A stretch of DNA of 64,000 bases from assembly GCF_006715785.1 (NCBI RefSeq), contig NZ_VFNX01000003.1, positions 62,001 through 126,000 on the forward strand, written 5' to 3'. This document shows positions 1-64,000 of the stretch, piece by piece. The notes below the pieces were generated by a model, which was not told the DNA's origin, did not search any database, and saw only the letters and a program-made list of their open reading frames with translations. Source of the DNA: Streptomyces puniciscabiei. Lineage in GTDB: Bacteria > Actinomycetota > Actinomycetes > Streptomycetales > Streptomycetaceae. The position numbers were made by a program, and so were the translations under genes. Each line of letters starts with the position of its first letter. Position 1 is the stretch's first letter.

Positions 1-152
1 GCCGAGGCGTCCACCGGCGGGCGGGCGTACCGGGGCCGTGGGATCCCTCCGTGCGGCGGACTCCGCGCTGGCGGTCATGGTTCCGACTGTAGAAAGGGGC
101 CGCTCGGCTCGCCCGTCGAGGAGGTACGGGGGCGGCCGGGGTGAGCGAGGCC

Positions 153-683
153 GCGTGCCGGACCCGGGCGCAGGGGGCGCGCGGCTGTTGCGCCGAGGGA
201 TGGCGGGTGGCCGTACGAGTCCAGGACCGAGTGCCGGACCCGAAGCGCCAGAGGCCGCACGACTCGCCCGACGAGGGACACCGGGGCGGCCACCAAGGCG
301 CGTCCGGATCACCGCCGAGGGATGCCGGGGCAGTCCCGCGAGGCCAGGTCCGCGAGCCGGAACCGAACGACAAGAGGTCGCGCGCCTGGCACTCCGAGGG
401 ACACCGGGGCGGCCCAAGGGGGGCACGCGGCTGCCGGGGCGGCCCCAGGGAGGCCGGGACCGTGAGCCGGAACCGAACGACAAGAGATCGCGCGCCTGGC
501 ACTCCGAGGCACACCGGGGCGGCCCAAGGGGGGCACGCGGCTGCCGGGGCGGCCCCAGCGAGGCCGGGACCGTGAGCCGGAACCGAACGACAAGAGATCG
601 CGCGCCTGGCACGCCGAGGCACACCGGGGCGGCCCAAGGGGGGCACGCGGCTGCCGGGGCGGCCCCAGCGAGGCCGGGACCGT
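153..683. repeat. 110-bp tandem repeat array with degenerate flanking copies
   Basis: Three near-identical 110-bp units begin at 354, 464 and 574, each opening with GAGCCGGAACCGAACGACAA. A decayed fourth start is at 684 (GACCCGG), and two more diverged, length-altered copies can be followed back to about 153. The unit length is not a multiple of three, so the long open frames that run through it on both strands change frame relative to the repeat at each unit. They are best explained by the scarcity of AT-rich stop codons rather than by coding. Confidence 0.85.
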
Positions 684-986
684 GACCCGGAACGGGAGGC
701 AAGGACACGCGCGGCTCCGCCCGCCGGGGGCCTGCCGAGGTGGTCCCGGGAAGCCCTGCCCCGCCCGCCCGGACGGCACCCGGACTTGATCGCCCGTCCG
801 ACAACCCGTCCGGCCCACAACCGGGCCACCCGGCAACGGGCGACCCGGAAACCGGCCCACCTCCAAAGCGGCCCGCCCCGGAACCGGCCCCTCCGACCGG
901 CCCGCCCGACGACCGGCCCGCCCGGCGACCGCCCCGCCGGACAGTGACGTGGCCCCGGCCCAGCCCCCCACGGCTCTGCGGGAACG
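684..986. other. Low-complexity intergenic stretch, no gene seen
   Basis: After the tandem array the sequence becomes a run of short imperfect motifs of the type CCGGCCCGCC and ACCGGCCC (about 780-960), upstream of the stress-protein gene. No convincing ribosome site or conserved protein frame was seen. The promoter of the downstream gene should lie here, but no clear -10/-35 pair is visible. Confidence 0.6.
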
Positions 987-1484
987 GTGGATTCCGATAG
1001 CCTCACGGCTGTGACGGAACAGCACTCGCACTCGCCCTCGCACCAGTTCGAGCGGGGTACGGACGGGCCGAAGGTCATCCTGGTCGGGGTGGACGGCTCC
1101 GACTCCTCGTTGCGTGCGGCGGCGTACGCCGGCGGGCTCGCCCGGCGGCAGCGGGCGCTGCTGGCCGTGGTGTACGTGCAGCCGGTACTGGCCGCCGGGG
1201 CGGCGCTCGGGGCGCCGGTGGCGGAGACGACCGACGAGATCGCCGAGGACCTGGTCACCTACATCCGGGAGGCGGCCGAGCGGGTCAAGGGGATATTCGA
1301 GGTGCGCTGGGAGTTCCACACCTTCCGCGGCGACCCGTACAGCGGGCTGGTCAAGGCGGCCGACGAGCTCAAGGCGGACGCGGTGGTCGTCGGCGCCTCC
1401 GAGCAGGCCGGCCACCGGATCATCGGCTCGGTGGCGGTCCGGCTGGTGAAGGCGGGGCGCTGGCCGGTGACGGTCGTGCCGTAG
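987..1484 (+). CDS. Universal stress protein (single UspA domain)
   Basis: Small cytoplasmic protein of the UspA family, which commonly binds ATP and is induced under stress or growth arrest. A short variable N-terminal tail is followed by one Usp domain from about residue 30 (VILVGVDGSDSSL) to the end. The family's C-terminal nucleotide-loop region is seen as VVVGASEQAGHRIIGS and a closing PVTVVP strand. Length (165 aa) is normal for a one-domain member. The first GTG (987) has a weak GGGA upstream; a second in-frame GTG at 1011 gives 157 aa and may be the true start. It stands alone, with about 200 bp before the next gene. Function beyond the family is not visible. Confidence 0.88.
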   Translation: MDSDSLTAVTEQHSHSPSHQFERGTDGPKVILVGVDGSDSSLRAAAYAGGLARRQRALLAVVYVQPVLAAGAALGAPVAETTDEIAEDLVTYIREAAERVKGIFEVRWEFHTFRGDPYSGLVKAADELKADAVVVGASEQAGHRIIGSVAVRLVKAGRWPVTVVP

Positions 1485-1690
1485 GGCGGGGCGCCGGCCG
1501 CAGCACTCCGGCGAGGGCGCAGCTCATCAGGCCGACGTCACAACCGACAGTTGTAGGCGCGCGCGGCAGACCCTCTCCCGGCGGGACTCGCGGCGCCCGC
1601 CGGGGCCGTGCGTGGCGTCTTCCCTGTGCTGCGGGCCTGAGCCATCATGATCCGGCGTCAGCCGTTGCCGTCGGCGAAGAGGTGAGGCGC

Positions 1691-3115
1691 ATGGCCGGGC
1701 TCCGCGCGGGTGAGGGGATTCTCCGCCGCAAACCCATCGAACACATCGAGGAGACCGAGGTCGGCCAGGGCCCCCGGCTGGAGAAGTCGCTCGGGCTGTG
1801 GCAGCTCACCGCGATCGGGGTGGGCGGCATCATCGGCGCCGGCATCTTCACGCTGGCCGGCACGGTCGCCAACGGCACGGCCGGCCCCGCGGTGGTGGTC
1901 TCGTTCCTGATCGCCGGTGTGGCGAGCGCCTGTGCCGCGCTGTCGTACGCCGAGTTCGCCGGGCTCATCCCGAAGGCGGGATCGGCGTACACGTACGGCT
2001 ATGCGGTGCTCGGCGAGTTCGCGGGCTGGTTCATCGGCTGGGACCTGCTGCTGGAGTACACCGCGATCGTGGCGGTGGTGGCGATCGGCATCTCGGGCTA
2101 CTTCGGCTTCCTGGTGCAGGAGATGGGCGCGAAGCTGCCGCACTGGATGCTGGGGGCGCCGGGCACCGGTCCCGGGCACCGGGTGGACCTGTTCGCGGCG
2201 ATCCTGTGCCTGCTGATCGCCTGGCTGCTGAACCTCGGCATCCGCAGTGCGGCCCGCTTCGAGACGTTCGTCGTCGTGGTGAAGGTGCTGGTGGTGCTGC
2301 TGGTGATCGGGGTGGGCGTGTTCCACATCGACTCGGCGAACTACCACCCGTTCGTCCCGTTCGGCATCGGCGGCGTCTTCACCGGCGCGGCGACCGTGTT
2401 CTTCGCGGTGTTCGGCTACGACGCCATGTCGACCGCCGCCGAGGAGTCCAGGGACGCCCAGCGGCACATGCCGAAGGCGATCATCTACTCACTGGTGATC
2501 TCGATGGTGCTGTACGTGGCGGCCTGCCTGGTGCTGACCGGCATGCAGGACTACAGGCACATCGACCCGGAGAGCGGTTTCTCGAGCGCGTTCAAGGCGG
2601 TGGGCCTGAACGGGCTCGCGGACGTGATCGCGGTCGGCGCGATCATCGGCATCCTCACCGTGATGTTCACGTTCATGCTGGGCGTCACCCGGGTCTGGTT
2701 CTCCATGTCCCGGGACGGTCTGCTGCCCCCGTGGTTCGCCAGGACGCACCCGACGCGGCACGTGCCGACCCGGGTGACCTGGATCGTCGGGGTGGCCGCG
2801 GCCGCCATCGCCGGGTTCGTCCCGATCGGCTCGGCCGCCGAGCTGACCAACATCGGCATCCTGCTGGCGTTCGTGGTGGTGTGCGCCGCGGTGATCGTGC
2901 TGCGCTACCGGCGCCCGGAGCTGCCGCGCACCTTCCGCACGCCGTGGATGCCGGTCGTACCCGCGCTGGGCTGCGTCTTCTCGGTCTGGCTGATCACGTT
3001 CCTGCAGTGGCAGACCTGGGTGCGGTTCGCCGTGTGGTTCGTGGTCGGGTGCCTGATCTACTTCGGCTACTCCTACAAGCGCTCCGCGCTGGCCAGGACA
3101 CGGCCCACCGACTGA
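1691..3115 (+). CDS. APC-superfamily amino acid permease (cationic amino acid transporter-like)
   Basis: Integral membrane transporter likely to take up an amino acid by proton symport or exchange. The protein (474 aa) has about 12-13 hydrophobic segments. Near the N-terminus it carries the APC signature GVGGIIGAGIFTLAG in the first helix, and FFAVFGYDAMSTAAEES in the middle, a stretch shared with the CAT/YfnA branch. The ATG at 1691 is chosen because GAGGTGAG stands just upstream; an in-frame GTG at 1682 overlaps that site. Single-gene unit on the plus strand. The substrate cannot be read from sequence; cationic amino acids are the family's typical guess. Confidence 0.85.
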   Translation: MAGLRAGEGILRRKPIEHIEETEVGQGPRLEKSLGLWQLTAIGVGGIIGAGIFTLAGTVANGTAGPAVVVSFLIAGVASACAALSYAEFAGLIPKAGSAYTYGYAVLGEFAGWFIGWDLLLEYTAIVAVVAIGISGYFGFLVQEMGAKLPHWMLGAPGTGPGHRVDLFAAILCLLIAWLLNLGIRSAARFETFVVVVKVLVVLLVIGVGVFHIDSANYHPFVPFGIGGVFTGAATVFFAVFGYDAMSTAAEESRDAQRHMPKAIIYSLVISMVLYVAACLVLTGMQDYRHIDPESGFSSAFKAVGLNGLADVIAVGAIIGILTVMFTFMLGVTRVWFSMSRDGLLPPWFARTHPTRHVPTRVTWIVGVAAAAIAGFVPIGSAAELTNIGILLAFVVVCAAVIVLRYRRPELPRTFRTPWMPVVPALGCVFSVWLITFLQWQTWVRFAVWFVVGCLIYFGYSYKRSALARTRPTD

Positions 3116-3139
3116 CCGCCGGGGACCGCCGACCGGCTC

Positions 3140-3192
3140 GTCCAGGAAGGCTGTACGGTCCAGGAAGGTTGTACGTCCGGGAAGGTTGTGCG
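3140..3192. repeat. Three short direct repeats (18 bp) before the sigma-factor gene
   Basis: Three tandem copies of the type GTCCAGGAAGGTTGTACG begin at 3140, 3158 and about 3175. The third is 17 bp with three differences. They lie between the permease stop and the sigma-factor start, about 100 bp upstream of the latter, so they could be protein-binding iterons, an RNA element, or simple slippage. Confidence 0.7.
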
Positions 3193-3291
3193 GACCGTTC
3201 GTCCGACCGTTCGCCGACGCGATCGACCGTCCGTCGCTCCGGCCGTACGCGCACCCTGTCCCCCGCCCGTGCTCTGCGCTGCCATACGCCC

Positions 3292-3861
3292 ATGACGGCC
3301 GGAACCTCACTGATCCGCAAGGCGGCGGCACGGGCCCACGGGGCGACGACCGCCGAGCACGAACTGGCCGCGCTCCAGCGTGAGCACGGCGGACCGCTCT
3401 TCACCCTGCTGCTCAGGCTCTGCGACGGCGACCGGCAGCGCGCCGAGGACCTGGTCCAGGAGACCCTGGTGCGCGCCTGGCAGCATCCCGAGGCGCTGCA
3501 CGCCGAGGACTACGACTCCGTACGGCCCTGGCTGCTGACGGTCGCCCGGCGGCTCGCGATCGACGCCCGGCGGGCCCGGCAGGCCCGGCCCCCGGAGAGC
3601 GGCGCCGAGATCCCGGAGAGCGCACGGGTGACCGCCGATCACGCCGAACGGGCCGCCGCGATGCTCGATGTCCGGGAGGCTGTGAAGACACTCACGCCCG
3701 AGCACCGTGACGTACTCGTACTCGTGTACTTCCTCGGGGCCAGTGTGGCGGAAGCGGCGCAGACCCTGGGCGTGCCACCCGGTACCGTGAAGTCCCGCGC
3801 GTACTACGCGCTGCGCGCGCTGCGCCGGGTCCTTCCGGATTATGCGGCCGACCTGCACTGA
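3292..3861 (+). CDS. ECF-type RNA polymerase sigma factor
   Basis: Extracytoplasmic-function sigma factor of 189 aa. Region 2 is seen around residues 25-95, including RAEDLVQETLVRAW and the -10 recognition helix area ending in ARRLAIDARRAR. Region 4 is at about 125-180, with LTPEHRDVLVLVYFLG and the helix-turn-helix AAQTLGVPPGTVKSRAYYAL. The length is typical and no extra C-terminal domain is present. A zinc-type anti-sigma gene lies two genes downstream (4693-5346), so this is probably its partner, released on an envelope or redox signal as in SigL/RslA-like pairs. The start ATG at 3292 has no strong ribosome site. Direct repeats sit upstream. Confidence 0.9.
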   Translation: MTAGTSLIRKAAARAHGATTAEHELAALQREHGGPLFTLLLRLCDGDRQRAEDLVQETLVRAWQHPEALHAEDYDSVRPWLLTVARRLAIDARRARQARPPESGAEIPESARVTADHAERAAAMLDVREAVKTLTPEHRDVLVLVYFLGASVAEAAQTLGVPPGTVKSRAYYALRALRRVLPDYAADLH

Positions 3862-4003
3862 AACCGGAGCCCGGGTCAAACCTCGGTAAAGCGCCTTGCT
3901 GTGCCCCCCGTTGGGGCAATGGGCTGTCCTCATCCGCGTTCCGGGCAAGCGGCCGGACCCGGGGTCGGGCGACGCGCGCATACCGGAGGAAGGGCAGGAA
4001 GGG

Positions 4004-4519
4004 ATGCTGCACAGAGGGCACGAGAGCACGGACGGCACCGACGGCGGTGAACTGGCCGTCCCCATGGCCTGGTTGTACGCCGAGTACATCGCCGACGAGC
4101 TGCTGCGCACCGGCGATCTGATGCCACCGACCTCCTTCGAGTTCCGGGCGGGGCGGGACGCCCTGGCGCTCACCGTCTTCCTGTCCGACACCGACGGGGA
4201 GCTGTCCGGCATCCGGGTGATCTCCCAGCTGGAGAACTGGCTGTCCCTGACCGCCTACGACCAGCCGTGGCGGGACTGGGTGGGCGAGCGCATGGCCGAG
4301 CTGACGGAACGGGACAAGCGGTCCGGCACCCGCTCGCCCGACCTGGCCCTCGCCGCCGACGCCTGGCGCTGGCTGGAGGAGACCGAGCTGCTCGCGCCGG
4401 ACCTGGACGCGGTGCCGGGCGGCGGTGGGCCGGCCGGGGAGGACGACGGGCCGAAGGTGTGGACTCCGGCGTGGCGGCTCGGGCTGCCCCTCGGGCACCT
4501 CGCGATCCATCTGTTCTGA
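4004..4519 (+). CDS. Conserved-looking hypothetical protein between sigma and anti-sigma genes
   Basis: I do not recognise this 171-aa protein. It appears soluble and acidic, with no signal peptide or membrane span. Visible segments include MAWLYAEYIADELL, a central region around VISQLENWLSLTAYDQPW, and a glycine/aspartate-rich linker before the C-terminal WRLGLPLGHLAIHLF. The start is ATG 4004, directly behind a purine-rich GGAGGAAGGGCAGGAAGGG; the longer open frame upstream lacks such support. It lies 142 bp after the sigma gene and 173 bp before the anti-sigma gene on the same strand, so it may belong to the same regulatory unit, but nothing in its sequence shows a role. Confidence 0.75.
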   Translation: MLHRGHESTDGTDGGELAVPMAWLYAEYIADELLRTGDLMPPTSFEFRAGRDALALTVFLSDTDGELSGIRVISQLENWLSLTAYDQPWRDWVGERMAELTERDKRSGTRSPDLALAADAWRWLEETELLAPDLDAVPGGGGPAGEDDGPKVWTPAWRLGLPLGHLAIHLF

Positions 4520-4692
4520 GCCCTCGCGCCGGGCTTTCCGAAGTTTTCCGGAACCGGACCAATCCGCGGGCCGCGCGGCTCCGAATCTCTCGTCCGGGAT
4601 TCTGTGGGTGGCTTGAGTGATTCGGCTGTCGGCTGCGTACGGGTGGGAGCACGGAGTAACCCCACCCGCACCCATCGGCACGAGGATTCGGC

Positions 4693-5346
4693 ATGAGGTC
4701 CCTGGAAAGGCATCGCGACGTCGGCGCGTACGCGCTCGGCGTGCTGAACGAGGCGGAGGCCTTCCGCTTCGAGGACCACCTCATGGAGTGCCCTCAGTGC
4801 GCGGCACAGGTCACCGAATTCGGGCCCGCCACACGGCAGTTGATGCTGTACCGCCGGGCCACGCCGCGCTTTGTGCACCCCATGGCGCAGCCCGGTCCCC
4901 GGCTGCTGGACCGGCTGCTCGGCGAGGTCGCGCACCGGCACCGGGCGCGCCGCCGGCGCTTTCTGTACGGCCTGGCCGCCTCAGTGGTGCTGGCCGTGGC
5001 CGGATCCGGGATCGTGGCCTTCACCGGCCATGAGGAGCCGGCCGCGCATGTCACCGCGGCGACCGATCCGAAGACCGGAGTGTGGGCCGAGGTCACCGCC
5101 GACGACGGGGACACCGGCAGCCGACTGCTGCTGAAGGTGAAGGACGGCACCGGTCCCCATGCCTGCCGGCTCGTCGTCGTCGGACGCGACGGCTCCGAGC
5201 AGGTCGTCGGCGGCTGGATGGAGCCCGGCCACGCCACCGGCACCTTCACCACCCTCGGGTCCTCCACGATGCACCCCGACCAGATCGCCCGCTACGAGGT
5301 GCGCACCACGGACGGGCAGCACCTGGTGTCCGTGGATGCGTCGTAG
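4693..5346 (+). CDS. Zinc-finger anti-sigma factor, membrane anchored
   Basis: Predicted anti-sigma factor of 217 aa. The N-terminal cytoplasmic domain (about 1-45) carries the ZAS-type signature DHLMECPQCAAQ (HxxxCxxC), with an upstream His in HRDVGAYALG. A single hydrophobic segment (about residues 90-110, FLYGLAASVVLAVAGSGIVAF) would anchor it. The remaining ~105 residues would be outside the membrane and resemble the RskA-like sensory part. The likely job is to hold the ECF sigma factor of 3292-3861 inactive until an envelope or thiol signal. The gene ends 3 bp before the convergent DNA glycosylase gene. Confidence 0.87.
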   Translation: MRSLERHRDVGAYALGVLNEAEAFRFEDHLMECPQCAAQVTEFGPATRQLMLYRRATPRFVHPMAQPGPRLLDRLLGEVAHRHRARRRRFLYGLAASVVLAVAGSGIVAFTGHEEPAAHVTAATDPKTGVWAEVTADDGDTGSRLLLKVKDGTGPHACRLVVVGRDGSEQVVGGWMEPGHATGTFTTLGSSTMHPDQIARYEVRTTDGQHLVSVDAS

Positions 5347-5349
5347 GAA

Positions 5350-6213
5350 CTACTTCAGCAGCCGGGACAGTCTGCGGTCCGCCAGGGGCTTGCCGCCCGT
5401 CTGGCAGGTGGGGCAGTACTGCAGCGAGGAGTCGCTGAAGGAGACCTCGCGGATGGTGTCGCCGCACACCGGGCAGGGCTCGCCGGTCCGGCCGTGGACG
5501 CGCAGGCCGCTCCTCTTCTCGGCCTTCAGCCGCCCGGCGGCCAGGCCCCGGGAGCGGTCCACCGCCTCGGTGAGCGTGGAGCGCAGCGCCTCGTAGAGCC
5601 GGTGGGTCTCCCCCGGGGTCAGGGACGCGGCGAGCTTGAACGGGGACATCTTCGCGGCGTGCAGGATCTCGTCGCTGTAGGCGTTGCCGACGCCGGCGAT
5701 CAGGGACTGGTCGCGCAGGGCGCCCTTGAGCTGCCGTCTCTCCTCCCTGAGCAGGGCGGCGAGGCGGTCCTCGTCGAAGTCGGCGGCGAGCGGGTCCGGG
5801 CCGAGCCGGGCGATGCCCTCGACCTGCCGCGGGTCGCGGACGACATACACCGCGAGGCGTTTCTGGGTGCCGGCCTCGGTGAGGTCGAAGCCCTCGCCGG
5901 TCTCCAGCGCCACGCGCAGCGCGAGCGGCCCCCTGCCGGGCTTGGGCGGGCCGTCCGGCAGCCGGTCCTTCCACTGCAGCCAGCCGGCCCGGGCCAGGTG
6001 GGTCACCAGGTGCAGCCCGCTGTCGGCCGCCAGGTCCAGGAACTTGCCGTACCGGTGCACGGCCGTCACCTCCGCGCCCTCGAAGGCGGTGACCGGCGGG
6101 TCGTAGGTCTTCAGGACGCTGACGGCGACCGGTAGCACGCGGGCCACCCGGCGGCCGACCAGGTGCTCGGTGAGGAAGTCCTTCAGCGCTTCTACCTCGG
6201 GCAGTTCCGGCAT
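5350..6213 (-). CDS. Formamidopyrimidine-DNA glycosylase family (Fpg/Nei)
   Basis: Base-excision repair enzyme that would remove oxidised bases and nick the abasic strand. The mature N-terminus PELPEVE carries the catalytic proline and glutamate. A helix-two-turn-helix region is visible (RDQSLIAGVGNAYSDEILH), and a C-terminal zinc finger has CPVCGD and CPTCQT. Length, 287 aa, is normal. It differs from the classical MutM start (ALKDFLTEHL after the catalytic residues) and matches an extra Fpg paralogue of actinobacteria, so the preferred lesion is uncertain. Single gene, divergent from nothing close; the PAS regulator gene starts upstream on the same strand and ends 45 bp before it. Confidence 0.92.
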   Translation of the reverse strand: MPELPEVEALKDFLTEHLVGRRVARVLPVAVSVLKTYDPPVTAFEGAEVTAVHRYGKFLDLAADSGLHLVTHLARAGWLQWKDRLPDGPPKPGRGPLALRVALETGEGFDLTEAGTQKRLAVYVVRDPRQVEGIARLGPDPLAADFDEDRLAALLREERRQLKGALRDQSLIAGVGNAYSDEILHAAKMSPFKLAASLTPGETHRLYEALRSTLTEAVDRSRGLAAGRLKAEKRSGLRVHGRTGEPCPVCGDTIREVSFSDSSLQYCPTCQTGGKPLADRRLSRLLK

Positions 6214-6258
6214 GGGTCCAGAGTGCCACCCGGCACTGACACTGCCAGGTGAACCAGG

Positions 6259-8340
6259 TCAGCCGTCCCGGCGGAACTCGCACCACACCGCCTTGCCGCC
6301 GCCGCGCGCCTCCACTCCCCAGGCGTCGGCGAGCATCTCCACGAGCAGCAGCCCCCGTCCGGAGACGCCGTCCTCGCCCGCCTCGCGGCGGCGCGGCAGG
6401 GCGCTGGAGGAGTCCTCGACCTCGATCCGCAGCCTGCGGTGGCCGCCGTCGAGGGCCCGCAGGGTCACGATCGCGGAGCCCTCGGTGTGCATCAGCGCGT
6501 TGGTGATCAGCTCGTCTGCGACCAGCTCTATCTCGTCGGCACGGTCGCGGTAGCCCCAGGAGCGGACCGCGGAGCGGATCAGGTGCCGGGCCTGGGTGAG
6601 GGCGTGCGGGTCGCCGGGCGCCACGTGCTGCTGGAGCCGGCCGCCGGCGGGCGGGGCCTCCGCGGTGCGCCGGCGCAGCAGGAGCAGCGCCACGTCGTCG
6701 TCGCCGGCCTGCTCCTCGGCCACCTGGATCAGCGTGTCGGCGAGTTCGCGCACGTCCTCGGGGCCGTCCGCGACGAGCGCCGTCAGGCGGCGCATGCCGT
6801 CGTCGAGGTCGGCGCCGGGCTGTTCGACGAGCCCGTCGGTGCACAGCAGCAGCGTGTGGCCCGGGTCGAGTTCGAGGGTGGAGACGGGGTAGTCCAGCCG
6901 GCCGAACTCGGCGGACAGCCCGAGCGGCAGGCCGCCCTCGACCGGCGCCCGCCGGCAGCTGCCGTCGGCGTGCCGGATCAGCGGGTCGATGTGCCCGGCG
7001 CGGACCGCCTGGACGACTCCGGTGGACAGGTCGGCCTCGGCGTACAGGCAGGTGGCGAAGCGGTCGGTGTCGAGTTCGTGCAGGAAGACGGAGGCACGGG
7101 CCATCACGGCCGCCGGGGTGTGTCCCTCGGCGGCGTAGGCGCGCAGCACGATCCGCAGCTGGCCCATGACGGCCGCCGCGTGGGTGTCGTGGCCCTGGAC
7201 GTCGCCGATGACCGCGCCGACCCGGCCGCCGGGCAGCGGGATCAGGTCGTACCAGTCGCCGCCGATGTCCCGGCCGAGGGCGCCCACGGCGGTGCCCGCG
7301 CGGTAGCGGACGGCGACGTCGGCGCCGCGGACGCTGGGGATGGTGCGGGGCAGCATCGCCTGCTGCAGCCCCTGGGCGAGGTCCTTCTCCTGCTCGTAGA
7401 GCATGGCCCGCTGCAGGCTCTGCGCGATGCTGCTGCCGAGGGCGACCAGGACGGCGCGCTCCTCGGTGGAGAAGCCGCGCCGGTCGCTGTAGAGCAGCCC
7501 CATCGCGCCGATCGGGCGGGCCTGGGCGATCAGCGGCAGATAGGCGGCCGAGGTGACGTGCAGGCCGGTCAGGTGCGGCCAGAGGATCGGATAGCCCTCG
7601 GCGAACTCCTCCGGCGACTCGATGAACCGCGGCAGGAGCGTGCGGACGACCTCGCTCATCGGGTACGGCTCCTCGATCCCGGTGACCCCGGTGCCGGGGA
7701 CGGAGGCCTCGACGGGCCCCTGCGCGACCAGCCGGATGCGGCCGGCCTCGACCAGCCCCATCACCAGGCTGGTCGCGCCGAGATGGCGGATTCCGTGGGT
7801 GTCCTTGAGGGCGTCGATGACCTCCTGGACGCTGCGCGCGTGGGCGAGGGCGGCGGAGACGGCCTGGACGACGCTGGTCTGCTGGCGGAACGCCTCGTCC
7901 TGGGCGGCCCGCAGGCTGCGTGTCTCGCTCTCGGTGAGTTCCTCGGTGGCGTCGCGGACGATGCCGACGACCCGGCGCGGACGGCCGGTGTCGTCCCGGC
8001 GGATGTAGCCCTGGGTGTGGGTCCAGCGGAGGCTGCCGTCGCGGCAGCGGATGCGGAAGTAGCCCCCGTAGTTCTCGCTGCCGTCCTTGATGGCCTGGGC
8101 CACCAGGGCGTCCAGCCGGGCCACCTCGGGCTGCGGCACCCGGAGGGACAGGGACTCGGGGTGTCCGTCGTACTCCCCTGGCAGCAGGTCGAACACCTCG
8201 TGGGCCTGGGCGTCCATGTGGAACAGGCCCGTGTCCAGGTCCCAGTCGAAGCTGCCCATGCGGTTGAGCGCCAGGATCGGATCCGGGTGGGCGGGCCAGT
8301 CCGCCGGGAGTGACACGGCACTCGCTGCCCGAACTGCCAT
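6259..8340 (-). CDS. PAS-GAF-SpoIIE phosphatase with C-terminal HATPase domain
   Basis: Large cytoplasmic regulator (693 aa) with four domains in order. A PAS/PAC sensor lies at about 25-140 (MGSFDWDLDTGLFHMD to RRVVGIVRDAT). A GAF domain is at about 155-325 and a PP2C-like SpoIIE phosphatase at about 345-555, with metal-binding DIGGDWYDLI, GDVQGHD and LLCTDGLVE. An anti-sigma-type histidine-kinase-like ATPase is at about 575-690 (ELVADELITNALMHT, GRGLLLVEMLADAW). Such proteins typically dephosphorylate anti-sigma antagonists and may also phosphorylate them, switching an alternative sigma factor in response to light, redox or ligand. No membrane segments. The partner is not in this window. 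Confidence 0.92.
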   Translation of the reverse strand: MAVRAASAVSLPADWPAHPDPILALNRMGSFDWDLDTGLFHMDAQAHEVFDLLPGEYDGHPESLSLRVPQPEVARLDALVAQAIKDGSENYGGYFRIRCRDGSLRWTHTQGYIRRDDTGRPRRVVGIVRDATEELTESETRSLRAAQDEAFRQQTSVVQAVSAALAHARSVQEVIDALKDTHGIRHLGATSLVMGLVEAGRIRLVAQGPVEASVPGTGVTGIEEPYPMSEVVRTLLPRFIESPEEFAEGYPILWPHLTGLHVTSAAYLPLIAQARPIGAMGLLYSDRRGFSTEERAVLVALGSSIAQSLQRAMLYEQEKDLAQGLQQAMLPRTIPSVRGADVAVRYRAGTAVGALGRDIGGDWYDLIPLPGGRVGAVIGDVQGHDTHAAAVMGQLRIVLRAYAAEGHTPAAVMARASVFLHELDTDRFATCLYAEADLSTGVVQAVRAGHIDPLIRHADGSCRRAPVEGGLPLGLSAEFGRLDYPVSTLELDPGHTLLLCTDGLVEQPGADLDDGMRRLTALVADGPEDVRELADTLIQVAEEQAGDDDVALLLLRRRTAEAPPAGGRLQQHVAPGDPHALTQARHLIRSAVRSWGYRDRADEIELVADELITNALMHTEGSAIVTLRALDGGHRRLRIEVEDSSSALPRRREAGEDGVSGRGLLLVEMLADAWGVEARGGGKAVWCEFRRDG

Positions 8341-8467
8341 GCGCCCACCTTGCCAGGATTTATCCGATTCTTCGACCTGTTCCTCCGGTGAGCTCCGCGG
8401 CGTACGGGCCGATGCCGGACGGGCCCAGCCGCCGGGTCGACCCGCGGTGGCGCCGCCGTCCGCCGCA

Positions 8468-9166
8468 TCAGGGGGGCCGCCCCGGAGCCGGGGCCCGGTG
8501 TGACGTCCGGAACCGGTCCGCCGCCGGGGCTTCCGGGATCCGAGCGGGGGACGGCGCGGTCCGCGGGCCCGCCGGATCGGGGGCCGAGGCGGTCCGTTGG
8601 GGCGCTCCGCCGGGCGCTCCGCCGGCGGGCGGGCCGGTGCCGTCGGGGTGGTGGGCGGCGGGTCTGCCGGTCGTGCCCGGAGAAGCGCCCGGCCGGTTCT
8701 GCCGCGGACCTGACTGGACGGGGTACGGCGCTGCGGTGCCCGGGGATGCGGTCTGCGCCGGCTCGTCGTCGCCGCAGGGCGCGGCGGTGGCCCGGGCCGG
8801 CGCGGGTACGGCCTGGTCGTGGCGTACGTCGTGACCGAAGCGGCGTTCGATCCGGGAGCGTGTCGAGGCGTTGACGGTGGCGCTGCCGGTGACCGCCCGG
8901 GGTACCGGTGTCACCGCGATCACCTGCCCGGACGGTAGCCGGACCAGGCGCTGCCCCGGGCCCCGAAGCCGCCGCGGGCCGGCGCGGGCGACCGCAGCGG
9001 GTTGCCGCAGAACGCACGTGGGTGTCGGCGCGCGGCACGACAGGGGTCGGGCCGCGCTGACAGTGGCGAGACGGGCGGTACCGCCGTAGGGGCCGGGTCC
9101 CTGGGGCGCGGCGGGAAGCCACGACGATGGATCCGGCGGATATCCGCACCGTACATCCTCCATCAC
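8468..9166 (-). CDS. Possible proline-rich hypothetical protein (uncertain)
   Basis: The 940 bp between the PAS regulator and the membrane protein holds competing open frames on both strands. The minus-strand frame ending at 8468 has the most gene-like codon pattern in its middle, where most third positions are G or C. It reads a plausible segment RLVRLPSGQVIAVTPVPRAV followed by a Pro/Ala/Gly-rich tail. No family is recognised and no strong ribosome site fixes a start, so the true gene may begin well downstream of 9166. An overlapping plus-strand frame (8310-8834) looks less likely. The whole stretch may be non-coding. Confidence 0.3.
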   Translation of the reverse strand: MMEDVRCGYPPDPSSWLPAAPQGPGPYGGTARLATVSAARPLSCRAPTPTCVLRQPAAVARAGPRRLRGPGQRLVRLPSGQVIAVTPVPRAVTGSATVNASTRSRIERRFGHDVRHDQAVPAPARATAAPCGDDEPAQTASPGTAAPYPVQSGPRQNRPGASPGTTGRPAAHHPDGTGPPAGGAPGGAPQRTASAPDPAGPRTAPSPARIPEAPAADRFRTSHRAPAPGRPP

Positions 9167-9229
9167 TGTGGGTGCTTCCTCCTCCTGGTTTGCATCGCTC
9201 CCGTTTGGCCGGCAACTCGGGGGCGGGTC

Positions 9230-9283
9230 ATGATGAAAGACGACACCGGCGGTTTGGCCGCGACGAAGGGCGCAGGGCCGTGA
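9230..9283 (+). CDS. Possible 17-codon leader ORF overlapping the next start
   Basis: ATGATG at 9230 opens a 17-codon frame whose TGA (9281-9283) overlaps the GTG start of the lipase-maturation-factor-like gene at 9280. This arrangement could couple their translation. A GGGGGCGGG stretch precedes it. The peptide is MMKDDTGGLAATKGAGP. No homology is known to me; it may be chance. Confidence 0.25.
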   Translation: MMKDDTGGLAATKGAGP

Positions 9284-10701
9284 ACTGGTTCACCGCTCCC
9301 GACTACTGGCTGAGCCGGCTGGTCCTCCAGCGGGCTCTGGCGGCCCTGTACCTGGTGGCGTTCCTGACGGCCGCGCGGCAGTTCCGGGCCCTGCTGGGCG
9401 AGCGAGGCATGCTGCCGATCCCCCACTATGTGGCGCGGATCCCCTTCAAACGGGCGCCGAGCCTGTTCCATCTGCACTACTCCGACCGCTTCTTCGCCGG
9501 CTGCGCGTGGGCCGGTTGCGCGGTGTCGGCGGCGCTGCTGGCCGGCGCGGACTCCCTGCTGCCGCTGTGGGCCGGGATCCTGCTGTGGCTGGTGCCGTGG
9601 GCGCTGTATCTGTCGGTCGTGAACGTGGGCCAGACGTGGTACGCGTTCGGCTGGGAGTCGCTGCTGCTGGAGACGGGTTTCCTGGCCGCGTTCCTCGGCA
9701 ACGACGAGGTGGCGCCGCCGATCCTCGTGCTGTTCCTGCTGCGCTGGATCCTGTTCCGGGTGGAGTTCGGCGCCGGGCTGATCAAGCTGCGGGGCGACGC
9801 GTGCTGGCGGAAGCTGACCTGCCTGTACTACCACCACGAGACCCAGCCCATGCCGGGCCCGCTGAGCTGGTTCTTCCACCATCTGCCGAAGCCGCTGCAC
9901 CGGGTGGAGGTGGCCGCCAACCATGTGACCCAACTGCTCGTGCCGGTGCTGCTGTTCACGCCGCAGCCGATCGCCTCGGCCGCGGCCGCGCTGATGATCG
10001 TCACGCAGCTGTGGCTGGTGCTGTCCGGCAACTTCTCCTGGCTGAACTGGATCACCATCGTGCTGGCCGTGTCCGCGCTGCGGCTGCCCGGGTCCGCCCC
10101 GCCGGTGCCGGCGGCGCCGCTGTGGTACGAGGTCCTGGTGCTGGCTCTCGCCGCGCTGCTGCTCTTCCTGAGCTACCACCCCGTGGTCAACATGATCTCC
10201 CGGCGCCAGGTCATGAACCGTTCGTTCGACCCGCTGCACCTGGTGAACACCTACGGCGCGTTCGGCAGCGTCAGCCGGGTCCGCTACGAGGTCGTGGTCG
10301 AGGGCACGCTGGACGACGTACCCCGCGAGGACGCGGACTGGCGGGAGTACGAGTTCCGGGGCAAGCCCGGAGACACCCGGCACTGGCCGCGCCAGTTCGC
10401 CCCCTACCATCTGCGCCTGGACTGGCTGATGTGGTTCGCGGCGCTGTCCCCCGCCTATGCCGGGGAATGGTTCGGCGGCCTGGTGGAACGCCTGCTGGAG
10501 AACGACCGCGACACCCTGCGCCTGCTGCGCCGCTCCCCCTTCCCGCCGGACACCCCGCCCCGGTACGTCCGCGCGCGCCTGTTCCGCTACCGCTACACCA
10601 CCTGGCGGGAGCTGCGGGAGTCGGGCGCGTGCTGGGAGCGGACGTATGTGCGCGAGTACCTGCCGCCCATCAGGCTGGCGGAAGGAGCCGAGCGTGCGTA
10701 G
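9280..10701 (+). CDS. Lipase maturation factor (LMF1)-like membrane protein
   Basis: Polytopic membrane protein of 473 aa resembling the LMF1 family, whose vertebrate members assist lipase folding in the ER. Bacterial relatives are uncharacterised. At least eight hydrophobic segments occur in the first 300 residues, with family-like motifs such as GQTWYAFGWESLLLETGF and FRVEFGAGLIKLRGD. A hydrophilic C-terminal region (about 310-470) contains LHLVNTYGAFGSVSRVR. The GTG at 9280 overlaps the stop of a short leader frame. The gene stands alone; a strong inverted repeat at 10722-10750 follows it and the convergent small secreted protein gene. Whether it matures a secreted lipase here is unknown. 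Confidence 0.82.
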   Translation: MNWFTAPDYWLSRLVLQRALAALYLVAFLTAARQFRALLGERGMLPIPHYVARIPFKRAPSLFHLHYSDRFFAGCAWAGCAVSAALLAGADSLLPLWAGILLWLVPWALYLSVVNVGQTWYAFGWESLLLETGFLAAFLGNDEVAPPILVLFLLRWILFRVEFGAGLIKLRGDACWRKLTCLYYHHETQPMPGPLSWFFHHLPKPLHRVEVAANHVTQLLVPVLLFTPQPIASAAAALMIVTQLWLVLSGNFSWLNWITIVLAVSALRLPGSAPPVPAAPLWYEVLVLALAALLLFLSYHPVVNMISRRQVMNRSFDPLHLVNTYGAFGSVSRVRYEVVVEGTLDDVPREDADWREYEFRGKPGDTRHWPRQFAPYHLRLDWLMWFAALSPAYAGEWFGGLVERLLENDRDTLRLLRRSPFPPDTPPRYVRARLFRYRYTTWRELRESGACWERTYVREYLPPIRLAEGAERA

Positions 10702-10721
10702 CGGTGGGTGGGGCCGGTGGG

Positions 10722-10750
10722 CCCGGCGGCGGGGCGCGCACGCCGCCGGG
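10722..10750. terminator. Probable bidirectional terminator hairpin
   Basis: A perfect 10-bp inverted repeat, CCCGGCGGCG (10722-10731) and CGCCGCCGGG (10741-10750), with a 9-nt loop. It lies between the convergent LMF1-like gene (stop 10701) and the small SH3-like gene (stop 10761). No U-tract follows, which is usual in Streptomyces. Confidence 0.6.
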
Positions 10751-10760
10751 CGGCGGGGAC

Positions 10761-11138
10761 TCAGCAGTGGCCGACGTAGCTCTGCACGTACCCGGTCGTG
10801 AGGTAGTAGTCGCTGACGTAGTGGCCGCCGCCCGCCGAGTACAGGCGGTCCCAGACGGTGTAGTCGTTGACGGAGCTGCCGGTGGTCCAGCAGTCCACCT
10901 CGACCTTGGTCCCGTTGGCCGGCGTGAAGGCGACCGGGGCCGAGGTGCTCGGGCTGGTGCGCACCTTCAGGCCGCTGGGCGCCTTCTGCACGTAGGCGCA
11001 CCACGCCCGGGGGTCGCTGCCGAAGGAACCGCAGCGGAACGCGTCCGCGCCGGCCGCGGGTGCGAAGGCCACCGCGGAGGCGAAGAGCCCGGCGGAGCCC
11101 GCCGTGACGACGACGGCCTTCCAGCGTGCGAATCCCAT
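10761..11138 (-). CDS. Small secreted SH3-like (bacterial SH3) protein
   Basis: Exported protein of 125 aa. A Sec-type signal peptide spans about residues 1-31 (basic MGFARWK, hydrophobic stretch, AGADA). The mature part has cysteines in RCGSF, WCAYV, DCWTT and GHC, suggesting two disulfides, and an SH3b-like fold around GLKVRTSPSTSAPVAF. Such domains often bind the cell wall, but no catalytic domain is attached. ATG 11138 is preceded by GGGGAAG, fixing the start; the longer open frame upstream is spurious. It is separated from the fucose operon by about 150 bp and is not obviously part of it. Confidence 0.82.
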   Translation of the reverse strand: MGFARWKAVVVTAGSAGLFASAVAFAPAAGADAFRCGSFGSDPRAWCAYVQKAPSGLKVRTSPSTSAPVAFTPANGTKVEVDCWTTGSSVNDYTVWDRLYSAGGGHYVSDYYLTTGYVQSYVGHC

Positions 11139-11290
11139 GACTTCCCCTGTGCTGTCGGTGCCGTCCGCCGGTCGGTGCGGACGGCTCGGCCGTGGACAGG
11201 GACGACGGTACGCAGGGGCGTGGCGGGGACACATCAACCGGGGGGTGGGCTCGGGGCAAACCTGTGCGGTAGCCGCATCGGAGGCCGTGC

Positions 11291-12166
11291 TCACTGGCCG
11301 GGGGCGCAGGTTCCCAGGCCGTAGACGCGGGTGGCGGTGGCGTCGAACAGCTGGGCGCGCTCGTCCCCGGTCAGGTCCCGGGCCAGGCCGCGCACGACTT
11401 GCGCCACCTGTGCGTACGTCCCCGCCGGCGTGCACGCCGGCCAGTCCGAGCCGAACATCAGGCGGCCGGGCCCGAAGGCGTTCAGCACCGTGTCCCAGTA
11501 GGGGCGTACGGGTGCGAGCGGCCAGGTGTCGCGGCCCCACAGCGACCGGTCCGCCTCGGTGAGCATCCCGGACACCTTGCACACCGTGTTGGGCAGCGCG
11601 GACAGCGCCCTGATGTGCGTGGCCCAGGGTTCGACCGCGCCGGACGCGACGGGCGGCTTGCCCAGGTGGTCCAGGACGAACGTGAGCTGGGGCAGCGCCT
11701 CGGCCGCCCGGACACACGCCGGGAGCTGGTGGGGCAGGACGACCAGGTCGTACACCAGGCCCGCCGCCGCCACGGCCGCGAGTCCCCGCCGTACGTCCTC
11801 GCGCAGCAGCCACTCCGGGTCCGGCTCGCCCTGGACCTGGTGCCGGATGCCCTTCAGGTAGGCGCCGCCGGGGAGTTCGCGCAGCCGGACCAGTTCGTCG
11901 GTGACGTCCGGGCGGGTCAGGTCGGTCCAGCCCACGACACCCGCGATCAGCTCGTGCCCGGCCGCCAGGGCCAGGAACTCCGGGGTCTCCTCCGGGACGG
12001 TGACCGTCTGGACGAGGACCGTACGGTCCACGCCGGCCGCGCGGGCCTCGGGCTCCAGGTCGGTCACCGTGAAGTTCCGTCGCAGGGACTGGAGTTCAGG
12101 CCCCTTGATCCAGTCCTGGTCGCGGACGGACAGATCCCAGACGTGGTGGTGGGCGTCGACGGTCAC
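11291..12166 (-). CDS. Amidohydrolase, probable L-fucono-lactonase
   Basis: Metal-dependent hydrolase of the amidohydrolase-2 family (291 aa) that would open L-fuconolactone to L-fuconate. The N-terminal metal motif is VDAHHHVWD, a central segment is FVLDHLGKPP, and the late catalytic aspartate lies in MFGSDWPA, all as in L-fucono-/L-rhamnono-lactonases. The GTG start (12166) overlaps the TGA of the mutarotase gene by 4 bases, so translation is probably coupled. It is the last gene of the eight-gene sugar operon that starts at 19179. Rhamnonate chemistry is possible, but the adjoining dehydratase favours fucose. Confidence 0.85.
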   Translation of the reverse strand: MTVDAHHHVWDLSVRDQDWIKGPELQSLRRNFTVTDLEPEARAAGVDRTVLVQTVTVPEETPEFLALAAGHELIAGVVGWTDLTRPDVTDELVRLRELPGGAYLKGIRHQVQGEPDPEWLLREDVRRGLAAVAAAGLVYDLVVLPHQLPACVRAAEALPQLTFVLDHLGKPPVASGAVEPWATHIRALSALPNTVCKVSGMLTEADRSLWGRDTWPLAPVRPYWDTVLNAFGPGRLMFGSDWPACTPAGTYAQVAQVVRGLARDLTGDERAQLFDATATRVYGLGTCAPGQ

Positions 12167-12513
12167 GGCAGCTCCCAGACGACGGGCAGTCCGGCGTTCC
12201 CGCCGCCTTCGGAGTAGTCGTGCACGACGTCGAGCAGTTCGGCCGTGCGGGCCTGCCAGGCCACGTTGACCGGCAGCTGTTCCAGTTGGGCGAGCAGGCG
12301 GCCGTAGTCCGCACAGTCCAGCAGATGGAACAGGGCGCTCCCTCCCCCACGCTCGGCTTCGCTCGCGCGGGGGGACCCCCACCGCCAGATGGTCCAGGAG
12401 GTGGCACCGGCGGCGCGGATGGCCCGGGTCAGTTCCTCCGGGACCGCGCGATGGGCCGCCTCGTACGCGGCGATCCGGTCGGGGCGGACCTTGGTGTGCA
12501 GGGCGACTCTCAT
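12163..12513 (-). CDS. L-fucose/L-rhamnose mutarotase family protein
   Basis: Small sugar mutarotase (116 aa) that would interconvert alpha and beta anomers of L-fucose or L-rhamnose before oxidation. The N-terminus RVALHTKVRPDRIAAYEAAH, the segment TSWTIWRW and LFHLLDCADYGRL fit the RhaM/FucM-like ferredoxin-fold family. Between WTIWRW and LFHLLD there is an extra stretch, GSPRASEAERGGGSA, encoded by a palindromic Streptomyces repeat (12338-12382), which lengthens a loop by about a dozen residues without shifting the frame. It overlaps the lactonase gene and the aldo/keto reductase gene by 4 bases on either side. Confidence 0.85.
   Translation of the reverse strand: MRVALHTKVRPDRIAAYEAAHRAVPEELTRAIRAAGATSWTIWRWGSPRASEAERGGGSALFHLLDCADYGRLLAQLEQLPVNVAWQARTAELLDVVHDYSEGGGNAGLPVVWELP
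12338..12382. repeat. Palindromic Streptomyces repeat unit inside the mutarotase gene
   Basis: A C-run, ACGCTCGGCTTCGCTCG and a G-run followed by ACCCCCA form an imperfect hairpin. It matches, from memory, a palindromic unit common between Streptomyces genes. Here it lies within a reading frame and is translated in phase as part of an inserted loop. Confidence 0.7.
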
Positions 12514-13481
12514 GACGGGCCCTCCTCTCGGGGCAGCAGACCGGACTCCCGCAGCTCCCGCCAGAACTCCGCCGGGACGGCCGTCGCGAACTGCTCGGCG
12601 CAGTCGTGGACTTCGGGCACGGAGCGGGGACCGGGCAGGACACTGGCGACGGCCGGGTGGGCGGCGGCGAAGGCCAGCGCGGCGGCGCGCAGGGTGATGC
12701 CGTGCCGCTCGGCCACCGCCTTCATCCGCAGGGCCCTGTCCAGCGTCTCCGGTGGGACACGGCGGTAGTCGTACGTCGACTCGGGCGTCGGGTCGGCCAG
12801 CAGGCCCGAGTTGAAGACGCCGCCGAGGACCACCGACACCCCGTGCTCGGCGGCCGCCGGCAGCAGTTCGGCGCCGGCGCTCTGGTCGAGCAGGGTGTAG
12901 CGGCCCGCGCACAGGACCACGTCCACGTCGGTGTCGCGGACGAACCGGGTGAGCATGGCGGTCTGGTTCATGCCCGCGCCGATCGCACCGACGACGCCCT
13001 CGGCGCGCAGCTTCTCCAGGGCCGGGTAGCCCTCGCGGAAGGCCTGCTCGGCGTGGTCGTCGGGGTCGTGCAGGTAGACGACGTCGACGCGGTCCAGGCC
13101 GAGGCGGCCCAGGCTCGCCTCCAGGGTGCGGCGGACGCCGTCGGCGCTGAAGTCCCACACCCGGCGGTGGGTCGCGGGTACGGCGAAGCCGTGGGCCAGG
13201 TCGTCACCCGTGCCGTCGGCCGGGTCGAGGCGGCGGCCGACCTTGGTGGAGAGGGTGTAGCCGGCCCGGTCGTACTGCCGCAGGGCGGCGCCGAGCCGGC
13301 GTTCGGACAGCCCGAGGCCGTAGTGCGGGGCGGTGTCGAAGTACCGGATGCCGCGCTGCCAGGCGGCCCGTACGGCCTGTCCCGCCTGCTCGTCGTCCAC
13401 CGGGCGGTAGAGGTTGCCGAGCGCCGCGGCGCCGAAGCCGAGCGGGGTGACCTCGACGCCGCTGCGGCCGAGCCGCGTCAC
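12510..13481 (-). CDS. Aldo/keto reductase, probable L-fucose (D-threo-aldose) 1-dehydrogenase
   Basis: NAD(P)-dependent oxidoreductase of the aldo/keto reductase superfamily (323 aa). It would oxidise L-fucose to L-fuconolactone, as D-threo-aldose 1-dehydrogenases do. Motifs are LGFGAAALGNLY near the N-terminus, FDTAPHYGLGLSERRLG with the catalytic Asp/Tyr, LHDPDD at the strand carrying the active-site His, and STKVGR with the Lys. Start GTG 13481 overlaps the SDR stop by 4 bases; its own stop overlaps the mutarotase ATG by 4 bases. Substrate assignment rests on operon context plus similarity to the fucose/pyridoxal dehydrogenase branch. Confidence 0.85.
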   Translation of the reverse strand: MTRLGRSGVEVTPLGFGAAALGNLYRPVDDEQAGQAVRAAWQRGIRYFDTAPHYGLGLSERRLGAALRQYDRAGYTLSTKVGRRLDPADGTGDDLAHGFAVPATHRRVWDFSADGVRRTLEASLGRLGLDRVDVVYLHDPDDHAEQAFREGYPALEKLRAEGVVGAIGAGMNQTAMLTRFVRDTDVDVVLCAGRYTLLDQSAGAELLPAAAEHGVSVVLGGVFNSGLLADPTPESTYDYRRVPPETLDRALRMKAVAERHGITLRAAALAFAAAHPAVASVLPGPRSVPEVHDCAEQFATAVPAEFWRELRESGLLPREEGPS

Positions 13482-14233
13482 CGGCCCACCGGCCGCAGCC
13501 TCAGGCCCTGCATGCCGCCGTCGACGGCGAGGGCGGTGCCGGTGGTAGCGCCGGACAGCGGACTGGCCAAGTAGGCGATGGCGCCCGCCACTTCGGCGGC
13601 GGAGACCAGCCGGCCGGTGGGCTGGCGGGCCTCCAGCGCCGCGCGTTCGGCGGCCGGGTCCGGGGCCGCGTCCAGCAGCCGGCCGATCCACGGGGTGTCC
13701 GCCGTACCGGGGTTGACGCAGTTCACGCGGATGCCCTCGCGGACGTGGTCGGCGGCCATGGCGAGGGTCAGGGAGTACACGGCGCCCTTGGTGGCGCTGT
13801 ACAGGGCCCGCTGGGGCAGTCCGGCGGTGGCAGCGATGGAGCAGGTGTTGACGATGGCGGCGTGCGACGAGCGGCGCAGGTGCGGGAGGGCGGCCCGGGC
13901 GGTGCGGACCATGCCGAGGACGTTGACGTCGAAGACGCGGAGCCACTCGTCGTCGTCGTTGTCCTCGACCGTGCCCTGGGCGCCGATCCCGGCGTTGTTG
14001 ACCAGCACGTCGAGGCCGCCGAGGTCCTCGGCGGCCCGCTCGACGGCGGCGCGGACCGAGGCGTCGTCGGTGACGTCGGCGCGGTGGGCGAGGAGCGGCT
14101 TGTCGACGTCCGCGGGGTCCCGGTCGAGGACGGCGACCCGGGCGCCACGGGCGGCGAGGAGGTCGGCGGTGGCCCGGCCTATGCCGGACGCGCCGCCGGT
14201 GACCAGGGCGCTGAGGCCCTCGAAGTCGCTCAT
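13478..14233 (-). CDS. SDR oxidoreductase, probable 2-keto-3-deoxy-L-fuconate dehydrogenase
   Basis: Short-chain dehydrogenase of 251 aa. The cofactor loop is VTGGASGIG, followed by NNAGIG, the catalytic Ser in [11 protein letters not shown] and the YSATKGA motif with Tyr and Lys. [10 protein letters not shown] is also typical. In the known non-phosphorylating L-fucose route an SDR oxidises 2-keto-3-deoxy-L-fuconate at C4 with NAD+. Its place directly after the L-fuconate dehydratase gene (4-bp overlap) fits that step. A glucose-dehydrogenase-like or other sugar role cannot be excluded from sequence alone. Confidence 0.85.
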
Positions 14234-15588
14234 GCGGCCTGTCCCTTCTGGGTGTCGGGGTCGGCGGCCCAGTAGGTGCCGCCGGGGAAGGTGTAGCGCG
14301 CGATCGACTCCGGGCGCAGGGCGGCGGAGAAGCCGGGCGCGGTGGGGGCGGTGTAGTGGCCGTCGCGGATGACGACCGGGGTGGTGAAGTGCTCGTGAAG
14401 GTGGTCGACGTACTCGATGACCCGGTCCTCGGTGGTGCCCGAGACGGCCACGTAGTCGAACATCGACAGGTGCTGGACGAGTTCGCACAGGCCGACGCCC
14501 CCCGCGTGCGGGCAGACCGGGACGCCGAACCTGGCGGCGAGCAGCAGGATGGCGAGGTTCTCGTTGACGCCGGCGACCCGGGCGGCGTCGATCTGGACGA
14601 TGTCGAGGGCGCCCGCCTGGAGGAGCTGCTTGAACATGATCCGGTTGTGCACGTGCTCGCCCGTGGCGACCTTGACCGGGGCCACCGCGCGGCGGATGGC
14701 GGCGTGGCCCAGGACGTCGTCGGGGCTGGTGGGCTCCTCGATCCAGTACGGGCCGAACTCGGCGAGGGCCTTGGTCCAGCGGATCGCCTCGTCGACGTTC
14801 CAGCGCTGGTTGGCGTCGACGGCGAGCCGGATGTCCGGACCGACGGCCGCGCGGGCGACCCGGCAGCGCCGGAGGTCGTCGTCGAGGTCGGCGCCGACCT
14901 TCAGCTTGATCTGCGTGAAACCGTCGGCGACGGCCTGCGCGGCGAGCCGGGTCAGCTTGTCGTCGTCGTAGCCGAGCCAGCCCGGGGAGGTGGTGTAGGC
15001 GGGGTAGCCCCGCTCCAGCAGCCGGGCCCGGCGCTCCCCGGCGCCTTCTCTCCCCCGCCTCAGCAGGTCGAGGGCCTCGGCGGGGGTGAGCGCGTCCGCG
15101 ATGTACCGGAAGTCGATCTGCCCGACCAGCCACTCGGGTTCGGCGTCGGCGAGCAGCTGCCACAGGGGCTTTCCGGCGCGCCGGGCGGCGAGGTCCCAGA
15201 CGGCGTTGACCACGGCCCCTACCGCCATGTGCATCACGCCCTTCTCCGGGCCGAGCCAGCGCAGCTGGCTGTCGCCGATCAGGTCCCGGAGGAGCGAGCC
15301 GGGGTCGGCGCACAGCTCGGCCACCTCGCGGCCGAGCACATGGTCCCTGAGCGCGTCGATCGCGGCGACCTGGACGTCGTTGCCCCGCCCGATGGTGAAG
15401 ACGAACCCGTGTCCCTCGTGCCCGTCGGCGGCGTCGGTGCGCAGCACGGCGTAGGCCGCCGAGTAGTCGGGGTCGGGGTTCATCGCGTCGGAGCCGTCCA
15501 GCTCGCGCGAGGTGGGGAAACGGATGTCGTGGGTGTCGACCGCGATGACGCGGGCGGGGGCCTGGGACACTGAAGTCCTTTCGGTCAT
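14230..15588 (-). CDS. L-fuconate dehydratase (enolase superfamily)
   Basis: Mandelate-racemase-type dehydratase of 452 aa, which would turn L-fuconate into 2-keto-3-deoxy-L-fuconate. The N-terminal capping region reads [19 protein letters not shown], a hallmark of the FucD/ENOSF1 group. The catalytic lysines are in FTQIKLKVG. Metal ligands follow in [19 protein letters not shown] and VATGEHVHN, and the catalytic His is in [11 protein letters not shown]. Length matches the family. This gene is the best single indicator that the operon handles L-fucose rather than L-rhamnose. It starts 18 bp after the permease gene and overlaps the SDR by 4 bases. Confidence 0.93.
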
Positions 15589-15606
15589 GGGGCAGCTGAT
15601 GGCTCG

Positions 15607-16635
15607 TCAGTCCTGGGCGCGGCCCGTCGTCACGCGCGCGATCATGAGGGCGACGAGGATGATCCCTCCGTAGATGGCCTGGATCCAGAACGACGGGACC
15701 TGGGCGAGGGTGAGCAGGTTCTGTACGACGCCCAGGAGGAGGACACCGGTCAGGGCGCCGAACATGGTGCCCTTGCCGCCGTCCAGGCTGATGCCGCCGA
15801 TCACGGCGGCCGCGAACACGGTGAAGATCATGTTCTGGCCCTGGTTGGCGCTGATCGCGCCGACGTACCCGGTCTGCAGCAGCCCGCCGACCGAGGCGAG
15901 CACACCCGCGACGACGTACACGCCGAGCATCACCCGGTCCACGCGGACACCGGCCGCGCGGGCGGCGTCCGCGTTGCCTCCGATCGCGTACAGGGCGCGG
16001 CCGGTGCGGTGGTACTTCAGCACGAACCCGGTGACGCCGAAGGCGACGGCGGCGAGCCACACGGACAGCGGGGCGTCGAGGAAGGTGGTGGTGGCCAGGG
16101 AGTAGAAGCTGTCGGGCATGCCGAACAGGGTCTTGCCCTTGGTGGCGCCGACCAGCAGACCGCGCAGCACGATGAGCATCGCGAGCGTGACGATGAAGGC
16201 GTTGAGCCGGAACTTCACGACCAGGACGCCGTTGAAGGCGCCGATCACCGCGCCGACCACGGGGATCGCGAGCAGGGCGAGCCCGGCCGGGAATTCCGTG
16301 CCCCAGCCGGACTGGCTCGCGGGCAGCACCAGCAGGGCCCCGACGGCCGGCGCGATGCCGACCACCGACTCCAGGGACAGGTCGAACCTGCCGGTGATCA
16401 GCACGAGGGACTCGGCGAGCACGACCATCGCGAGCGCGGCGGAGGCCCCGAGGATCGAGATCAGGTTCCGCTCGGTCAGGAACGAGTCGTTGACCACCGC
16501 GCCGAGCACCATGAGCAGCAACAGGGCGGGTACCAGGGCGAGTTCGCGGGCGCGGCGGAGCAGGACGGTCCTGGCCGACCGGGCGTCCGGGGTCTTCGTG
16601 GGTGCGAGCGGCGGGGCGGCCCGGGTGTCAGCCAT
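15607..16635 (-). CDS. CUT2-type sugar ABC transporter permease
   Basis: Membrane component of a ribose/RbsC-type importer (342 aa) with roughly ten hydrophobic segments. Family features are VLITGRFDLSLESVVG early and GGISLDGGKGTMFGAL late, matching the BPD_transp_2 fold. The ATG at 16635 is preferred because GGAG lies 6 bases upstream; an in-frame TTG at 16641 is less likely. It overlaps the end of the ATPase gene by 8 bases and is followed by the catabolic genes, so the cargo is probably L-fucose or a related deoxy sugar. Confidence 0.9.
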   Translation of the reverse strand: MADTRAAPPLAPTKTPDARSARTVLLRRARELALVPALLLLMVLGAVVNDSFLTERNLISILGASAALAMVVLAESLVLITGRFDLSLESVVGIAPAVGALLVLPASQSGWGTEFPAGLALLAIPVVGAVIGAFNGVLVVKFRLNAFIVTLAMLIVLRGLLVGATKGKTLFGMPDSFYSLATTTFLDAPLSVWLAAVAFGVTGFVLKYHRTGRALYAIGGNADAARAAGVRVDRVMLGVYVVAGVLASVGGLLQTGYVGAISANQGQNMIFTVFAAAVIGGISLDGGKGTMFGALTGVLLLGVVQNLLTLAQVPSFWIQAIYGGIILVALMIARVTTGRAQD

Positions 16636-18118
16636 GGTCAACTCCTTCGATGGAGGCGATCAGCTCGTGGTCGCGCCAGCCGGCCGGGTGCTCGGCGACG
16701 ACACGGCCGTGGAAGAGGACGAGGACGCGGTCGCAGCGGCGCAGGTCGTCGAGTTCGTCGGAGACGACGAGCACGGCGGTGCCGTCCTCGCGGGCGCTGT
16801 CCATGCGGGCCAGCAGCGACTCCTTGGACTTCACGTCGACACCGGCGGTGGGGTTGATCAGGATCAGGAGGCGGGGGCCGGACGCGAGGGCGCGGGCCAT
16901 CACCACCTTCTGGGCGTTGCCGCCGGACAGGTCGGACACCGGCTGGTCGGGGCCCTCGGCGTGGATGTCTAGGCGGTCGATCAGCTCGGCGGCGAAGCGG
17001 CGCCGCGCGTCGGTGGCGACGAATCCGGCCCGGCCCAGCCGGTCCAGCACGCTCAGCGTGGCGTTGTCGCCGATGCTCATGCCGGACACCAGTCCCTGCT
17101 CGTGCCGGTCGCGGGGCACACAGCCGACGCCGGCCCGCAGGGCGGCCGTGACGTCCCCGAACGGCAGGCGTTCCTTGTCGAGTTGAGCGGTGCCACCGGT
17201 CGGGGTGTGCAGCCCGGCGAAGGACTCGGCGAGCTCGGTCTTGCCGCTGCCGCTGGAGCCGGCGAGTCCGACGACCTCACCGCGGCGAACGGTGAGGTCG
17301 ACGTCCTGGTACGCCGGTGAGGTGAGGCCCTGTGCTCGCAGCAGGACCGGAGCCCCGTCGTCAACCACCGTACGACGTACCGCCTGTTCGGCGACGGACT
17401 CCCCAGCCATGGCCTCCACCAGCGCCGCCTTCGGCAGGTCGGCGACGGGGGCGGTGGTGATCCAGCGGGCGTCGCGCAGCACGGTGACCGTCTGACAGAC
17501 CTCGTACACCTCCTGCAGGTGGTGGGAGATGAACAGGAAGGTGACGCCGGAGTCCTGCAGGGAGCGCATGCGGGTGAAGAGCCGTTCGATCTCCCGGTTG
17601 TCGAGCTGGGCGGTGGGTTCGTCCAGCACGATGAACCGGGCGCCGAAGCTCAGCGCGCGGGCGATCTCGACCATCTGGCGGTCCTCGACCCTGAGGTCGG
17701 CGGTGCGCGCCTCGGGGTCGACGCGCACGTCCCAGGTGTCGAGGAGTTCGGCGGCCTGCCGGCGCAGGCGGCGCCAGCTGATGAGGCCGCGGCCGGTCGG
17801 CTGCCGGTTGAGGAACAGGTTCTCGGCGACCGTCAGCTCCGGGACGACCGTGGGCTTCTGGTAGACGCAGGCCACCTTGCGGCGCCAGGCGTCCCGGGCG
17901 GCGAGCGCGGGCGCGGGCGTGCCGTCGAAGCGGATGGTGCCCGCGTCCGGTGCCTGCAGGCCGGTGAGGACGTTGACGAGGGTGGACTTGCCGGCGCCGT
18001 TGCGGCCGACCAGGGCGTGGGACTCGCCGGGGCGGACGGTGAGCCGGCCGTCGGCGAGGGCGACGGTGGGGCCGTAGCGCTTGACGATCCCCTCGGCTTC
18101 CACAAGCGGTGTGCTCAT
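16628..18118 (-). CDS. CUT2-type sugar ABC transporter ATPase (two nucleotide-binding domains)
   Basis: RbsA/MglA-like protein (496 aa) with two fused ATPase domains. Domain 1 has Walker A GRNGAGKST and Walker B FIVLDEPTAQLD. Domain 2 has Walker A GSSGSGKTE and a good signature DLSGGNAQ. However, its Walker B region reads LLILINPTAGVD, so the magnesium-binding Asp and the catalytic Glu are replaced by Ile and Asn. Domain 2 is therefore likely to bind but not efficiently hydrolyse ATP. The start ATG 18118 overlaps the TGA of the binding-protein gene by 4 bases. Confidence 0.9.
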   Translation of the reverse strand: MSTPLVEAEGIVKRYGPTVALADGRLTVRPGESHALVGRNGAGKSTLVNVLTGLQAPDAGTIRFDGTPAPALAARDAWRRKVACVYQKPTVVPELTVAENLFLNRQPTGRGLISWRRLRRQAAELLDTWDVRVDPEARTADLRVEDRQMVEIARALSFGARFIVLDEPTAQLDNREIERLFTRMRSLQDSGVTFLFISHHLQEVYEVCQTVTVLRDARWITTAPVADLPKAALVEAMAGESVAEQAVRRTVVDDGAPVLLRAQGLTSPAYQDVDLTVRRGEVVGLAGSSGSGKTELAESFAGLHTPTGGTAQLDKERLPFGDVTAALRAGVGCVPRDRHEQGLVSGMSIGDNATLSVLDRLGRAGFVATDARRRFAAELIDRLDIHAEGPDQPVSDLSGGNAQKVVMARALASGPRLLILINPTAGVDVKSKESLLARMDSAREDGTAVLVVSDELDDLRRCDRVLVLFHGRVVAEHPAGWRDHELIASIEGVDHG

Positions 18119-19179
18119 TTGACCGTGTTGCCCCACAGTTGGGGATCGTCGACGTTGGCCTTGGTGACCAGGGGCGCGGGCAGCTGGTCCTCGAGGATGC
18201 CGCCGGGCAGTTCGACGATCGTGGACCCGTGGTCGGTCGGCCCCGGCTTGAACGTCTTCCCGGCCATCGCGGCCTTGATGTAGTACAGGCCGTACTTGGC
18301 GTAGGCGTCGGCGGGCTGGGAGACCGTGGCGTCGATCTCGCCCTTGCGGATGGCGTCGAACTCCTGCGGGATGCCGTCGTTGGAGACGATCGCGATGTGG
18401 CCCTTCTGCCCGGCCGCTTTCAGCATGTTCTTGGACTTCAGGGTCTGCAGGGTCGGCGCGAGGTAGACACCGCCGGCCTGCAGGTAGATCCCCTTGATGT
18501 CGGGGTTGGCGTTGAGGAGCGTGTCGAGCTTGGCGGCGGCGGTGTCGGACTCCCACTTGGCGGGGATCTCCAGCACCTTCAGCTTCGGGTACTTCTTCTT
18601 CACGCAGGACCGGAAGGCCGCGGAGCGGTCCCGGCCGTTGACCGAGGCAAGGTCGCCCATGACCTGTACGACCTTGCCGCTGCTCACGTGCTGTCCGAGG
18701 TAGTCGCAGGCCTTCTCGCCGTAGGCCACGTTGTCGGCGCGCACCACCATGGCGACCTTGCCCTTGTCGGGCGCGACGTCCACGGCGACCACGGGGACGC
18801 CCTTGCGCTCGGCCTGGTCGAGTCCGGCCTGGATCGCGGCGCTGTCCAGCGGGGCGACCACCAGTCCCTTGACGCCCTGGGTGAGTTCGTTGTCGATGTC
18901 GGTGATCTGCTGGGAGGGGTCGCTGTTGGAGTTGACCGTCTTCAGCACCTCGACGCCCTCGGACCTGGCCATCTTGGGCACGTAGTCGTTGTACGACTGC
19001 CAGAACGGCGAGGTCAGCAGCGGCAGGATCACGCCCACCTTGCCGGTGCCGCCGCTGCCCGCGCTCGCGGTGTCCTTGGTGCTGCCGCAGGCGGCGAGCA
19101 TGAGCGAGGCACCGGCGGCCAGAGCCACCGCGCCGATGATCCGTGACCTGCTGCGCTTCCTGACTGTGCTGGCGGGCAT
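18115..19179 (-). CDS. Sugar-binding lipoprotein of CUT2 ABC importer
   Basis: Extracellular solute-binding lipoprotein (354 aa) of the periplasmic-binding-protein-4 (ribose/galactose) family. It has a basic N-terminus, a hydrophobic stretch and a lipobox LMLAACG at about residues 29-35. The mature part reads GKVGVILPLLTSPFWQSYND and ends in a ligand-binding C-lobe. ATG 19179 follows GAGGAG at a good spacing; the longer frame upstream reaches into the promoter. First gene of the operon: its promoter region carries a FadR-type operator between the -35 and -10 hexamers. Probable ligand is L-fucose, inferred from downstream enzymes. Confidence 0.9.
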   Translation of the reverse strand: MPASTVRKRSRSRIIGAVALAAGASLMLAACGSTKDTASAGSGGTGKVGVILPLLTSPFWQSYNDYVPKMARSEGVEVLKTVNSNSDPSQQITDIDNELTQGVKGLVVAPLDSAAIQAGLDQAERKGVPVVAVDVAPDKGKVAMVVRADNVAYGEKACDYLGQHVSSGKVVQVMGDLASVNGRDRSAAFRSCVKKKYPKLKVLEIPAKWESDTAAAKLDTLLNANPDIKGIYLQAGGVYLAPTLQTLKSKNMLKAAGQKGHIAIVSNDGIPQEFDAIRKGEIDATVSQPADAYAKYGLYYIKAAMAGKTFKPGPTDHGSTIVELPGGILEDQLPAPLVTKANVDDPQLWGNTVK

Positions 19180-19219
19180 CTCGCGGCTCCTCGTCGAGGG
19201 TGTTCGAGCAGACGCCGCA

Positions 19220-19247
19220 TACTTATCAGACCAATAAGCCGAGTCAA
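19220..19247 (-). promoter_or_regulatory. Promoter with embedded FadR-type operator (fucose operon)
   Basis: On the minus strand TTGACT (19242-19247) and TAAGTA (19220-19225) are 16 bp apart. The interval plus the -10 is filled by CTTATTGGTCTGATAAG (19222-19238), whose core TTGGTCTGA matches the FadR-subfamily GntR site TGGTCnGACCA. Binding here would block RNA polymerase directly. Confidence 0.65.
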
Positions 19248-19284
19248 CACCCTCGTGCACGGAAAATTCGCGGATTCAGGGCGT

Positions 19285-19299
19285 AGTGGTCGGACCACT
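19285..19299. promoter_or_regulatory. FadR-type operator upstream of the regulator gene
   Basis: A perfect 15-bp palindrome, AGTGGTC-G-GACCACT, 44 bp before the regulator's GTG start and overlapping the likely -35 of its promoter (candidate -10 TAGACT at 19308-19313). It suggests autoregulation. Confidence 0.7.
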
Positions 19300-19342
19300 C
19301 GGCTGGCTAGACTGCGGCGCACCGGGGGGAAGGAGGAGTGGT

Positions 19343-20059
19343 GTGGACGAGGAGGAAGTGCCGCAGAAGGGCACGGTGACCCAGCGCGCCATCGAGGAGA
19401 TCAAGGCGATGATCGCCGAGGGCCGGCTGGAGCCCGGCCAGCGGCTGCCCACCGAGCGGGATCTCGCGGCCCGGCTGGGCATCTCCCGCAGCTCGATGCG
19501 GGAGGCGATCCGCGCCCTGACCGTGATGGGCGTCCTGGAGGCCCGGCACGGTTCCGGCATCTACGTCACCGCCCTGGAGGCCGGCGACCTGCTGGAGACC
19601 TTCGGGGTGGTCGCGGACCTGTCCCGTGGCCCCCGCCTGGTGGAGCTGCTGGAGGTCCGCCGGATCCTGGAGTCGACGGCGACCGCGCTGGCCGCCGCGC
19701 GCATCACCGAGGACCAGCTCACCGCCGTCGAGAAGCACCTGGCGGCGATGAACGCCACCGACGACCCCGAGGAGATCCTCGCCCACGACCTCGCCTTCCA
19801 CCGCGAGATCGCCGCCGCGGCGGGCAACGAGACCATGGCCGCCATCCTGGAGGGCCTGTCCTCGCGCACCTTCCGCGCCCGGGTCTGGCGCGGCTACCAG
19901 GAGGAGGGCGCCTTCGCCCGCACCCGCCGCGAACACGCCGCCATCCACCGCGCCCTCACCGCCCGCGACCCGGAGGCGGCACGAGCGGCGGCGGCGGCCC
20001 ACGTCGGCGAGGTGGAGGAGTGGCTGCGGGCACAGCTCGGGGGGCAGGCCGGGGAGTAG
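19343..20059 (+). CDS. FadR-subfamily GntR transcriptional regulator
   Basis: DNA-binding repressor of 238 aa. The winged helix-turn-helix is at about 15-80 (LPTERDLAARLGISRSSMRE, VLEARHGSGIYV). The FCD all-helical ligand domain follows (about 95-230), with metal/ligand residues in AHDLAFHREIA and RREHAAIHRAL. GTG 19343 is preceded by AGGAGG. It is divergent from the fucose operon, with one operator-like palindrome near each promoter, so it probably represses both until an intermediate such as L-fuconate or ketodeoxyfuconate accumulates. The effector is inferred, not shown. Confidence 0.9.
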   Translation: MDEEEVPQKGTVTQRAIEEIKAMIAEGRLEPGQRLPTERDLAARLGISRSSMREAIRALTVMGVLEARHGSGIYVTALEAGDLLETFGVVADLSRGPRLVELLEVRRILESTATALAAARITEDQLTAVEKHLAAMNATDDPEEILAHDLAFHREIAAAAGNETMAAILEGLSSRTFRARVWRGYQEEGAFARTRREHAAIHRALTARDPEAARAAAAAHVGEVEEWLRAQLGGQAGE

Positions 20060-20260
20060 CCCGTCGTCCGTCGGTCGTTTCGGCCGCCCTCACCCGGCCC
20101 GTGCGGAGGTGTGAGGAGGGCCGGGCCAACGAGGCGCTGGGCGGGATGCGGCGGCAGAACCCGGGCCCGAGGGCGCCGCTGCGCCGCGCGCACCCGTCCG
20201 GCGGCGATCCGGCACCGCCCGCGTCACCCCCGGCGGACTGACGCGGGCCCCGCGCCCCGG

Positions 20261-23200
20261 TCAGCGGCGGCGCAACCGGAGCGTCATCAGCTGGAACGGC
20301 CGCAGCGCCACGGCGATCCGGCGGCCGTCCCGCACCGGCGGCTCGCCCTCGCCCGCCGGCCGTTCCAGCAGGTCGGTCACGGTCACGTCCGCCACCTCGA
20401 ACCCGGCGGTGAGCGTCGCCCGGGCCCGGCCGCCGTGGGCCTCGTGGAAGCGGACCACCACGTCCCCGCTGCCGTCGTCGGCGAGTTTCACCGCCGTGAT
20501 CACTACGGCGTCGTCGTCGGCGGTGACCAGCGGGGCGACGTCATGGGCGCCGGTGACGTGCCGTTCCGGCAGGTTGATCCGCCAGCCCTCGCGGACCGCG
20601 TCGGCGATCGAGGCGCCCGGCACCAGGGCGTGCTGGAAGCGGTGGACGCCCTGGTCGGTCTCGGGGTCGGGGAAGCGCGGGGCGCGCAGCAGGGAGACAC
20701 GCACCGTGGTCGTCGTACCGCGGTCGCCGTCGGTGCGCACCGCGCGGGTCACGTCGTGGCCGTACGTCGAGTCGTTGACGACGGCCACGCCCCAGCCGGG
20801 CTCCTTCAGGTGGACGAAGCGGTGGTTGCACGCCTCGAACTTGGCCGCCTCCCAGGAGGTGTTGGTGTGCGTGGGGCGGAAGACATGCCCGAACTGGGTC
20901 TCGGCGGCGTACCGTTCGGCGTGCAGGTCGAGCGGGAAGGCCAGCTTGAGGAACTTCTCCGTCTCGTGCCAGTCGACCTCGGTGTCGATGACCAGCCTCC
21001 GCTCGCCCGGCGGCAGTGACAGCTCCTGGGTGACCCGGGAGGCGCCGAAGGACCGGACGATCCGCACCGACATCCCGTCCTCGCCGGCACTCACCTCGTC
21101 CGCCTGCGTGAGGTCCGTGACCGTGTTGCGGTAGAAGGCGTCCACGTCCCACGCGTCCCACATGTTCGGGAAGTCCGGGTGGAGCTGGAGGAGGTTCGCG
21201 CTCTTGCCGGGGGCGATGGTCTCGCGGTCGGCGGTGATGTCGTAGGCGGAGACCACCAGGCCCCGCGGGTCGATGCCGATCCGGAGCAGTCCGTTGTCCA
21301 GCACGAATCCGCCGTTCCCGCGCGGGGCGAGCCGGGTGTGGCCCGTCACGGCGGGGACGGCGGCACCGCCCGCGGCGACCGCGGCCCGGGGGTGCGGCGC
21401 CGAATTGAAGACCAGGTCCCGGTCTCCGTCCCCGGCCAGGGCCCGCTGCGCCGCGCGGACGATGTCGTTCAGCTCGGCGGCGATCCGCTCGTACGTCGCC
21501 CGTGCCTCCCGGTGCACCCAGGCGATGGACGAGCCGGGCAGGATGTCGTGGAACTGGTGCAGCAGGACCGTCTTCCAGATCCGGTCCAGCTCCTCGTAGG
21601 GGTAGGGGAATCCGGTGCGTACGGCCGCGGTGGCCGCCCACAGCTCGGCCTCCCGCAGCAGGTGTTCGCTGCGCCGGTTGCCCTGCTTGGTCTTCGCCTG
21701 GCTGGTGAGGGTGGCCCGGTGCAGTTCCAGGTACAGCTCGCCGACCCAGACGGGCGGTTCCGGGTACTCGGCCTCGGCCTTCTCGAAGAAGGCGCGGGGG
21801 GTCTCCCAGACGACGGTGGCCGAGCCCTCGAGGTCGCGCAGCCGGGCCGCCTTGGCGACCATCTCGCGGGTGGTGCCGCCGCCTCCGTCGCCCCAGCCGG
21901 TGGGCGCCAGGGAGTGCCGGGCGCGCCCCTTGTCCTTGAAGTTGCGTGCCGCGTGGGCGAGTTCACTGCCCTTCATGGAACAGTTGTAGGTGTCGACGGG
22001 CGGGAAGTGGGTGAAGATCCGGGTGCCGTCGATGCCCTCCCACTGGAAGGTGTGGTGCGGGAACCTGTTCGTCTGGGACCAGGAGATCTTCTGGGTCAGC
22101 AGCCACCTGGAGCCGGCCGCCCTGATGATCTGCGGGAGCCCGGCGGCGAAGCCGAAGGTGTCGGGCAGCCAGGCCTCCTCGTTCTCGATCCCGAACTCGT
22201 CGAGGAAGAACCGTTTGCCGTGCACGAACTGCCGGGCCATCGCCTCCGAGCCCGGCATGTTGGTGTCCGACTCCACCCACATCCCGCCGGCCGGCACGAA
22301 CCGCCCCTCCGCCACGGCCTTCTTCACCCGCGCCCACACCTCGGGCCGGTGCTGCTTCACCCAGGCCCACTGCTGGGCCTGGGACATGGCGAAGACGAAC
22401 TCCGGCTCGTCCTCGATGAGCGCGGTCATGTTGGAGGTCGTACGGGCCACCTTGCGGACCGTCTCCCTGAGCGGCCACAGCCAGGCCGAGTCGATGTGCG
22501 CGTGCCCGACGGCGCTGATCCGGTGCGCGGACGGTACGGCCGGGGCCGAGAGCACTCCGGTGAGTTCGGCGCGGGCGCGGTCGGCCGTGCCGTTCACGTC
22601 CTGCAGGTCGACGGCGTCCAGGGCCCGCTCGACGGCGCGCAGGATGTCGTGCCGGCGCGCGGAGTCCACGGGCAGCTCGGCCATCAGCTCGCCGAGCACC
22701 TCCAGGTCCATGACCAGCTGCCAGACGGTCTCGTCGAAGACGGCGAGGTCCATGCGGGTGAGGGTGTACTGCGGTTCGTGCCCGGCGGTGTCCTTGTCGC
22801 CGAGCCGGGTGGGCCGGAAGGGGCGGTAGTCGAGGATGACCGGGTTGGAGGCGGCCTCGATGTGCAGGACCACCTCCTCGCCGCCCGCCACCGGGGCGCC
22901 GACGCGCACCCACTGGTTGCGGGGGTTGAGGCCCTTCACGGGGGTGCCGTCGGGCCGGTAGACCAGGCCCTCGCACTGGAAGCCGGGCATGTTCTCGTCG
23001 AAGCCCAGGTCGAGCAGGGCCTCGACGGTCCTCCCGGCCCACGCCTCGGGCACGGTCCCGGTCACCCGGAACCAGCTGGTGCCCCACGGAGCACCCCAGC
23101 GGGCGCCGACCTCGACGGGGTTCGGCTCGGCCGCGAGTCCCTCCTCGACCGGCACGGGCTCGCCTGGCGCGTGCCACACCGCGACCTGCAGCGGCACGGA

Positions 23201-23281
23201 CTCGGGGTACACGGCGGGGCGGATGCGTTCGTCGAGGACGCGCCGGAGGCGGCCCTCCACCAGAGTGCGGTCGTCATGCAT
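20261..23281 (-). CDS. Alpha-mannosidase, glycoside hydrolase family 38
   Basis: Large retaining, zinc-dependent alpha-mannosidase (1006 aa). The GH38 metal motif is GHAHIDSAWLWPLRET (about residue 260). The nucleophile aspartate lies in MWVESDTNMPGSE, and further family blocks are FGFAAGLPQI and LHQFHDILPGSS. A long beta-rich C-terminal part follows. There is no signal peptide, so it acts in the cytoplasm on imported alpha-mannosides, as in lysosomal/vacuolar N-glycan turnover. ATG 23281 follows AGGGAGCA. It is the last gene of the CUT1/GH operon and starts 38 bp after the GH85 gene. Confidence 0.93.
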   Translation of the reverse strand: MHDDRTLVEGRLRRVLDERIRPAVYPESVPLQVAVWHAPGEPVPVEEGLAAEPNPVEVGARWGAPWGTSWFRVTGTVPEAWAGRTVEALLDLGFDENMPGFQCEGLVYRPDGTPVKGLNPRNQWVRVGAPVAGGEEVVLHIEAASNPVILDYRPFRPTRLGDKDTAGHEPQYTLTRMDLAVFDETVWQLVMDLEVLGELMAELPVDSARRHDILRAVERALDAVDLQDVNGTADRARAELTGVLSAPAVPSAHRISAVGHAHIDSAWLWPLRETVRKVARTTSNMTALIEDEPEFVFAMSQAQQWAWVKQHRPEVWARVKKAVAEGRFVPAGGMWVESDTNMPGSEAMARQFVHGKRFFLDEFGIENEEAWLPDTFGFAAGLPQIIRAAGSRWLLTQKISWSQTNRFPHHTFQWEGIDGTRIFTHFPPVDTYNCSMKGSELAHAARNFKDKGRARHSLAPTGWGDGGGGTTREMVAKAARLRDLEGSATVVWETPRAFFEKAEAEYPEPPVWVGELYLELHRATLTSQAKTKQGNRRSEHLLREAELWAATAAVRTGFPYPYEELDRIWKTVLLHQFHDILPGSSIAWVHREARATYERIAAELNDIVRAAQRALAGDGDRDLVFNSAPHPRAAVAAGGAAVPAVTGHTRLAPRGNGGFVLDNGLLRIGIDPRGLVVSAYDITADRETIAPGKSANLLQLHPDFPNMWDAWDVDAFYRNTVTDLTQADEVSAGEDGMSVRIVRSFGASRVTQELSLPPGERRLVIDTEVDWHETEKFLKLAFPLDLHAERYAAETQFGHVFRPTHTNTSWEAAKFEACNHRFVHLKEPGWGVAVVNDSTYGHDVTRAVRTDGDRGTTTTVRVSLLRAPRFPDPETDQGVHRFQHALVPGASIADAVREGWRINLPERHVTGAHDVAPLVTADDDAVVITAVKLADDGSGDVVVRFHEAHGGRARATLTAGFEVADVTVTDLLERPAGEGEPPVRDGRRIAVALRPFQLMTLRLRRR

Positions 23282-23319
23282 GCGGGGTGCTCCCTGCGGG
23301 TTCCGGGCAGTTGCGGTCG

Positions 23320-25347
23320 TTACCAGGGGTGGGTGACGGTGACGGGGGCCGAGGTGGTGTAGAGCTCCCCCACGGCACGCAGTTCGAATCGTGCGGTTTT
23401 CTCGCCTTGTTCGGGCTGGAGGCCGGTGAGGAAGCAGGCGCACTGGCAGGTGCCGGCGAGGAAGCGGCGGGTGCCGTCGGGCAGGAGGCGGTGCAGCTCG
23501 TAGTGGCGGACGGCGCCGGGGGCGGCGTTCCAGGCCAGCCGGAGGTCGCCACCGGTCGCGGCGGTGACGCGGGCGCCCGTGGGGGCGGCGGGGCCGGTGA
23601 CGGTGTCCCGGACGGCGAGGGCGCCGAGACGCCAGCGGACCGGGCCATCGGTGGCGGTGAGGCGGACGCCGAGGGCGTGGACGGTGCCGGTCAGCCCGGT
23701 GAGCGGGACTGTCACGGTCTGCCAGCCGTTGACCCCGTTCACAGGAGCCCGGTTGTTGCCGTGGTTCACGGCCGGATACGTGTACGGCGGTGCCGTCCCG
23801 GGCCCGCCCGGCTCGGCCGTCGCCACCGCCGGCTCGACGTTCACAGTGCCCGCGTCGGTCCGGTAGGTGAGCTCGACGACCGAGTTCACACCGACCGGCA
23901 GCCGGGTCGCGTACAGATCCACCACGACCGGTTGATCGAGTTCACCGTCCACCAGCACGCTGCTGCCGCCCCGCCAGGCATCGGCGAAGTCGAAGGACAC
24001 CGCCGGCCGCTCCCCCGCCGTGCGCACCACCCACCGCCGCGCCGGCAGCCGGTCCTGCAGCCCGAGGTGGTTCCAGGGGGCGTCCGAGGTGACGGCCCCG
24101 TCCTCGTACCAGCGCAGCCCGTGCCCCGTGTTGAAGACGGTCGCGAACGGCAGCGAGGTCACCGTGGACCGGTCCGCGACCGACACCGCCGGCGCCCGCC
24201 ACGGATCGGTCGGGTCCGGCCGGGACGGGTCCAGCGAGCGCCCGGTCCAGAACCGGTCGTCGGCGGCGTGGAAGTCCTCCGGGGACCGCTGGTCGGCGGG
24301 CAGGTGGTTCCGGGTCCACTCCGGCCGGTAGAAGCCGATCGAGGTGACGTGCGGCTTGCCGGACGGCACGATTGTGTCCCAGTCCACCGGCGTGTCGGAC
24401 CCGTTCGACTCGACGTCCACTCCGGCCCACAACTCGTAGCGGCTGCGTCCCAGTTGGTCCGCCTTCGTCCCCGAGGACGCGAGGGTGGCCGCGCTCCACC
24501 GGAAGTCCACGAACATGTCGTCGGCGGCCTGGAAGAAGGCCTGGTTCTGGTTGTTCAGCGCGCCCTGCCAGCCGACCGTGCCGCTCACCGTCATCGCGTC
24601 GTACCAGGTCACCCGCTGACCCTCGGCCGCCGCGAGCGCCTTCAGCTCCTTGACGAACCCGAGCATGGCCTGGCCCAGCGCGCTGTTCCCGCCGCCCGTC
24701 TCGGCGTTCACGAACCAGCCGTCGAAGCCGTAGGCCGCCGCGACCGCGACGAGCTGCGCGGCGAGCGGGTGGTGCCCGGCGGCATCCTTCTGTACGAGGT
24801 CGCGCGTCCACTGCAGCTGGCCGCCGTAGGCCACCGGCGGCAGGAAGATGTTCCCCAGCACCGGGACGCCGTGCCGGTGGGCGGCGTCCACGATCGGTGC
24901 GTTCGGCGCGAGGATCAGGCCCTCGCCGGCCGAGCCGCCCCAGAAGACCAGCTCGTCCAGGTAGGCCCAGTGGGTGAGGGCGTAGTAGTCGGCGGTGGCC
25001 GAGCCCTGGGAGGGGTTGGCGGACGTCGGCCCGAAGGAGACCAGGGCCTGGATGCGGGCCCGGCCGGAGCGGGCGGTGGGGTTCGCCGGGGTCGGGGTGA
25101 AACGGGCGGCGAGCGGCACGGACGCCGCGTTGAAGGCGAGGTCGGGGTCGTCGGCCGCGCGCCAGCTCTTCAGGCCGCGCCAGGTGATGCCGGGGCCGGG
25201 GCTGCCGGCGGGGAGCGAGTCCGGGTACCAGTAGGAGGCGTACGGCGGGGTCGCCCCGGCTCTGGGACGGACGGCCGCGACGGCGGGCAGCGGGAACAGA
25301 CCGGCGGCGGCGCCGGCGATCAGGACGGTGCGTCTGCTGGGGTTCAC
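23320..25347 (-). CDS. Secreted endo-beta-N-acetylglucosaminidase, family GH85
   Basis: Exported ENGase (675 aa) that would cleave the chitobiose core of N-glycans and leave one GlcNAc on the protein. A Tat-type signal (SRRTVLIAG, then a hydrophobic stretch and AVAA) is at residues 1-25. The GH85 barrel spans about 60-420 with TYP-like entry YASYWYPDSL, LGNIFLPP and the catalytic Asn-x-Glu in GFDGWFVNAETGG. Beta-sandwich-like regions follow, and a fibronectin-III-like end is at about 590-675. The GTG start overlaps the GH5 stop by 4 bases. Confidence 0.9.
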   Translation of the reverse strand: MNPSRRTVLIAGAAAGLFPLPAVAAVRPRAGATPPYASYWYPDSLPAGSPGPGITWRGLKSWRAADDPDLAFNAASVPLAARFTPTPANPTARSGRARIQALVSFGPTSANPSQGSATADYYALTHWAYLDELVFWGGSAGEGLILAPNAPIVDAAHRHGVPVLGNIFLPPVAYGGQLQWTRDLVQKDAAGHHPLAAQLVAVAAAYGFDGWFVNAETGGGNSALGQAMLGFVKELKALAAAEGQRVTWYDAMTVSGTVGWQGALNNQNQAFFQAADDMFVDFRWSAATLASSGTKADQLGRSRYELWAGVDVESNGSDTPVDWDTIVPSGKPHVTSIGFYRPEWTRNHLPADQRSPEDFHAADDRFWTGRSLDPSRPDPTDPWRAPAVSVADRSTVTSLPFATVFNTGHGLRWYEDGAVTSDAPWNHLGLQDRLPARRWVVRTAGERPAVSFDFADAWRGGSSVLVDGELDQPVVVDLYATRLPVGVNSVVELTYRTDAGTVNVEPAVATAEPGGPGTAPPYTYPAVNHGNNRAPVNGVNGWQTVTVPLTGLTGTVHALGVRLTATDGPVRWRLGALAVRDTVTGPAAPTGARVTAATGGDLRLAWNAAPGAVRHYELHRLLPDGTRRFLAGTCQCACFLTGLQPEQGEKTARFELRAVGELYTTSAPVTVTHPW

Positions 25348-26600
25348 GAGCGGGTGCCTCCTTGTGGGGTGGGGAGTACCTGATCGGGAGTGACGACCTC
25401 GGTGATGCCGCGCGCGGCGAGGTGGTCCTTGTCGTCCGCGCGGGTGTCGAGGACGGTGGTGGGGCGGGCGCCGTCGGCGACGAGCCGGAAGAACGCGTCG
25501 AAGACGGGCCCGCCGGGCGCGCAGTGGGAGCGGCGGCCCGGATCGTCGGGTACGAGGAGGGCCGTGGTGCGCGGGATGGGGGCCGCGTGCGGCCGCCGTG
25601 CCGCCTCGGCCAGCACGCGGGCGATGTCCTTGGGCGCCCGGTCGTTGGTGAACACGCCGAGCCCGTACTCCAGTTGGGGAAAGTCGGCGAGGTCGCGCGA
25701 GACGTCGTGGGAGCACCACCAGGTGATCCCCCACAGGTCCGGGCAGTCCAGAGCGTTCCCGATCGTCGCCTCGGCGAAGGCGGCGGCGTGCTCGGCGGGT
25801 ACGAGCGGGGCGGGCGCGCCGACCTCCTGGAGCCAGACGGGCCGGTGCGGCTCCGCGGCCCAGGCCTTGCTCAGCTCGATCAGGTAGGCGGCGTGGTGCT
25901 CGGCCGGCACGGAGGTACGGCCGTGGCGCTGGGCGGTGCCGTTGAACACCCAGGAATGCACGGCGGTGAGGTCGCCGAGCCGGGCGCAGTGGCCGGGGGT
26001 GAAGGGCTGGTCGTCCTGGTACCAGGCGGCGTCGTAGGAGGCGTGCAGATGGAGCCGGCCGGGGGCGCCCTCGGCACAGGCGGCCAGCATCCGGACGAGC
26101 CATCGCTCGGCCTCGTCCGCCGTGATGCGGTCGGGGTCGGGGTGGGGGCCGGCGGCGAACTGGTTGACCTCGTTGCCGACGGTCATGCCGAGGAAGTTCG
26201 GCCGGTCGGCGAGGGCGGCGGCGAGGGTGCGCAGATAGGCCGCCTGGCCCTCGGTCACGTCCGGGTCGGTGAAGAGGTTGCGCCGGTGCCAGGTGCGGGT
26301 CCAGGCGGGCAGGAAGTCGAAGCTGCTCAAGTGCCCCTGCAGGCCGTCGACGCCGACGTCCAGGCCGCGTTCGGCTGCCGCGTCGGCGAGGGCCACGAGC
26401 TGCTCGACGGCGCGCGGGCGGATCAGGGTCCGGTTGGGCTGGAAGTAGGGCCACAGCGGGAAGACCCGGATGTGGTCGAGGCCGAGCGCGGCGATCGCGT
26501 CGAGGTCGGCGCGCACGGAGTCGAGGTCGAAGTCGAGCCAGTGGTGGAACCACCCGACGCTCGGGGTGTAGTTGACGCCGAAGCGCACGGCAGGGGGCAT
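25344..26600 (-). CDS. GH5-like glycosidase, candidate cytoplasmic beta-mannosidase
   Basis: TIM-barrel glycosidase of clan GH-A (418 aa). FGVNYTPSVGWFHHW opens the protein; TVGNEVNQF carries the Asn-Glu acid/base pair, and WLQEVGAP carries the nucleophile Glu. ITWWCSHDVSR is another active-site strand. No signal peptide. The sequence fits the GH5 subfamily thought to cut the Man-beta-1,4-GlcNAc bond of N-glycan cores (GH5_18, known from bifidobacteria), but the subfamily call is from memory and context. ATG 26600 follows AAGGA. It lies between the importer genes and the GH85 gene in one operon. Confidence 0.82.
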   Translation of the reverse strand: MPPAVRFGVNYTPSVGWFHHWLDFDLDSVRADLDAIAALGLDHIRVFPLWPYFQPNRTLIRPRAVEQLVALADAAAERGLDVGVDGLQGHLSSFDFLPAWTRTWHRRNLFTDPDVTEGQAAYLRTLAAALADRPNFLGMTVGNEVNQFAAGPHPDPDRITADEAERWLVRMLAACAEGAPGRLHLHASYDAAWYQDDQPFTPGHCARLGDLTAVHSWVFNGTAQRHGRTSVPAEHHAAYLIELSKAWAAEPHRPVWLQEVGAPAPLVPAEHAAAFAEATIGNALDCPDLWGITWWCSHDVSRDLADFPQLEYGLGVFTNDRAPKDIARVLAEAARRPHAAPIPRTTALLVPDDPGRRSHCAPGGPVFDAFFRLVADGARPTTVLDTRADDKDHLAARGITEVVTPDQVLPTPQGGTRS

Positions 26601-26625
26601 GGAGTGTCCTTGTGACGTACGGGGT

Positions 26626-27531
26626 TCAGCCCTTCACGGCCCCCTCGCCGACCCCGCGGAAGAAGTACCGCTGCAGGCAGGCGAACAGCGCGATGAGCGG
26701 GGCCACGGCGATCACGGTGCCGGCGGCGACGAGGCGTTCGTCGTTCGCGAAGGTGCCGTGCAGGTAGTTCAGGCCGATGGTGAGGGTGAACTTGGACGGG
26801 TCGCTGAGCACGATCAGGGGCCACAGGAAGTCGTCCCAGGCGCCCATGAAGGCGAAGATCGCGACGACGGCCAGCGTGCCCTTCACCGAGGGCAGGGCGA
26901 CGCGCAGGAACCGCTGCCAGACGTTGGCGCCGTCGACGTAGGCCGCCTCCTCGATCTCGTACGGCAGGTTCCGGAACGCGTTCCGCATCAGCAGCACGTT
27001 CATCGCGCCGACCGCGCCGGGCAGCACGACGCCGATGAGCGTGTTGTTCAGGCCGAGTTCGCGCATGGTGGTGAACTGGGCGATGACGATGCCCTCGACC
27101 GGCACGAGCATCGCCAGCACGAACACCAGGGTGGTCACGCGCCGGCCACGGAAGCGCAGCCGGGCCAGGGCGTACCCGGCGAGCGCCGAGCCGACGCAGT
27201 TGGTGACGACGTTGGCGGTGGCGACCTTGAGGGAGTTCAGGGCGTAGTCCCAGACGGGGATGGTGTCGGCGACCCGGGTGTAGTTGTGCAGGGTGGGGTG
27301 CGCGGGCAGGAAGCTCGGCGGTGAGCCGTAGATGTCCTCGGTGGGGCCCTTGAGGGAGGTGGACAGCTGCCAGAGGAACGGGCCGACGGTCAGCGCGAGG
27401 ACGGCGAGCAGCAGCAGATAGCGCCAGGCCAGCTCGCCGACGCGGATGCGCCGGCCGTGCTCGTCGGTGACGCGCCGCTCCTTGCGCGCGGTGACCGGCG
27501 GCCCGGGCCGCACCTTCTCCAGGACGCTCAC
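26626..27531 (-). CDS. CUT1-type sugar ABC transporter permease (MalG-like)
   Basis: Inner-membrane permease of 301 aa with six predicted membrane segments. The conserved cytoplasmic EAA-type loop is EIEEAAYVDGANVWQRFLRV. The GTG start (27531) overlaps the preceding permease gene by 4 bases. A ~35-residue basic N-terminal tail precedes the first membrane helix. It pairs with the MalF-like protein encoded upstream. No ATPase gene is present in the cluster, as usual in Streptomyces, where the shared ATPase MsiK serves many CUT1 importers. Confidence 0.92.
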   Translation of the reverse strand: MSVLEKVRPGPPVTARKERRVTDEHGRRIRVGELAWRYLLLLAVLALTVGPFLWQLSTSLKGPTEDIYGSPPSFLPAHPTLHNYTRVADTIPVWDYALNSLKVATANVVTNCVGSALAGYALARLRFRGRRVTTLVFVLAMLVPVEGIVIAQFTTMRELGLNNTLIGVVLPGAVGAMNVLLMRNAFRNLPYEIEEAAYVDGANVWQRFLRVALPSVKGTLAVVAIFAFMGAWDDFLWPLIVLSDPSKFTLTIGLNYLHGTFANDERLVAAGTVIAVAPLIALFACLQRYFFRGVGEGAVKG

Positions 27532-28415
27532 GACTCCTCCCGGCGGTCGGCGCGCAGCACCAGCAGCATGAGCGCGACGGTGACGAGGAACACGACGACC
27601 GACAGCGCGGAGGCGTAGCCCACGCGGCCGGTCAGGCCCGTGCCGGTGCGCTGGACGAGCATGACCAGCGTGGTGTCCTCGCCGGCCGGGCCGCCGTCGG
27701 GGCCGGCCATCAGATACACCTCGGAGAACACCTTGAAGGCGGCGACCGAGGAGAGGGCGGCGACCAGCACCATGGTGGAGCGGACGGCGGGCACGGTGAC
27801 CGAGAGGAAGCGGCGCACCGGGCCCGCGCCGTCCACGGCGGCGGCCTCGTGCAGTTCGCGCGGCACGTTCGCCAGCGCCGCCAGGTAGATGATCATGTAG
27901 TAGCCGAGGCCCTTCCACACCGTGACGGCCATCGCGCTCAGCAGGAGCAGCCACTGGTCGCTGAGGAAGCCGACCCGGCCGATCCCGATCGTCTCCAGCA
28001 GCGAGTTGACCAGTCCGCGTTCGTCCAGCAGCCACACCCAGATCAGCCCGACGACCACGATCGAGGCGACGACCGGGGTGTAGAAGGCGGAGCGGAAGAA
28101 GGTGATGCCGGGGATGTTCTTCTGCACCAGCAGCGCGAGCAGCAGGGGCAGGACGACCAGGGCGGGTACGACGCCGACGATGTACAGGGTGCTGTTGCGC
28201 AGGCCGGTCCAGAACATGTCGTCGTGCAGCAGCTCACGGAAGTTGGCGAGGCCCACGAAGTGGCCCGGCAGCAGGGTGCGGCGGTCGGTGAAGGAGTTCA
28301 CCAGGGTGGAGACGAACGGGTAGAGCACGAAGACGCCCGTGACGAGCAGTCCCGGCACGGCGAACAGCCAGGGGCTGAAGGGCAGTTGGCGCCTGATGCG
28401 GACCGGGGTCGCCAT
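27528..28415 (-). CDS. CUT1-type sugar ABC transporter permease (MalF-like)
   Basis: Permease of 295 aa with six membrane segments and the EAA motif ELHEAAAVDGAGPVRRFLSV. It forms the heterodimeric pore with the MalG-like partner. The gene begins 5 bp after the binding-protein gene and overlaps the next permease by 4 bases, so the three importer genes are one translational unit. The cargo is probably a mannose- and GlcNAc-containing oligosaccharide because GH5, GH85 and GH38 genes follow. Confidence 0.92.
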   Translation of the reverse strand: MATPVRIRRQLPFSPWLFAVPGLLVTGVFVLYPFVSTLVNSFTDRRTLLPGHFVGLANFRELLHDDMFWTGLRNSTLYIVGVVPALVVLPLLLALLVQKNIPGITFFRSAFYTPVVASIVVVGLIWVWLLDERGLVNSLLETIGIGRVGFLSDQWLLLLSAMAVTVWKGLGYYMIIYLAALANVPRELHEAAAVDGAGPVRRFLSVTVPAVRSTMVLVAALSSVAAFKVFSEVYLMAGPDGGPAGEDTTLVMLVQRTGTGLTGRVGYASALSVVVFLVTVALMLLVLRADRREES

Positions 28416-28420
28416 GGCCG

Positions 28421-29707
28421 TCAGCCCTGCTGGAGCAGTCGGTCGGCGGCGTTGACAGCGTTGTCAAGAGCCTGCTCGGGGCTCTCCTTGCCCTGGAGCG
28501 CCTTGGCCACCTCGTTGCGCAGCGCGGTCTTCATCTGGTCGCTGAACAGCACGGGCGTGTAATTGACCGCGCTTTTGAGGGACTTGGCGGCGGCGACGCG
28601 CACCCGGGTCTCGTCGGTGCCGTCCTCCTTGGTGAAGTAGGGGTCGTTCAGGGAGCCGGCGGTGCTGGGGAAGATGGCGACCTGCTTGGCGAAGGCCATC
28701 TGGTTCTGCGCGTCGGTGACGAAGTGGGCGAAGGCGACGGCGGCCGGGGTGTGCCTGGTGCGGGAGTTGACCATCACGCCCATCACGTACATGTTGACGT
28801 GCCCGGTGCTGGTGATCTGGTCGGTGATGCCGATGTTCCGGTACAGGCTGGGCGCGTTCTTCTTGAAGTTGTCCAGGTCGAGGGCGCTGCCGGGGTTCAT
28901 GGCGACGGCGCCGGTGAGGAACTTCTTGCCGGAGGACTCCGGGGTGGCGGTCAGCGCCTGCGGGTCGAGGGCCTTGGCGTCGTACAACTCCTTGTACTTG
29001 CTGAGGAGTTCGACTCCCTTGGCGTCGTTGAAGGCGAACGCGGTGCCCTGCTTGTTCATCAGGGTGACGCCGTAGCGGCCGAAGTCCTCGATGGTGGGCA
29101 CGTTCGCGAGGGTGGCGACCTTGCCGCCGCTCTTCTTCGCCATCCGCAGGGCGTCGGCGAAGAGTTCGTCGTACGTCTGCGGCGGATGGTCGGGGTTCAG
29201 TCCGGCCTTGGTGAACAGGGCCTTGTTGTAGAAGAGCGGCCCGGTGTTCAGGTACCAGGGGAAGGCGTACGTGCCGCTCATGCCCGGCACCTGGTGGCCG
29301 GCCCAGGCGCCGGGCAGGTACTCGGACCTGTACGTGGCGGCCGCCTTGTCGAGGTCGAGGGCGAGGCCCGCCTTGGCGAGCGGCGCGACCAGGTCCGGGG
29401 AGACGTTGACGACGTCGGGCAGGGTGCCGCCGCCGGCCTCCGCGCTGAGCTTGTCGGCGTAGCCCTCGGCGGGCTGGTCGACCCACTTCACATGCGTGCC
29501 GGGGTACTTCTTCTCGAAGTCGGCTATGAGGCCCTCGAAGTACGGCTTGAAGTTCGCGCGCAGATTCCAGGTCTGGAAGGTGATGTCGCCCTCGACCTTG
29601 CCGGACGCGTCGGTCGAGCCGCCGCCGTCGCCGCCCGAGCCGCAGGCGCTCAGCGGCAGGACGAGGGCGACGGCAGCGGCGGCGAGGGCTCTGCGAGACA
29701 TGGGCAC
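28421..29707 (-). CDS. Oligosaccharide-binding lipoprotein of CUT1 ABC importer
   Basis: Extracellular solute-binding lipoprotein (428 aa) of family 1. The signal peptide ends in a lipobox LPLSACG at about 18-24, followed by a Gly/Ser linker and GDITFQTWNLRANFKPYFEG. The C-terminal lobe ends DRLLQQG. GTG 29707 is about 10 bases after AAGGGAG; ATG 29701 (MSRRAL) is the alternative and changes only two residues. First gene of the six-gene operon. LacI-type inverted operators lie in the 220-bp divergent region upstream. Confidence 0.92.
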   Translation of the reverse strand: MPMSRRALAAAAVALVLPLSACGSGGDGGGSTDASGKVEGDITFQTWNLRANFKPYFEGLIADFEKKYPGTHVKWVDQPAEGYADKLSAEAGGGTLPDVVNVSPDLVAPLAKAGLALDLDKAAATYRSEYLPGAWAGHQVPGMSGTYAFPWYLNTGPLFYNKALFTKAGLNPDHPPQTYDELFADALRMAKKSGGKVATLANVPTIEDFGRYGVTLMNKQGTAFAFNDAKGVELLSKYKELYDAKALDPQALTATPESSGKKFLTGAVAMNPGSALDLDNFKKNAPSLYRNIGITDQITSTGHVNMYVMGVMVNSRTRHTPAAVAFAHFVTDAQNQMAFAKQVAIFPSTAGSLNDPYFTKEDGTDETRVRVAAAKSLKSAVNYTPVLFSDQMKTALRNEVAKALQGKESPEQALDNAVNAADRLLQQG

Positions 29708-29794
29708 GGTGACACGGCTCCCTTGCTGTGTCAGGGGTCGGGGGGCGCCAGAGACCTTGCCCGCGGCGTTCGAGGAAAGTCAATGCATTCACCG

Positions 29795-29824
29795 GGACTA
29801 AAGAAATCAGCTCTTTATTAGTCC
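29795..29824. promoter_or_regulatory. Inverted repeat in the importer operon leader
   Basis: GGACTAA (29795-29801) and TTAGTCC (29818-29824) form perfect 7-bp arms around an AT-rich centre, in a locally AT-rich island between the divergent genes. It may be part of the promoter or a second regulator site. Confidence 0.4.
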
Positions 29825-29862
29825 AGGTCAGAGACGTTTCAGCACAAGCTTGCCGTCAACCG

Positions 29863-29900
29863 CTAATGCGCTTTAGGGTCTTGACGCTCAAGCGCATTAG
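29863..29900. promoter_or_regulatory. Paired LacI-type operator candidates
   Basis: CTAATGCGCTT (29863-29873) and its exact reverse complement AAGCGCATTAG (29890-29900) lie between the LacI-type regulator gene and the divergent binding-protein gene. The GCGC core with flanking T/A resembles LacI-family half sites. The pair could bind a dimer or a tetramer and control both directions. Confidence 0.55.
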
Positions 29901-29927
29901 CAGCACAGTCGGGAAGGGAGGACGAAC

Positions 29928-30995
29928 GTGCCGACCAAACGGTCCCCCGCGCGCCGGCCCACCATGAAGGACATCGCCCGGCGGGCCGGAGTCTCCGAGA
30001 GCGCCGTGTCCTTCGCGCTCAACGGCCGCCCCGGCGTCTCCGAGGCCACCCGGGCGCGGGTCCGCCGGGTCGCCGAGCAGCTCGGCTGGCGGCCCAGCAC
30101 CGCCGCCCGCGCCCTGTCCGGCGAGGGCGCCGCCACGGTCGGCTTCGTCCTCGCCCGCCCCGCACACACGCTGGGCGTCGACTCCTTCTTCCTCCAGCTC
30201 GTCTCCGGCATCCAGGAGGTGCTGGCCGAGCGGCACTTGGGCCTGCTGTTCCAGGTCGCGGAGGACGTGCCCGAGGAGTGCGCGGTGTACCGGCGCTGGT
30301 GGGCCGAGCACCGGGTCGACGGCGTCCTGGTGGCCGACCCGCGCGCCGCCGACCCGCGCCCCGACCTGCTGGACGAACTCGGGCTGCCCGCCGTGGTGAT
30401 CGGCGGCGCACCCGACGTACGGCACCCCGGCCTGGCCACGGTCCGGGCGGACGACGCGGGCGCTATGGCCTCCGTGGTGGACGAGCTGACGGCGCTCGGT
30501 CATCGCCGGATCGTGCACATCGCCGGGCTGCCCGAACTGGCCCACACCCAGCGCCGTATCGCCACGCTGCGGGCCGAGGCGGAGCGGCGCGGGCTCACCG
30601 AGGTCCGCTCGGTCACCACCGACTACTCCGACGCCCAGGGCGCCGCCGTCACCCGCCGCGTGCTCGGCGACCCGCCCGTCCCCACGGCGCTCATCTACGA
30701 CAACGACGTGATGGCCGTGGCCGGCCTGGCCGCCGCCGCGGAACGGGGCTTCCGCATCCCGCAGGACGTGTCGGTGGTCTCCTGGGAGGACTCGGCCCTG
30801 TGCCGCATGGTCACCCCCCGGCTGTCCGCGCTCTCCCGCGACAGCGCGGAGTTCGGCCGCACGGCGGCCCGCGAACTGCTGTCGCTGCTGGACGGCAACC
30901 CGGCCCGCTCGGTGGGGGTGCCGGTGCCACGGCTGACGGGGCGGGGCAGTACGGCGTCGGTTCCCGTCAACCCGCCCTCTGGGCAGCCCACTTGA
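29928..30995 (+). CDS. LacI-family transcriptional regulator
   Basis: Repressor of 355 aa. The N-terminal helix-turn-helix and hinge are at about 12-65 (MKDIARRAGVSESAVSFALNG, ending in the hinge helix ARALSG). The periplasmic-binding-protein-like effector domain is at about 70-345 (TVGFVLARP, RVDGVLVADPR, ALIYDNDVMAVAGL). The GTG start follows GGGAAGGGAGGA. It is divergent from the CUT1/GH operon, with inverted operator-like sites in between, so it probably represses that operon until an N-glycan-derived sugar binds. A terminator hairpin follows at 31049-31083. Confidence 0.92.
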   Translation: MPTKRSPARRPTMKDIARRAGVSESAVSFALNGRPGVSEATRARVRRVAEQLGWRPSTAARALSGEGAATVGFVLARPAHTLGVDSFFLQLVSGIQEVLAERHLGLLFQVAEDVPEECAVYRRWWAEHRVDGVLVADPRAADPRPDLLDELGLPAVVIGGAPDVRHPGLATVRADDAGAMASVVDELTALGHRRIVHIAGLPELAHTQRRIATLRAEAERRGLTEVRSVTTDYSDAQGAAVTRRVLGDPPVPTALIYDNDVMAVAGLAAAAERGFRIPQDVSVVSWEDSALCRMVTPRLSALSRDSAEFGRTAARELLSLLDGNPARSVGVPVPRLTGRGSTASVPVNPPSGQPT

Positions 30996-31048
30996 GGAAC
31001 CGCGTGACAGCTGCTTGGTCCCGCCCAGGAAACCGGCCCGGACGAGAG

Positions 31049-31083
31049 CGGGCGGGAGCAGACCCTGGAGCCGCTCCCGCCCG
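31049..31083. terminator. Bidirectional terminator hairpin
   Basis: CGGGCGGGAGC (31049-31059) and GCTCCCGCCCG (31073-31083) form a perfect 11-bp stem with a 13-nt loop. It lies between the convergent LacI-type gene and the GH29 gene. Confidence 0.75.
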
Positions 31084-31113
31084 ACCTGCGTGCCTGCGCA
31101 CGGTCCCTGCTGT

Positions 31114-33450
31114 TCAGGCCCGCCAGCTCACCTTGAACACCCACACATGGCGGCCCGCCCTCCGTGCGGCCTCCGGTACGTCGACGACCAGCGAGCCGCC
31201 TGAGACGGTCCAGTTCAGGGGGCGGTCGTAGCCGAGCATGGTGACCTTGTCACCGGACCGCACCGGCACCGGCGCCTCGACGATCAGCCTCGCGCCCGGC
31301 TCGGCCAGCGAGTGGATGTAGAACGCCTCGTCGGGGCGGACCGTGAACCGCAGGTCCTCGCCGAGCTGCGCCATCCGCGACCAGTACGTCGTGTCGTAGA
31401 TCGCCTCGCCGTTGACCTTGAGCCAGGCGCCCGTCTCCCGCAGCCGGGACTGCAGGATCTCCGCGATGGTGCCGTCGGCGCGCGGCCCGATGTCCAGGAG
31501 GAAGTTGCCGTTCTTGGAGACGATGTCGACGAGGCTGTGCACGACCTCCTCGGCCGTCATGTAGGCGGCGTCCGGGGTTGCCCGGTTGTAGCCGTAGCTG
31601 AACGGATCGAGCCCCCGGCTGGACTCCCACTTGGCGACGACCGTGTTGGCGTACGTCGTGTACTCGGGCGTCGTGAAGTCGTGGAAGGCGATGCCCGAGC
31701 GGTTGTTGACGGTCACGTCGATCGGGCGGGCCCGGTTCTTGGCGTGGTTGAAGTACTCGGCGAGGACATGGAGGCTGTCGTTCGCACCGCCGATGTCGCA
31801 CCAGATGATCTCCGGGTCGTAGCCGTGGATCAGTTCGAGCATCTGCGGGGCCTGGTAGTCGTGCACGTAGTCCTTGCCCGCGGTGTATCCCGTGTACGGA
31901 ACCGGCCGCAGGGTGTACGGGTTGCGCGGGGCGTGGCCCATCCACGGGTTGTCGGGGTTGAACCACTCCGGCATGGAGAAGTAGAGCCCGCGGTGGAGTT
32001 CGGGGGCGTACCGCCGGGATGCCTCGAACAGTTCCCCGACCAGGTCGCGCTTCGGGCCCAGCCGGACGGCGTTGCGGTCGGAGACCTTCGTGTCCCACAG
32101 GGCGAAGCCCTCGTGGTGTTTGGAGGTCAGGACGTGGTACTGGGCGCCGGCCTCCCGGAACAGCTCCACCCAGGCACGCGGGTCGAAGCGCTCGGCGGTG
32201 AAGCGCGGGATGAAGTCGTCGTAGGCGAAGTCCTCACCGTAGGTGGCGCGGTGGTAGGCGTGCGTGGGGTTGGCAGGGTCCTGCATCTGGTCCCAGTACC
32301 ACTCGGCGTACTGCTTGCCGACCGGTGCCCAGGCGGGCACCGAGTAGACGCCCCAGTGGATGAAGATGCCGAACTTGGCGCCCTGGAACCAGTACGGCGC
32401 CTGATGCCCGGAGAGGGATGACCCGGTGGGCTGGTAGTCGGCCACTCCGAGGGTCAACCTGCTGCGGGCGGACGCGGCTTGAGCGCCTCGGCCGACCACG
32501 GTCACCGTGCCGTCCTGCCGGGTACCGGGGGCTGTGCCCGTGCGATTGCGGATGCCGATGCGGACGCGGGTCTGTTCGCCGGGGTCGAGGCGGCGGATGC
32601 GGGCGGGCTCGACGGTGCGGGCGCCGGGGACGTCGACGCGCGCGGACACGTCGTCGCCGGAGAGGATCGGGACGGTGCCGGCGTTGACGACCGTGGCCTC
32701 GACGCTCTGGGCGCCGGTGGCCTCCAGCAGGGAGGCGGTGGAGTGGGCGTCGCGCAGGGCCAACGCCCGTCCCTGGGCGGCGGGTTGGAGGGAGAGGGCG
32801 AAGACGTGCAGGGACGCCTTGTTCGCCTCGGCGGGGTTCGTGACCGGCAGGGTCATGGCGACGGCCGCGCGCCGCGGGTCGATCCACACCTCCGACGTGC
32901 CGATACCGACGGTGTGCTCGTCCTTGGTGCCGTCCGGCTTGTAGCGGTACGGCGCCGACAGTGAACCGCCCGCCGCGTACCAGTCGGCGCCGCCGAGGCC
33001 GGCGGTGCTGGTGGAACCGTCGGCGTAGTGGACGGTGACCTGGCCGGACGCGTCGCCATAACTCCCGGCGGTGAGGAAGGCGGCCGACAGGTAGCGGCCT
33101 CGGGGCAGGTCGATGCGCTGGCCGAGCGCGACGACGTTGTTCTTGGCGCCCGCAGTCGACGCGGGGAAGGCGAAGGGGATGCCGTCGACCTCGATGCGGC
33201 CCGCGGGGAGTTCGTCGCCCGGGAACGTGTAGCCCGAGCCGTCGAAGTCGCCGCCGCGGGCGGAGCCGGTGTCGATGCCGTCGTTGTCGTAGAGGGCGTC
33301 GAGCGGGACGGGCACCGGGTCGGGGACGGTGGCCCACGTCATCTGCTGTCCGGCGGCCCGCGCGGGGGGTGGGGTGGTGAGCGGCAGGGCGGCCGCAGCG
33401 GTCGCGCCGGCTGCCGCGCCCAGGATCAGACGTCTGGGATACATGCTCAT
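31114..33450 (-). CDS. Secreted alpha-L-fucosidase, family GH29, with N-terminal accessory region
   Basis: Exported fucosidase (778 aa) expected to remove alpha-linked L-fucose from glycans. A Tat-like signal (YPRRLILGAAAG, cleavage near ARAAG) is followed by a ~300-residue beta-rich region that looks like a carbohydrate-binding or fibronectin-like module. The GH29 barrel starts at about 365 (KFGIFIHWGVYSVP, TSKHHEGFALWD). The probable nucleophile Asp is in EIIWCDIGG, and NGNFLLDIGPRADG is conserved. ATG 33450 follows GGGAG. It stands alone beside the N-glycan cluster, divergent from the amidase gene. It would supply L-fucose to the operon at 11-19 kb. Confidence 0.93.
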   Translation of the reverse strand: MSMYPRRLILGAAAGATAAAALPLTTPPPARAAGQQMTWATVPDPVPVPLDALYDNDGIDTGSARGGDFDGSGYTFPGDELPAGRIEVDGIPFAFPASTAGAKNNVVALGQRIDLPRGRYLSAAFLTAGSYGDASGQVTVHYADGSTSTAGLGGADWYAAGGSLSAPYRYKPDGTKDEHTVGIGTSEVWIDPRRAAVAMTLPVTNPAEANKASLHVFALSLQPAAQGRALALRDAHSTASLLEATGAQSVEATVVNAGTVPILSGDDVSARVDVPGARTVEPARIRRLDPGEQTRVRIGIRNRTGTAPGTRQDGTVTVVGRGAQAASARSRLTLGVADYQPTGSSLSGHQAPYWFQGAKFGIFIHWGVYSVPAWAPVGKQYAEWYWDQMQDPANPTHAYHRATYGEDFAYDDFIPRFTAERFDPRAWVELFREAGAQYHVLTSKHHEGFALWDTKVSDRNAVRLGPKRDLVGELFEASRRYAPELHRGLYFSMPEWFNPDNPWMGHAPRNPYTLRPVPYTGYTAGKDYVHDYQAPQMLELIHGYDPEIIWCDIGGANDSLHVLAEYFNHAKNRARPIDVTVNNRSGIAFHDFTTPEYTTYANTVVAKWESSRGLDPFSYGYNRATPDAAYMTAEEVVHSLVDIVSKNGNFLLDIGPRADGTIAEILQSRLRETGAWLKVNGEAIYDTTYWSRMAQLGEDLRFTVRPDEAFYIHSLAEPGARLIVEAPVPVRSGDKVTMLGYDRPLNWTVSGGSLVVDVPEAARRAGRHVWVFKVSWRA

Positions 33451-33468
33451 GAGCGGCTCCCAATAACT

Positions 33469-33544
33469 CCGATTCATCGGATGTCTGATGATGGTGGGGT
33501 CGCCATGACACTGTCAACCAGCCTGAAGTGGCCCAGAATTCAGG
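33469..33544. promoter_or_regulatory. Inverted repeats upstream of the fucosidase gene
   Basis: CCGAT-TC-ATCGG (33469-33480), just 19 bp before the GH29 start, and CCTGAA/TTCAGG (33522-33527, 33539-33544) lie in the 219-bp divergent region shared with the amidase gene. They do not match the FadR- or LacI-type sites seen elsewhere in the cluster. Confidence 0.4.
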
Positions 33545-33669
33545 CATTGATCGGATGATGCGGGCGTTACCTGAAACGGCGTCTCGACGTACCGCCGCCG
33601 ACCGGGCACAGTTCTCCCTGCGCCGCGATTCGTACCAGCAAGTAGCCGACGACCGAGCGAGGAGTGCCC

Positions 33670-35013
33670 GTGGGTGACTGGGCCGGGCGGAGTGCCGCCG
33701 AGATTGCCGCCGCCGTACGCGAGAAGCGGGTGACACCCCGGGAGGTGGCGGCCGAGCACCTCGCCCGGATCGAACGGCTCGACGGCCGGATCGGGGCGTT
33801 CCGGAAGGTGCGGGCCGAGGCGGCGCTCGCCGAGGCCGACGAGGTGGCCTCCCGCACCGATCTGGCCGAACTGCCGCTCGCCGGCGTGCCGGTGGCCGTG
33901 AAGGACAACCTGGCGGTGCGCGGCGAGTCCCACCGCGACGGCTCCGCCGCCACCCCCGACACCCCGGCCGCCGAGGACCACGTCACGGTGGCCCGGCTGC
34001 GGGCCGCCGGTGCGGTGGTCGTGGGCCTGACGAACGTGCCGGAGCTGTGTGTCTACGGCACCACCGAGGGCGTGTTCGGCACCGCCCGCAATCCGTGGGA
34101 CACCTCCCGCACGGCGGGCGGCTCCTCCGGCGGCAGCGCGGCCGCGGTGGCCGCGGGCCTGGTACCGGTCGCGCTCGGCAACGACGGGATGGGGTCGCTG
34201 CGCATCCCGGCGGCGAACTGCGGCCTCGTCACGCTGAAGCCGGGGCACGGCGTGGTGCCGGCGGGGATCGGCAACGGCGACTGGTTCGGCATGTCGGAGA
34301 ACGGCCCCCTGGCCACGACGGTCGAGGACCTGCGGCTGGTGCTGGGCGTGCTGGCGGGCTCCGACGTCCCGGCCGTGGACGAGGCACCGCGCCGGCGGAT
34401 CGCCGCGGCCGTGCGCAGCCCGCTCGCCGGGGTGAGCGTGAGCGGATCGTATACGACCGCGGTCCGCGAGGCGGCCGGGGAGCTCGCCCGGGCCGGTCAC
34501 CGGGTGCGGCGGGCCGAGCCGCCGTATCCCCTCTCGCTGGGCGTGACCGCGCTGCGGCACTGGACGGCCGGGACCGCGGTGGACGCCGAGGGCCTGGACC
34601 AGGCGCGGCTGGCCCGGCGGACCCGGGTGCACGCGGCGGTGGGACGGCGGTTCGTCCGCTCGGTGCGCACCGGGGACAGCCGCGAGCGCCTGCGCGCCCG
34701 GCTGACCCCCTTCTTCACCGAGTACGACGCCCTGCTCACCCCGGCGCTGGCCCGGCGCTCCCCCAAGGCCGGCCCGTGGCACGAACGCGGCTGGCTGCGC
34801 AATGTGCTGGTCAACACCGCGTACTCCCCGTTCACCCCGCCCTGGAACCTGACCGGCTGGCCCGCGATGTCGGTCCCGTTCGGCACCCTTCCCTCGGGCG
34901 CCCCCTGTGCCGTGCAGCTGGTGGGCCGGCCGGGCTCGGAGTCCGTGCTGCTGGAGCTGGCGGAGGAACTCCAGGCGCTGCGTCCGTGGCGGCGGACGGC
35001 GCCGGTGGACTGA
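33670..35013 (+). CDS. Amidase (amidase signature family)
   Basis: Ser-cisSer-Lys hydrolase of 447 aa. The catalytic Lys is in PVAVKDNLAV, the signature is RTAGGSSGGSAAAVAAG with the cis-Ser, and the nucleophile Ser is in GMGSLRIPAANCG. The length is slightly shorter than typical. GTG 33670 is placed 4 bases after GAGGAG; the upstream GTG 33664 overlaps that ribosome site. The substrate (aryl or alkyl amide, or an indole-acetamide-like compound) cannot be told. It is not part of the GatCAB complex: no gatC/gatB lies nearby. Confidence 0.9.
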   Translation: MGDWAGRSAAEIAAAVREKRVTPREVAAEHLARIERLDGRIGAFRKVRAEAALAEADEVASRTDLAELPLAGVPVAVKDNLAVRGESHRDGSAATPDTPAAEDHVTVARLRAAGAVVVGLTNVPELCVYGTTEGVFGTARNPWDTSRTAGGSSGGSAAAVAAGLVPVALGNDGMGSLRIPAANCGLVTLKPGHGVVPAGIGNGDWFGMSENGPLATTVEDLRLVLGVLAGSDVPAVDEAPRRRIAAAVRSPLAGVSVSGSYTTAVREAAGELARAGHRVRRAEPPYPLSLGVTALRHWTAGTAVDAEGLDQARLARRTRVHAAVGRRFVRSVRTGDSRERLRARLTPFFTEYDALLTPALARRSPKAGPWHERGWLRNVLVNTAYSPFTPPWNLTGWPAMSVPFGTLPSGAPCAVQLVGRPGSESVLLELAEELQALRPWRRTAPVD

Positions 35014-35028
35014 CCCTCAGCCCGGCTG

Positions 35029-35511
35029 TTACAGCGAGCGGTACATGATGTGCAGCCCCACCCGTCCGTGCCGGGGGTGTTCGAAGGCTTCCGGCACCGT
35101 GCCGAGGACGGTGAAGCCGAGGGAGGTCCAGAGCCGGACGGCGGGGTTGGTCTCGACCACGGCGTTGAACACCATCGCGCGGTAGCCGTGGGCCTTGGCC
35201 TCCGCGAGGACGTGTTCGGCCAGGGCGCGGCCGATACCCTCGCCGGTGCGAGCGGGGTCGACCATGAAGCCGGCGTTGGCGACGCGGGCGGCGGGGCCGC
35301 CGTAGTTGGGGGTGAGGTAGGCCGAGCCCACCACGGCTCCGGTGGCGTCCTCGGCGACGTACACACGCTTGGCCGGGTTCATCCAGAGCGCGCGGGCGTC
35401 GTCCTCGCAGGTGCCGGGGTCCCAGGCGTAGGTTTCGGCGGCGGCGACGATCCGGTGCCAGAAAGGCCAGATCCGCGGCCAGTCGTCGGCCACGGCTTGT
35501 CTGATCAGCAT
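35029..35511 (-). CDS. GNAT-family N-acetyltransferase
   Basis: Acetyl-CoA-dependent acetyltransferase of 160 aa. The GNAT core has VAEDATGAVVGSAYL, the acetyl-CoA pyrophosphate loop ARTGEGIGRAL (around residue 95), and a final NPAVRLWTSLGF strand-helix typical of the family. The ORF begins with ATG 35511. It is convergent with the amidase gene, only 15 bp apart. The acceptor is unknown; amino-acid, antibiotic or protein acetylation are all possible. Confidence 0.88.
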   Translation of the reverse strand: MLIRQAVADDWPRIWPFWHRIVAAAETYAWDPGTCEDDARALWMNPAKRVYVAEDATGAVVGSAYLTPNYGGPAARVANAGFMVDPARTGEGIGRALAEHVLAEAKAHGYRAMVFNAVVETNPAVRLWTSLGFTVLGTVPEAFEHPRHGRVGLHIMYRSL

Positions 35512-35573
35512 GGGCGTGAGTCTGTCAGGTCACGCCCATGCGTGCGGCGCTCGCGAACGGCCCGACCCGGGGG

Positions 35574-35747
35574 TCAGTCCACGCTGGGCAGGATGTGGGG
35601 TTCGGCGAGGTCGTCCTCGTAGCCCGCCAGGCGGATCGGGGCGGACCGGGCCCACACGTCGAGGCTGCCGAGTTCTCCGGGCCGCCGGTGCGCACGCTCC
35701 GTGCGTTCCTTGGGGCGCTGATCGCGATTCGTCTTCTCCGGTGTCAC
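35574..35747 (-). CDS. Short 57-aa conserved-looking hypothetical protein
   Basis: A minus-strand frame from GTG 35747 to TGA 35574 encodes a hydrophilic peptide. Its basic N-terminal half contains TNRDQRPKERTERAHRRP and its C-terminal half is ordered: LGSLDVWARSAPIRLAGY, then an acidic patch and AEPHILPSVD. Codons end mostly in G or C and the reading is unbroken. I have a vague memory of similar C-terminal sequences in small Streptomyces proteins but know no function. It lies 62 bp upstream of the acetyltransferase gene on the same strand and may share its transcript. Confidence 0.6.
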   Translation of the reverse strand: MTPEKTNRDQRPKERTERAHRRPGELGSLDVWARSAPIRLAGYEDDLAEPHILPSVD

Positions 35748-36155
35748 CGCGCACTCCTTATGTGTCGGTCACCCTCGGGGCTTGCCGGACAGCCTGCGCT
35801 CCGGCGCTCGGCGCCCGCTCGGGTCTGGGTGGAAGGCCAGTTCGGACGCGGTGGCGCCGGTACGGACGTCTGGGTCTGGGTGGGACCCGGTACTGCTGTC
35901 CGTCCCCCCAAGAGTACCCAAATGAGCGGGCTCGCGCTCGATCGGGAGTGCAAACAAGGTGTAACTATCAGAAGTCGTTTCGCCCCCCAATACCTCCTAA
36001 TATGCGGCCATTTACCATGAGGCGCATCACCCGGCCGCCCGGCGAATCACCCGCTCGGGCTACATGCGGCGCAGTTCAGGTGCCGTTGGCCGGGGCGCAA
36101 GCTCGCCATGATCTGCTGCTCGGCGGCAACGGCAGTCTCGCGGGAGGACTGACGC
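35748..36155. other. Intergenic region, locally AT-richer, probable promoters
   Basis: About 400 bp without a supported gene between the short minus-strand gene and the plus-strand HD-like gene. It contains two related stretches (GGTCTGGGTGG at about 35822 and 35873) and an AT-richer island near 35940-36020 that includes TAATAT. Promoters for both directions probably lie here. Confidence 0.5.
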
Positions 36156-36551
36156 ATGGAGCTGCGCAGCGTCGAGGAGCTGATGGATCTGCTGTACGCC
36201 GGCCGGCACCAGCACGCGCTGAGATGCGCCGCGCTGCTGCGCCGCAGCCGCCCCGCCGACAAGGAGCTCCAGGTGGCGGGGCTGGTGCAGGGCATCGGGG
36301 CGGTGCTGTGCCCGGGCGACGGGACGGACCGGCCGCTCCGTACGGCCCAGGCGGTGCGCTCGCTGCTCGGGGAGCGGGTGTTCCGGCTGGTGCGCGGGGA
36401 CGCGGACCCGGCCGACGACGATCTGCTGCGGCTGCGCCAGGCGGACGAGGAGAGCCGTGCGGCGGGCTTCGACGCGGGCGTCCTGGAGGACTGGCGCACC
36501 GTGCTGGAGCTGGTGGCGGCCCGCAACTCCCGGCTCGGGGCCGTCGACTGA
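36156..36551 (+). CDS. Small HD-domain-like protein with degenerate metal motif
   Basis: Predicted soluble protein of 131 aa. The layout ALRCAALLRRSRPADKELQ followed by VAGLVQGIGAVL resembles small Streptomyces HD phosphohydrolase-like proteins. In those the second stretch reads LVHDIG with the metal-binding His-Asp pair. Here Gln-Gly replaces it, so catalytic activity is doubtful. ATG 36156 follows GGGAGGA. Alone on the plus strand, facing the SDR gene. The family link is my own pattern match and is moderate at best. Confidence 0.6.
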   Translation: MELRSVEELMDLLYAGRHQHALRCAALLRRSRPADKELQVAGLVQGIGAVLCPGDGTDRPLRTAQAVRSLLGERVFRLVRGDADPADDDLLRLRQADEESRAAGFDAGVLEDWRTVLELVAARNSRLGAVD

Positions 36552-36714
36552 GCGCGATCCGGCCACACGCCGGCCCGAGGGGCCCGCAGTCCCGCTGGGG
36601 TCCGCCGATGGATCACAGCCATGAAGAACGCGTCACCCGCGCACCGGGCACCCCGGCACGACCGTCACAGCCTTGGACCGGGACGGTCGCACCGCCCACC
36701 GGTTCCGGCGCCCG

Positions 36715-38208
36715 TCACCACTTGCCGGGCGCGTAGTCCTTCAGGAAGACGCCGTAGAGGTCCTCGCCCGCCTCGCCGCGCACGATCGGGTCGTAGACGC
36801 GGGCCGCGCCGTCGACCAGGTCGAGGGGGGCGTGGAAGCCGGCCTCGGCGAGGCGCAGCTTGTCGTAGTGCGGGCGCTCGTCGGTGATCCAGCCGGTGTC
36901 GACGGAGGTCATCAGGATGCCGTCGGTCTCGAACATCTCCGCCGCGCTGGTCCGCGTGACCATGTTCATGGCGGCCTTCGCGGCGTTGGTGTTCGGGTGC
37001 CCGGCGCCCTTGTAGCCGCGGTTGAAGACGCCTTCCATCGCCGAGACGTTCACGACGTAGGCGCGCCCGCTGGCGGCCTTCTTCGCGGCGTCGGCCATGG
37101 CCGGGCGCAGCGTGCTGATGAGGATGAACGGCGCCGTGTAGTTGCACAGCTGGGTCTCCAGCAGCTCCACCGGGGAGATCTCCTCGATGGTCTGCACCCA
37201 GGTGTTGCTGTCGACGACGTCGGGGACGAGGCCGCCGGCGTCGATGGCGGTGCCCTCCAGGTGCCGGGCGACGCTGGCGTTGCCCGCGACGAGGGCGAGG
37301 TCGGCGACCTTCTGTGCGTCCAGGCCGCTGGCACCGAGGGGCAGTGCGGCGATGCCGTCGACGGCGCCGGAGTTGAAGGCGCCGATGACGTGGTGGGCGG
37401 GGAGCTCACCGGCGGGCAGGGGCGCGCTCTCGCCCTCGACCAGGGCGGCGTACGCGGAGGGCAGGCGGCGTACGGTCTGGGTCGCGTTGTTGATCAGGAT
37501 GTCCAGCGGGCCCGCCTCGGCGGCCTGCTCGCCCAGGGCCACGGCCTGAGCGGGGTCGCGCAGGTCGATCCCGACGACCTCCAGGCGGTGCAGCCAGTCC
37601 GCCGAGTCGTCCATGGCCTTGAAACGGCGGATGGCGTCCTTCGGGAACCGGGTGGTGATCGTGGTGTGCGCGCCGTCGCGCAGCAGCCGCAGCGCGATGT
37701 ACATGCCGATCTTGGCGCGGCCGCCGGTGAGCAGGGCGCGCTTTCCGGTGAGGTCGGTGCGGGCGTCCCGCTTGGCGCGGTTCTCGGCGGCGCACTTCTG
37801 GCAGAGCTGGTGGTAGAAGTAGTCGACCTCGACGTAGCGCTGCTTGCAGGTGTAGCAGGAGCGGGGGCGCTGGAGTATGCCCGCGATCCTGCCCGCCTCG
37901 ACCTTGGAGGAGGGCAGGATGCCCTCGGTCTCGTCGTCGATGCGCTCGGCGGAGCCGGTCGCGGTGGCCTCCGTGACCGCCTTGTCGTGGGCGGTCTTGG
38001 CGGCCCGGCGCTCCTGGCGGCGGCGCTGCTTGACCGTGCGGTAGATGTGCGAGGTGGCCCGGCGCACCTTGATCGCGTCCGGGTGGTCGACCTCGAGCCG
38101 GTCCAGCTCCTCGAGCACGCTGAGGCAGACGGCCAACCGCTCCGGATCGATGCCGGGGCCGTACACGACCTCGTCCATGGCCGCGGGGCCGTCTTCTGTC
38201 ACCGTCAT
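36715..38208 (-). CDS. Zinc-ribbon/SDR fusion oxidoreductase with atypical active site
   Basis: Protein of 497 aa. Residues about 1-150 form a helical, charged extension ending in a zinc-ribbon-like block: CYTCKQRY and CQKCAAENR. From about 155 it is an SDR fold: LTGGRAKIGMYIALRLL (cofactor loop, with Ala-Lys in place of the usual Gly), INNATQT, and VVNVSAMEG with Ser. The usual YxxxK is replaced: the Lys is in GHPNTNAAKAAMN, and Thr stands where Tyr is expected. A ~100-residue insertion after INNAT is also unusual. Reaction unknown; a nucleotide-binding, non-dehydrogenase role is possible. Confidence 0.8.
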   Translation of the reverse strand: MTVTEDGPAAMDEVVYGPGIDPERLAVCLSVLEELDRLEVDHPDAIKVRRATSHIYRTVKQRRRQERRAAKTAHDKAVTEATATGSAERIDDETEGILPSSKVEAGRIAGILQRPRSCYTCKQRYVEVDYFYHQLCQKCAAENRAKRDARTDLTGKRALLTGGRAKIGMYIALRLLRDGAHTTITTRFPKDAIRRFKAMDDSADWLHRLEVVGIDLRDPAQAVALGEQAAEAGPLDILINNATQTVRRLPSAYAALVEGESAPLPAGELPAHHVIGAFNSGAVDGIAALPLGASGLDAQKVADLALVAGNASVARHLEGTAIDAGGLVPDVVDSNTWVQTIEEISPVELLETQLCNYTAPFILISTLRPAMADAAKKAASGRAYVVNVSAMEGVFNRGYKGAGHPNTNAAKAAMNMVTRTSAAEMFETDGILMTSVDTGWITDERPHYDKLRLAEAGFHAPLDLVDGAARVYDPIVRGEAGEDLYGVFLKDYAPGKW

Positions 38209-38932
38209 CGCGCTGCCGCTTCCCTGATCACCCGCGCAGCGCTCCCACTCGCGCCCGCTTTCGAACGGGGAATCTTACGGAGCGCACAGCCTCGCCGCCA
38301 AACCCGATCGAACCAGCAGCGAAGCCACGACCCGAGCCACCGCCACCCCGGCTCGCCCCGGGCCCTTGATCCCAACCACCGCGCCGCACACGAGCCACCC
38401 GACCGAATCCGCCTCCTCCCCGGGCCGCCGACCAGAGAACCGGACCCCGGCCTGCCTCACCCAGCACCGAAGGCACGCCCGGCTCCCGCCGCGGAAGCAG
38501 ATGCGGTTGCCCTGCGGGTGAGCGCGACCCGACCGGCTCGCCCGGCCCGGAGGCCCGCTCAGCTCCCGCCAGGGCCGGAGATCCGGTTGCCTTTCAGGAG
38601 GGCGGTGGTTCGGCCGCATTTGGGATGCGTGGAGTTGCGGTTCGCCGGCGGTTGGGCCGTGCGCGGGCGAGAACGTGCGCGGGCGAGGCCGGAGCCGCCG
38701 CCGGCGCATCCCCCGCTCCCCGCCACCGGCCCGCGGCCGCCGACGGCGAATCCACCCCACGAGGGCCACCCGCACCCGACGACGAAAGCCGCACGGGTGG
38801 TGCGGGCGGGAACCCCCATCCCACCCACCGGCCCGCAGCCGCCGACGCCGAATCCACCCCACAGGGGCCACCCGCACCCGACGACGAAAGCCGCACGGGT
38901 GGGCGGGCGGGAACCCCCGGAACCTCAAGCCG
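38209..38932. other. Intergenic stretch with no supported gene
   Basis: About 720 bp of strongly GC-biased sequence open in several frames on both strands, without ribosome sites or recognisable protein. It holds a 102-bp direct duplication at its right end and short echoes of CGGTTGCC (38506, 38583, also 39386). I see no RNA gene. Confidence 0.6.
38723..38919. repeat. 102-bp direct duplication
   Basis: Two copies, 38723-38824 and 38825-38919, share CACCGGCCCGC, AATCCACCCCAC and CGACGACGAAAGCCGCACGG in order, with a handful of substitutions and one single-base gap. They lie just downstream of the 3' end of the acyltransferase gene (stop 38933). Confidence 0.85.
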
Positions 38933-40264
38933 TCACGCGCCGCACGCATCCAGCAGCACCGACACCTCGGCCGACACCGCGTGAGCGAACCGGTCCAGGT
39001 CCGGCACAGCCTCCGCATCGGCGACCAGCCCGTAGTGCACGCGGCCGCGATACGTGGAGATGGCCACCGCCAGCGACTGCCCCGGCGCGAGCGGCGCCAG
39101 CGGATACACCTCCCTCAGCTCGTGCCCACCGAGCCGCAGCCCCAGCCCCGGCAGCGGCACGCTGGTGACGAGGATGTCGAACCACAGCCGGGCGGCCTGC
39201 CCGACCAGCGGCCCCCCGAGCCGGTGACCCAGCGCCGGTACGTGATCGGCCAGCAGCGCCACCGCACCCGCGCCCCGGTTCGGCCCCGCGTCCTTGTTGC
39301 GGACCATCGCGGTGCGTACCGTGCCCAGCCGGCCGAGCGGATCCGGCTCGTCGACGGGGAGCCGTATCAGATATCCGGAGAGCCGGTTGCCCTGTGGGTG
39401 CGCGGCGCGCGGACGCCGCCGGGAGACGGGGATGAGGGCGCGGGGCGCCACCCCGTTCGTGCTGTCGCCGCGTTCCTCCAGCCAGCGCCGCAGCGCCCCG
39501 GCGACCACCGCGATCAGCACGTCGTTGACGGTGCCGCCGGCGGTCTTGCGCACCCGGTGCACGTCGTCGATGTCGAAGACGACCCCGGCGGTGCGGCGGG
39601 TGCCGCTCGGCGCGGAGGTCAGCGCGGAGGTGGGCCGCATGCCGAGGGTGGAGCGGGCGAGGGAGGCGCCGATGTCCAGGGCCCGGCCGACGTCGGACAG
39701 CGCGCCCTTGACCAGCTCGGGGACGAGCCCCGGCAGCTTGCGGATCTCGGGCAGCAGCCCGCGCGGCGGCTCGATGGCGCGGGGCGCCCGCTCGGGCAGG
39801 TCCACCGGGTCCAGGATGCCGGCGGCGAGCTTCAGCGCACGCAGCCCGTCGGCGAGGGCGTGGTGGAACTTGAACAGCACGGCGAAGGACATCCCGTCCT
39901 CGCCGGGCAGCACATGCGCCTCCCACGGTGGCCGGCCGCGCTCCAGCGGGCGCTCCATGAGCCGGCCGGCGACGGCGTGGAAGTCGGCGGTCGGGGCGTG
40001 CAGCCGTACGTGGTTGAGCGGGTCGAAGTCCGGGTCGGGCTCCCGGGTGGCGCCGCCGAAGGCGAACGGCTGCCACACGTCGCGGATGCGCAGGCGCAGC
40101 CCGGGCACGGCGGCGGCGCGGGCGGCGAGCAGGTCGGCGGCATGGGCACCGGCGGTGGGCGAGTGCGCGCCGAAGACGCCGAGCGCGCCGAGGTGCATCG
40201 GATGCCGGTCGGACTCGATGTTCCAGAACGCCAGGTCGAGTGGAGCGAGCAGGTGGGAAGTCAA
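38933..40264 (-). CDS. WS/DGAT acyltransferase (wax ester synthase / diacylglycerol acyltransferase)
   Basis: Acyl-CoA-dependent acyltransferase of 443 aa that would make triacylglycerol or wax ester storage lipid. The catalytic HHxxxDG motif is KFHHALADGLRAL (about residue 135) and the second family motif is TVNDVLIAVVAGALR. The N-terminus LLAPLDLAFWNIESDRHPMH matches the family, which fixes the start at a rare TTG (40264), preceded by GTGAGG; an in-frame TGA lies 12 bp upstream. Length is usual. Single gene, with a terminator of the GH92 gene upstream. Confidence 0.9.
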   Translation of the reverse strand: MTSHLLAPLDLAFWNIESDRHPMHLGALGVFGAHSPTAGAHAADLLAARAAAVPGLRLRIRDVWQPFAFGGATREPDPDFDPLNHVRLHAPTADFHAVAGRLMERPLERGRPPWEAHVLPGEDGMSFAVLFKFHHALADGLRALKLAAGILDPVDLPERAPRAIEPPRGLLPEIRKLPGLVPELVKGALSDVGRALDIGASLARSTLGMRPTSALTSAPSGTRRTAGVVFDIDDVHRVRKTAGGTVNDVLIAVVAGALRRWLEERGDSTNGVAPRALIPVSRRRPRAAHPQGNRLSGYLIRLPVDEPDPLGRLGTVRTAMVRNKDAGPNRGAGAVALLADHVPALGHRLGGPLVGQAARLWFDILVTSVPLPGLGLRLGGHELREVYPLAPLAPGQSLAVAISTYRGRVHYGLVADAEAVPDLDRFAHAVSAEVSVLLDACGA

Positions 40265-40374
40265 GGGCGTGCCTCACGTCGACGACGGGTGGATCTGCAG
40301 TCACTCGCAGTCAATCTCTGTCACCCGATTACGGTCAAGTACGATCAGGCTACGCTCAGTTAACAGAAGATTAA

Positions 40375-40401
40375 GTCCCGCCCCTGTGACCAGGGCGGGA
40401 C
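40375..40401. terminator. Terminator hairpin after the GH92 gene
   Basis: GTCCCGCCC (40375-40383) and GGGCGGGAC (40393-40401) form a perfect 9-bp stem with a 9-nt loop. On the minus strand it lies just after the GH92 stop (40418) and is followed by an AT-rich run (TTAATCTTCTGTTAA) that also may hold the acyltransferase promoter. Confidence 0.75.
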
Positions 40402-40417
40402 CTAGAGTTATGTGAGG

Positions 40418-42739
40418 TCACTTCAGGACTGGCTGCGCCGCCCCGGGTGACGTACCCCACTCAGACGGGCGCGGGCCGACCGTGAACGCGAGGGAGCGCA
40501 GGGAGCGCAGCGCACCCGTCGTCAGATAGGTCTGCCTGTGCGGTGTTCCGTCGGCGCGGACGCTCTGGATGTACCGGTCGGCGGCGGAGGTGCCCGGCGC
40601 GGCGACGGTGAGCCGGCCGCTCGGCCAGTACCGGCGGTCCAGGGTGAGGTCGACACGGTCGAAGACCGGCGTGGACAGGCCCCAGGTGCCGTAGCCGGGC
40701 TGGATCGGGAAGAGCCCGATGGACGACAGCACGTTCCACGCGGACATCGTGCCCAGGTCGTCGTTGCCGGTGATGCCGGTGGGCCCGTCGGTGAAGAGGG
40801 TCAGGGCGGCGTGCACCACGTCGGTGGTCTTCCACGGCTGGCCGGTGGCCAGATAGGTGTAGGGGGCGATGAGGTCGGGCTCGTTCATCGGGTTGTACTT
40901 GTCGGCGTTGTAGTACGCGTACGCGTCGCCGTGCACCCACGCCTCGCGGGCGGTCCGCGCGGGGTCGGCCAGCAGCTTGTCGTAGGCGAAGAAGGAGTCC
41001 AGCCGGTCGTTGGCCGCGCGCTCGCCGCCGATGAGCCGCACCATGCCGGGCACGTCCTGCGGCACGAGCCACTGGTACTGCCAGGCGGTGCCCTCGTGGA
41101 AGCCGGTGCCACGCGCCGGGTCGGCCGAGCCGGTGAAGGCGCCGGATGCGTCGCGGGCGCGGAAGAAGCCGGTCGTGGGGTCGAAGATGTTGCGGTAGTT
41201 CTGCGCCCGTGCCGCGTAGCGGGCGGCGTCGGCGTCATGGCCGAGGCCGCGCGCCATCTGGGCCAGCATGGCGTCGGCGAGCGCGTACTCCAGCGTGACC
41301 GAGGCACCGTGGTGGTAGTCGGAGTCGCCCATCTTGGCGAGCGGGCGGTCCTGGTCGAAAGGGGCGAAGCCCTGCGCGAGGTACTCGGCGTTGGCCTCCC
41401 GGCCGATGCCCGGGTACGCCGCCGGGGGGACGCCGTCGGCGTTCTTCTTCAGCGCGCGGTAGGTCCGCTCCTCGAAGCCCTTGAGCAGCCCCGTGTGGTA
41501 GGCCGTGGTCAGGAAGGGGGTGACGGGGTCGCCGCTCATGACGTTCGTCTCGACCGGGCCGTACCCCCACTTGGGCAGCCAGCCGCCGTCCTCGTCGATC
41601 GCGAGGACCGAGCGGGCCATGTCCCGCGCCTCGCGCGGCGCGAGGAGGGCGAGCAGCTGGGCCTGGGTGCGGTAGGTGTCCCACAGCGACCAGTTCTGAT
41701 AGTACGTGAAGCCCCGGGCGTGGTGGACACGGCGGTCCCAGCCGAAGTAGCGGCCGTCGGAGTCGCTGCCGACGTTCGGCGCGAGGAAGGACCGGTACAG
41801 CGAGGAGTAGAAGGTCCGCCGCAGTGTGTCCGTGCCGCCCTGGACGCGGACGGCGGCGAGCCGCCTCTCCCACTCCTCGCGGGCCCGCTCGCGCACCGCG
41901 TCGAAGTTCCGGGCGCCCTCGGCGGCCAGATTCCCGGCCGCGCCCCGTGCGTCGACGTACGACATCGCGGTGGTCGCCTCGACCGTACGGTCCCTGGTCG
42001 TGTCGAAGCGGACGTAGGCGCCGCCGCGCCCGCTGCGGGAGCCTGGGGTGAGGGTCGCGCCGTCCCAGGTGCCGTACGCGGTGAAGGGCCGGCTGAAGCG
42101 GGTGATGGTGTAGACGGTATAGGGGCCGGTGTCCCGGCAGAAGCCGTGGCCGGTGATCTCGGTGCGCACGGTGTGGTCGTCGAGGATCTCGACGGAGCTG
42201 GAGACCCCCTTGTGCAGCGACTGGGCCGCGTTCAGCAGGACGTTGGCCTTGTCGGTGGCGGGGAAGGTGTAGCGCTGTACGCCGGTGCGCTCGGTCGCGG
42301 TCAGCTCGGCACGGATGCCGGAGGAGAGACCGACCCGGTAGTAGCCGGGGCTCGCCGTCTCGCCCTGGTGCGAGAAGCCGGCCGCGTACCGGGTGTAGTC
42401 CGTCTGCGTGACCTCACCGGTGGTGGGCAGCACGGGCAGGTCGCCGCCGATGCGGCAGCCGACGCCCGAGAGGTGCACCAGGGAGAAGCCGCGGATGCGG
42501 TTCTGCGTGTAGTCGTAGCCGGTGTTGTGCCCGGTGTCCGGGGAGAGCTGCACCATGCCGAAGGGCACGGCCGCGCCGGGGAAGGTGTTGCCCTCGTCCT
42601 GGGTCCCGATGAACGGGTTGACCAGGTCGGTGAGGTGGCCGTCGGTCCGCTCGGCGGCCCGTGCGGCGGGGGTGGCGATCAGCGTGGACGCTGCCATCAC
42701 CCCGGCCAGGCACAGCCTCGTACGCCGGGTCCCTCTCAT
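40418..42739 (-). CDS. Secreted alpha-mannosidase, family GH92
   Basis: Exported, calcium-dependent inverting alpha-mannosidase (773 aa). A Sec signal peptide covers about 1-29 (ends AARAAE). The N-terminal beta-sandwich begins VNPFIGTQDEGNTFPGAAVP, and the helical catalytic domain has WSLWDTYRTQAQLLALL, NAEYLAQGF and HEGTAWQYQWLVPQD. Family catalytic/calcium blocks are YNPMNEPDL and GNDDLGTMSAWNVLSSIGLF. ATG 42739 is 9 bases after GGAGG; an in-frame ATG at 42766 lacks such a site. It acts on alpha-mannosides of N-glycans or yeast mannan and complements the GH85/GH38 system 10 kb away. Confidence 0.93.
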   Translation of the reverse strand: MRGTRRTRLCLAGVMAASTLIATPAARAAERTDGHLTDLVNPFIGTQDEGNTFPGAAVPFGMVQLSPDTGHNTGYDYTQNRIRGFSLVHLSGVGCRIGGDLPVLPTTGEVTQTDYTRYAAGFSHQGETASPGYYRVGLSSGIRAELTATERTGVQRYTFPATDKANVLLNAAQSLHKGVSSSVEILDDHTVRTEITGHGFCRDTGPYTVYTITRFSRPFTAYGTWDGATLTPGSRSGRGGAYVRFDTTRDRTVEATTAMSYVDARGAAGNLAAEGARNFDAVRERAREEWERRLAAVRVQGGTDTLRRTFYSSLYRSFLAPNVGSDSDGRYFGWDRRVHHARGFTYYQNWSLWDTYRTQAQLLALLAPREARDMARSVLAIDEDGGWLPKWGYGPVETNVMSGDPVTPFLTTAYHTGLLKGFEERTYRALKKNADGVPPAAYPGIGREANAEYLAQGFAPFDQDRPLAKMGDSDYHHGASVTLEYALADAMLAQMARGLGHDADAARYAARAQNYRNIFDPTTGFFRARDASGAFTGSADPARGTGFHEGTAWQYQWLVPQDVPGMVRLIGGERAANDRLDSFFAYDKLLADPARTAREAWVHGDAYAYYNADKYNPMNEPDLIAPYTYLATGQPWKTTDVVHAALTLFTDGPTGITGNDDLGTMSAWNVLSSIGLFPIQPGYGTWGLSTPVFDRVDLTLDRRYWPSGRLTVAAPGTSAADRYIQSVRADGTPHRQTYLTTGALRSLRSLAFTVGPRPSEWGTSPGAAQPVLK

Positions 42740-42761
42740 GTCGCATGACCTCCGCAGGTTC

Positions 42762-42773
42762 GACATCGATGTC
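42762..42773. promoter_or_regulatory. Perfect palindrome upstream of the GH92 gene
   Basis: GACATCGATGTC, a 12-bp perfect palindrome 23 bp upstream of the ATG, in the short leader. It is a candidate operator, though short GC-rich genomes produce such palindromes by chance. Confidence 0.35.
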
Positions 42774-42903
42774 TGCATCCTGAAGGTCGAACGACTCAGA
42801 ACCGGGCAAGGTACGGTTATCGGGCGAACGCGTCGCGCCGGGCATAGGCCGGACGGTGACGGTTCGTCAGGGCGTCGGCGGCTGCGCGCGACGCGTGTCC
42901 GCC

Positions 42904-44124
42904 CTAGGGCACCCGCTGCCCCTTCCCCAGTGCGATCACCCCGCCCTTGGACACGGTGTACAGCTCCGCGTCCCGCTCCGGGTTGACGCCGATGGTGGCG
43001 CCGGGCGGGACCTCCACGTTCTTGTCCAGGACGGCGCCGCGGACCACCGCGCCCCGGCCGATGCGCACGTTGTCGTGCACCACCGAGCCCTGGACCACCG
43101 CGCCCGGGTCGACCCGTACGCCCGGGGAGAGGACTGACCGGGTGACCTGACCACGGATCAGGCAGCCCGCGCTGATGATGGACTCGCTCGCGATGCCGCC
43201 CGCGTTGAAGCGGGCCGGGGAGAGCTGGTACGAGTGCGTGTAGATGGGCCACTGGCGGTTGTAGAGGTTGAACGCCGGGCGCTCGGCGATGAGGTCCATG
43301 TGGGCCTCGTAGTAGGCGTCCAGGGTGCCCACGTCCCGCCAGTAGCCCTGGTCGCGGGTGGTCTCGCCGGGCACGTGGTTCTCGCCGAAGTCGTACAGCT
43401 GGGCCTCGCCGCGCACGGTGAGCTGGGGCAGGATCGAGCCGCCCATGTCGTGCAGGGAACTCTCGTCCTCGGCGTCCCGGTGCAGGGCCTCGATCAGCGC
43501 CTTGGTGGTGAAGATGTAGTTGCCCATCGAGGCGAAGACGGTCTCCGGGTCGTCCGGCAGGCCCGGCGGGTCCGCGGGCTTCTCCAGGAAACGCTGCACC
43601 GTACGGCCGTCCGAGCCCGGCGTGATCACCCCGAAGGACGAGGACTCCGCGCGCGGCACCCGGATGCCGGCCACCGTCACGCCCGCCCCGCCGTCGATGT
43701 GCTGGGCGAGCATCTGCCGCGGATCCATGCGGTAGACGTGGTCGGCGCCGAACACGGCCACGTACTCGGGCTGTTCGTCGTGGATCAGGTTCAGCGACTG
43801 CAGGATCGCGTCGGCGCTGCCCAGGTACCAGCGCGGGCCGAGGCGCTGCTGGGCCGGGACCGGTGTGACGTAGTTGCCGAGCAGGCTGGACATCCGCCAG
43901 GTGGTGGTGATGTGCCGGTCCAGCGAGTGCGACTTGTACTGGGTCAGCACGCAGATCCGCAGCACGTCGGCGTTGACGAGGTTGGACAGCACGAAGTCGA
44001 CGAGGCGGTAGGTGCCGCCGAACGTGACGGCTGGTTTGGCGCGGTCGGCGGTCAGCGGCATCAGGCGTTTGCCCTCCCCGCCCGCCAGTACGATCCCGAG
44101 TACGGAAGGCCCTCCACGACGCAT
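42904..44124 (-). CDS. glgC: Glucose-1-phosphate adenylyltransferase
   Basis: ADP-glucose pyrophosphorylase (406 aa) that makes ADP-glucose from glucose 1-phosphate and ATP. The nucleotide-binding N-terminus is [42 protein letters not shown], the Asp of [10 protein letters not shown], and VEKP-like FLEKPA follow. A left-handed beta-helix of hexapeptide repeats is at about 300-395 ([28 protein letters not shown]). Full length. It lies 50 bp downstream of the glucan synthase gene on the same strand, so ADP-glucose is made and used in one unit. Confidence 0.95.
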
Positions 44125-44174
44125 GGCCGCTCCCCTCACCCTGGTTCCACCATGGATGCCCCGAGCACACGGGA

Positions 44175-45326
44175 CTAAGCCTGCTTGAGGATCTCCTCGT
44201 AGAGCGCGGCCGTGCGCCGGGCCACCGCGTCCCAGCCGAACTCCCCCACCGCGCGCTCCCGTCCGGCCTCCCCCATCCGCCGGGCCGCCTCCGGGTCGCC
44301 GAGGACGGTGTCCAGCGCTCGGGCGAGGCCCGCCTCGAAACCGTCGTCCACCGCCACCAGCACGCCCGTACGGCCGTCGTCCACGACCTCGGGGATGCCC
44401 CCGACCCGGGAGGCCACGACCGGGGTGCCGCAGGCCATCGCCTCCAGATTGACGATGCCGAGGGGTTCGTACACCGAGGGACAGACGAACACGGCGGCCC
44501 GCGTGAGGAGTTGGATCACCTCGGGGCGCGGCAGCATCTGCGGGATCCAGAACACCCCGGCACGGGCCCGGCTCAGCTCCTCGAACAGCTCCCGGAACTC
44601 CCGGTCGATCTCCGGGGTGTCGGGGGCGCCCGCGCACAGCACGACCTGGACGCCCGGGTCGATGTCCCGTGCCGCGCGCAGCAGATGGGGCACGCCCTTC
44701 TGGCGGGTGATCCGGCCGACGAACAGGACGTACGGGCGGGCGGGGTCGATGCCGTGCCGGGTGAGGGCGTCGGTGCCGTGGTCGGGGCGGTACAGGTGGG
44801 TGTCGATGCCGTTGTGCACGACGTGCACGCGGGCCGGGTCGAGCGCCGGGTAGCAGGCGAGGATGTCCTCGCGCATGGCGCCGGACACGGCGATCACCGC
44901 GTCGGCGGCCTCGGTCGCGGTGCGTTCGGCCCAGCCCGACAGCGCGTACCCGCCGCCCAGTTGTTCGGCCTTCCAGGGCCGCAGCGGCTCCAGGGAGTGG
45001 GCGGTGACCACGTGCGGGACGCCGTACAGGAGCTTGGCGACGTGGCCGGCGAGGTTCGCGTACCAGGTGTGGGAGTGGACGAGTTCGCGGCCTTCGAGGG
45101 CGGCGGCGATGGACAGGTCCACGGAGAAGGTGCGCAGCGCGTCATTGGAGCCGTCGAGGACGGACCAGGGGCGGTGGCGTACGACGCCGACGCCGCGGCC
45201 CTCGCCCCAGCAGTGCACCTCCAGGTCCACCAGGGAGGCCAGCTCCCGGGCCAGGAACTCCACATGGACACCGGCGCCGCCGTACACGTCCGGGGGGTAC
45301 TCCCGGGTCAGCAGTCCCACTCGCAC
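44175..45326 (-). CDS. glgA: GT4 glucan synthase of actinobacteria (glycogen synthase GlgA / GlgM type)
   Basis: Retaining glycosyltransferase of 383 aa, family GT4. The N-lobe starts [20 protein letters not shown]. The donor-binding C-lobe has [17 protein letters not shown] and the EX7E-type motif [20 protein letters not shown]. It is shorter than the GT5 GlgA of enterobacteria. The mycobacterial relative was shown to use ADP-glucose and glucose 1-phosphate to make maltose 1-phosphate for the GlgE route, so a GlgM role is as likely as direct chain elongation. GTG 45326. Upstream of glgC on the same strand. Confidence 0.9.
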
Positions 45327-45366
45327 CCGACAACCCCCTTGTACCGGTGGCAGGTTCCCTTCATGG

Positions 45367-46116
45367 TCACCCAGAAGCGGCCCCTGGGGAAGAGCCCGGC
45401 GGCCGGGTGAAGCAGCAGTCGCCGCAGACCCCGCCGCCGGGCACCCGGTAGTACAGGCAGCAACTGCGGCGGCGGAAGGCGGTTCCCGTGCGGGTGCCGG
45501 TGGAGCGCAGGAGGGGATGGGCGAAGAGTTCGTCCGTCAGGGCGCGGGCCCGGTCGGCCAGGTCGGTACGGCCGTGTGCGCGGGCCCAGCGGTCCAGCTC
45601 GCGGGCCGCCCCGGCGAGCGCGGAGCCGGCGTTGCCCCACAGCAGTCCGGGCGCGCTGCCGTAGCCGGTCCTCAGCGCCTCGGTGAGGGGTTCCAGGTGT
45701 CCGTGCAGCACAGCGGCGGCCAGGCCGGCGGCGTCGCCGGGCAGCGGACGCAGCTCGGTCAGGCAGAGGTCGTCGGGGGCGGCGGCGAGCGGGTCCCAGC
45801 GCAGCAGGCGCGGGTCGAGGTCGGGCAGCCGGCCGTACCGGACGGCGCAGCCCAGGGCAGCCGACCACAGCCGGGCGGCCAGGCCCTGGTGGGCGATGGA
45901 GGCGGCCACGCGTGGCTCGCGGGTGCGGAGCCGGTCCGCGACCACGGCCACGCGCGCGCCCAGCGCGTCCGGCGTCACCCGCGCGTAGGTCTCGGCGAGG
46001 GTCGGCAGCCGCCCCGGATCCGGTCGGCCGGTGACCGCGGCCGGGCCGGGGACCGTACGCAGGACGAAGAAGCCGCCGAGCGGGCGGAGGGCGGCGAGAG
46101 CGGGGTCGAGGTCCAC
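45367..46116 (-). CDS. FhuF-like ferric reductase, (2Fe-2S)-binding
   Basis: Predicted cytoplasmic iron-sulfur protein (249 aa) resembling FhuF-type siderophore reductases. The C-terminal cluster motif CC-x10-CxxC is visible in RRSCCLYYRVPGGGVCGDC. The middle section LPDLDPRLLRWDPLAAAPDD and LHGHLEPLTEAL are family-like. It would reduce ferric-siderophore complexes after uptake. GTG 46116 has no Shine-Dalgarno in front and may start a leaderless transcript. No siderophore genes are adjacent. Confidence 0.82.
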   Translation of the reverse strand: MDLDPALAALRPLGGFFVLRTVPGPAAVTGRPDPGRLPTLAETYARVTPDALGARVAVVADRLRTREPRVAASIAHQGLAARLWSAALGCAVRYGRLPDLDPRLLRWDPLAAAPDDLCLTELRPLPGDAAGLAAAVLHGHLEPLTEALRTGYGSAPGLLWGNAGSALAGAARELDRWARAHGRTDLADRARALTDELFAHPLLRSTGTRTGTAFRRRSCCLYYRVPGGGVCGDCCFTRPPGSSPGAASG

Positions 46117-46344
46117 GAACAGTACTGGTATCAGGCGCGTTCCCGGCTCCGGGCATGAGGTGCCGGCCTTCCGTCACCCATCGCGAGGATGATCGCGCGG
46201 CTGGTGTACTCCATCGGCAGTAGGGCGCATTGCGTGCTCAGGTACGACGACGGGAGGAGCGCGGCCGGGCAGAGTGAGGGCCATGCAAGCCGACCGTACG
46301 TCGCGCCGGGCTCAGGGCCCCCGCCGCCCGCACAGGAGACGCCG

Positions 46345-48919
<2,575 letters not shown>

Positions 48920-48945
48920 TCACTAGGCAGCTAGGAGCAGGCGGT

Positions 48946-50385
48946 ATGAGCACTTCAGCGCAGATCGGTGTCACGGGCCTCGCGGTCATGGGCCGCAACC
49001 TCGCCCGGAACTTCGCCCGCAACGGCTACACGGTCGCCGTGCACAACCGTACGTCGTCGCGGACCAAGGCGCTGGTGGAGGAGTTCGGGCACGAGGGAGA
49101 CTTCATCGGGGCCGAGACCGCGGAGGAGTTCGTGGCGGCGCTGGAGCGCCCGCGCCGCCTGGTGATCATGGTGAAGGCGGGCGAGCCGACGGACGCGGTG
49201 ATCCAGGAGTTCGCGCCGCTCCTCGAACCCGGCGACATGATCATCGATGGCGGCAACGCGCACTTCGCCGACACCCGGCGCCGCGAGCGGGAGCTGCGCG
49301 AGCGCGGCATCCACTTCGTCGGCACGGGCATCTCCGGCGGCGAGGAGGGCGCGCTGCACGGGCCGAGCATCATGCCGGGCGGTTCGAAGGAGTCGTACGA
49401 CTCCCTCGGCCCGATGCTGGAGAAGATCTCCGCGAAGGCCGCGGACGGCGCGCCCTGCGTCACGCACTGCGGCCCCGACGGTGCCGGGCACTTCGTGAAG
49501 ATGGTCCACAACGGCATCGAGTACGCCGACATGCAGCTGATCGGCGAGGCCTACCAGCTGCTGCGCGATGTCGCCGGCTACTCCCCCGCCGAGATCGCGG
49601 AGATCTTCCGCACGTGGAACACGGGCCGCCTCGACTCGTACCTGATCGAGATCACGGCGGAGGTGCTGTCGCACGTGGACGCGGCGACGGGCAAGCCGTT
49701 CGTGGACGTGGTCGTCGACCAGGCCGAGCAGAAGGGCACCGGCCGCTGGACCGTCCAGATCGCGCTGGACCTGGGCGTGCCGGTGTCCGGCATCGCCGAG
49801 GCCGTCTTCGCGCGCTCGCTGTCCGGACACGCGAAGCTCCGCGAGGCCTCGCAGGGGCTCGCGGGACCGAAGGCGGCGCCGCTGGGCAAGGCGGAGGCGG
49901 CCGCCTTCGCGGACCGGGTGGAGCAGGCGCTGTACGCGTCCAAGATCGTGTCGTACACGCAGGGCTTCCACGAGATCGCCGCGGGCAGCGAGGAGTACGG
50001 CTGGGACATCGATCTCGGCGCCGTGTCCTCGATCTGGCGGGGCGGCTGCATCATCCGGGCCGCGTTCCTGGACCGGATCCGCGCGGCGTACGACGCCCGC
50101 CCCGATCTGCCGAGCCTGCTGTCGGACGAGACCTTCGCACGCGAGATCGCCGAGGCGCAGGACGACTGGCGTGAGGTGCTCATCGCCGCGACGCGGCAGG
50201 GCGTGCCGACGCCGGGCTTCGCGGCGGCGCTGGCGTACTACGACGCGTTGCGGGCGCCTCGCCTGCCGGCGGCTCTGACGCAGGGGCAGCGGGACTTCTT
50301 CGGGGCGCACACGTACCGGAGGGTGGACCGGGAGGGGTCGTTCCACACGTTGTGGGGTGGGGACCGGTCGGAGGTGTCCGCCTAA
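48946..50385 (+). CDS. gnd: 6-phosphogluconate dehydrogenase, decarboxylating
   Basis: Oxidative pentose-phosphate enzyme (479 aa) giving ribulose 5-phosphate, CO2 and NADPH. The cofactor site is GVTGLAVMGRNLARNFARNG, with VHNRT suggesting NADP preference. The substrate motif IGTGISGGEEGA-like region reads GTGISGGEEGALHGPS, and the catalytic Lys is in GHFVKMVHNGIEYADMQLI. The long C-terminal helical domain is complete. ATG 48946 follows AGGAGCAGG. Single gene with a hairpin terminator at 50454. No zwf/opcA neighbour here; the neighbours are unrelated. Confidence 0.95.
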   Translation: MSTSAQIGVTGLAVMGRNLARNFARNGYTVAVHNRTSSRTKALVEEFGHEGDFIGAETAEEFVAALERPRRLVIMVKAGEPTDAVIQEFAPLLEPGDMIIDGGNAHFADTRRRERELRERGIHFVGTGISGGEEGALHGPSIMPGGSKESYDSLGPMLEKISAKAADGAPCVTHCGPDGAGHFVKMVHNGIEYADMQLIGEAYQLLRDVAGYSPAEIAEIFRTWNTGRLDSYLIEITAEVLSHVDAATGKPFVDVVVDQAEQKGTGRWTVQIALDLGVPVSGIAEAVFARSLSGHAKLREASQGLAGPKAAPLGKAEAAAFADRVEQALYASKIVSYTQGFHEIAAGSEEYGWDIDLGAVSSIWRGGCIIRAAFLDRIRAAYDARPDLPSLLSDETFAREIAEAQDDWREVLIAATRQGVPTPGFAAALAYYDALRAPRLPAALTQGQRDFFGAHTYRRVDREGSFHTLWGGDRSEVSA

Positions 50386-50453
50386 GGGTGGTGCGGGGAC
50401 CGCGCGGCCGGCGTGTGCGGGTGCGACGTGGCCGGTCGCGCGGTTCGCTCGCC

Positions 50454-50471
50454 GCGCCCCTTTCGGGGCGC
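50454..50471. terminator. Terminator hairpin between gnd and the Pro-rich gene
   Basis: GCGCCCC-TTTC-GGGGCGC: a 7-bp stem with a 4-nt loop, 69 bp after the gnd stop and before the convergent small gene. The surrounding CGCGC...CGCGCCCCTTTCGGGGCG phrase is a common Streptomyces 3'-end motif as I recall. Confidence 0.7.
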
Positions 50472-50488
50472 TGGTGTGCCCGGTGCCC

Positions 50489-50740
50489 TCACGTGAGCGG
50501 TGGGCCCGGCTCGGGATTCGGAACCGGCTCCGGGCCCGGTGGGATCGGGGACGGTGACGGCTCCGGTGGGCCGGGGGCCGGGGGCGCCGGGGGCGGCGTC
50601 GGGTCGGGGCCCGGCGGAGGCGGTGTGGGCTGGGGGCCCGGTTCGGGAGGCGGGACGGGGCTCGGGTAGGGGTCCGGTGGGGTGGGACCGGGACCCGGAG
50701 TCGGGCCCGGGGGGACCGGGTCGGGATGCGGGTTCGTCAT
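50489..50740 (-). CDS. Small proline/glycine-rich protein
   Basis: Low-complexity protein of 83 aa, over half Pro plus Gly, built on PxPGP- and PPxP-type repeats, starting TNPHPDPVPPGPTPG. No signal peptide or hydrophobic segment. A strong ribosome site (GGAGGACATC-ATG) supports the start at 50740, which argues it is translated. Function unknown; such sequences form extended polyproline helices and may be binding linkers. It would be dismissed as background by composition alone, hence moderate confidence. Confidence 0.6.
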   Translation of the reverse strand: MTNPHPDPVPPGPTPGPGPTPPDPYPSPVPPPEPGPQPTPPPPGPDPTPPPAPPAPGPPEPSPSPIPPGPEPVPNPEPGPPLT

Positions 50741-50928
50741 GATGTCCTCCGGGCAGTCGCGGGACGTCGCCTCTGGACTACTCCCCCGCCTACCCGACCC
50801 CCGTACGGCCACTCACCCGACAGGACGAGCCGCCGCCCGGCACGCTCCGGGCCCGGTCCGAAGCAGGCCCGGCTCGGCAGCGGGCTGCGCTCCGGCGCGC
50901 GCGCCGACGGCGCGCCGCGGCCCCTCGG

Positions 50929-51348
50929 TCAGGCCCGGACGGCCTGCGGGCTGCGCCGCTGGTCGGAGCCGGGCACCGGCTCGGACGGGTCGGCGCCGAG
51001 GGAGACGATCCGGTTGGCGGCGTCGACATGCACGACGCGCGGCTTCAGCTCGCGCGCCTCGGCGTCGCTGACCTGGGCATAGCTGATGATGATCACCAGG
51101 TCACCGGGCTGCACGAGATGGGCGGCCGCCCCGTTGATCCCGATCACCCCGGACCCGCGCTCCCCCTCGATGACGTACGTCTCCAGCCGGGCGCCGTTGG
51201 TGATGTCCACGATGTGCACCAGCTCGCCCGGCAGCAGGTCGGCGGCGTCGAGCAGATCGGCGTCGATCGTTACCGATCCCACGTAGTGCAGGTTGGCCTG
51301 GGTGACGGTGGCACGGTGGATCTTGGACTTGAACATGGTACGAAGCAC
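50929..51348 (-). CDS. panD: Aspartate 1-decarboxylase
   Basis: Pyruvoyl enzyme (139 aa) converting L-aspartate to beta-alanine for pantothenate/CoA synthesis. The proenzyme self-cleaves at Gly24-Ser25 within [10 protein letters not shown] when GTG 51348 is the start, exactly the numbering of the E. coli enzyme, and GGAG lies 7 bases upstream of that GTG. Conserved Arg/Tyr/Lys residues are seen in [18 protein letters not shown] and [11 protein letters not shown]. The tail of about 15 residues beyond the core is usual in actinobacteria. No panC/panB genes are adjacent. Confidence 0.95.
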
Positions 51349-51932
51349 TTTGGACTCCCAGAAGACGGCTCCCTGCCAGCTTTTTGCAGGTCAAGGGCGT
51401 CGATCACTGTACCTCGGCATGCCTTTCAAACGAAGACTGGCCAGAACACCGTGCGCCAGGGCGAGCAGGCTTCTCACCCGCGCGATCTGCGCACATCAAG
51501 CTGCCGCGTTGCCGTCGACCAGGAGCATGTACGGAAGACTGTCCCGGTCCCATGCTGAGGTAGAGGACCGGGACCGACCAGCACGCGCCTCCACCACACG
51601 ACTGAGTGCTTCCGCGTCATCTCTCCTTTTCAACACGCCCAAGGCGAGCCTCCGGGCGCGACGATCATCGACCGCCGCTTGGCCGCGCGTCCCGCATGGG
51701 CCACTCCCGCCAGTGCCGCGGTCCGAAGGCGCCGTCCGGATCGCCCTGTGCCGCCGTGCCCTAGCCGGGGGCGTGGCAGGGGCAGTCGGGATCATCGCTG
51801 TCGGGGACCCGAGGCGCCCGACTCTCCATGACCGCAGCCGCTTCGTCCCGCAGCGCGAACCCACAATGGCGTGCGCTGTTCCCGGGCAGGCCGACGGTTT
51901 GGGGGCGACGGCGTAGATCAGCCCCTGTGTGA
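51349..51932. other. Intergenic stretch, no supported gene
   Basis: About 580 bp upstream of panD and of the GntR fragment. It is locally less GC-rich than the surroundings and has only short frames without ribosome sites (for example a minus-strand frame 51496-51864 ending SLPYMLLVDGNAAA). It looks like decayed accessory DNA. The panD promoter should lie at its left end. Confidence 0.5.
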
Positions 51933-52130
51933 CACCGTGGGTACGACGGCACGATGCTGCCCGGCGAGGACGTACCCACAGTCGGCGACATGTCGCAGGC
52001 CCACGGTGTCTCGGTCGTTACCGCGCACCGGGCCTTCACCCGGCTCAAAAAGGACGGCCTGATCGACGTCAGCCGGGGCTGCCGAGCCATCGTCCGCCAG
52101 CTCCAGGAGGAGACCGTCGATGCCGCGTAG
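51933..52130 (+). pseudogene. Truncated GntR-type helix-turn-helix fragment
   Basis: The frame reads HRGYDGTMLPGEDVPTVGD, then SVVTAHRAFTRLKKDGLI and ends QLQEETVDAA. This is the second half of a GntR winged helix-turn-helix with recognition helix and wing. An in-frame TGA at 51930 cuts it off from its N-terminal helix, and there is no effector domain after it. It may be a remnant, or a tiny regulator starting at ATG 51954 (58 aa). It is 250 bp upstream of the decarboxylase gene. Confidence 0.55.
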
Positions 52131-52379
52131 CACCCGCGCTCGCCGCACTCCCGCCCCTGCGCGCGTCGAGGCCCGTACACCTCAACAGTGAGCTTTCGCC
52201 GGCCGTGGCGACCACCGCCACGGGGACCGGGGTACGAGAGCGCCCGCGACTCCCTGGTCGATCCGCCCGTGCGTGGGAGCACGAGCCCCCAGAGGCCTCC
52301 AACCATCTCTCACCGCAAAATGGATATAAGCCGCTCCCCTCCTGGAGGAGACGATATCGGCGATTCGGAGGCACAGGCG

Positions 52380-54086
52380 ATGTCCACCAGCCCGAGCCGA
52401 TGGATGACGATCGGCGACTTCCTGCTCCGGCGTCTGGAGGAGGCCGGCGTCGGCCACCTCTTCGGCGTTCCCGGTGACTTCAACCTCGAACTGCTGCAGC
52501 AGCTCCAGGACACGGGCACGCTGAAATGGGTCGGCAACTGCAGTGAGCTGAACGCGTCCTACGCAGCCGACGGCTACGCCCGGCTGAACGGCATGGGCGC
52601 GCTCCTCGTGACGAACGCCGTCGGCGCCCTGAGCGCGATCAACGGGGTCGCCGGCTCCTACAGCGAGCACGTGCCGGTGGTCTGTATCTGCGGGTCGATA
52701 CCGCTCAGGTCCATCGATCGCGGCCTGGGGATGCACCACACGATGGCCGACGGCACGTGGGACCGCTTCCTCGGCGCCTACGCGCAGGTGACCGCCGCCC
52801 AGGCGAGACTGACCCCGCACAACGCCGTCACCGAGATCGACAGGCTGATCCTCACCGCGTGGCGGGAAAAGCTCCCGGTGTACCTGGAGTTGCCTTCCGA
52901 CATCGCCTATCTCGACATCGAGGTTCCCGAGGCCCCGCTGGTGCTCGCGCAACCGCCCAGCGACCCGGAACGGCTGCGGTCGTGCGTCACCGCAATCGCA
53001 GACCATCTGTCCGCCGCCAAGTCACCGGCGGTCCTGGTGGATCTGGACGCGGACCGCTTCGGCGTGGCAGCCGACGTCATGGGACTGGCCGAGAAGATGC
53101 GGCTCCCCGTAGCAGTGATCAGCACGGCCAAGGCGGTCATCGACGAGACGTTCCCCTATTACGTCGGCATCTACAACGGCCAGGCAAGCGAGCCGCACAC
53201 GCGAGCGGCGATCGAGACCAGCGACTGTCTGCTCTCCATCGGCTACCGGCCGATCGAGGTGACCACGGGCGACTTCACCGCTTCACTGCCCGCCGACACG
53301 ATCCGCGCCCGCAGCCACTCGGTGGACATCGGCGATGACAACTACCAGGCAGTGACGCTCCAGGAAGTCATCCGCGGCGTACGGGACACCGTCCCGCAGG
53401 TCACGAGCCGCGCTGCACCACAGCGGGGGTCTACGGCGGCGAAGACCCCCGCAGGCGGCTCCACCAACCTGACGCAGGCCGCGTACTGGCAGGCGGTCCA
53501 GGGCTATCTCCGGGCCAGGGACGTGCTCCTCCTCGACAACGGCACGTCGTACGCCCTCCTCGGCCTGCAACTGCCCCCGGACTGCACCTTCGTCGGATCG
53601 ATCAACTGGGGCTCGATCGGCTACTCGGTCGCAGCCCTGCTCGGCACGCTGACCGCAGCACCAGACCGTCGCCACCTGCTGTTCCTGGGCGACGGCTCGT
53701 TCCAGCTGACCGCGCAGGAGCTGTCGACCATCCTCCGGCACGACCACAAGCCGGTGATCTTCCTGATCAACAACGGCGGATACACCATCGAACGCGGTTA
53801 CCTCGGCAGAACCGAGCAGTACAACGACATCGCCACCTGGGCCTACGCGGATCTACCGAGAGTGCTCCGCCCGGACACCACGGCGCGATCGTTCGTCGTC
53901 AAGACCACCGCGGACCTGGCGGAGGCCCTCAGCGCGCCCAACGACACGCTGATCCTCATCGAAGCGGTCATGGATCCCTACGACGCTCCCGCCGCGGTCA
54001 TGGCCAGCAGCAACACCGGCGCGGACATCGACTACGGGCCTCGCGGCCCGCAACACCGCGACAACGCACAGCTCAGGCCGGCCTGA
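52380..54086 (+). CDS. Thiamine-diphosphate 2-keto acid decarboxylase (pyruvate/indolepyruvate type)
   Basis: Full-length decarboxylase (568 aa) that would turn a 2-keto acid into the aldehyde plus CO2. The TPP N-terminal domain has GVPGDFNLELLQQL and the catalytic Glu in NCSELNASYAADGYAR. The paired histidines of the Pdc/IpdC group are in GLGMHHTMADG. The C-terminal TPP-binding block is FLGDGSFQLTAQELSTIL followed by INNGGYTIERGYLG. ATG 52380 follows GGAGG; the frame is open further up but with no ribosome site. Substrate (pyruvate, indolepyruvate, phenylpyruvate or branched keto acid) is not decidable. Codon use looks less GC-extreme than the core genes. Confidence 0.9.
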   Translation: MSTSPSRWMTIGDFLLRRLEEAGVGHLFGVPGDFNLELLQQLQDTGTLKWVGNCSELNASYAADGYARLNGMGALLVTNAVGALSAINGVAGSYSEHVPVVCICGSIPLRSIDRGLGMHHTMADGTWDRFLGAYAQVTAAQARLTPHNAVTEIDRLILTAWREKLPVYLELPSDIAYLDIEVPEAPLVLAQPPSDPERLRSCVTAIADHLSAAKSPAVLVDLDADRFGVAADVMGLAEKMRLPVAVISTAKAVIDETFPYYVGIYNGQASEPHTRAAIETSDCLLSIGYRPIEVTTGDFTASLPADTIRARSHSVDIGDDNYQAVTLQEVIRGVRDTVPQVTSRAAPQRGSTAAKTPAGGSTNLTQAAYWQAVQGYLRARDVLLLDNGTSYALLGLQLPPDCTFVGSINWGSIGYSVAALLGTLTAAPDRRHLLFLGDGSFQLTAQELSTILRHDHKPVIFLINNGGYTIERGYLGRTEQYNDIATWAYADLPRVLRPDTTARSFVVKTTADLAEALSAPNDTLILIEAVMDPYDAPAAVMASSNTGADIDYGPRGPQHRDNAQLRPA

Positions 54087-54162
54087 CTCCCCTGCCGACA
54101 CGAAACAGCGGCGCGGCCAAGAGACGCAGCTGGACCAGTTCCCCCAGCCCCTGCGGCGGGGC

Positions 54163-54650
54163 TCAGGCCGTGAAGCCCTCGATCGCCATGGGAAGGTGCC
54201 GGGGGCCGCGCAGCACGGCGTTGGCGCGGTACGGCGGCGGGTCCTCGAGCAGCCCGGAGAACTTGACCCGGCGGAACAATTCGGGGATGGCCGCGTGGAG
54301 TTCGATGCGGGCGAGGGGGGCGCCGAAGCAGTAGTGGATGCGGTTGTACATGCCCAGGTGTTCGTTGTCCCTGCGGTCGGGGTCGAACCGGTCGGGGTCC
54401 CACCTGGCCGTCCCGCTCATCGAGGAGGTGCTGCGGTACGAGTCCCCGGTCCAGTTCATCCCATTCACCACCGCCCTGGCCGACATCGACGTCGCCGGCA
54501 CCACGATCCCGGCCGGCTCACCGGTCTGGCTCATGCTGGCCGCGGCCAACCGCGAGGGGCGAGTGCGCTGAGCATTCCGGGGCCGGGGTGGCGGCGTTTG
54601 GTCTCGATCAGCTCGGTCAGGTAGGCGCCCATGTCCTGACGTGCCTGCCC
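54163..54650 (-). pseudogene. Cytochrome P450 remnant with an internal inversion and deletion
   Basis: Three P450 pieces survive. On the minus strand GAYLTELIETKRRHPGP (54629 down to about 54560) is a segment before the I helix. On the plus strand 54401-54571 encodes VPLIEEVLRYESPVQ...WLMLAAANRE, the K helix (ExxR) and following strands. On the minus strand 54405-54163 encodes DPDRFDPDRRDNEHLG, the heme-loop NRIHYCFGAPLAR with the Cys ligand, and the C-terminus to a stop. Flipping about 54403-54560 in place would join K helix and heme loop exactly. The I helix (AGxxT) and the whole N-terminus are missing, so no enzyme can be made. Confidence 0.85.
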
Positions 54651-55358
54651 AGCCACCTGGCTCCGTCGAAGGCCACCGCGGCGATGACACGGCCGCGGTA
54701 CCCGTAGACCGCGACGAACCGCTCGTCGTCGAGCGCCCCCTGGGCGACCACCAGCTTGTCGCCCAGCGAGGGCACACCGACCGACTTGATGTTGACACCG
54801 AACTGGGAGGACCAGAACATCGGCAGCCACAGGTGCGGACGGCGGTCCGGGCCCGCGCAGATCATGTTGTGGGCGGCGATCTCGGCCTGCTCGACCGCGT
54901 TGCCCCAGTGCTCCAGCGCCAGGAACTGGTAGTCGAACAGCGGGTGGGGCTACGGGCGACGTCACCGGCGGCGTAGATGTCGTCGGTGACGATGCCGTTG
55001 ACGTCGAACACCCGGCACCCGGCGTCGCACGCGATCCCCCGGGGACCCGCGGCCACCCCCGAGCCCGCGAGCCACTCCGTGTTCCGCATGGCGCCGAGCG
55101 AGACGACCGCCACGTCCACGTCGATCGCCGAACCGTCGGACAGATGGGCACGCCTGAGCCGCCCCACGTCGTCGCCCTCCAGGGCGGTCACGCTGACGCC
55201 GCAGCGCAGGTCGACCCCGTGCCCCCGCTGCAGCCGCTCCTCGACCGCGCCGATCACCCCGCCGAGTGCGCCCACCAGCGGTGCCGGGCCGCGTTCGGCG
55301 ACCGTGACCTGAAGGCCCCGTTCCCGGCAGGCGGAGGCGACCCGGTGGTCGACATGCC
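54617..55358 (-). pseudogene. Ferredoxin reductase remnant, truncated and frameshifted
   Basis: FAD-dependent ferredoxin-NAD(P)H reductase, of the kind that serves P450s. The NAD-binding half reads RVASACRERGLQVTVAERGP, VGALGGVIGAVEERL, and VVSLGAMRNTEWLAGSG; the second FAD motif is GIVTDDIYAAGDVARSP. There the frame breaks. One base fewer in the G-run at 54946-54949 (minus-strand C-run) shifts the continuation HPLFDYQFLALEHW, which then reads on to DGARWLG before it runs into the P450 remnant. The N-terminal FAD domain is absent upstream of about 55358. Dead gene. Confidence 0.82.
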
Positions 55359-55594
55359 TCTTTCAGGAGGGGCCTCTGCGCAGGGCGCTCGCAAGGCGAA
55401 GGCTGCCCAGCAGGCCGATGCGCACCCGACCGGTCAACCGCAAGGTCTTGGGGGCCGGTAGACCTGCAATCTGAGTCGGGCGGTCCGCGGGAACTCAGGA
55501 CAGGCGCCGAACGATGCGTGTCGTGACAAACAGGCCGCTACCGAAGACGGGCTGACGGTGGATCCGTAAGTGAGAGAGAGGTGGGAGAACATGC

Positions 55595-55990
55595 TCAGCG
55601 CGTGAGCACGCACCCAGCCGCGACGCCGAGCCAGAGAATGGCTCCGAAGAACAGGCCGACGATCGGATACAGGCGGTACTTCCGGGTGAATACCCTTGCG
55701 CTTTTCGGCCTTTCGGGCAGGTAGGCGACCGGTACATGGGTTCCGAGGGCCAGCCCCGTCCCCGTCGTGGCGGGCCGGAACCTGACGGGTCGGCCCTGCC
55801 GGTCGGTGAACTCGATGACGGGTTTCGAATAGTCGTCCCCCGGCTCATGCTCCTGGGCCACCACCACTCCCTCGGCGTGCAGCCCGTAGCGGCTCAGCCG
55901 CATCTGCAGCCGTGTCTCCCGGGCGCCGGCCCACAGACTCACCAGGCCCGCCAATACGGCGAGCCCGATACCGATCGTCTCACCCGTCAT
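55595..55990 (-). CDS. DUF3592-type small membrane protein
   Basis: Protein of 131 aa with two hydrophobic segments (about 3-22, GETIGIGLAVLAGLVSLWAG, and 108-128, LYPIVGLFFGAILWLGVAAG) around a beta-rich domain. The middle contains GVVVAQEHEPGD, PVIEFTDRQGRPVRFRP and VPVAYLPERPKSARVF. That pattern is characteristic of the DUF3592 family, of unknown function. ATG 55990 follows GGGGA. A longer frame to 56089 lacks a ribosome site. Neighbours are decayed, so context gives no clue. Confidence 0.8.
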   Translation of the reverse strand: MTGETIGIGLAVLAGLVSLWAGARETRLQMRLSRYGLHAEGVVVAQEHEPGDDYSKPVIEFTDRQGRPVRFRPATTGTGLALGTHVPVAYLPERPKSARVFTRKYRLYPIVGLFFGAILWLGVAAGCVLTR

Positions 55991-56405
55991 CGGTCCCCTG
56001 CTCTCCCTCGCACAGCACCCGCCCGGCACGGGCCGCGCATCGGGAGGACGCGGCACGCAGCCCGATGGTTCACGAGGATGCGCGGGCACACCGGCTCCTC
56101 GGGCTTACGTGGTCGTGGCGAGAGGCCACGAAGGGCCGGTAGCCGCCTTCGCCGTCCGGTACGCGACTGCCGCCCCTGATCAGCCTTCGTAGAGGCGAGC
56201 CAGTCAACTGAGTCATTGCAGCCAACTGACCAGGCACGACAAGCTCGCTGACCCATCGGCCACCCCCTAGCCCGCATCGAATGCAGTGCAGGACGGCGTT
56301 CGCCTGCCGGTCGCCGCCATGGTTGAGCCGGCGCGAGCTCCGCCGGCCCTCGGAGTTCAGCCGCTCAGGACCAGCAGCGGCTTGGACCTCTCCAGTCGGT
56401 GGTCG
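55991..56405. other. Intergenic stretch, no supported gene
   Basis: About 410 bp of ordinary sequence between the DUF3592 gene and the frameshifted gene. There are short frames in all phases, no ribosome sites and no hairpin that stands out. It probably holds the DUF3592 promoter near its left end. Confidence 0.45.
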
Positions 56406-56860
56406 TCAGCCATGCTGCCGGGGGTACGAGGCGATCGTGACCGGCACAGGGTTCGGCACTGCGGTGTCGGGGCGCAGGGTGAGGCCGCTGTGCAGGAACT
56501 CCTCGATGTCGGCTGGCCCGAGTCCGAGGGTGCGGGCGTTCCTTCGTCGTCCTGGGCGAAGGCGAGCAAGACCTTGCGGCCGGCAGGGTCGGCTGCTACT
56601 TGTTGCGGGGCGTTCCCCACGGCCGGGAGCGAGCCGGGCGCGATACCCAGGGTGTATCGGACGTCTGCACGGTCGGGATCGGTCACCGCGTCCTTCCAGC
56701 GACGAGACGGAAAGCGGCGCGGACATCCAGCGTTCGACGCACACGACGGATCGCCGACCTCACCGTTCGCAGCGACTCCCCCGGCCTTGGCGCTGACCGG
56801 CTTGGTCGGGTCGGCGGCGAAGGTGAGGCCAGCAGGGTCCTGCGTCTGGCCTCTGTGGGG
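56406..56860 (-). pseudogene. Frameshifted gene of unknown function
   Basis: Two minus-strand frames join into one protein-like text. The first (56860 to about 56540) reads DPAGLTFAADPTKPVSAKAG, then TDPDRADVRYTLGIAPGSL and RKVLLAFAQDDEG. The second (about 56540 to the TGA at 56406) reads NARTLGLGPADIEEFLHSG and ends PVTIASYPRQHG. The change of frame at GACGAAGGAACG costs or adds one base. The upstream end is closed by a TGA at 56861, so the N-terminus is also missing. No family is recognised. Confidence 0.55.
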
Positions 56861-56916
56861 TCATCGCACTCGCCGAGAAGGGTGCTGATTCTGCGACGAG
56901 GCAGCCGCTGGCGCTG

Positions 56917-57753
56917 TCAGCGAGGGAACTCCGCCACGGCCTTGCCGAGGTCGCGTTCGAGATCACCAGGCGTCTGGAGGCCCCGGTTCGCGAGGTAGTC
57001 CAGGCGCTCGCGGGATTCGGGCAGTGCGACCAGGCTGAGGAACGTGGCCGAGTCGGAGCGGACATTCGCTGGGTGTGGCAGCGTGAGGTCGTTGATCGCG
57101 CGTTTGGCGGCCTTGACCCCCGCGGGTGGGAATCCGGCGATGCGCTTGGCCAGGCGCTCGACGAAGCCGTCCAGTTCGGCGTCGGGCAGGGCGCGGTTGA
57201 TCCAGCCGTAGCGCTCGGCGAGGTCGGCGTCGAAGTCGTCGGCGCCGGTGATGGCCTCGATGGCACGCGTTCTGCCCAGCCGCCGGGTCAGGTGCTGGAT
57301 TCCGCCGGCGCCGGGCAGGGCGCCGGTGCCCGACTCGAACTGCCCGAAGACCGCGTTCTCGCGCGCGGCGAAGATCATGTCGCAGGCCAGGGCGAGTTCG
57401 TTGCCACCGCCGCGGGCCCTGCCGCGCACCTTGGCGATGGTGATCACCGGGACGTGCGCCAGTTTGTACAGGAACATGCCGAGCGAGGCGTCACCGGGAC
57501 CGCCGGCCTTGGCGGCCTCTGCGGTGTACTGCGGGATCGCCGTGAGGTCCACGTGCGCCGAGAAGAATTCGGGCGAGGCGCTGTCGATGACGACGACCCG
57601 CACGTCACCCGGGTCGGTGTGCAGTGTCTCGACGAGCGAGACGAGGTCACGGACGAGGTCGACACTGATGAGGTTCAGGGGGCCGGCATCGAGGGTGGCG
57701 AACAGGACACCGTCCTCCTGACGGGTCCGAATCGACGAGTAGGCAAAGCTCAT
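56917..57753 (-). CDS. Enoyl-CoA hydratase/isomerase family protein
   Basis: Crotonase-fold enzyme of 278 aa. The oxyanion-hole and CoA-binding block is VRGRARGGGNELALACDMIFA; the first oxyanion part lies in FFSAHVDLTAIPQY. The second family region is GTGALPGAGGIQHLTRRLG. The position where the second catalytic Glu of true hydratases occurs is altered, so isomerase, hydrolase or other crotonase chemistry is possible. ATG 57753 follows AAGGAAA; the reading frame further upstream is unlikely. No other beta-oxidation genes are near. Confidence 0.87.
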   Translation of the reverse strand: MSFAYSSIRTRQEDGVLFATLDAGPLNLISVDLVRDLVSLVETLHTDPGDVRVVVIDSASPEFFSAHVDLTAIPQYTAEAAKAGGPGDASLGMFLYKLAHVPVITIAKVRGRARGGGNELALACDMIFAARENAVFGQFESGTGALPGAGGIQHLTRRLGRTRAIEAITGADDFDADLAERYGWINRALPDAELDGFVERLAKRIAGFPPAGVKAAKRAINDLTLPHPANVRSDSATFLSLVALPESRERLDYLANRGLQTPGDLERDLGKAVAEFPR

Positions 57754-58121
57754 GATCTTTCCTTGGGGTGGGGGTGAGGGGTGAGGAAGAGAGCCGGGAA
57801 AGGGCGGAGGTTCTACCGGAACCACTCCAGGGCCGCAGAGCGCCGGGCCTCGTCCGGAAGTCGGTCAGCTCCCACGGCAACGTCACCGCTGGAGTCGGAT
57901 TCGGGCCTTCGCTGCGCAGGAGGCCCGCTGGGGCGCTGCTGCGGCCGAGGGCGCTCGGTGCCTCGGTGAGTTCGTGGCCATCTGCTGGGCGATGCGGTTC
58001 TGCGGCGGACTGCTCACCACCGGCGTGGCGAGGCTGTCGTTGCTGAGACAGCACAGAGGGAGCATGGTTCTTCCTCGGATCGCTTGAGGCACGCCGGGGA
58101 AGGGGTGCGTGCGTTCGCCTG
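57754..58121. other. Intergenic stretch, no supported gene
   Basis: About 370 bp between the alpha/beta hydrolase stop and the enoyl-CoA hydratase start, both on the minus strand. Short frames exist on both strands without ribosome sites. A palindrome TCGCCTG-T-CAGGCGA (58115-58129) straddles the hydrolase stop codon and could be part of its terminator. Confidence 0.45.
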
Positions 58122-59015
58122 TCAGGCGAGGTGCTCGCGGAACCAGGTGCGGGCGGCGCCGCTCGCCCGGTCGAACTGGCTGGTGTACGGGTCGAAGTGG
58201 CCGCCCGGGATGAGCTGCAGCCGCTTGGGCTCAAGGGCACGTTCGTAGGCGGCGAGTGCCAGGTCGGTCACGGTGACCGCGTCGCCCAGGGCGACCACCA
58301 TGAGCAGCGGCGTGGGCGAGACCCGTGTGATCCAGATTCCGGGCTCGTACATGCGCGCCGCGCGGGTTGAACGGACCGTGACCTTGTTCTCCCATGCGCC
58401 GTCCGGTGTGGGCTGCAGGTAGAAGTCGATGGCCTCTTGTGATCGGTAGGAGGCGGGCACCGCCGGATCGCTGCTGACGATGGCCACGGTACGCGGATCC
58501 TCTCCGCGGAACCGGGCACGCTCGTCCTCTGAGAAGGACTTCTCGAGGCTCGGCACGGCGTCCGGTGCTACGCGGCGCAGGCCCTGCTCGTACCCGCTGA
58601 TGGTCGGCACCTGGGAGACGACGGCGCGCAGCCGGCGGTCGGTCGCGCCCAATACGACCGCGTGCCCGCCGGCATAGCTGCTCCCCCACAGGCCGATGCG
58701 GTCGGCATCGACCTCTGGCCGGCTCTCCAGGTAGGAGATGGCCCGCCGCCAGTCGGCGATCTGCTGCCAGGGGTCGACGTCCTGCCGTGGCTCGCCTTCG
58801 CTGGCCCCGAAGGTGCGGTGGTCGTGCACCAGGACGACGAATCCGTCCTCGGCGAAGGCTCGCGCGAAGGGCTCCAGACCGTGCTCCTTCACTCCCGCAT
58901 AGCCGTGGGCCATGGTGATCGCCGGATGAGGCCCCGGCCCGTCCGGCAGGAACAGCCATCCGCGGAGCGTGACCGCGCCGTCGGCTTCGAACTCGACATC
59001 CTTGCGTTCGATCAT
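58122..59015 (-). CDS. Alpha/beta hydrolase (dienelactone-hydrolase/acyl-peptidase-like)
   Basis: Soluble serine hydrolase of 297 aa. Features in order are the N-terminal sheet with LRGWLFLPDGPGPHPA, the oxyanion strand ITMAHGYAGVKEHGL, the nucleophile elbow GLWGSSYAGGHA with Ser, an acidic residue after PTPLLMVVALGD, and the late His in IPGGHFDPY. It resembles the UPF0255/YcjY-like hydrolases. It lies 98 bp downstream of the HxlR regulator gene and probably shares control with it. Substrate unknown, likely an ester or lactone. Confidence 0.87.
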   Translation of the reverse strand: MIERKDVEFEADGAVTLRGWLFLPDGPGPHPAITMAHGYAGVKEHGLEPFARAFAEDGFVVLVHDHRTFGASEGEPRQDVDPWQQIADWRRAISYLESRPEVDADRIGLWGSSYAGGHAVVLGATDRRLRAVVSQVPTISGYEQGLRRVAPDAVPSLEKSFSEDERARFRGEDPRTVAIVSSDPAVPASYRSQEAIDFYLQPTPDGAWENKVTVRSTRAARMYEPGIWITRVSPTPLLMVVALGDAVTVTDLALAAYERALEPKRLQLIPGGHFDPYTSQFDRASGAARTWFREHLA

Positions 59016-59113
59016 GAAAACCTCTCAGGGAAGCAGGATGCAGTCCTGCTGGAACGGTCAGCCTCCATGACGCCGCGCAGTGCCGCGGAAGGCCGGGATC
59101 GGGGGTGACTGTG

Positions 59114-59581
59114 TCAGGTGGACAGTCGGACGGCGCCGGGGCCCAGGACCGGCTCCACATCGGAACCGGCGACCTCGTGGCCGCACGAGCAGCGCAGCTC
59201 GACGTGGACTTGGCCGCCGCAGCCGGAATGGCGCAGCACCACCGGCGCGGCCGCAGGGTCACCGAGGTGGGTGTCGCCGTACTGGAGCAGCGCGGCCAGA
59301 ACCCATTGCAGGTCGTGGGCGCGCGCAGTGAGGTGATACTCATGGCGCGAGCGCTGCCCGGCCTCCTGGTAGCTCCGGCGTTCCAGCAGGCCGGCGTCGA
59401 CCAGTTGCCGGAGGCGCTCCGTGAGGGCCCTGCGGGAGATCCCGAGGTGCTCGGCTATCTCGTCGAATCGGTGCAGTCCCGCGAAGACCTCGCGCAGGAT
59501 GAGCAGGGTCCATCGCTCGCCGACCAGGCTCAGTGTGGCGGCGACGCTGCAGTTGCCCAGATCAAGTTCTCGCCACTCCAT
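59114..59581 (-). CDS. HxlR-family winged-helix regulator
   Basis: MarR-like regulator of 155 aa. The family signature NCSVAATLSLVGERWTLLILRE begins at residue 10. The recognition helix is in HLGISRRALTERLRQLVDAG, and LLERRSYQEAGQRSRHEYHLT forms the wing. A C-terminal extension (about 110-155) has CGGQVHVELRCSCGHE, a possible metal- or thiol-sensing cysteine set. HxlR proteins often sense quinones, aldehydes or other electrophiles through Cys. It is divergent from the tautomerase/DJ-1 pair, with an inverted repeat at 59600-59618 between them. Confidence 0.9.
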   Translation of the reverse strand: MEWRELDLGNCSVAATLSLVGERWTLLILREVFAGLHRFDEIAEHLGISRRALTERLRQLVDAGLLERRSYQEAGQRSRHEYHLTARAHDLQWVLAALLQYGDTHLGDPAAAPVVLRHSGCGGQVHVELRCSCGHEVAGSDVEPVLGPGAVRLST

Positions 59582-59599
59582 GACGCCAGGGTACCCCTT

Positions 59600-59618
59600 G
59601 AGTTCCGGTTTGGAACTC
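59600..59618. promoter_or_regulatory. Inverted repeat, candidate HxlR operator
   Basis: GAGTTCC (59600-59606) and GGAACTC (59612-59618) with a 5-bp spacer, 19 bp upstream of the regulator's ATG and in the divergent region with the tautomerase gene. A TTGACG follows at 59623 on the plus strand and could be a -35 element. Confidence 0.55.
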
Positions 59619-59838
59619 AGCCTTGACGCCTCCTGGGTTCCAGATGGAGACTTAGACGGTCGGCTGGCCCACGGATCGCTTTCATCCGGTGGTCGGAAGC
59701 CTGATCAGCTCCGCTTCGGCTGTGCGGGGAGCGCGAGCAGTCTCTCCGCCCGCGTCCTCCCGCCGCCTCCACCGCGACCGGAGCCGATCAATCCCCCCGG
59801 CTGCACAAGCCGACACTGCAACTCCCGAGGAGCAGCTC

Positions 59839-60240
59839 ATGCCCGTCTTCAATGCCCACATTCCCGCCAACCGCTTCTCCTCGGCGCAGAAGCGCGTTCT
59901 CGCCGACGCGCTGAACCAGTCACTGGTCCAGGCCCTCGGAATTCCTGAGGGTGACCGGTTCATCATGATCAGTGAGCACGGCGAGAACGAACTCTTCCTG
60001 GACCCGACGTTCATGGGCATGCAGCGCAGCAGCGACGCCATGATCATCACGCTTCAGCTCGGGGCCCACCGGCCTCTGGAGGACAAGCGGGCCGTGGCGG
60101 CGGCCATCAACAAGCTGGTGGTGGAGGCACTCGGCGTCTCGCCCGACGACATCTTCATCGCGTTGATTCCGGTCCCGAACGAGAACTTCTCCTTCGGCCG
60201 GGGTGAACTCCACCTTGCCGACGGCGCCCCACGCTGGTGA
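59839..60240 (+). CDS. Tautomerase-family protein (4-oxalocrotonate tautomerase superfamily)
   Basis: Protein of 133 aa starting MPVFNAHIP: after Met removal the N-terminal Pro is the catalytic base of the superfamily. The length and the two beta-alpha-beta-like halves (VLADALNQSLVQALGIPEGD and AVAAAINKLVVEALGVSPDD) match the ~130-residue fused group such as MSAD/Pput-type tautomerases. ATG 59839 follows GAGGAG. First gene of the plus-strand pair, followed by the DJ-1/PfpI gene at 113 bp. Probably controlled by the divergent HxlR regulator. Substrate unknown. Confidence 0.87.
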   Translation: MPVFNAHIPANRFSSAQKRVLADALNQSLVQALGIPEGDRFIMISEHGENELFLDPTFMGMQRSSDAMIITLQLGAHRPLEDKRAVAAAINKLVVEALGVSPDDIFIALIPVPNENFSFGRGELHLADGAPRW

Positions 60241-60353
60241 ACCAGGGCCGTGTGGTGAGGTTGCCGCAGGGGCCAGCCGCCGACCGGGCTCTCGACCCGG
60301 ACCGGCACGCCAGGGAAGAGGACAGATCCGATGCCATGCTTGAAGGAGATGTG

Positions 60354-60962
60354 ATGCAGGTAGCCGTGGTCACCTTCGACGGGTTCAACGAACTCGACAG
60401 CTTCATCGCATCCGCGCTGATCAACCGATGCCGCAAGGATGGCCTGGAAGCCTTCATCACCACGCCGACGCCGGTGGTCACGTCGATGAACGGCGTCGAG
60501 GTGAGGGGGCAGCGCCCCATGGAGTTCGTGACCGACGCCGACGTCGTGCTGATCGGCAGCGGCGTGAAGGCGCGAGACGTGGTCGCCGACGACCAGCTGA
60601 TCTCCCGGCTGCCACTCGACTCTTCGCGACAACTGATCGGTGCGCAATGCTCCGGCGCGCTGGTGCTCGCCCGGCTCGGACTGCTGGACGGCATGCCCGC
60701 CTGCACGGACATGAAGAGCCGGCCCTTTGTCGAAGCCTGCGACATCACCGTGCTTGACGCGCCGTTCCACGCCGAGGGAAACATCGCCACGGCAGGAGGC
60801 TGCCTGGCGTCCCAGTACCTCGCCACCTGGGTGATCACCCGCATGCTCGGAGAGGACGCCGCGCGCGACGTCATCGGCTACGTTGCCCCGGTCGGCGAAA
60901 ATCAGGAGACCGTCGAGCGCGCCATGCGCGCCGTCCACACAGGCGCGGTCGCGCTGCACTGA
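60354..60962 (+). CDS. DJ-1/PfpI-family protein
   Basis: Class-I glutamine-amidotransferase-like fold (202 aa). It opens QVAVVTFDGFNELDSF, and the nucleophile elbow IGAQCSGALVLARLGL carries the reactive Cys. AGGCLASQYLATWVITRMLG is the family's C-terminal helix block. Such proteins are glyoxalases/deglycases, isonitrile hydratases or redox sensors. ATG 60354 follows GAAGGAG at good spacing; the open frame upstream of it has no ribosome site. It pairs with the upstream tautomerase and divergent HxlR gene, consistent with handling reactive carbonyls. Confidence 0.88.
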   Translation: MQVAVVTFDGFNELDSFIASALINRCRKDGLEAFITTPTPVVTSMNGVEVRGQRPMEFVTDADVVLIGSGVKARDVVADDQLISRLPLDSSRQLIGAQCSGALVLARLGLLDGMPACTDMKSRPFVEACDITVLDAPFHAEGNIATAGGCLASQYLATWVITRMLGEDAARDVIGYVAPVGENQETVERAMRAVHTGAVALH

Positions 60963-61131
60963 CGCCCGCGATCAGTCTCGGCACGATGAACATCCATCCT
61001 CTTGAAGCCGTCTGGTCACGGCCTGAGATGTGGGTGGCGGTCGTTGGTCACGGACGGTTGCCGGGGTTCAAGCTTTCGTGTGCCGCTTCGGCGATCAAGG
61101 GCGGATGGATGCCGCGCCTCAGGAGACCGAC

Positions 61132-61851
61132 ATGAACGAACTGCTCACCGAGGCGATCGAAGCCCACGGCGGGACCACACGCTGGCGCCGGCTGACTCAG
61201 GCGCGAGCCACCCTGGTCAGCGGCGGTCATCTGTTCGCCGTGAAAGGCTTGCCGCAGGATCCCGCGCCCCGCGAGATGACCGTTCTCCTCCACGAGGAGC
61301 ACGCCTCGGTCAGACCCTTCGGCGCCCCCGACCAGAAGACCGACTTCACACCCGGACGTGTGAGCATCGACAAGCTCGACGGGCGGGTGGTGGCCCAACG
61401 CCAGGACCCACGGTCGTCCTTCGGCGGCCACACTCTGGAGACCCCCTGGGACGCACTGGACCGCGCCTACTTCAACGGCTACGCCCTGTGGACCTACCTC
61501 ACCACACCGTTCCTGCTCGCCATGCCCGGATTCACGGTCACCGAGATCGATCCGTGGCGGGAAGGTGACGAACTCTGGCAAGGACTGCGCGCCACCTTCC
61601 CACCCGGCATCGCCAGCCACAGCACCCACCAGGACTTCTACTTCGGCCCCGACCGGCTGCTGCGCCGACACGACTATCACGTCGACGTGGCAGGTGGGTT
61701 CGCCGCCGCGCAGTACGTCTACGACTGCGTGGAAGCGGACGGCATCGTGCTGCCCACCAAGCGCCGGGCCTACCGCCGCGACGCCGATGGCCACCCGATC
61801 CTCGATCAGGTCATGGTCTCGATCGACCTCAGTGACGTCCGCTTCAGCTGA
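61132..61851 (+). CDS. Hypothetical protein, 239 aa
   Basis: I do not recognise the family with certainty. The protein is soluble, without signal peptide or membrane segment. It starts MNELLTEAIEAHGG, has long beta-rich stretches such as TVLLHEEHASVRPFGAPDQ and ALDRAYFNGYALWTYLTTPF, and ends VMVSIDLSDVRFS. The beta pattern could suit an outer-barrel or lipid-handling fold, but this is only an impression. ATG 61132 follows AGGAG. It lies 169 bp after the DJ-1-like gene on the same strand and may belong to the same regulon. Confidence 0.75.
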   Translation: MNELLTEAIEAHGGTTRWRRLTQARATLVSGGHLFAVKGLPQDPAPREMTVLLHEEHASVRPFGAPDQKTDFTPGRVSIDKLDGRVVAQRQDPRSSFGGHTLETPWDALDRAYFNGYALWTYLTTPFLLAMPGFTVTEIDPWREGDELWQGLRATFPPGIASHSTHQDFYFGPDRLLRRHDYHVDVAGGFAAAQYVYDCVEADGIVLPTKRRAYRRDADGHPILDQVMVSIDLSDVRFS

Positions 61852-62244
61852 CAGCAAGGCGCCGCCGGCGGCGGTACAACAGCGTCTGCGGAGAGCTGTG
61901 GATCAGATGCTCCCCCGTACCCCCGCCGCAGGCAGCCGCTTCCCCAGAACCCATCTTTGTACCTCTGATGATCTCGTTCTTGCGCCTCGTTGGACGGCCT
62001 GGTGCGCTTCGCGCCTTCCAGGCAGTGGAGTCCCAGCGGTATGGCAGGGGGCTTCGCGGAGAGCTTTCCAGTTCGCCAGGCGCCGTGGTGGCACGCCTTT
62101 CGGGCGGGGGATGGCGGGCGGATTCTGCCCAGATCACTCTGGCGGGTGGATTGATCCCACGAACGGCCCTATCGGTGCTTGCTCCGGACTGATGCCAGCA
62201 CCATGTGCATGGTCCGGCCCGCACCACCGCCGAAGGGATCCCCC
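61852..62244. other. Intergenic stretch, no supported gene
   Basis: About 390 bp between the 239-aa hypothetical gene and the small secreted protein gene. A few open frames (for example plus 61968-62192) lack ribosome sites and recognisable sequence. It is probably promoter plus relic DNA. Confidence 0.45.
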
Positions 62245-62595
62245 GTGCGTCTGCGCCCCGCACTGCTCGCCCTCGCGAGCGCCTTCACCCTGGCCTTCTC
62301 GGTCTCCACATCCGCGCACGCAGCGACCGAGACCGGGGTCGCGTTCTCCTACCACGACAGGGACGGCGACCATAGCGGACATCTCGAAGGGCAAGTGGAT
62401 AACTGCATCGACATCCCCGAACTCCAAGCAAGCGAAACCAACTACGCGTTTGCGCCGCAGAACACCAGCGCCAATGCCTATGTCGATGTCTACGAGGATC
62501 TCGAGTGCAAGGGCACCAAGACCACCCTCCGCCCCGATCAGTCGAGGGACAAATCGCTGCAGTTCCGGTCGGTGATCTTCCGGCCCATGGGGTGA
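62245..62595 (+). CDS. Small secreted protein of unknown function
   Basis: Exported protein (116 aa). The signal peptide is at about 1-29 (RLRPALLALASAFTLAF, cleavage near AHAAT). The mature part is acidic and carries two cysteines, in DNCIDI and LECKGT, that could pair. The pattern around ANAYVDVYEDLECKGTKTTL resembles small beta/gamma-crystallin-like or peptidase-inhibitor folds, but I cannot assign it. GTG 62245 follows GAAGGGA. Single gene. Confidence 0.68.
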   Translation: MRLRPALLALASAFTLAFSVSTSAHAATETGVAFSYHDRDGDHSGHLEGQVDNCIDIPELQASETNYAFAPQNTSANAYVDVYEDLECKGTKTTLRPDQSRDKSLQFRSVIFRPMG

Positions 62596-63013
62596 GGTTT
62601 CCTGACCGCGGCTCGGGCCTGGCGGTATTGGGTCCGCGGACCCGACCTCAACCAGATGATCGACCACCTCAAGACCACCGACAAGCCCCGGAAATCTCAC
62701 GCCGGCAGTGGGCCGAGCAAGGGTTCCCCCGCCGTGGGATGTCGGGGACGGCTTGGGCCAGTCGGCGAACGTGCCGGCATAGGCCAGGTCGGCCCAGACG
62801 ATGGGGATCTCGGGGTGCATCAGCCGCTGACGAAATGCCGACTTACCTGACGGCATGTCAGGGCCCCCGGGTGCATAGGCGAGTCACTTCCCGGGAGCGC
62901 CTGACGAGGCACTGCGTGGGAGCCGATCTCAGCCTGCATGAACCTGTCCGCGGCCGCCCCCAGGGTGACCGGATACAGTGCGCGAGACGGCAGCCCGGTC
63001 AGGGAGGGGAAGC
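62596..63013. other. Intergenic stretch with transposase scrap
   Basis: About 420 bp between the small secreted gene and the phosphoesterase gene. The only recognisable content is the transposase fragment annotated at about 62750-62856 and the ribosome site AGGGAGGGGAAGC before the last gene. No terminal inverted repeats were found. Confidence 0.5.
62750..62856 (-). pseudogene. IS5-like transposase fragment
   Basis: The minus strand reads RLMHPEIPIVWADLAYAGTF then ADW, the block of IS5-type DDE transposases around a catalytic Asp (typically VWADSAYAG). Only about 35 codons match; both ends then leave the family sequence. It is a decayed insertion-sequence remnant. Confidence 0.65.
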
Positions 63014-64000
63014 GTGACCACCACCAGCAACACCCGGCCCGCCGAGGGTGAGGCGCGAGCGCCGCGGCAGAGCCGGCTGCAGCGCCTGATGCGCTACATC
63101 CCCCTGATCGCCCCCATCCTGCTGTGGAGCGTGCCCTGCTGGGTGCTCCTGTACACCGGCCAGCACTGGCCGCTGCCCGTCACGCTGGCCGGCACCGCCC
63201 TGTTCGTCCTCGGCCTCGTCGGTATGCCGCTCGCGATGGTGCGCGGCCACGGCCGGCGCCAGCAGGACCGGGCGGCGATCGTCGGTGACACCCTGCTGGG
63301 CACCAGCTGGGTCCTGTTCACCTGGTCCGTCCTGCTCGGCGCCGTGCTGCGGCTCGCCCTGACCGTGGCCGGCGTCGGCGAGAGCCTGGACCGGGCCCGC
63401 ATCGTCACGTGGGCCGTACTCGGCACAACCGCCGTACTGCTCGCCTGGGGATACGCCGAGGCTCGCCGCGTGCCCCGCATGCGCAGACTCGACGTGCAAC
63501 TCCCGCGGCTGGGCGCGGGGTTGGACGGCCTGCGGGTCGTGCTCATCACCGACACCCACTACGGCCCACTCGACCGCGCCCGCTGGTCGGCACGGGTGTG
63601 CGAGACGGTGAACACCCTGGAGGCCGACCTGGTCTGCCACACCGGCGACATCGCGGACGGCACGGCCGAACGCCGCCGCGCCCAGGCCGCCCCACTCGGT
63701 ACCGTGCGGGCCAGCCGGGCCTGTGTCTACGTCACCGGCAACCACGAGTACTACAGCGAGGCCCAGGGCTGGGTCGACCTGATGGGTGAGCTGGGCTGGG
63801 AGCCGCTGCGCAACCGCCATCTGCTGCTCGAACGCGGAGGTGACACCCTCGTGGTCGCCGGCGTGGACGACGTCACCGCCGAGTCCTCCGGCCTGGCAGG
63901 CCACCGCGCCCACCTCGCCGGAGCCTTGAACGGCGCCGACCCCGACCTGCCCGTCCTGCTCCTGGCACACCAGCCCAAGTTCGTCGACCGGGCGGCAGCC
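63014..64000 (+). CDS. Metallophosphoesterase, membrane anchored (partial, runs off the window)
   Basis: The first 329 codons of a calcineurin-like phosphoesterase; the gene continues past 64000. An N-terminal tail is followed by four hydrophobic helices (about 30-150), after which the catalytic domain begins. Metal motifs in order are ITDTHYGPLDR (the D-x-H pair), HTGDIADGT (GD), VTGNHEYYS (GNHE) and LLLAHQPKF (H). This is the YkuE/YaeI-like membrane phosphoesterase architecture. GTG 63014 follows AGGGAGGGGA. Natural substrate unknown; relatives act on UDP-sugar or lipid diphosphates or on phosphodiesters. Confidence 0.9.
   Translation, partial: MTTTSNTRPAEGEARAPRQSRLQRLMRYIPLIAPILLWSVPCWVLLYTGQHWPLPVTLAGTALFVLGLVGMPLAMVRGHGRRQQDRAAIVGDTLLGTSWVLFTWSVLLGAVLRLALTVAGVGESLDRARIVTWAVLGTTAVLLAWGYAEARRVPRMRRLDVQLPRLGAGLDGLRVVLITDTHYGPLDRARWSARVCETVNTLEADLVCHTGDIADGTAERRRAQAAPLGTVRASRACVYVTGNHEYYSEAQGWVDLMGELGWEPLRNRHLLLERGGDTLVVAGVDDVTAESSGLAGHRAHLAGALNGADPDLPVLLLAHQPKFVDRAAA

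Follow-up and report, generated by a model that had tools for sequence, protein, structure and literature searches.

A predicted self-contained N-glycan utilisation operon and its facultative L-fucose neighbour in Streptomyces puniciscabiei

Overall organisation of the locus

Analysis of a 64,000-nt stretch of Streptomyces puniciscabiei DNA (GCF_006715785.1, NZ_VFNX01000003.1, positions 62,001-126,000 of the forward strand; the whole stretch is called the window and all coordinates are counted within it) indicated that the locus consists of three control units, namely a LacI-headed operon, a GntR-headed operon and a GH29 gene, and not of one island. We regard it as probable, at roughly 0.75, that the first of these is a self-contained N-glycan utilisation operon under LacI, that the fucose operon is a separate and facultative neighbour and that GH29 is a third unit. 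The first-pass annotation had joined all these genes into a single island for N-glycan harvesting and L-fucose salvage. The N-glycan operon of that proposal is well supported by gene order, LacI operators and enzyme relatives, its individual parts being of known kinds, while the single joint unit is unsupported, each operon and the GH29 gene having a control element of its own, three in all; operator searches of the strain's own genome and of 80 loci found no element common to all three. The N-glycan and fucose genes may share a role, though this is unproven.

The protein families that had been named are present, since Pfam confirmed GH38, GH85, GH29, GH92, the CUT1 parts (two BPD_transp_1 permeases and SBP_bac_1), the CUT2 parts (BPD_transp_2, ABC_tran and Peripla_BP_4) and the regulators, with LacI, GntR-FCD, MR_MLE, SDR, AKR and Amidohydro_2 all matched. 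Signal sequences and lipoboxes were called by eye, and both binding proteins, CUT1 and CUT2, showed a lipobox.

Genes of the N-glycan operon

The operon lies on the minus strand and begins with the CUT1 solute-binding lipoprotein (28421..29707; SBP_bac_1 2.6e-43; lipobox LSAC), followed by permease A (27528..28415; BPD_transp_1 2.3e-12) and permease B (26626..27531; BPD_transp_1 1.1e-20), which overlaps permease A by 4 bases. The next gene, a GH5_18 exo-beta-mannosidase (25344..26600), gave no match in the Pfam scan; the earlier assignment as a beta-mannosidase candidate of GH5 was upheld by an alignment to the solved GH5_18 protein 7lr7 (E 8.8e-207) that spans residues 5-408 of 418, the next solved matches being 9y4v, BlGH5_18 and BlMan5B, and the stretches GNEVNQF and LQEVGAP are retained. 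Directly 3' of GH5, with a 4-base overlap in corrected coordinates, lies a secreted GH85 endo-beta-N-acetylglucosaminidase (23320..25347; Glyco_hydro_85 2.8e-81, 274 bits; solved relatives 2vtf, 3fha and 2w91) with an RR-type N-terminal signal (SRRTVLIAG..). Its catalytic N-x-E is kept, WFVNAET aligning with WFINQET of 3fha, and the motif was found in 80/80 loci (the best 80 of 228). The last gene encodes a GH38 alpha-mannosidase (20261..23281; Glyco_hydro_38N 1.3e-94, 317 bits), whose best solved relative is 7ufs (E 1.5e-255); the alpha-mannosidases 7ufr-7ufu are presumably from Bifidobacterium longum. No signal sequence was seen by eye in GH5 or GH38, and both are predicted to be cytoplasmic. 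The LacI-family regulator is divergent from the operon (29928..30995, plus strand; LacI 3e-15, Peripla_BP_3 1.5e-33).

These assignments suggest a route in which the exported GH85 would cleave the N-glycan of a glycoprotein between both core GlcNAc units and the Man(n)GlcNAc product would be taken up via the binding lipoprotein and the CUT1 permeases. In the cytoplasm GH38 would remove the alpha-mannoses and GH5_18 would then split the leftover Man-beta-1,4-GlcNAc. Pairs of GH38 and GH5_18 are described as N-glycan genes, and cleavage of Man-beta-1,4-GlcNAc by GH5_18 is reported (PMC6160142, PMC10154615).

Predicted LacI operators

The divergent LacI is predicted to repress solely the N-glycan operon by binding a pair of operators spaced 24 bp apart, which it may release once bound by a product of the imported glycan. 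A paired-operator motif, CTAAWGCGCWTTAG, with a spacing of 24 bp, was found solely ahead of the N-glycan operon, where the predicted operator O2, CTAATGCGCTTTAG (29863..29876), has 0 mismatches to the motif and the predicted operator O1 (29887..29900), 24 bp from O2, has one. All of the 149 matches to the tandem motif in 80 named Streptomyces loci fell inside the gap between LacI and the binding protein gene, and tandem sites were present in 73/73 loci having that gap. In 20 further loci outside the motif derivation, 18/18 gaps were matched and no match occurred outside the gap.

No site in the strain's own genome other than O1 and O2 matches with 0-1 mismatch; two extra sites at 2 mismatches were rejected as chance because the reversed control gives 14 sites against a total of 4. 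At up to 3 mismatches in the window alone there were 2 matches, and 27/100 shuffles also reached 2, which is no excess, so the case for the LacI operators rests on place and conservation. No match to the DasR site was found in the window at up to 3 mismatches.

Conservation of the N-glycan operon

Loci were compared among the best 80 of 228 GH85 loci in named Streptomyces genomes, presence and absence were tested in 295 same-genus genomes, and distances between neighbouring genes were counted among the matches listed. The distance sets comprised 148 listed genomes of 202 with any match for GH5_18 (weaker matches and the second copies in G002 and G161 excluded), 107 of 120 for GH85 (13 weak or fragment matches excluded) and 125 of 187 for FucD, the L-fuconate dehydratase (those excluded being under ~77% identity or unlisted).

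Besides GH85, each of the genes for LacI, the binding protein, the permeases, GH5 and GH38 is present in 73-75 of the 80 named loci, and the oligosaccharide ABC importer lies in the gene block on the same strand in 74/80. These genes stand in the same order in another actinobacterial genus (L169), at a locus that gave no match to the LacI operator pattern. Where both genes were among the matches listed, GH85 was within 5 kb of GH5_18 in 101/105 same-genus genomes, at a distance of at most 0.45 kb in 97 and on the same strand in 98. GH85 of at least 57% identity was present in 104/295 genomes, and 102 of these 104 also had a listed GH5_18 (p 1e-39). Conserved co-occurrence, which the first-pass annotation had proposed to look for among the GH families, holds for GH85 and GH5_18. 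The presence of GH85 and that of any FucD are unlinked: 79 genomes had both against 76 expected (p 0.54), or 68 against 66 for GH85 of at least 57% (p 0.62; 295 genomes in each case).

Among the matches listed, 43/148 GH5_18 genomes had no GH85, and glycan release there must therefore have another source; GH85 fragments were also found 3' of GH5 in G255 and G080. Both observations would suit a CUT1 operon dedicated to another mannoside, such as fungal alpha-mannan fragments or beta-mannosides, with GH85 as a passenger. The 4-base overlap of GH85 with GH5 and the proximity of the two in 101/148 genomes (among the matches listed) speak against this, as does the cleavage of N-glycan-core Man-beta-1,4-GlcNAc reported for characterised GH5_18 (PMC6160142, PMC10154615), and we consider it very unlikely.

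The probable L-fucose operon and its predicted GntR operator

The second operon, also on the minus strand, is supported as L-fucose salvage at the pathway level, judging from its sequence matches. It starts with a CUT2 monosaccharide-binding lipoprotein (18115..19179; Peripla_BP_4 2.4e-52), followed by the CUT2 ATPase (16628..18118; two ABC_tran stretches), the CUT2 permease (15607..16635; BPD_transp_2 1.8e-33) and FucD (14230..15588; MR_MLE; 1yey, E 8.2e-202 across 437 residues). Then come an SDR, probably a 2-keto-3-deoxy-L-fuconate dehydrogenase from its context (13478..14233; adh_short_C2 1.1e-55), an aldo/keto reductase (AKR), probably the L-fucose dehydrogenase (12510..13481; Aldo_ket_red 5.1e-46), a rhaM-type sugar mutarotase (12163..12513; PF05336 4.7e-14) and an amidohydrolase, the probable L-fucono-1,5-lactonase (11291..12166; Amidohydro_2 9.5e-53; 4dlf 1.9e-44). 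The genes from FucD to the lactonase are chained by 4-base overlaps.

FucD, probable lactonase and SDR are in common with the L-fucose oxidation pathway of L-fuconate dehydratase (1yey, 2hne); the Streptomyces operon differs in its AKR-type dehydrogenase, its CUT2 importer and the last-step hydrolase, which is not in the operon. No FAH-type 2,4-diketo-3-deoxy-L-fuconate hydrolase was found in the island or the window, and FAA_hydrolase gave 6 matches genome-wide, of which contig 1 holds five and contig 4 the other. Of the fucose salvage proposed earlier, FucD is clear, two enzymes are less sure and the last enzyme was not found in the island. The closest solved proteins to the AKR are L-galactose dehydrogenases, the lactonase scores 230 bits in NCBIfam FuconLaconase, under the 400-bit cut-off, and the nearest matches of the CUT2 binding protein are of the ribose type, all of which would fit an operon mainly for another sugar, e.g. 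L-galactose or D-arabinose. Such a role is quite unlikely, given the close full-length match of FucD to L-fuconate dehydratase and the occurrence of GH29 solely with this operon (10/10).

The L-fucose operon would be run separately by its own divergent GntR/FCD regulator (19343..20059, plus strand; FCD 4.6e-25, GntR 1e-20), which probably binds a predicted operator, GTGGTCNGACCAC (19286..19298), recognised from motif conservation. A GntR-type operator adjoins GntR in 57/59 loci, and the 63 matches to the pattern in the 80 loci comprised 59 beside GntR and 4 elsewhere. With 1 mismatch the pattern occurred at 31 places in the own genome against 99 in the reversed control, and the analysis was therefore confined to the perfect site next to GntR.

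GH29, GH92 and the link between glycan and fucose genes

The secreted GH29 alpha-L-fucosidase has its own promoter (31114..33450, minus strand; Alpha_L_fucos 4.6e-101, 339 bits; 1hl8 1.7e-80; signal PRRLILG..); position 33450, at which the region first annotated ended, is most likely its start and is preceded by GGGAG. Neither the LacI operator nor the GntR operator is present in front of it. A palindrome, TCATCCGATCA (33548..33558, with a related copy at 33474-33484), forms the third control element. Its layout is similar to that of the GntR operator but its half-sites differ, and the local GntR could conceivably act at this promoter too. Genome-wide the palindrome occurs at 7 places against 0 in the control; at the six beyond GH29 the adjacent genes have no visible glycan link, as judged from first residues, and so a regulon was dropped. 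The secreted GH92 reported nearby was recovered about 7 kb from GH29 (40418..42739, minus strand; Glyco_hydro_92 1.1e-140, 470 bits; signal by eye), where the LacI operator and a perfect GntR operator are both absent.

GH29 is at the locus in 8/80 loci and absent from 65 that have room for it. Wherever scorable, GH29-bearing loci always had the fucose genes, and among the loci of a GH5 gene tree GH29 was seen only with the fucose operon (10/10 vs 44/78, p 0.006), suggesting that it travels with that operon and not with GH85. The tree held 93 loci, 20 of them hand-picked, mostly for having no GH85 beside GH5, and omitted L105 and L062 (short GH5) and the GH5-less L034, L035, L036, L039, L042 and L082. 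The fucose block has been gained or lost repeatedly at the GH85 locus, with a minimum of 21 changes on the tree against 9 for GH85.

One joint system for core-fucosylated glycoproteins, in which GH85 removes the glycan, GH29 frees fucose on the protein-bound GlcNAc and the CUT2 and oxidation operon consume it, draws on this distribution of GH29 and on the proximity of FucD to GH85, which were within 14 kb in 42/53 genomes (both among the matches listed) and on the same strand in 42/42. Consistent with it, L034, L035, L036 and L039 keep GH85 beside the fucose operon but lack LacI, importer, GH5 and GH38 at that place. These four loci also count against the self-contained N-glycan operon, as does L082, which retains GH85 and GH38, its importer and GH5 being absent. 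GH85 and the fucose operon co-occur (50/70 vs 5/20, p 0.0005), though in loci partly picked for lacking GH85 (20/93 tree loci, mostly). FucD of at least 82% is in excess with GH85 (49 vs 35 expected, p 0.0003) and with GH5_18 (62/148 vs 36/147, p 0.002), but linked copies are over-represented in this FucD set. With independent tree pairs, none of the associations among GH85, GH29 and the fucose operon can reach significance. The three separate control elements, the lack of association between GH85 and any FucD, the rarity of GH29 and a second GH29 in the own genome that adjoins a different CUT2-MR_MLE-lactonase set also argue against the joint system, which we judge unlikely.

Another reading, which we find distinctly doubtful, is an environmental form of core-fucosylated glycoprotein consumption in which the two separately switched operons serve one substrate and lie side by side through repeated co-inheritance: GH85 would leave Fuc-GlcNAc on the protein, GH29 would free the fucose outside and the GntR operon would import and oxidise it. 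If so, the four loci with GH85 but no importer would belong to fucose-only harvesters, which would expose the fucosylated stump without using the glycan.

Relation to known systems

The self-contained N-glycan operon resembles the high-mannose route of B. longum, for which release by an endo-glycosidase outside, import of the whole glycan and degradation by alpha-mannosidases and GH5_18 inside are likewise described; in B. longum, three GH38 genes and a single GH125 belong to the operon (PMC10154615), whereas the Pfam scan of the island genes found one GH38 and no GH125, a difference taken to concern accessory genes. The Streptomyces GH5_18 matches the solved BlGH5_18/BlMan5B and its GH38 matches 7ufr-7ufu, the differences here being the 4-base overlap of GH85 with GH5 and a LacI whose predicted operators form a pair with 24-bp spacing. 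The GH38/GH5_18/GH20 locus described for Cutibacterium acnes also shares the GH38 and GH5_18 pair, a sugar ABC transporter, a regulator and cytoplasmic core trimming, but has GH20 and GH18 (PMC6160142), in contrast to the Streptomyces island with GH85 and no GH20. Release by GH85 and import of the product are alike in the Streptococcus pneumoniae EndoD pathway (PMC10154615, PMC5215778), where GH92 is reported to trim ahead of GH85 (PMC10154615); the Streptomyces GH92 stands apart from the LacI operators.

The view that such a unit is little described in Streptomyces is fair for the whole unit among the open-access papers listed, but not for GH5_18, of which structures and sequences were already known: an 'ScGH5_18' deposit with solved structures exists, and a 2018 paper had counted 51 GH5_18 sequences from Streptomyces (PMC6160142). 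N-glycan routes are described mainly from gut and skin bacteria in the accounts of PMC10154615 and PMC6160142. Since GH85 is present in about a third of the genomes (104/295) and nearly always beside GH5_18, Streptomyces may feed on glycoproteins regularly, and the dedicated LacI with its paired sites would offer a direct handle on which glycans the cell senses. GH85 from this clade may serve as a glycan-release enzyme, and is of interest for plant N-glycans because, according to the review in PMC10154615, no GH18 or GH85 active on these has been described.

Gene organization and enzyme identities

The genome has 9.15 Mb, and the window is part of its contig 3. By GH85 its closest named relatives are Streptomyces, and the genus assignment follows them. 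Pfam and PDB comparisons bore out the families named by the first-pass annotation. Gene starts and overlaps indicated two compact operons. The N-glycan operon runs from 29707 down to 20261 in the order CUT1 binding protein, permease A, permease B, GH5_18, GH85 and GH38, with 4-base overlaps between permeases A and B and between GH5 and GH85. The fucose operon runs from 19179 down to 11291 in the order CUT2 binding protein, ATPase, permease, FucD (L-fuconate dehydratase), SDR, AKR, mutarotase and lactonase, with 4-base overlaps at CUT2 binding protein/ATPase, FucD/SDR, SDR/AKR, AKR/mutarotase and mutarotase/lactonase. Both are headed by a divergent regulator gene, LacI and GntR/FCD, respectively. 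The LacI gene is followed by that of the putatively secreted fucosidase GH29 (31114-33450), which has its own promoter. No TTA codon was present in any of the 18 genes checked.

The best PDB match of the GH5 protein was 7lr7 'ScGH5_18' (E 8.8e-207), followed by 9y4v, BlGH5_18 and BlMan5B, and the protein is assigned by its sequence to GH5_18; a characterised member of this subfamily, named also in PMC10154615, hydrolyses the Man-beta-1,4-GlcNAc in the core of N-glycans (PMC6160142). The alignment of GH85 with solved endo-beta-N-acetylglucosaminidases spanned about 600 residues, and GH85 retained the catalytic N-x-E, which was found in 80 of 80 Streptomyces GH85 loci (74, plus 6 in the form DGWFLNAE). 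The closest solved relatives of GH38 were 7ufs and its variants, and FucD matched L-fuconate dehydratase over its full length. Since the solved proteins nearest to the AKR are L-galactose dehydrogenases and the lactonase scores under the NCBIfam cut-off, the names of these two are less sure. No hydrolase for the last fucose step was found in the island, and the six FAA_hydrolase matches in the genome all lie outside it.

Control elements

The gap between the LacI and CUT1 binding-protein genes carries two sites of the form CTAAWGCGCWTTAG. A motif built on 74 promoters, that of the window among them, and searched at up to 2 mismatches gave 149 matches in the 80 loci, all inside the gap and in 73 of 73 gap-bearing loci. 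Among 20 further loci outside the derivation set, 18 had the gap and all 18 carried the pair, spaced by 24 bp in 17 and 23 bp in one, with no match elsewhere; in the window's own genome the two sites were the only ones at 0-1 mismatches. The paired sites, putative operators, look like a dedicated local switch. A third inverted repeat (GGACTAATAAAG ... CTTTAGTCC, 29795-29824) lies between them and the binding-protein gene, possibly a further operator or a hairpin.

The putative operator of the fucose operon, GTGGTCNGACCAC, adjoined GntR in 57 of the 59 GntR-bearing loci, with 4 further matches elsewhere, and is followed by a conserved TGGTCTGATAA, which 48 of 53 promoters carry in the form AGTGGTCTGATA. 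The GH29 promoter carried neither the LacI-type nor the GntR-type operator; counting the window, TCATCCGATCA was present in five of six readable promoters (the remaining one having a single change), TTGACAG in 7/7 and ACNTCCGATGA in 6/7.

Distribution and co-occurrence in Streptomyces

GH5_18, GH85 and FucD were searched in 295 genomes of the genus, the window's own included. Among the matches listed, GH5_18 occurred in 148 genomes, 105 of them also with GH85; the two genes were at most 5 kb apart in 101 of the 105 and at most 0.45 kb in 97, on the same strand in 98 of the 101 close pairs; of the other four pairs, one lay far off on the same contig and three on separate contigs. GH85 was listed in 107 genomes, 53 of which had a listed FucD; among these matches the remaining FucD/GH85 pairs, beyond those within 14 kb (all 42 on the same strand), were far apart on one contig (4) or on other contigs (7).

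By presence and absence over the 295 genomes, GH85 of at least 57% went with a listed GH5_18 in 102 of 104 cases (p 1e-39), and the same GH85 set was found with any FucD 68 times vs 66 expected (p 0.62). FucD of at least 82%, a set enriched in linked copies, was in excess with GH85 (49 vs 35 expected, p 0.0003) and likewise with GH5_18 (p 0.002). The first-pass annotation had proposed one joint N-glycan and L-fucose island (11291..33450). The neighbourhood it described is frequent, FucD lying within 14 kb of GH85 in 42 of 53 genomes among the matches listed, but the control elements are separate and the presence of GH85 is unlinked to that of any FucD (79 observed vs 76 expected, p 0.54).

Most likely, the N-glycan operon is a bifidobacterium-like route under a private LacI, in which a secreted cutter would release the glycan, the importer would take it up and trimming would take place in the cytoplasm; the fucose operon is most likely its frequent but independent neighbour, with GH29 as the companion of the fucose operon. 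The cut made by GH18 and GH85 enzymes falls between the two GlcNAc units of the core, and the core GlcNAc bears the core fucose (PMC10154615), so that GH85 would leave fucose on the protein. A joint role is therefore chemically sensible, but unsupported by the control elements and by genus-wide co-occurrence. Where a genome lacks GH85, the glycan could be released by a GH18, for instance Endo H from S. plicatus, an enzyme named in PMC5762919. Titles and abstract starts among the literature matches listed, a scope outside which most subscription journals fall, contained no description of the operon in Streptomyces.

Variation among loci

The 80 loci are the best 80 of 228 GH85 loci. Of the N-glycan genes, GH38 was present in 75 of them, the binding protein, each permease and GH5 in 74, and LacI in 73; of the fucose genes, GntR was present in 59, the CUT2 binding protein in 52 and FucD in 45, some being cut off by the 10 kb flank. 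Downstream, 43 loci had both CUT2 binding protein and FucD, 14 some fucose genes, 12 a lipase-maturation-factor gene without fucose genes, 7 neither, and 4 too short a record; GntR was still present in a few loci scored without fucose genes (L065, L087, L102). GH29 occurred in 8 of 80 loci and was absent from 65 with room behind LacI, 7 being not scorable.

Loci L034, L036 and L039 (and L035 by gene list) carried successively an amidase, an intact-looking GH85, GntR and the fucose operon, with no LacI, importer, GH5, GH38 or LacI operator at that place. Genomes G020 and G111 appear to resemble them, judged by the GH85-FucD distance of 4.7 kb, and their importer-GH5-GH38 core lies on another contig, with LacI operators and without GH85. 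In G255 and G080 just a fragment of GH85 lies behind GH5, which points to loss. In L145 (G117) GH5 and GH38 come after GH29, and no LacI, importer or GH85 was found between; the GH29 promoter may now drive GH5 and GH38. The CUT2 importer is missing beside the fucose genes in L080 and L108, and in L051 and L055 the fucose genes are cut down to SDR and AKR; stepwise decay or another importer are alternative explanations.

A GH5 tree with 93 loci was built by a quick method, 42 of its 90 inner branches being drawn open. The minimum numbers of changes on it were 9 (GH85), 21 (fucose operon) and 7 (GH29); poor resolution of a gene tree can inflate such numbers, and they do not distinguish gain from loss. 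Among the tree loci the fucose operon was present in 10/10 with GH29 vs 44/78 without (p 0.006), and GH29 and GH85 were unrelated (p 1.0). The fucose operon accompanied GH85 in 50/70 loci vs 5/20 without GH85 (p 0.0005), 20 tree loci having been hand-picked mostly for lacking GH85. Independent pairs numbered 4 or 5, too few for significance in any association.

Of the four GH29 matches in the window's own genome, one, on contig 1 (about 71.5-83.5 kb; L155:5557-17490), adjoins a second CUT2-MR_MLE-lactonase-ADH set. This GH29 has ricin-type lectin domains and lies next to an alpha-L-arabinofuranosidase, and the CUT2, MR_MLE, lactonase-like and zinc alcohol dehydrogenase genes are divergent from it. 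A further GH5_18, distant from the first and with CUT1 genes of its own, was seen in L170 (G067 contig 1, about 2.26 Mb), with GH3-like and kinase-like genes between (both by eye) and no GH38 match within 19 kb.

Occurrence beyond the genus

The phylum was sampled with 396 genomes, among them the window's own; GH5_18 at E <=1e-60 was found in 6 of these genomes, which belong to 2 of 236 genera. Locus L169, from another actinobacterial genus (G602), has LacI, binding protein, permeases, GH5 and GH38 ordered as in Streptomyces; no GH85 or fucose gene was found within 19.5 kb, nor was the LacI operator pattern found in the locus. A GH92 gene (L169 14277-17366) lies immediately behind LacI of this core operon, the place that GH29 takes in the window.
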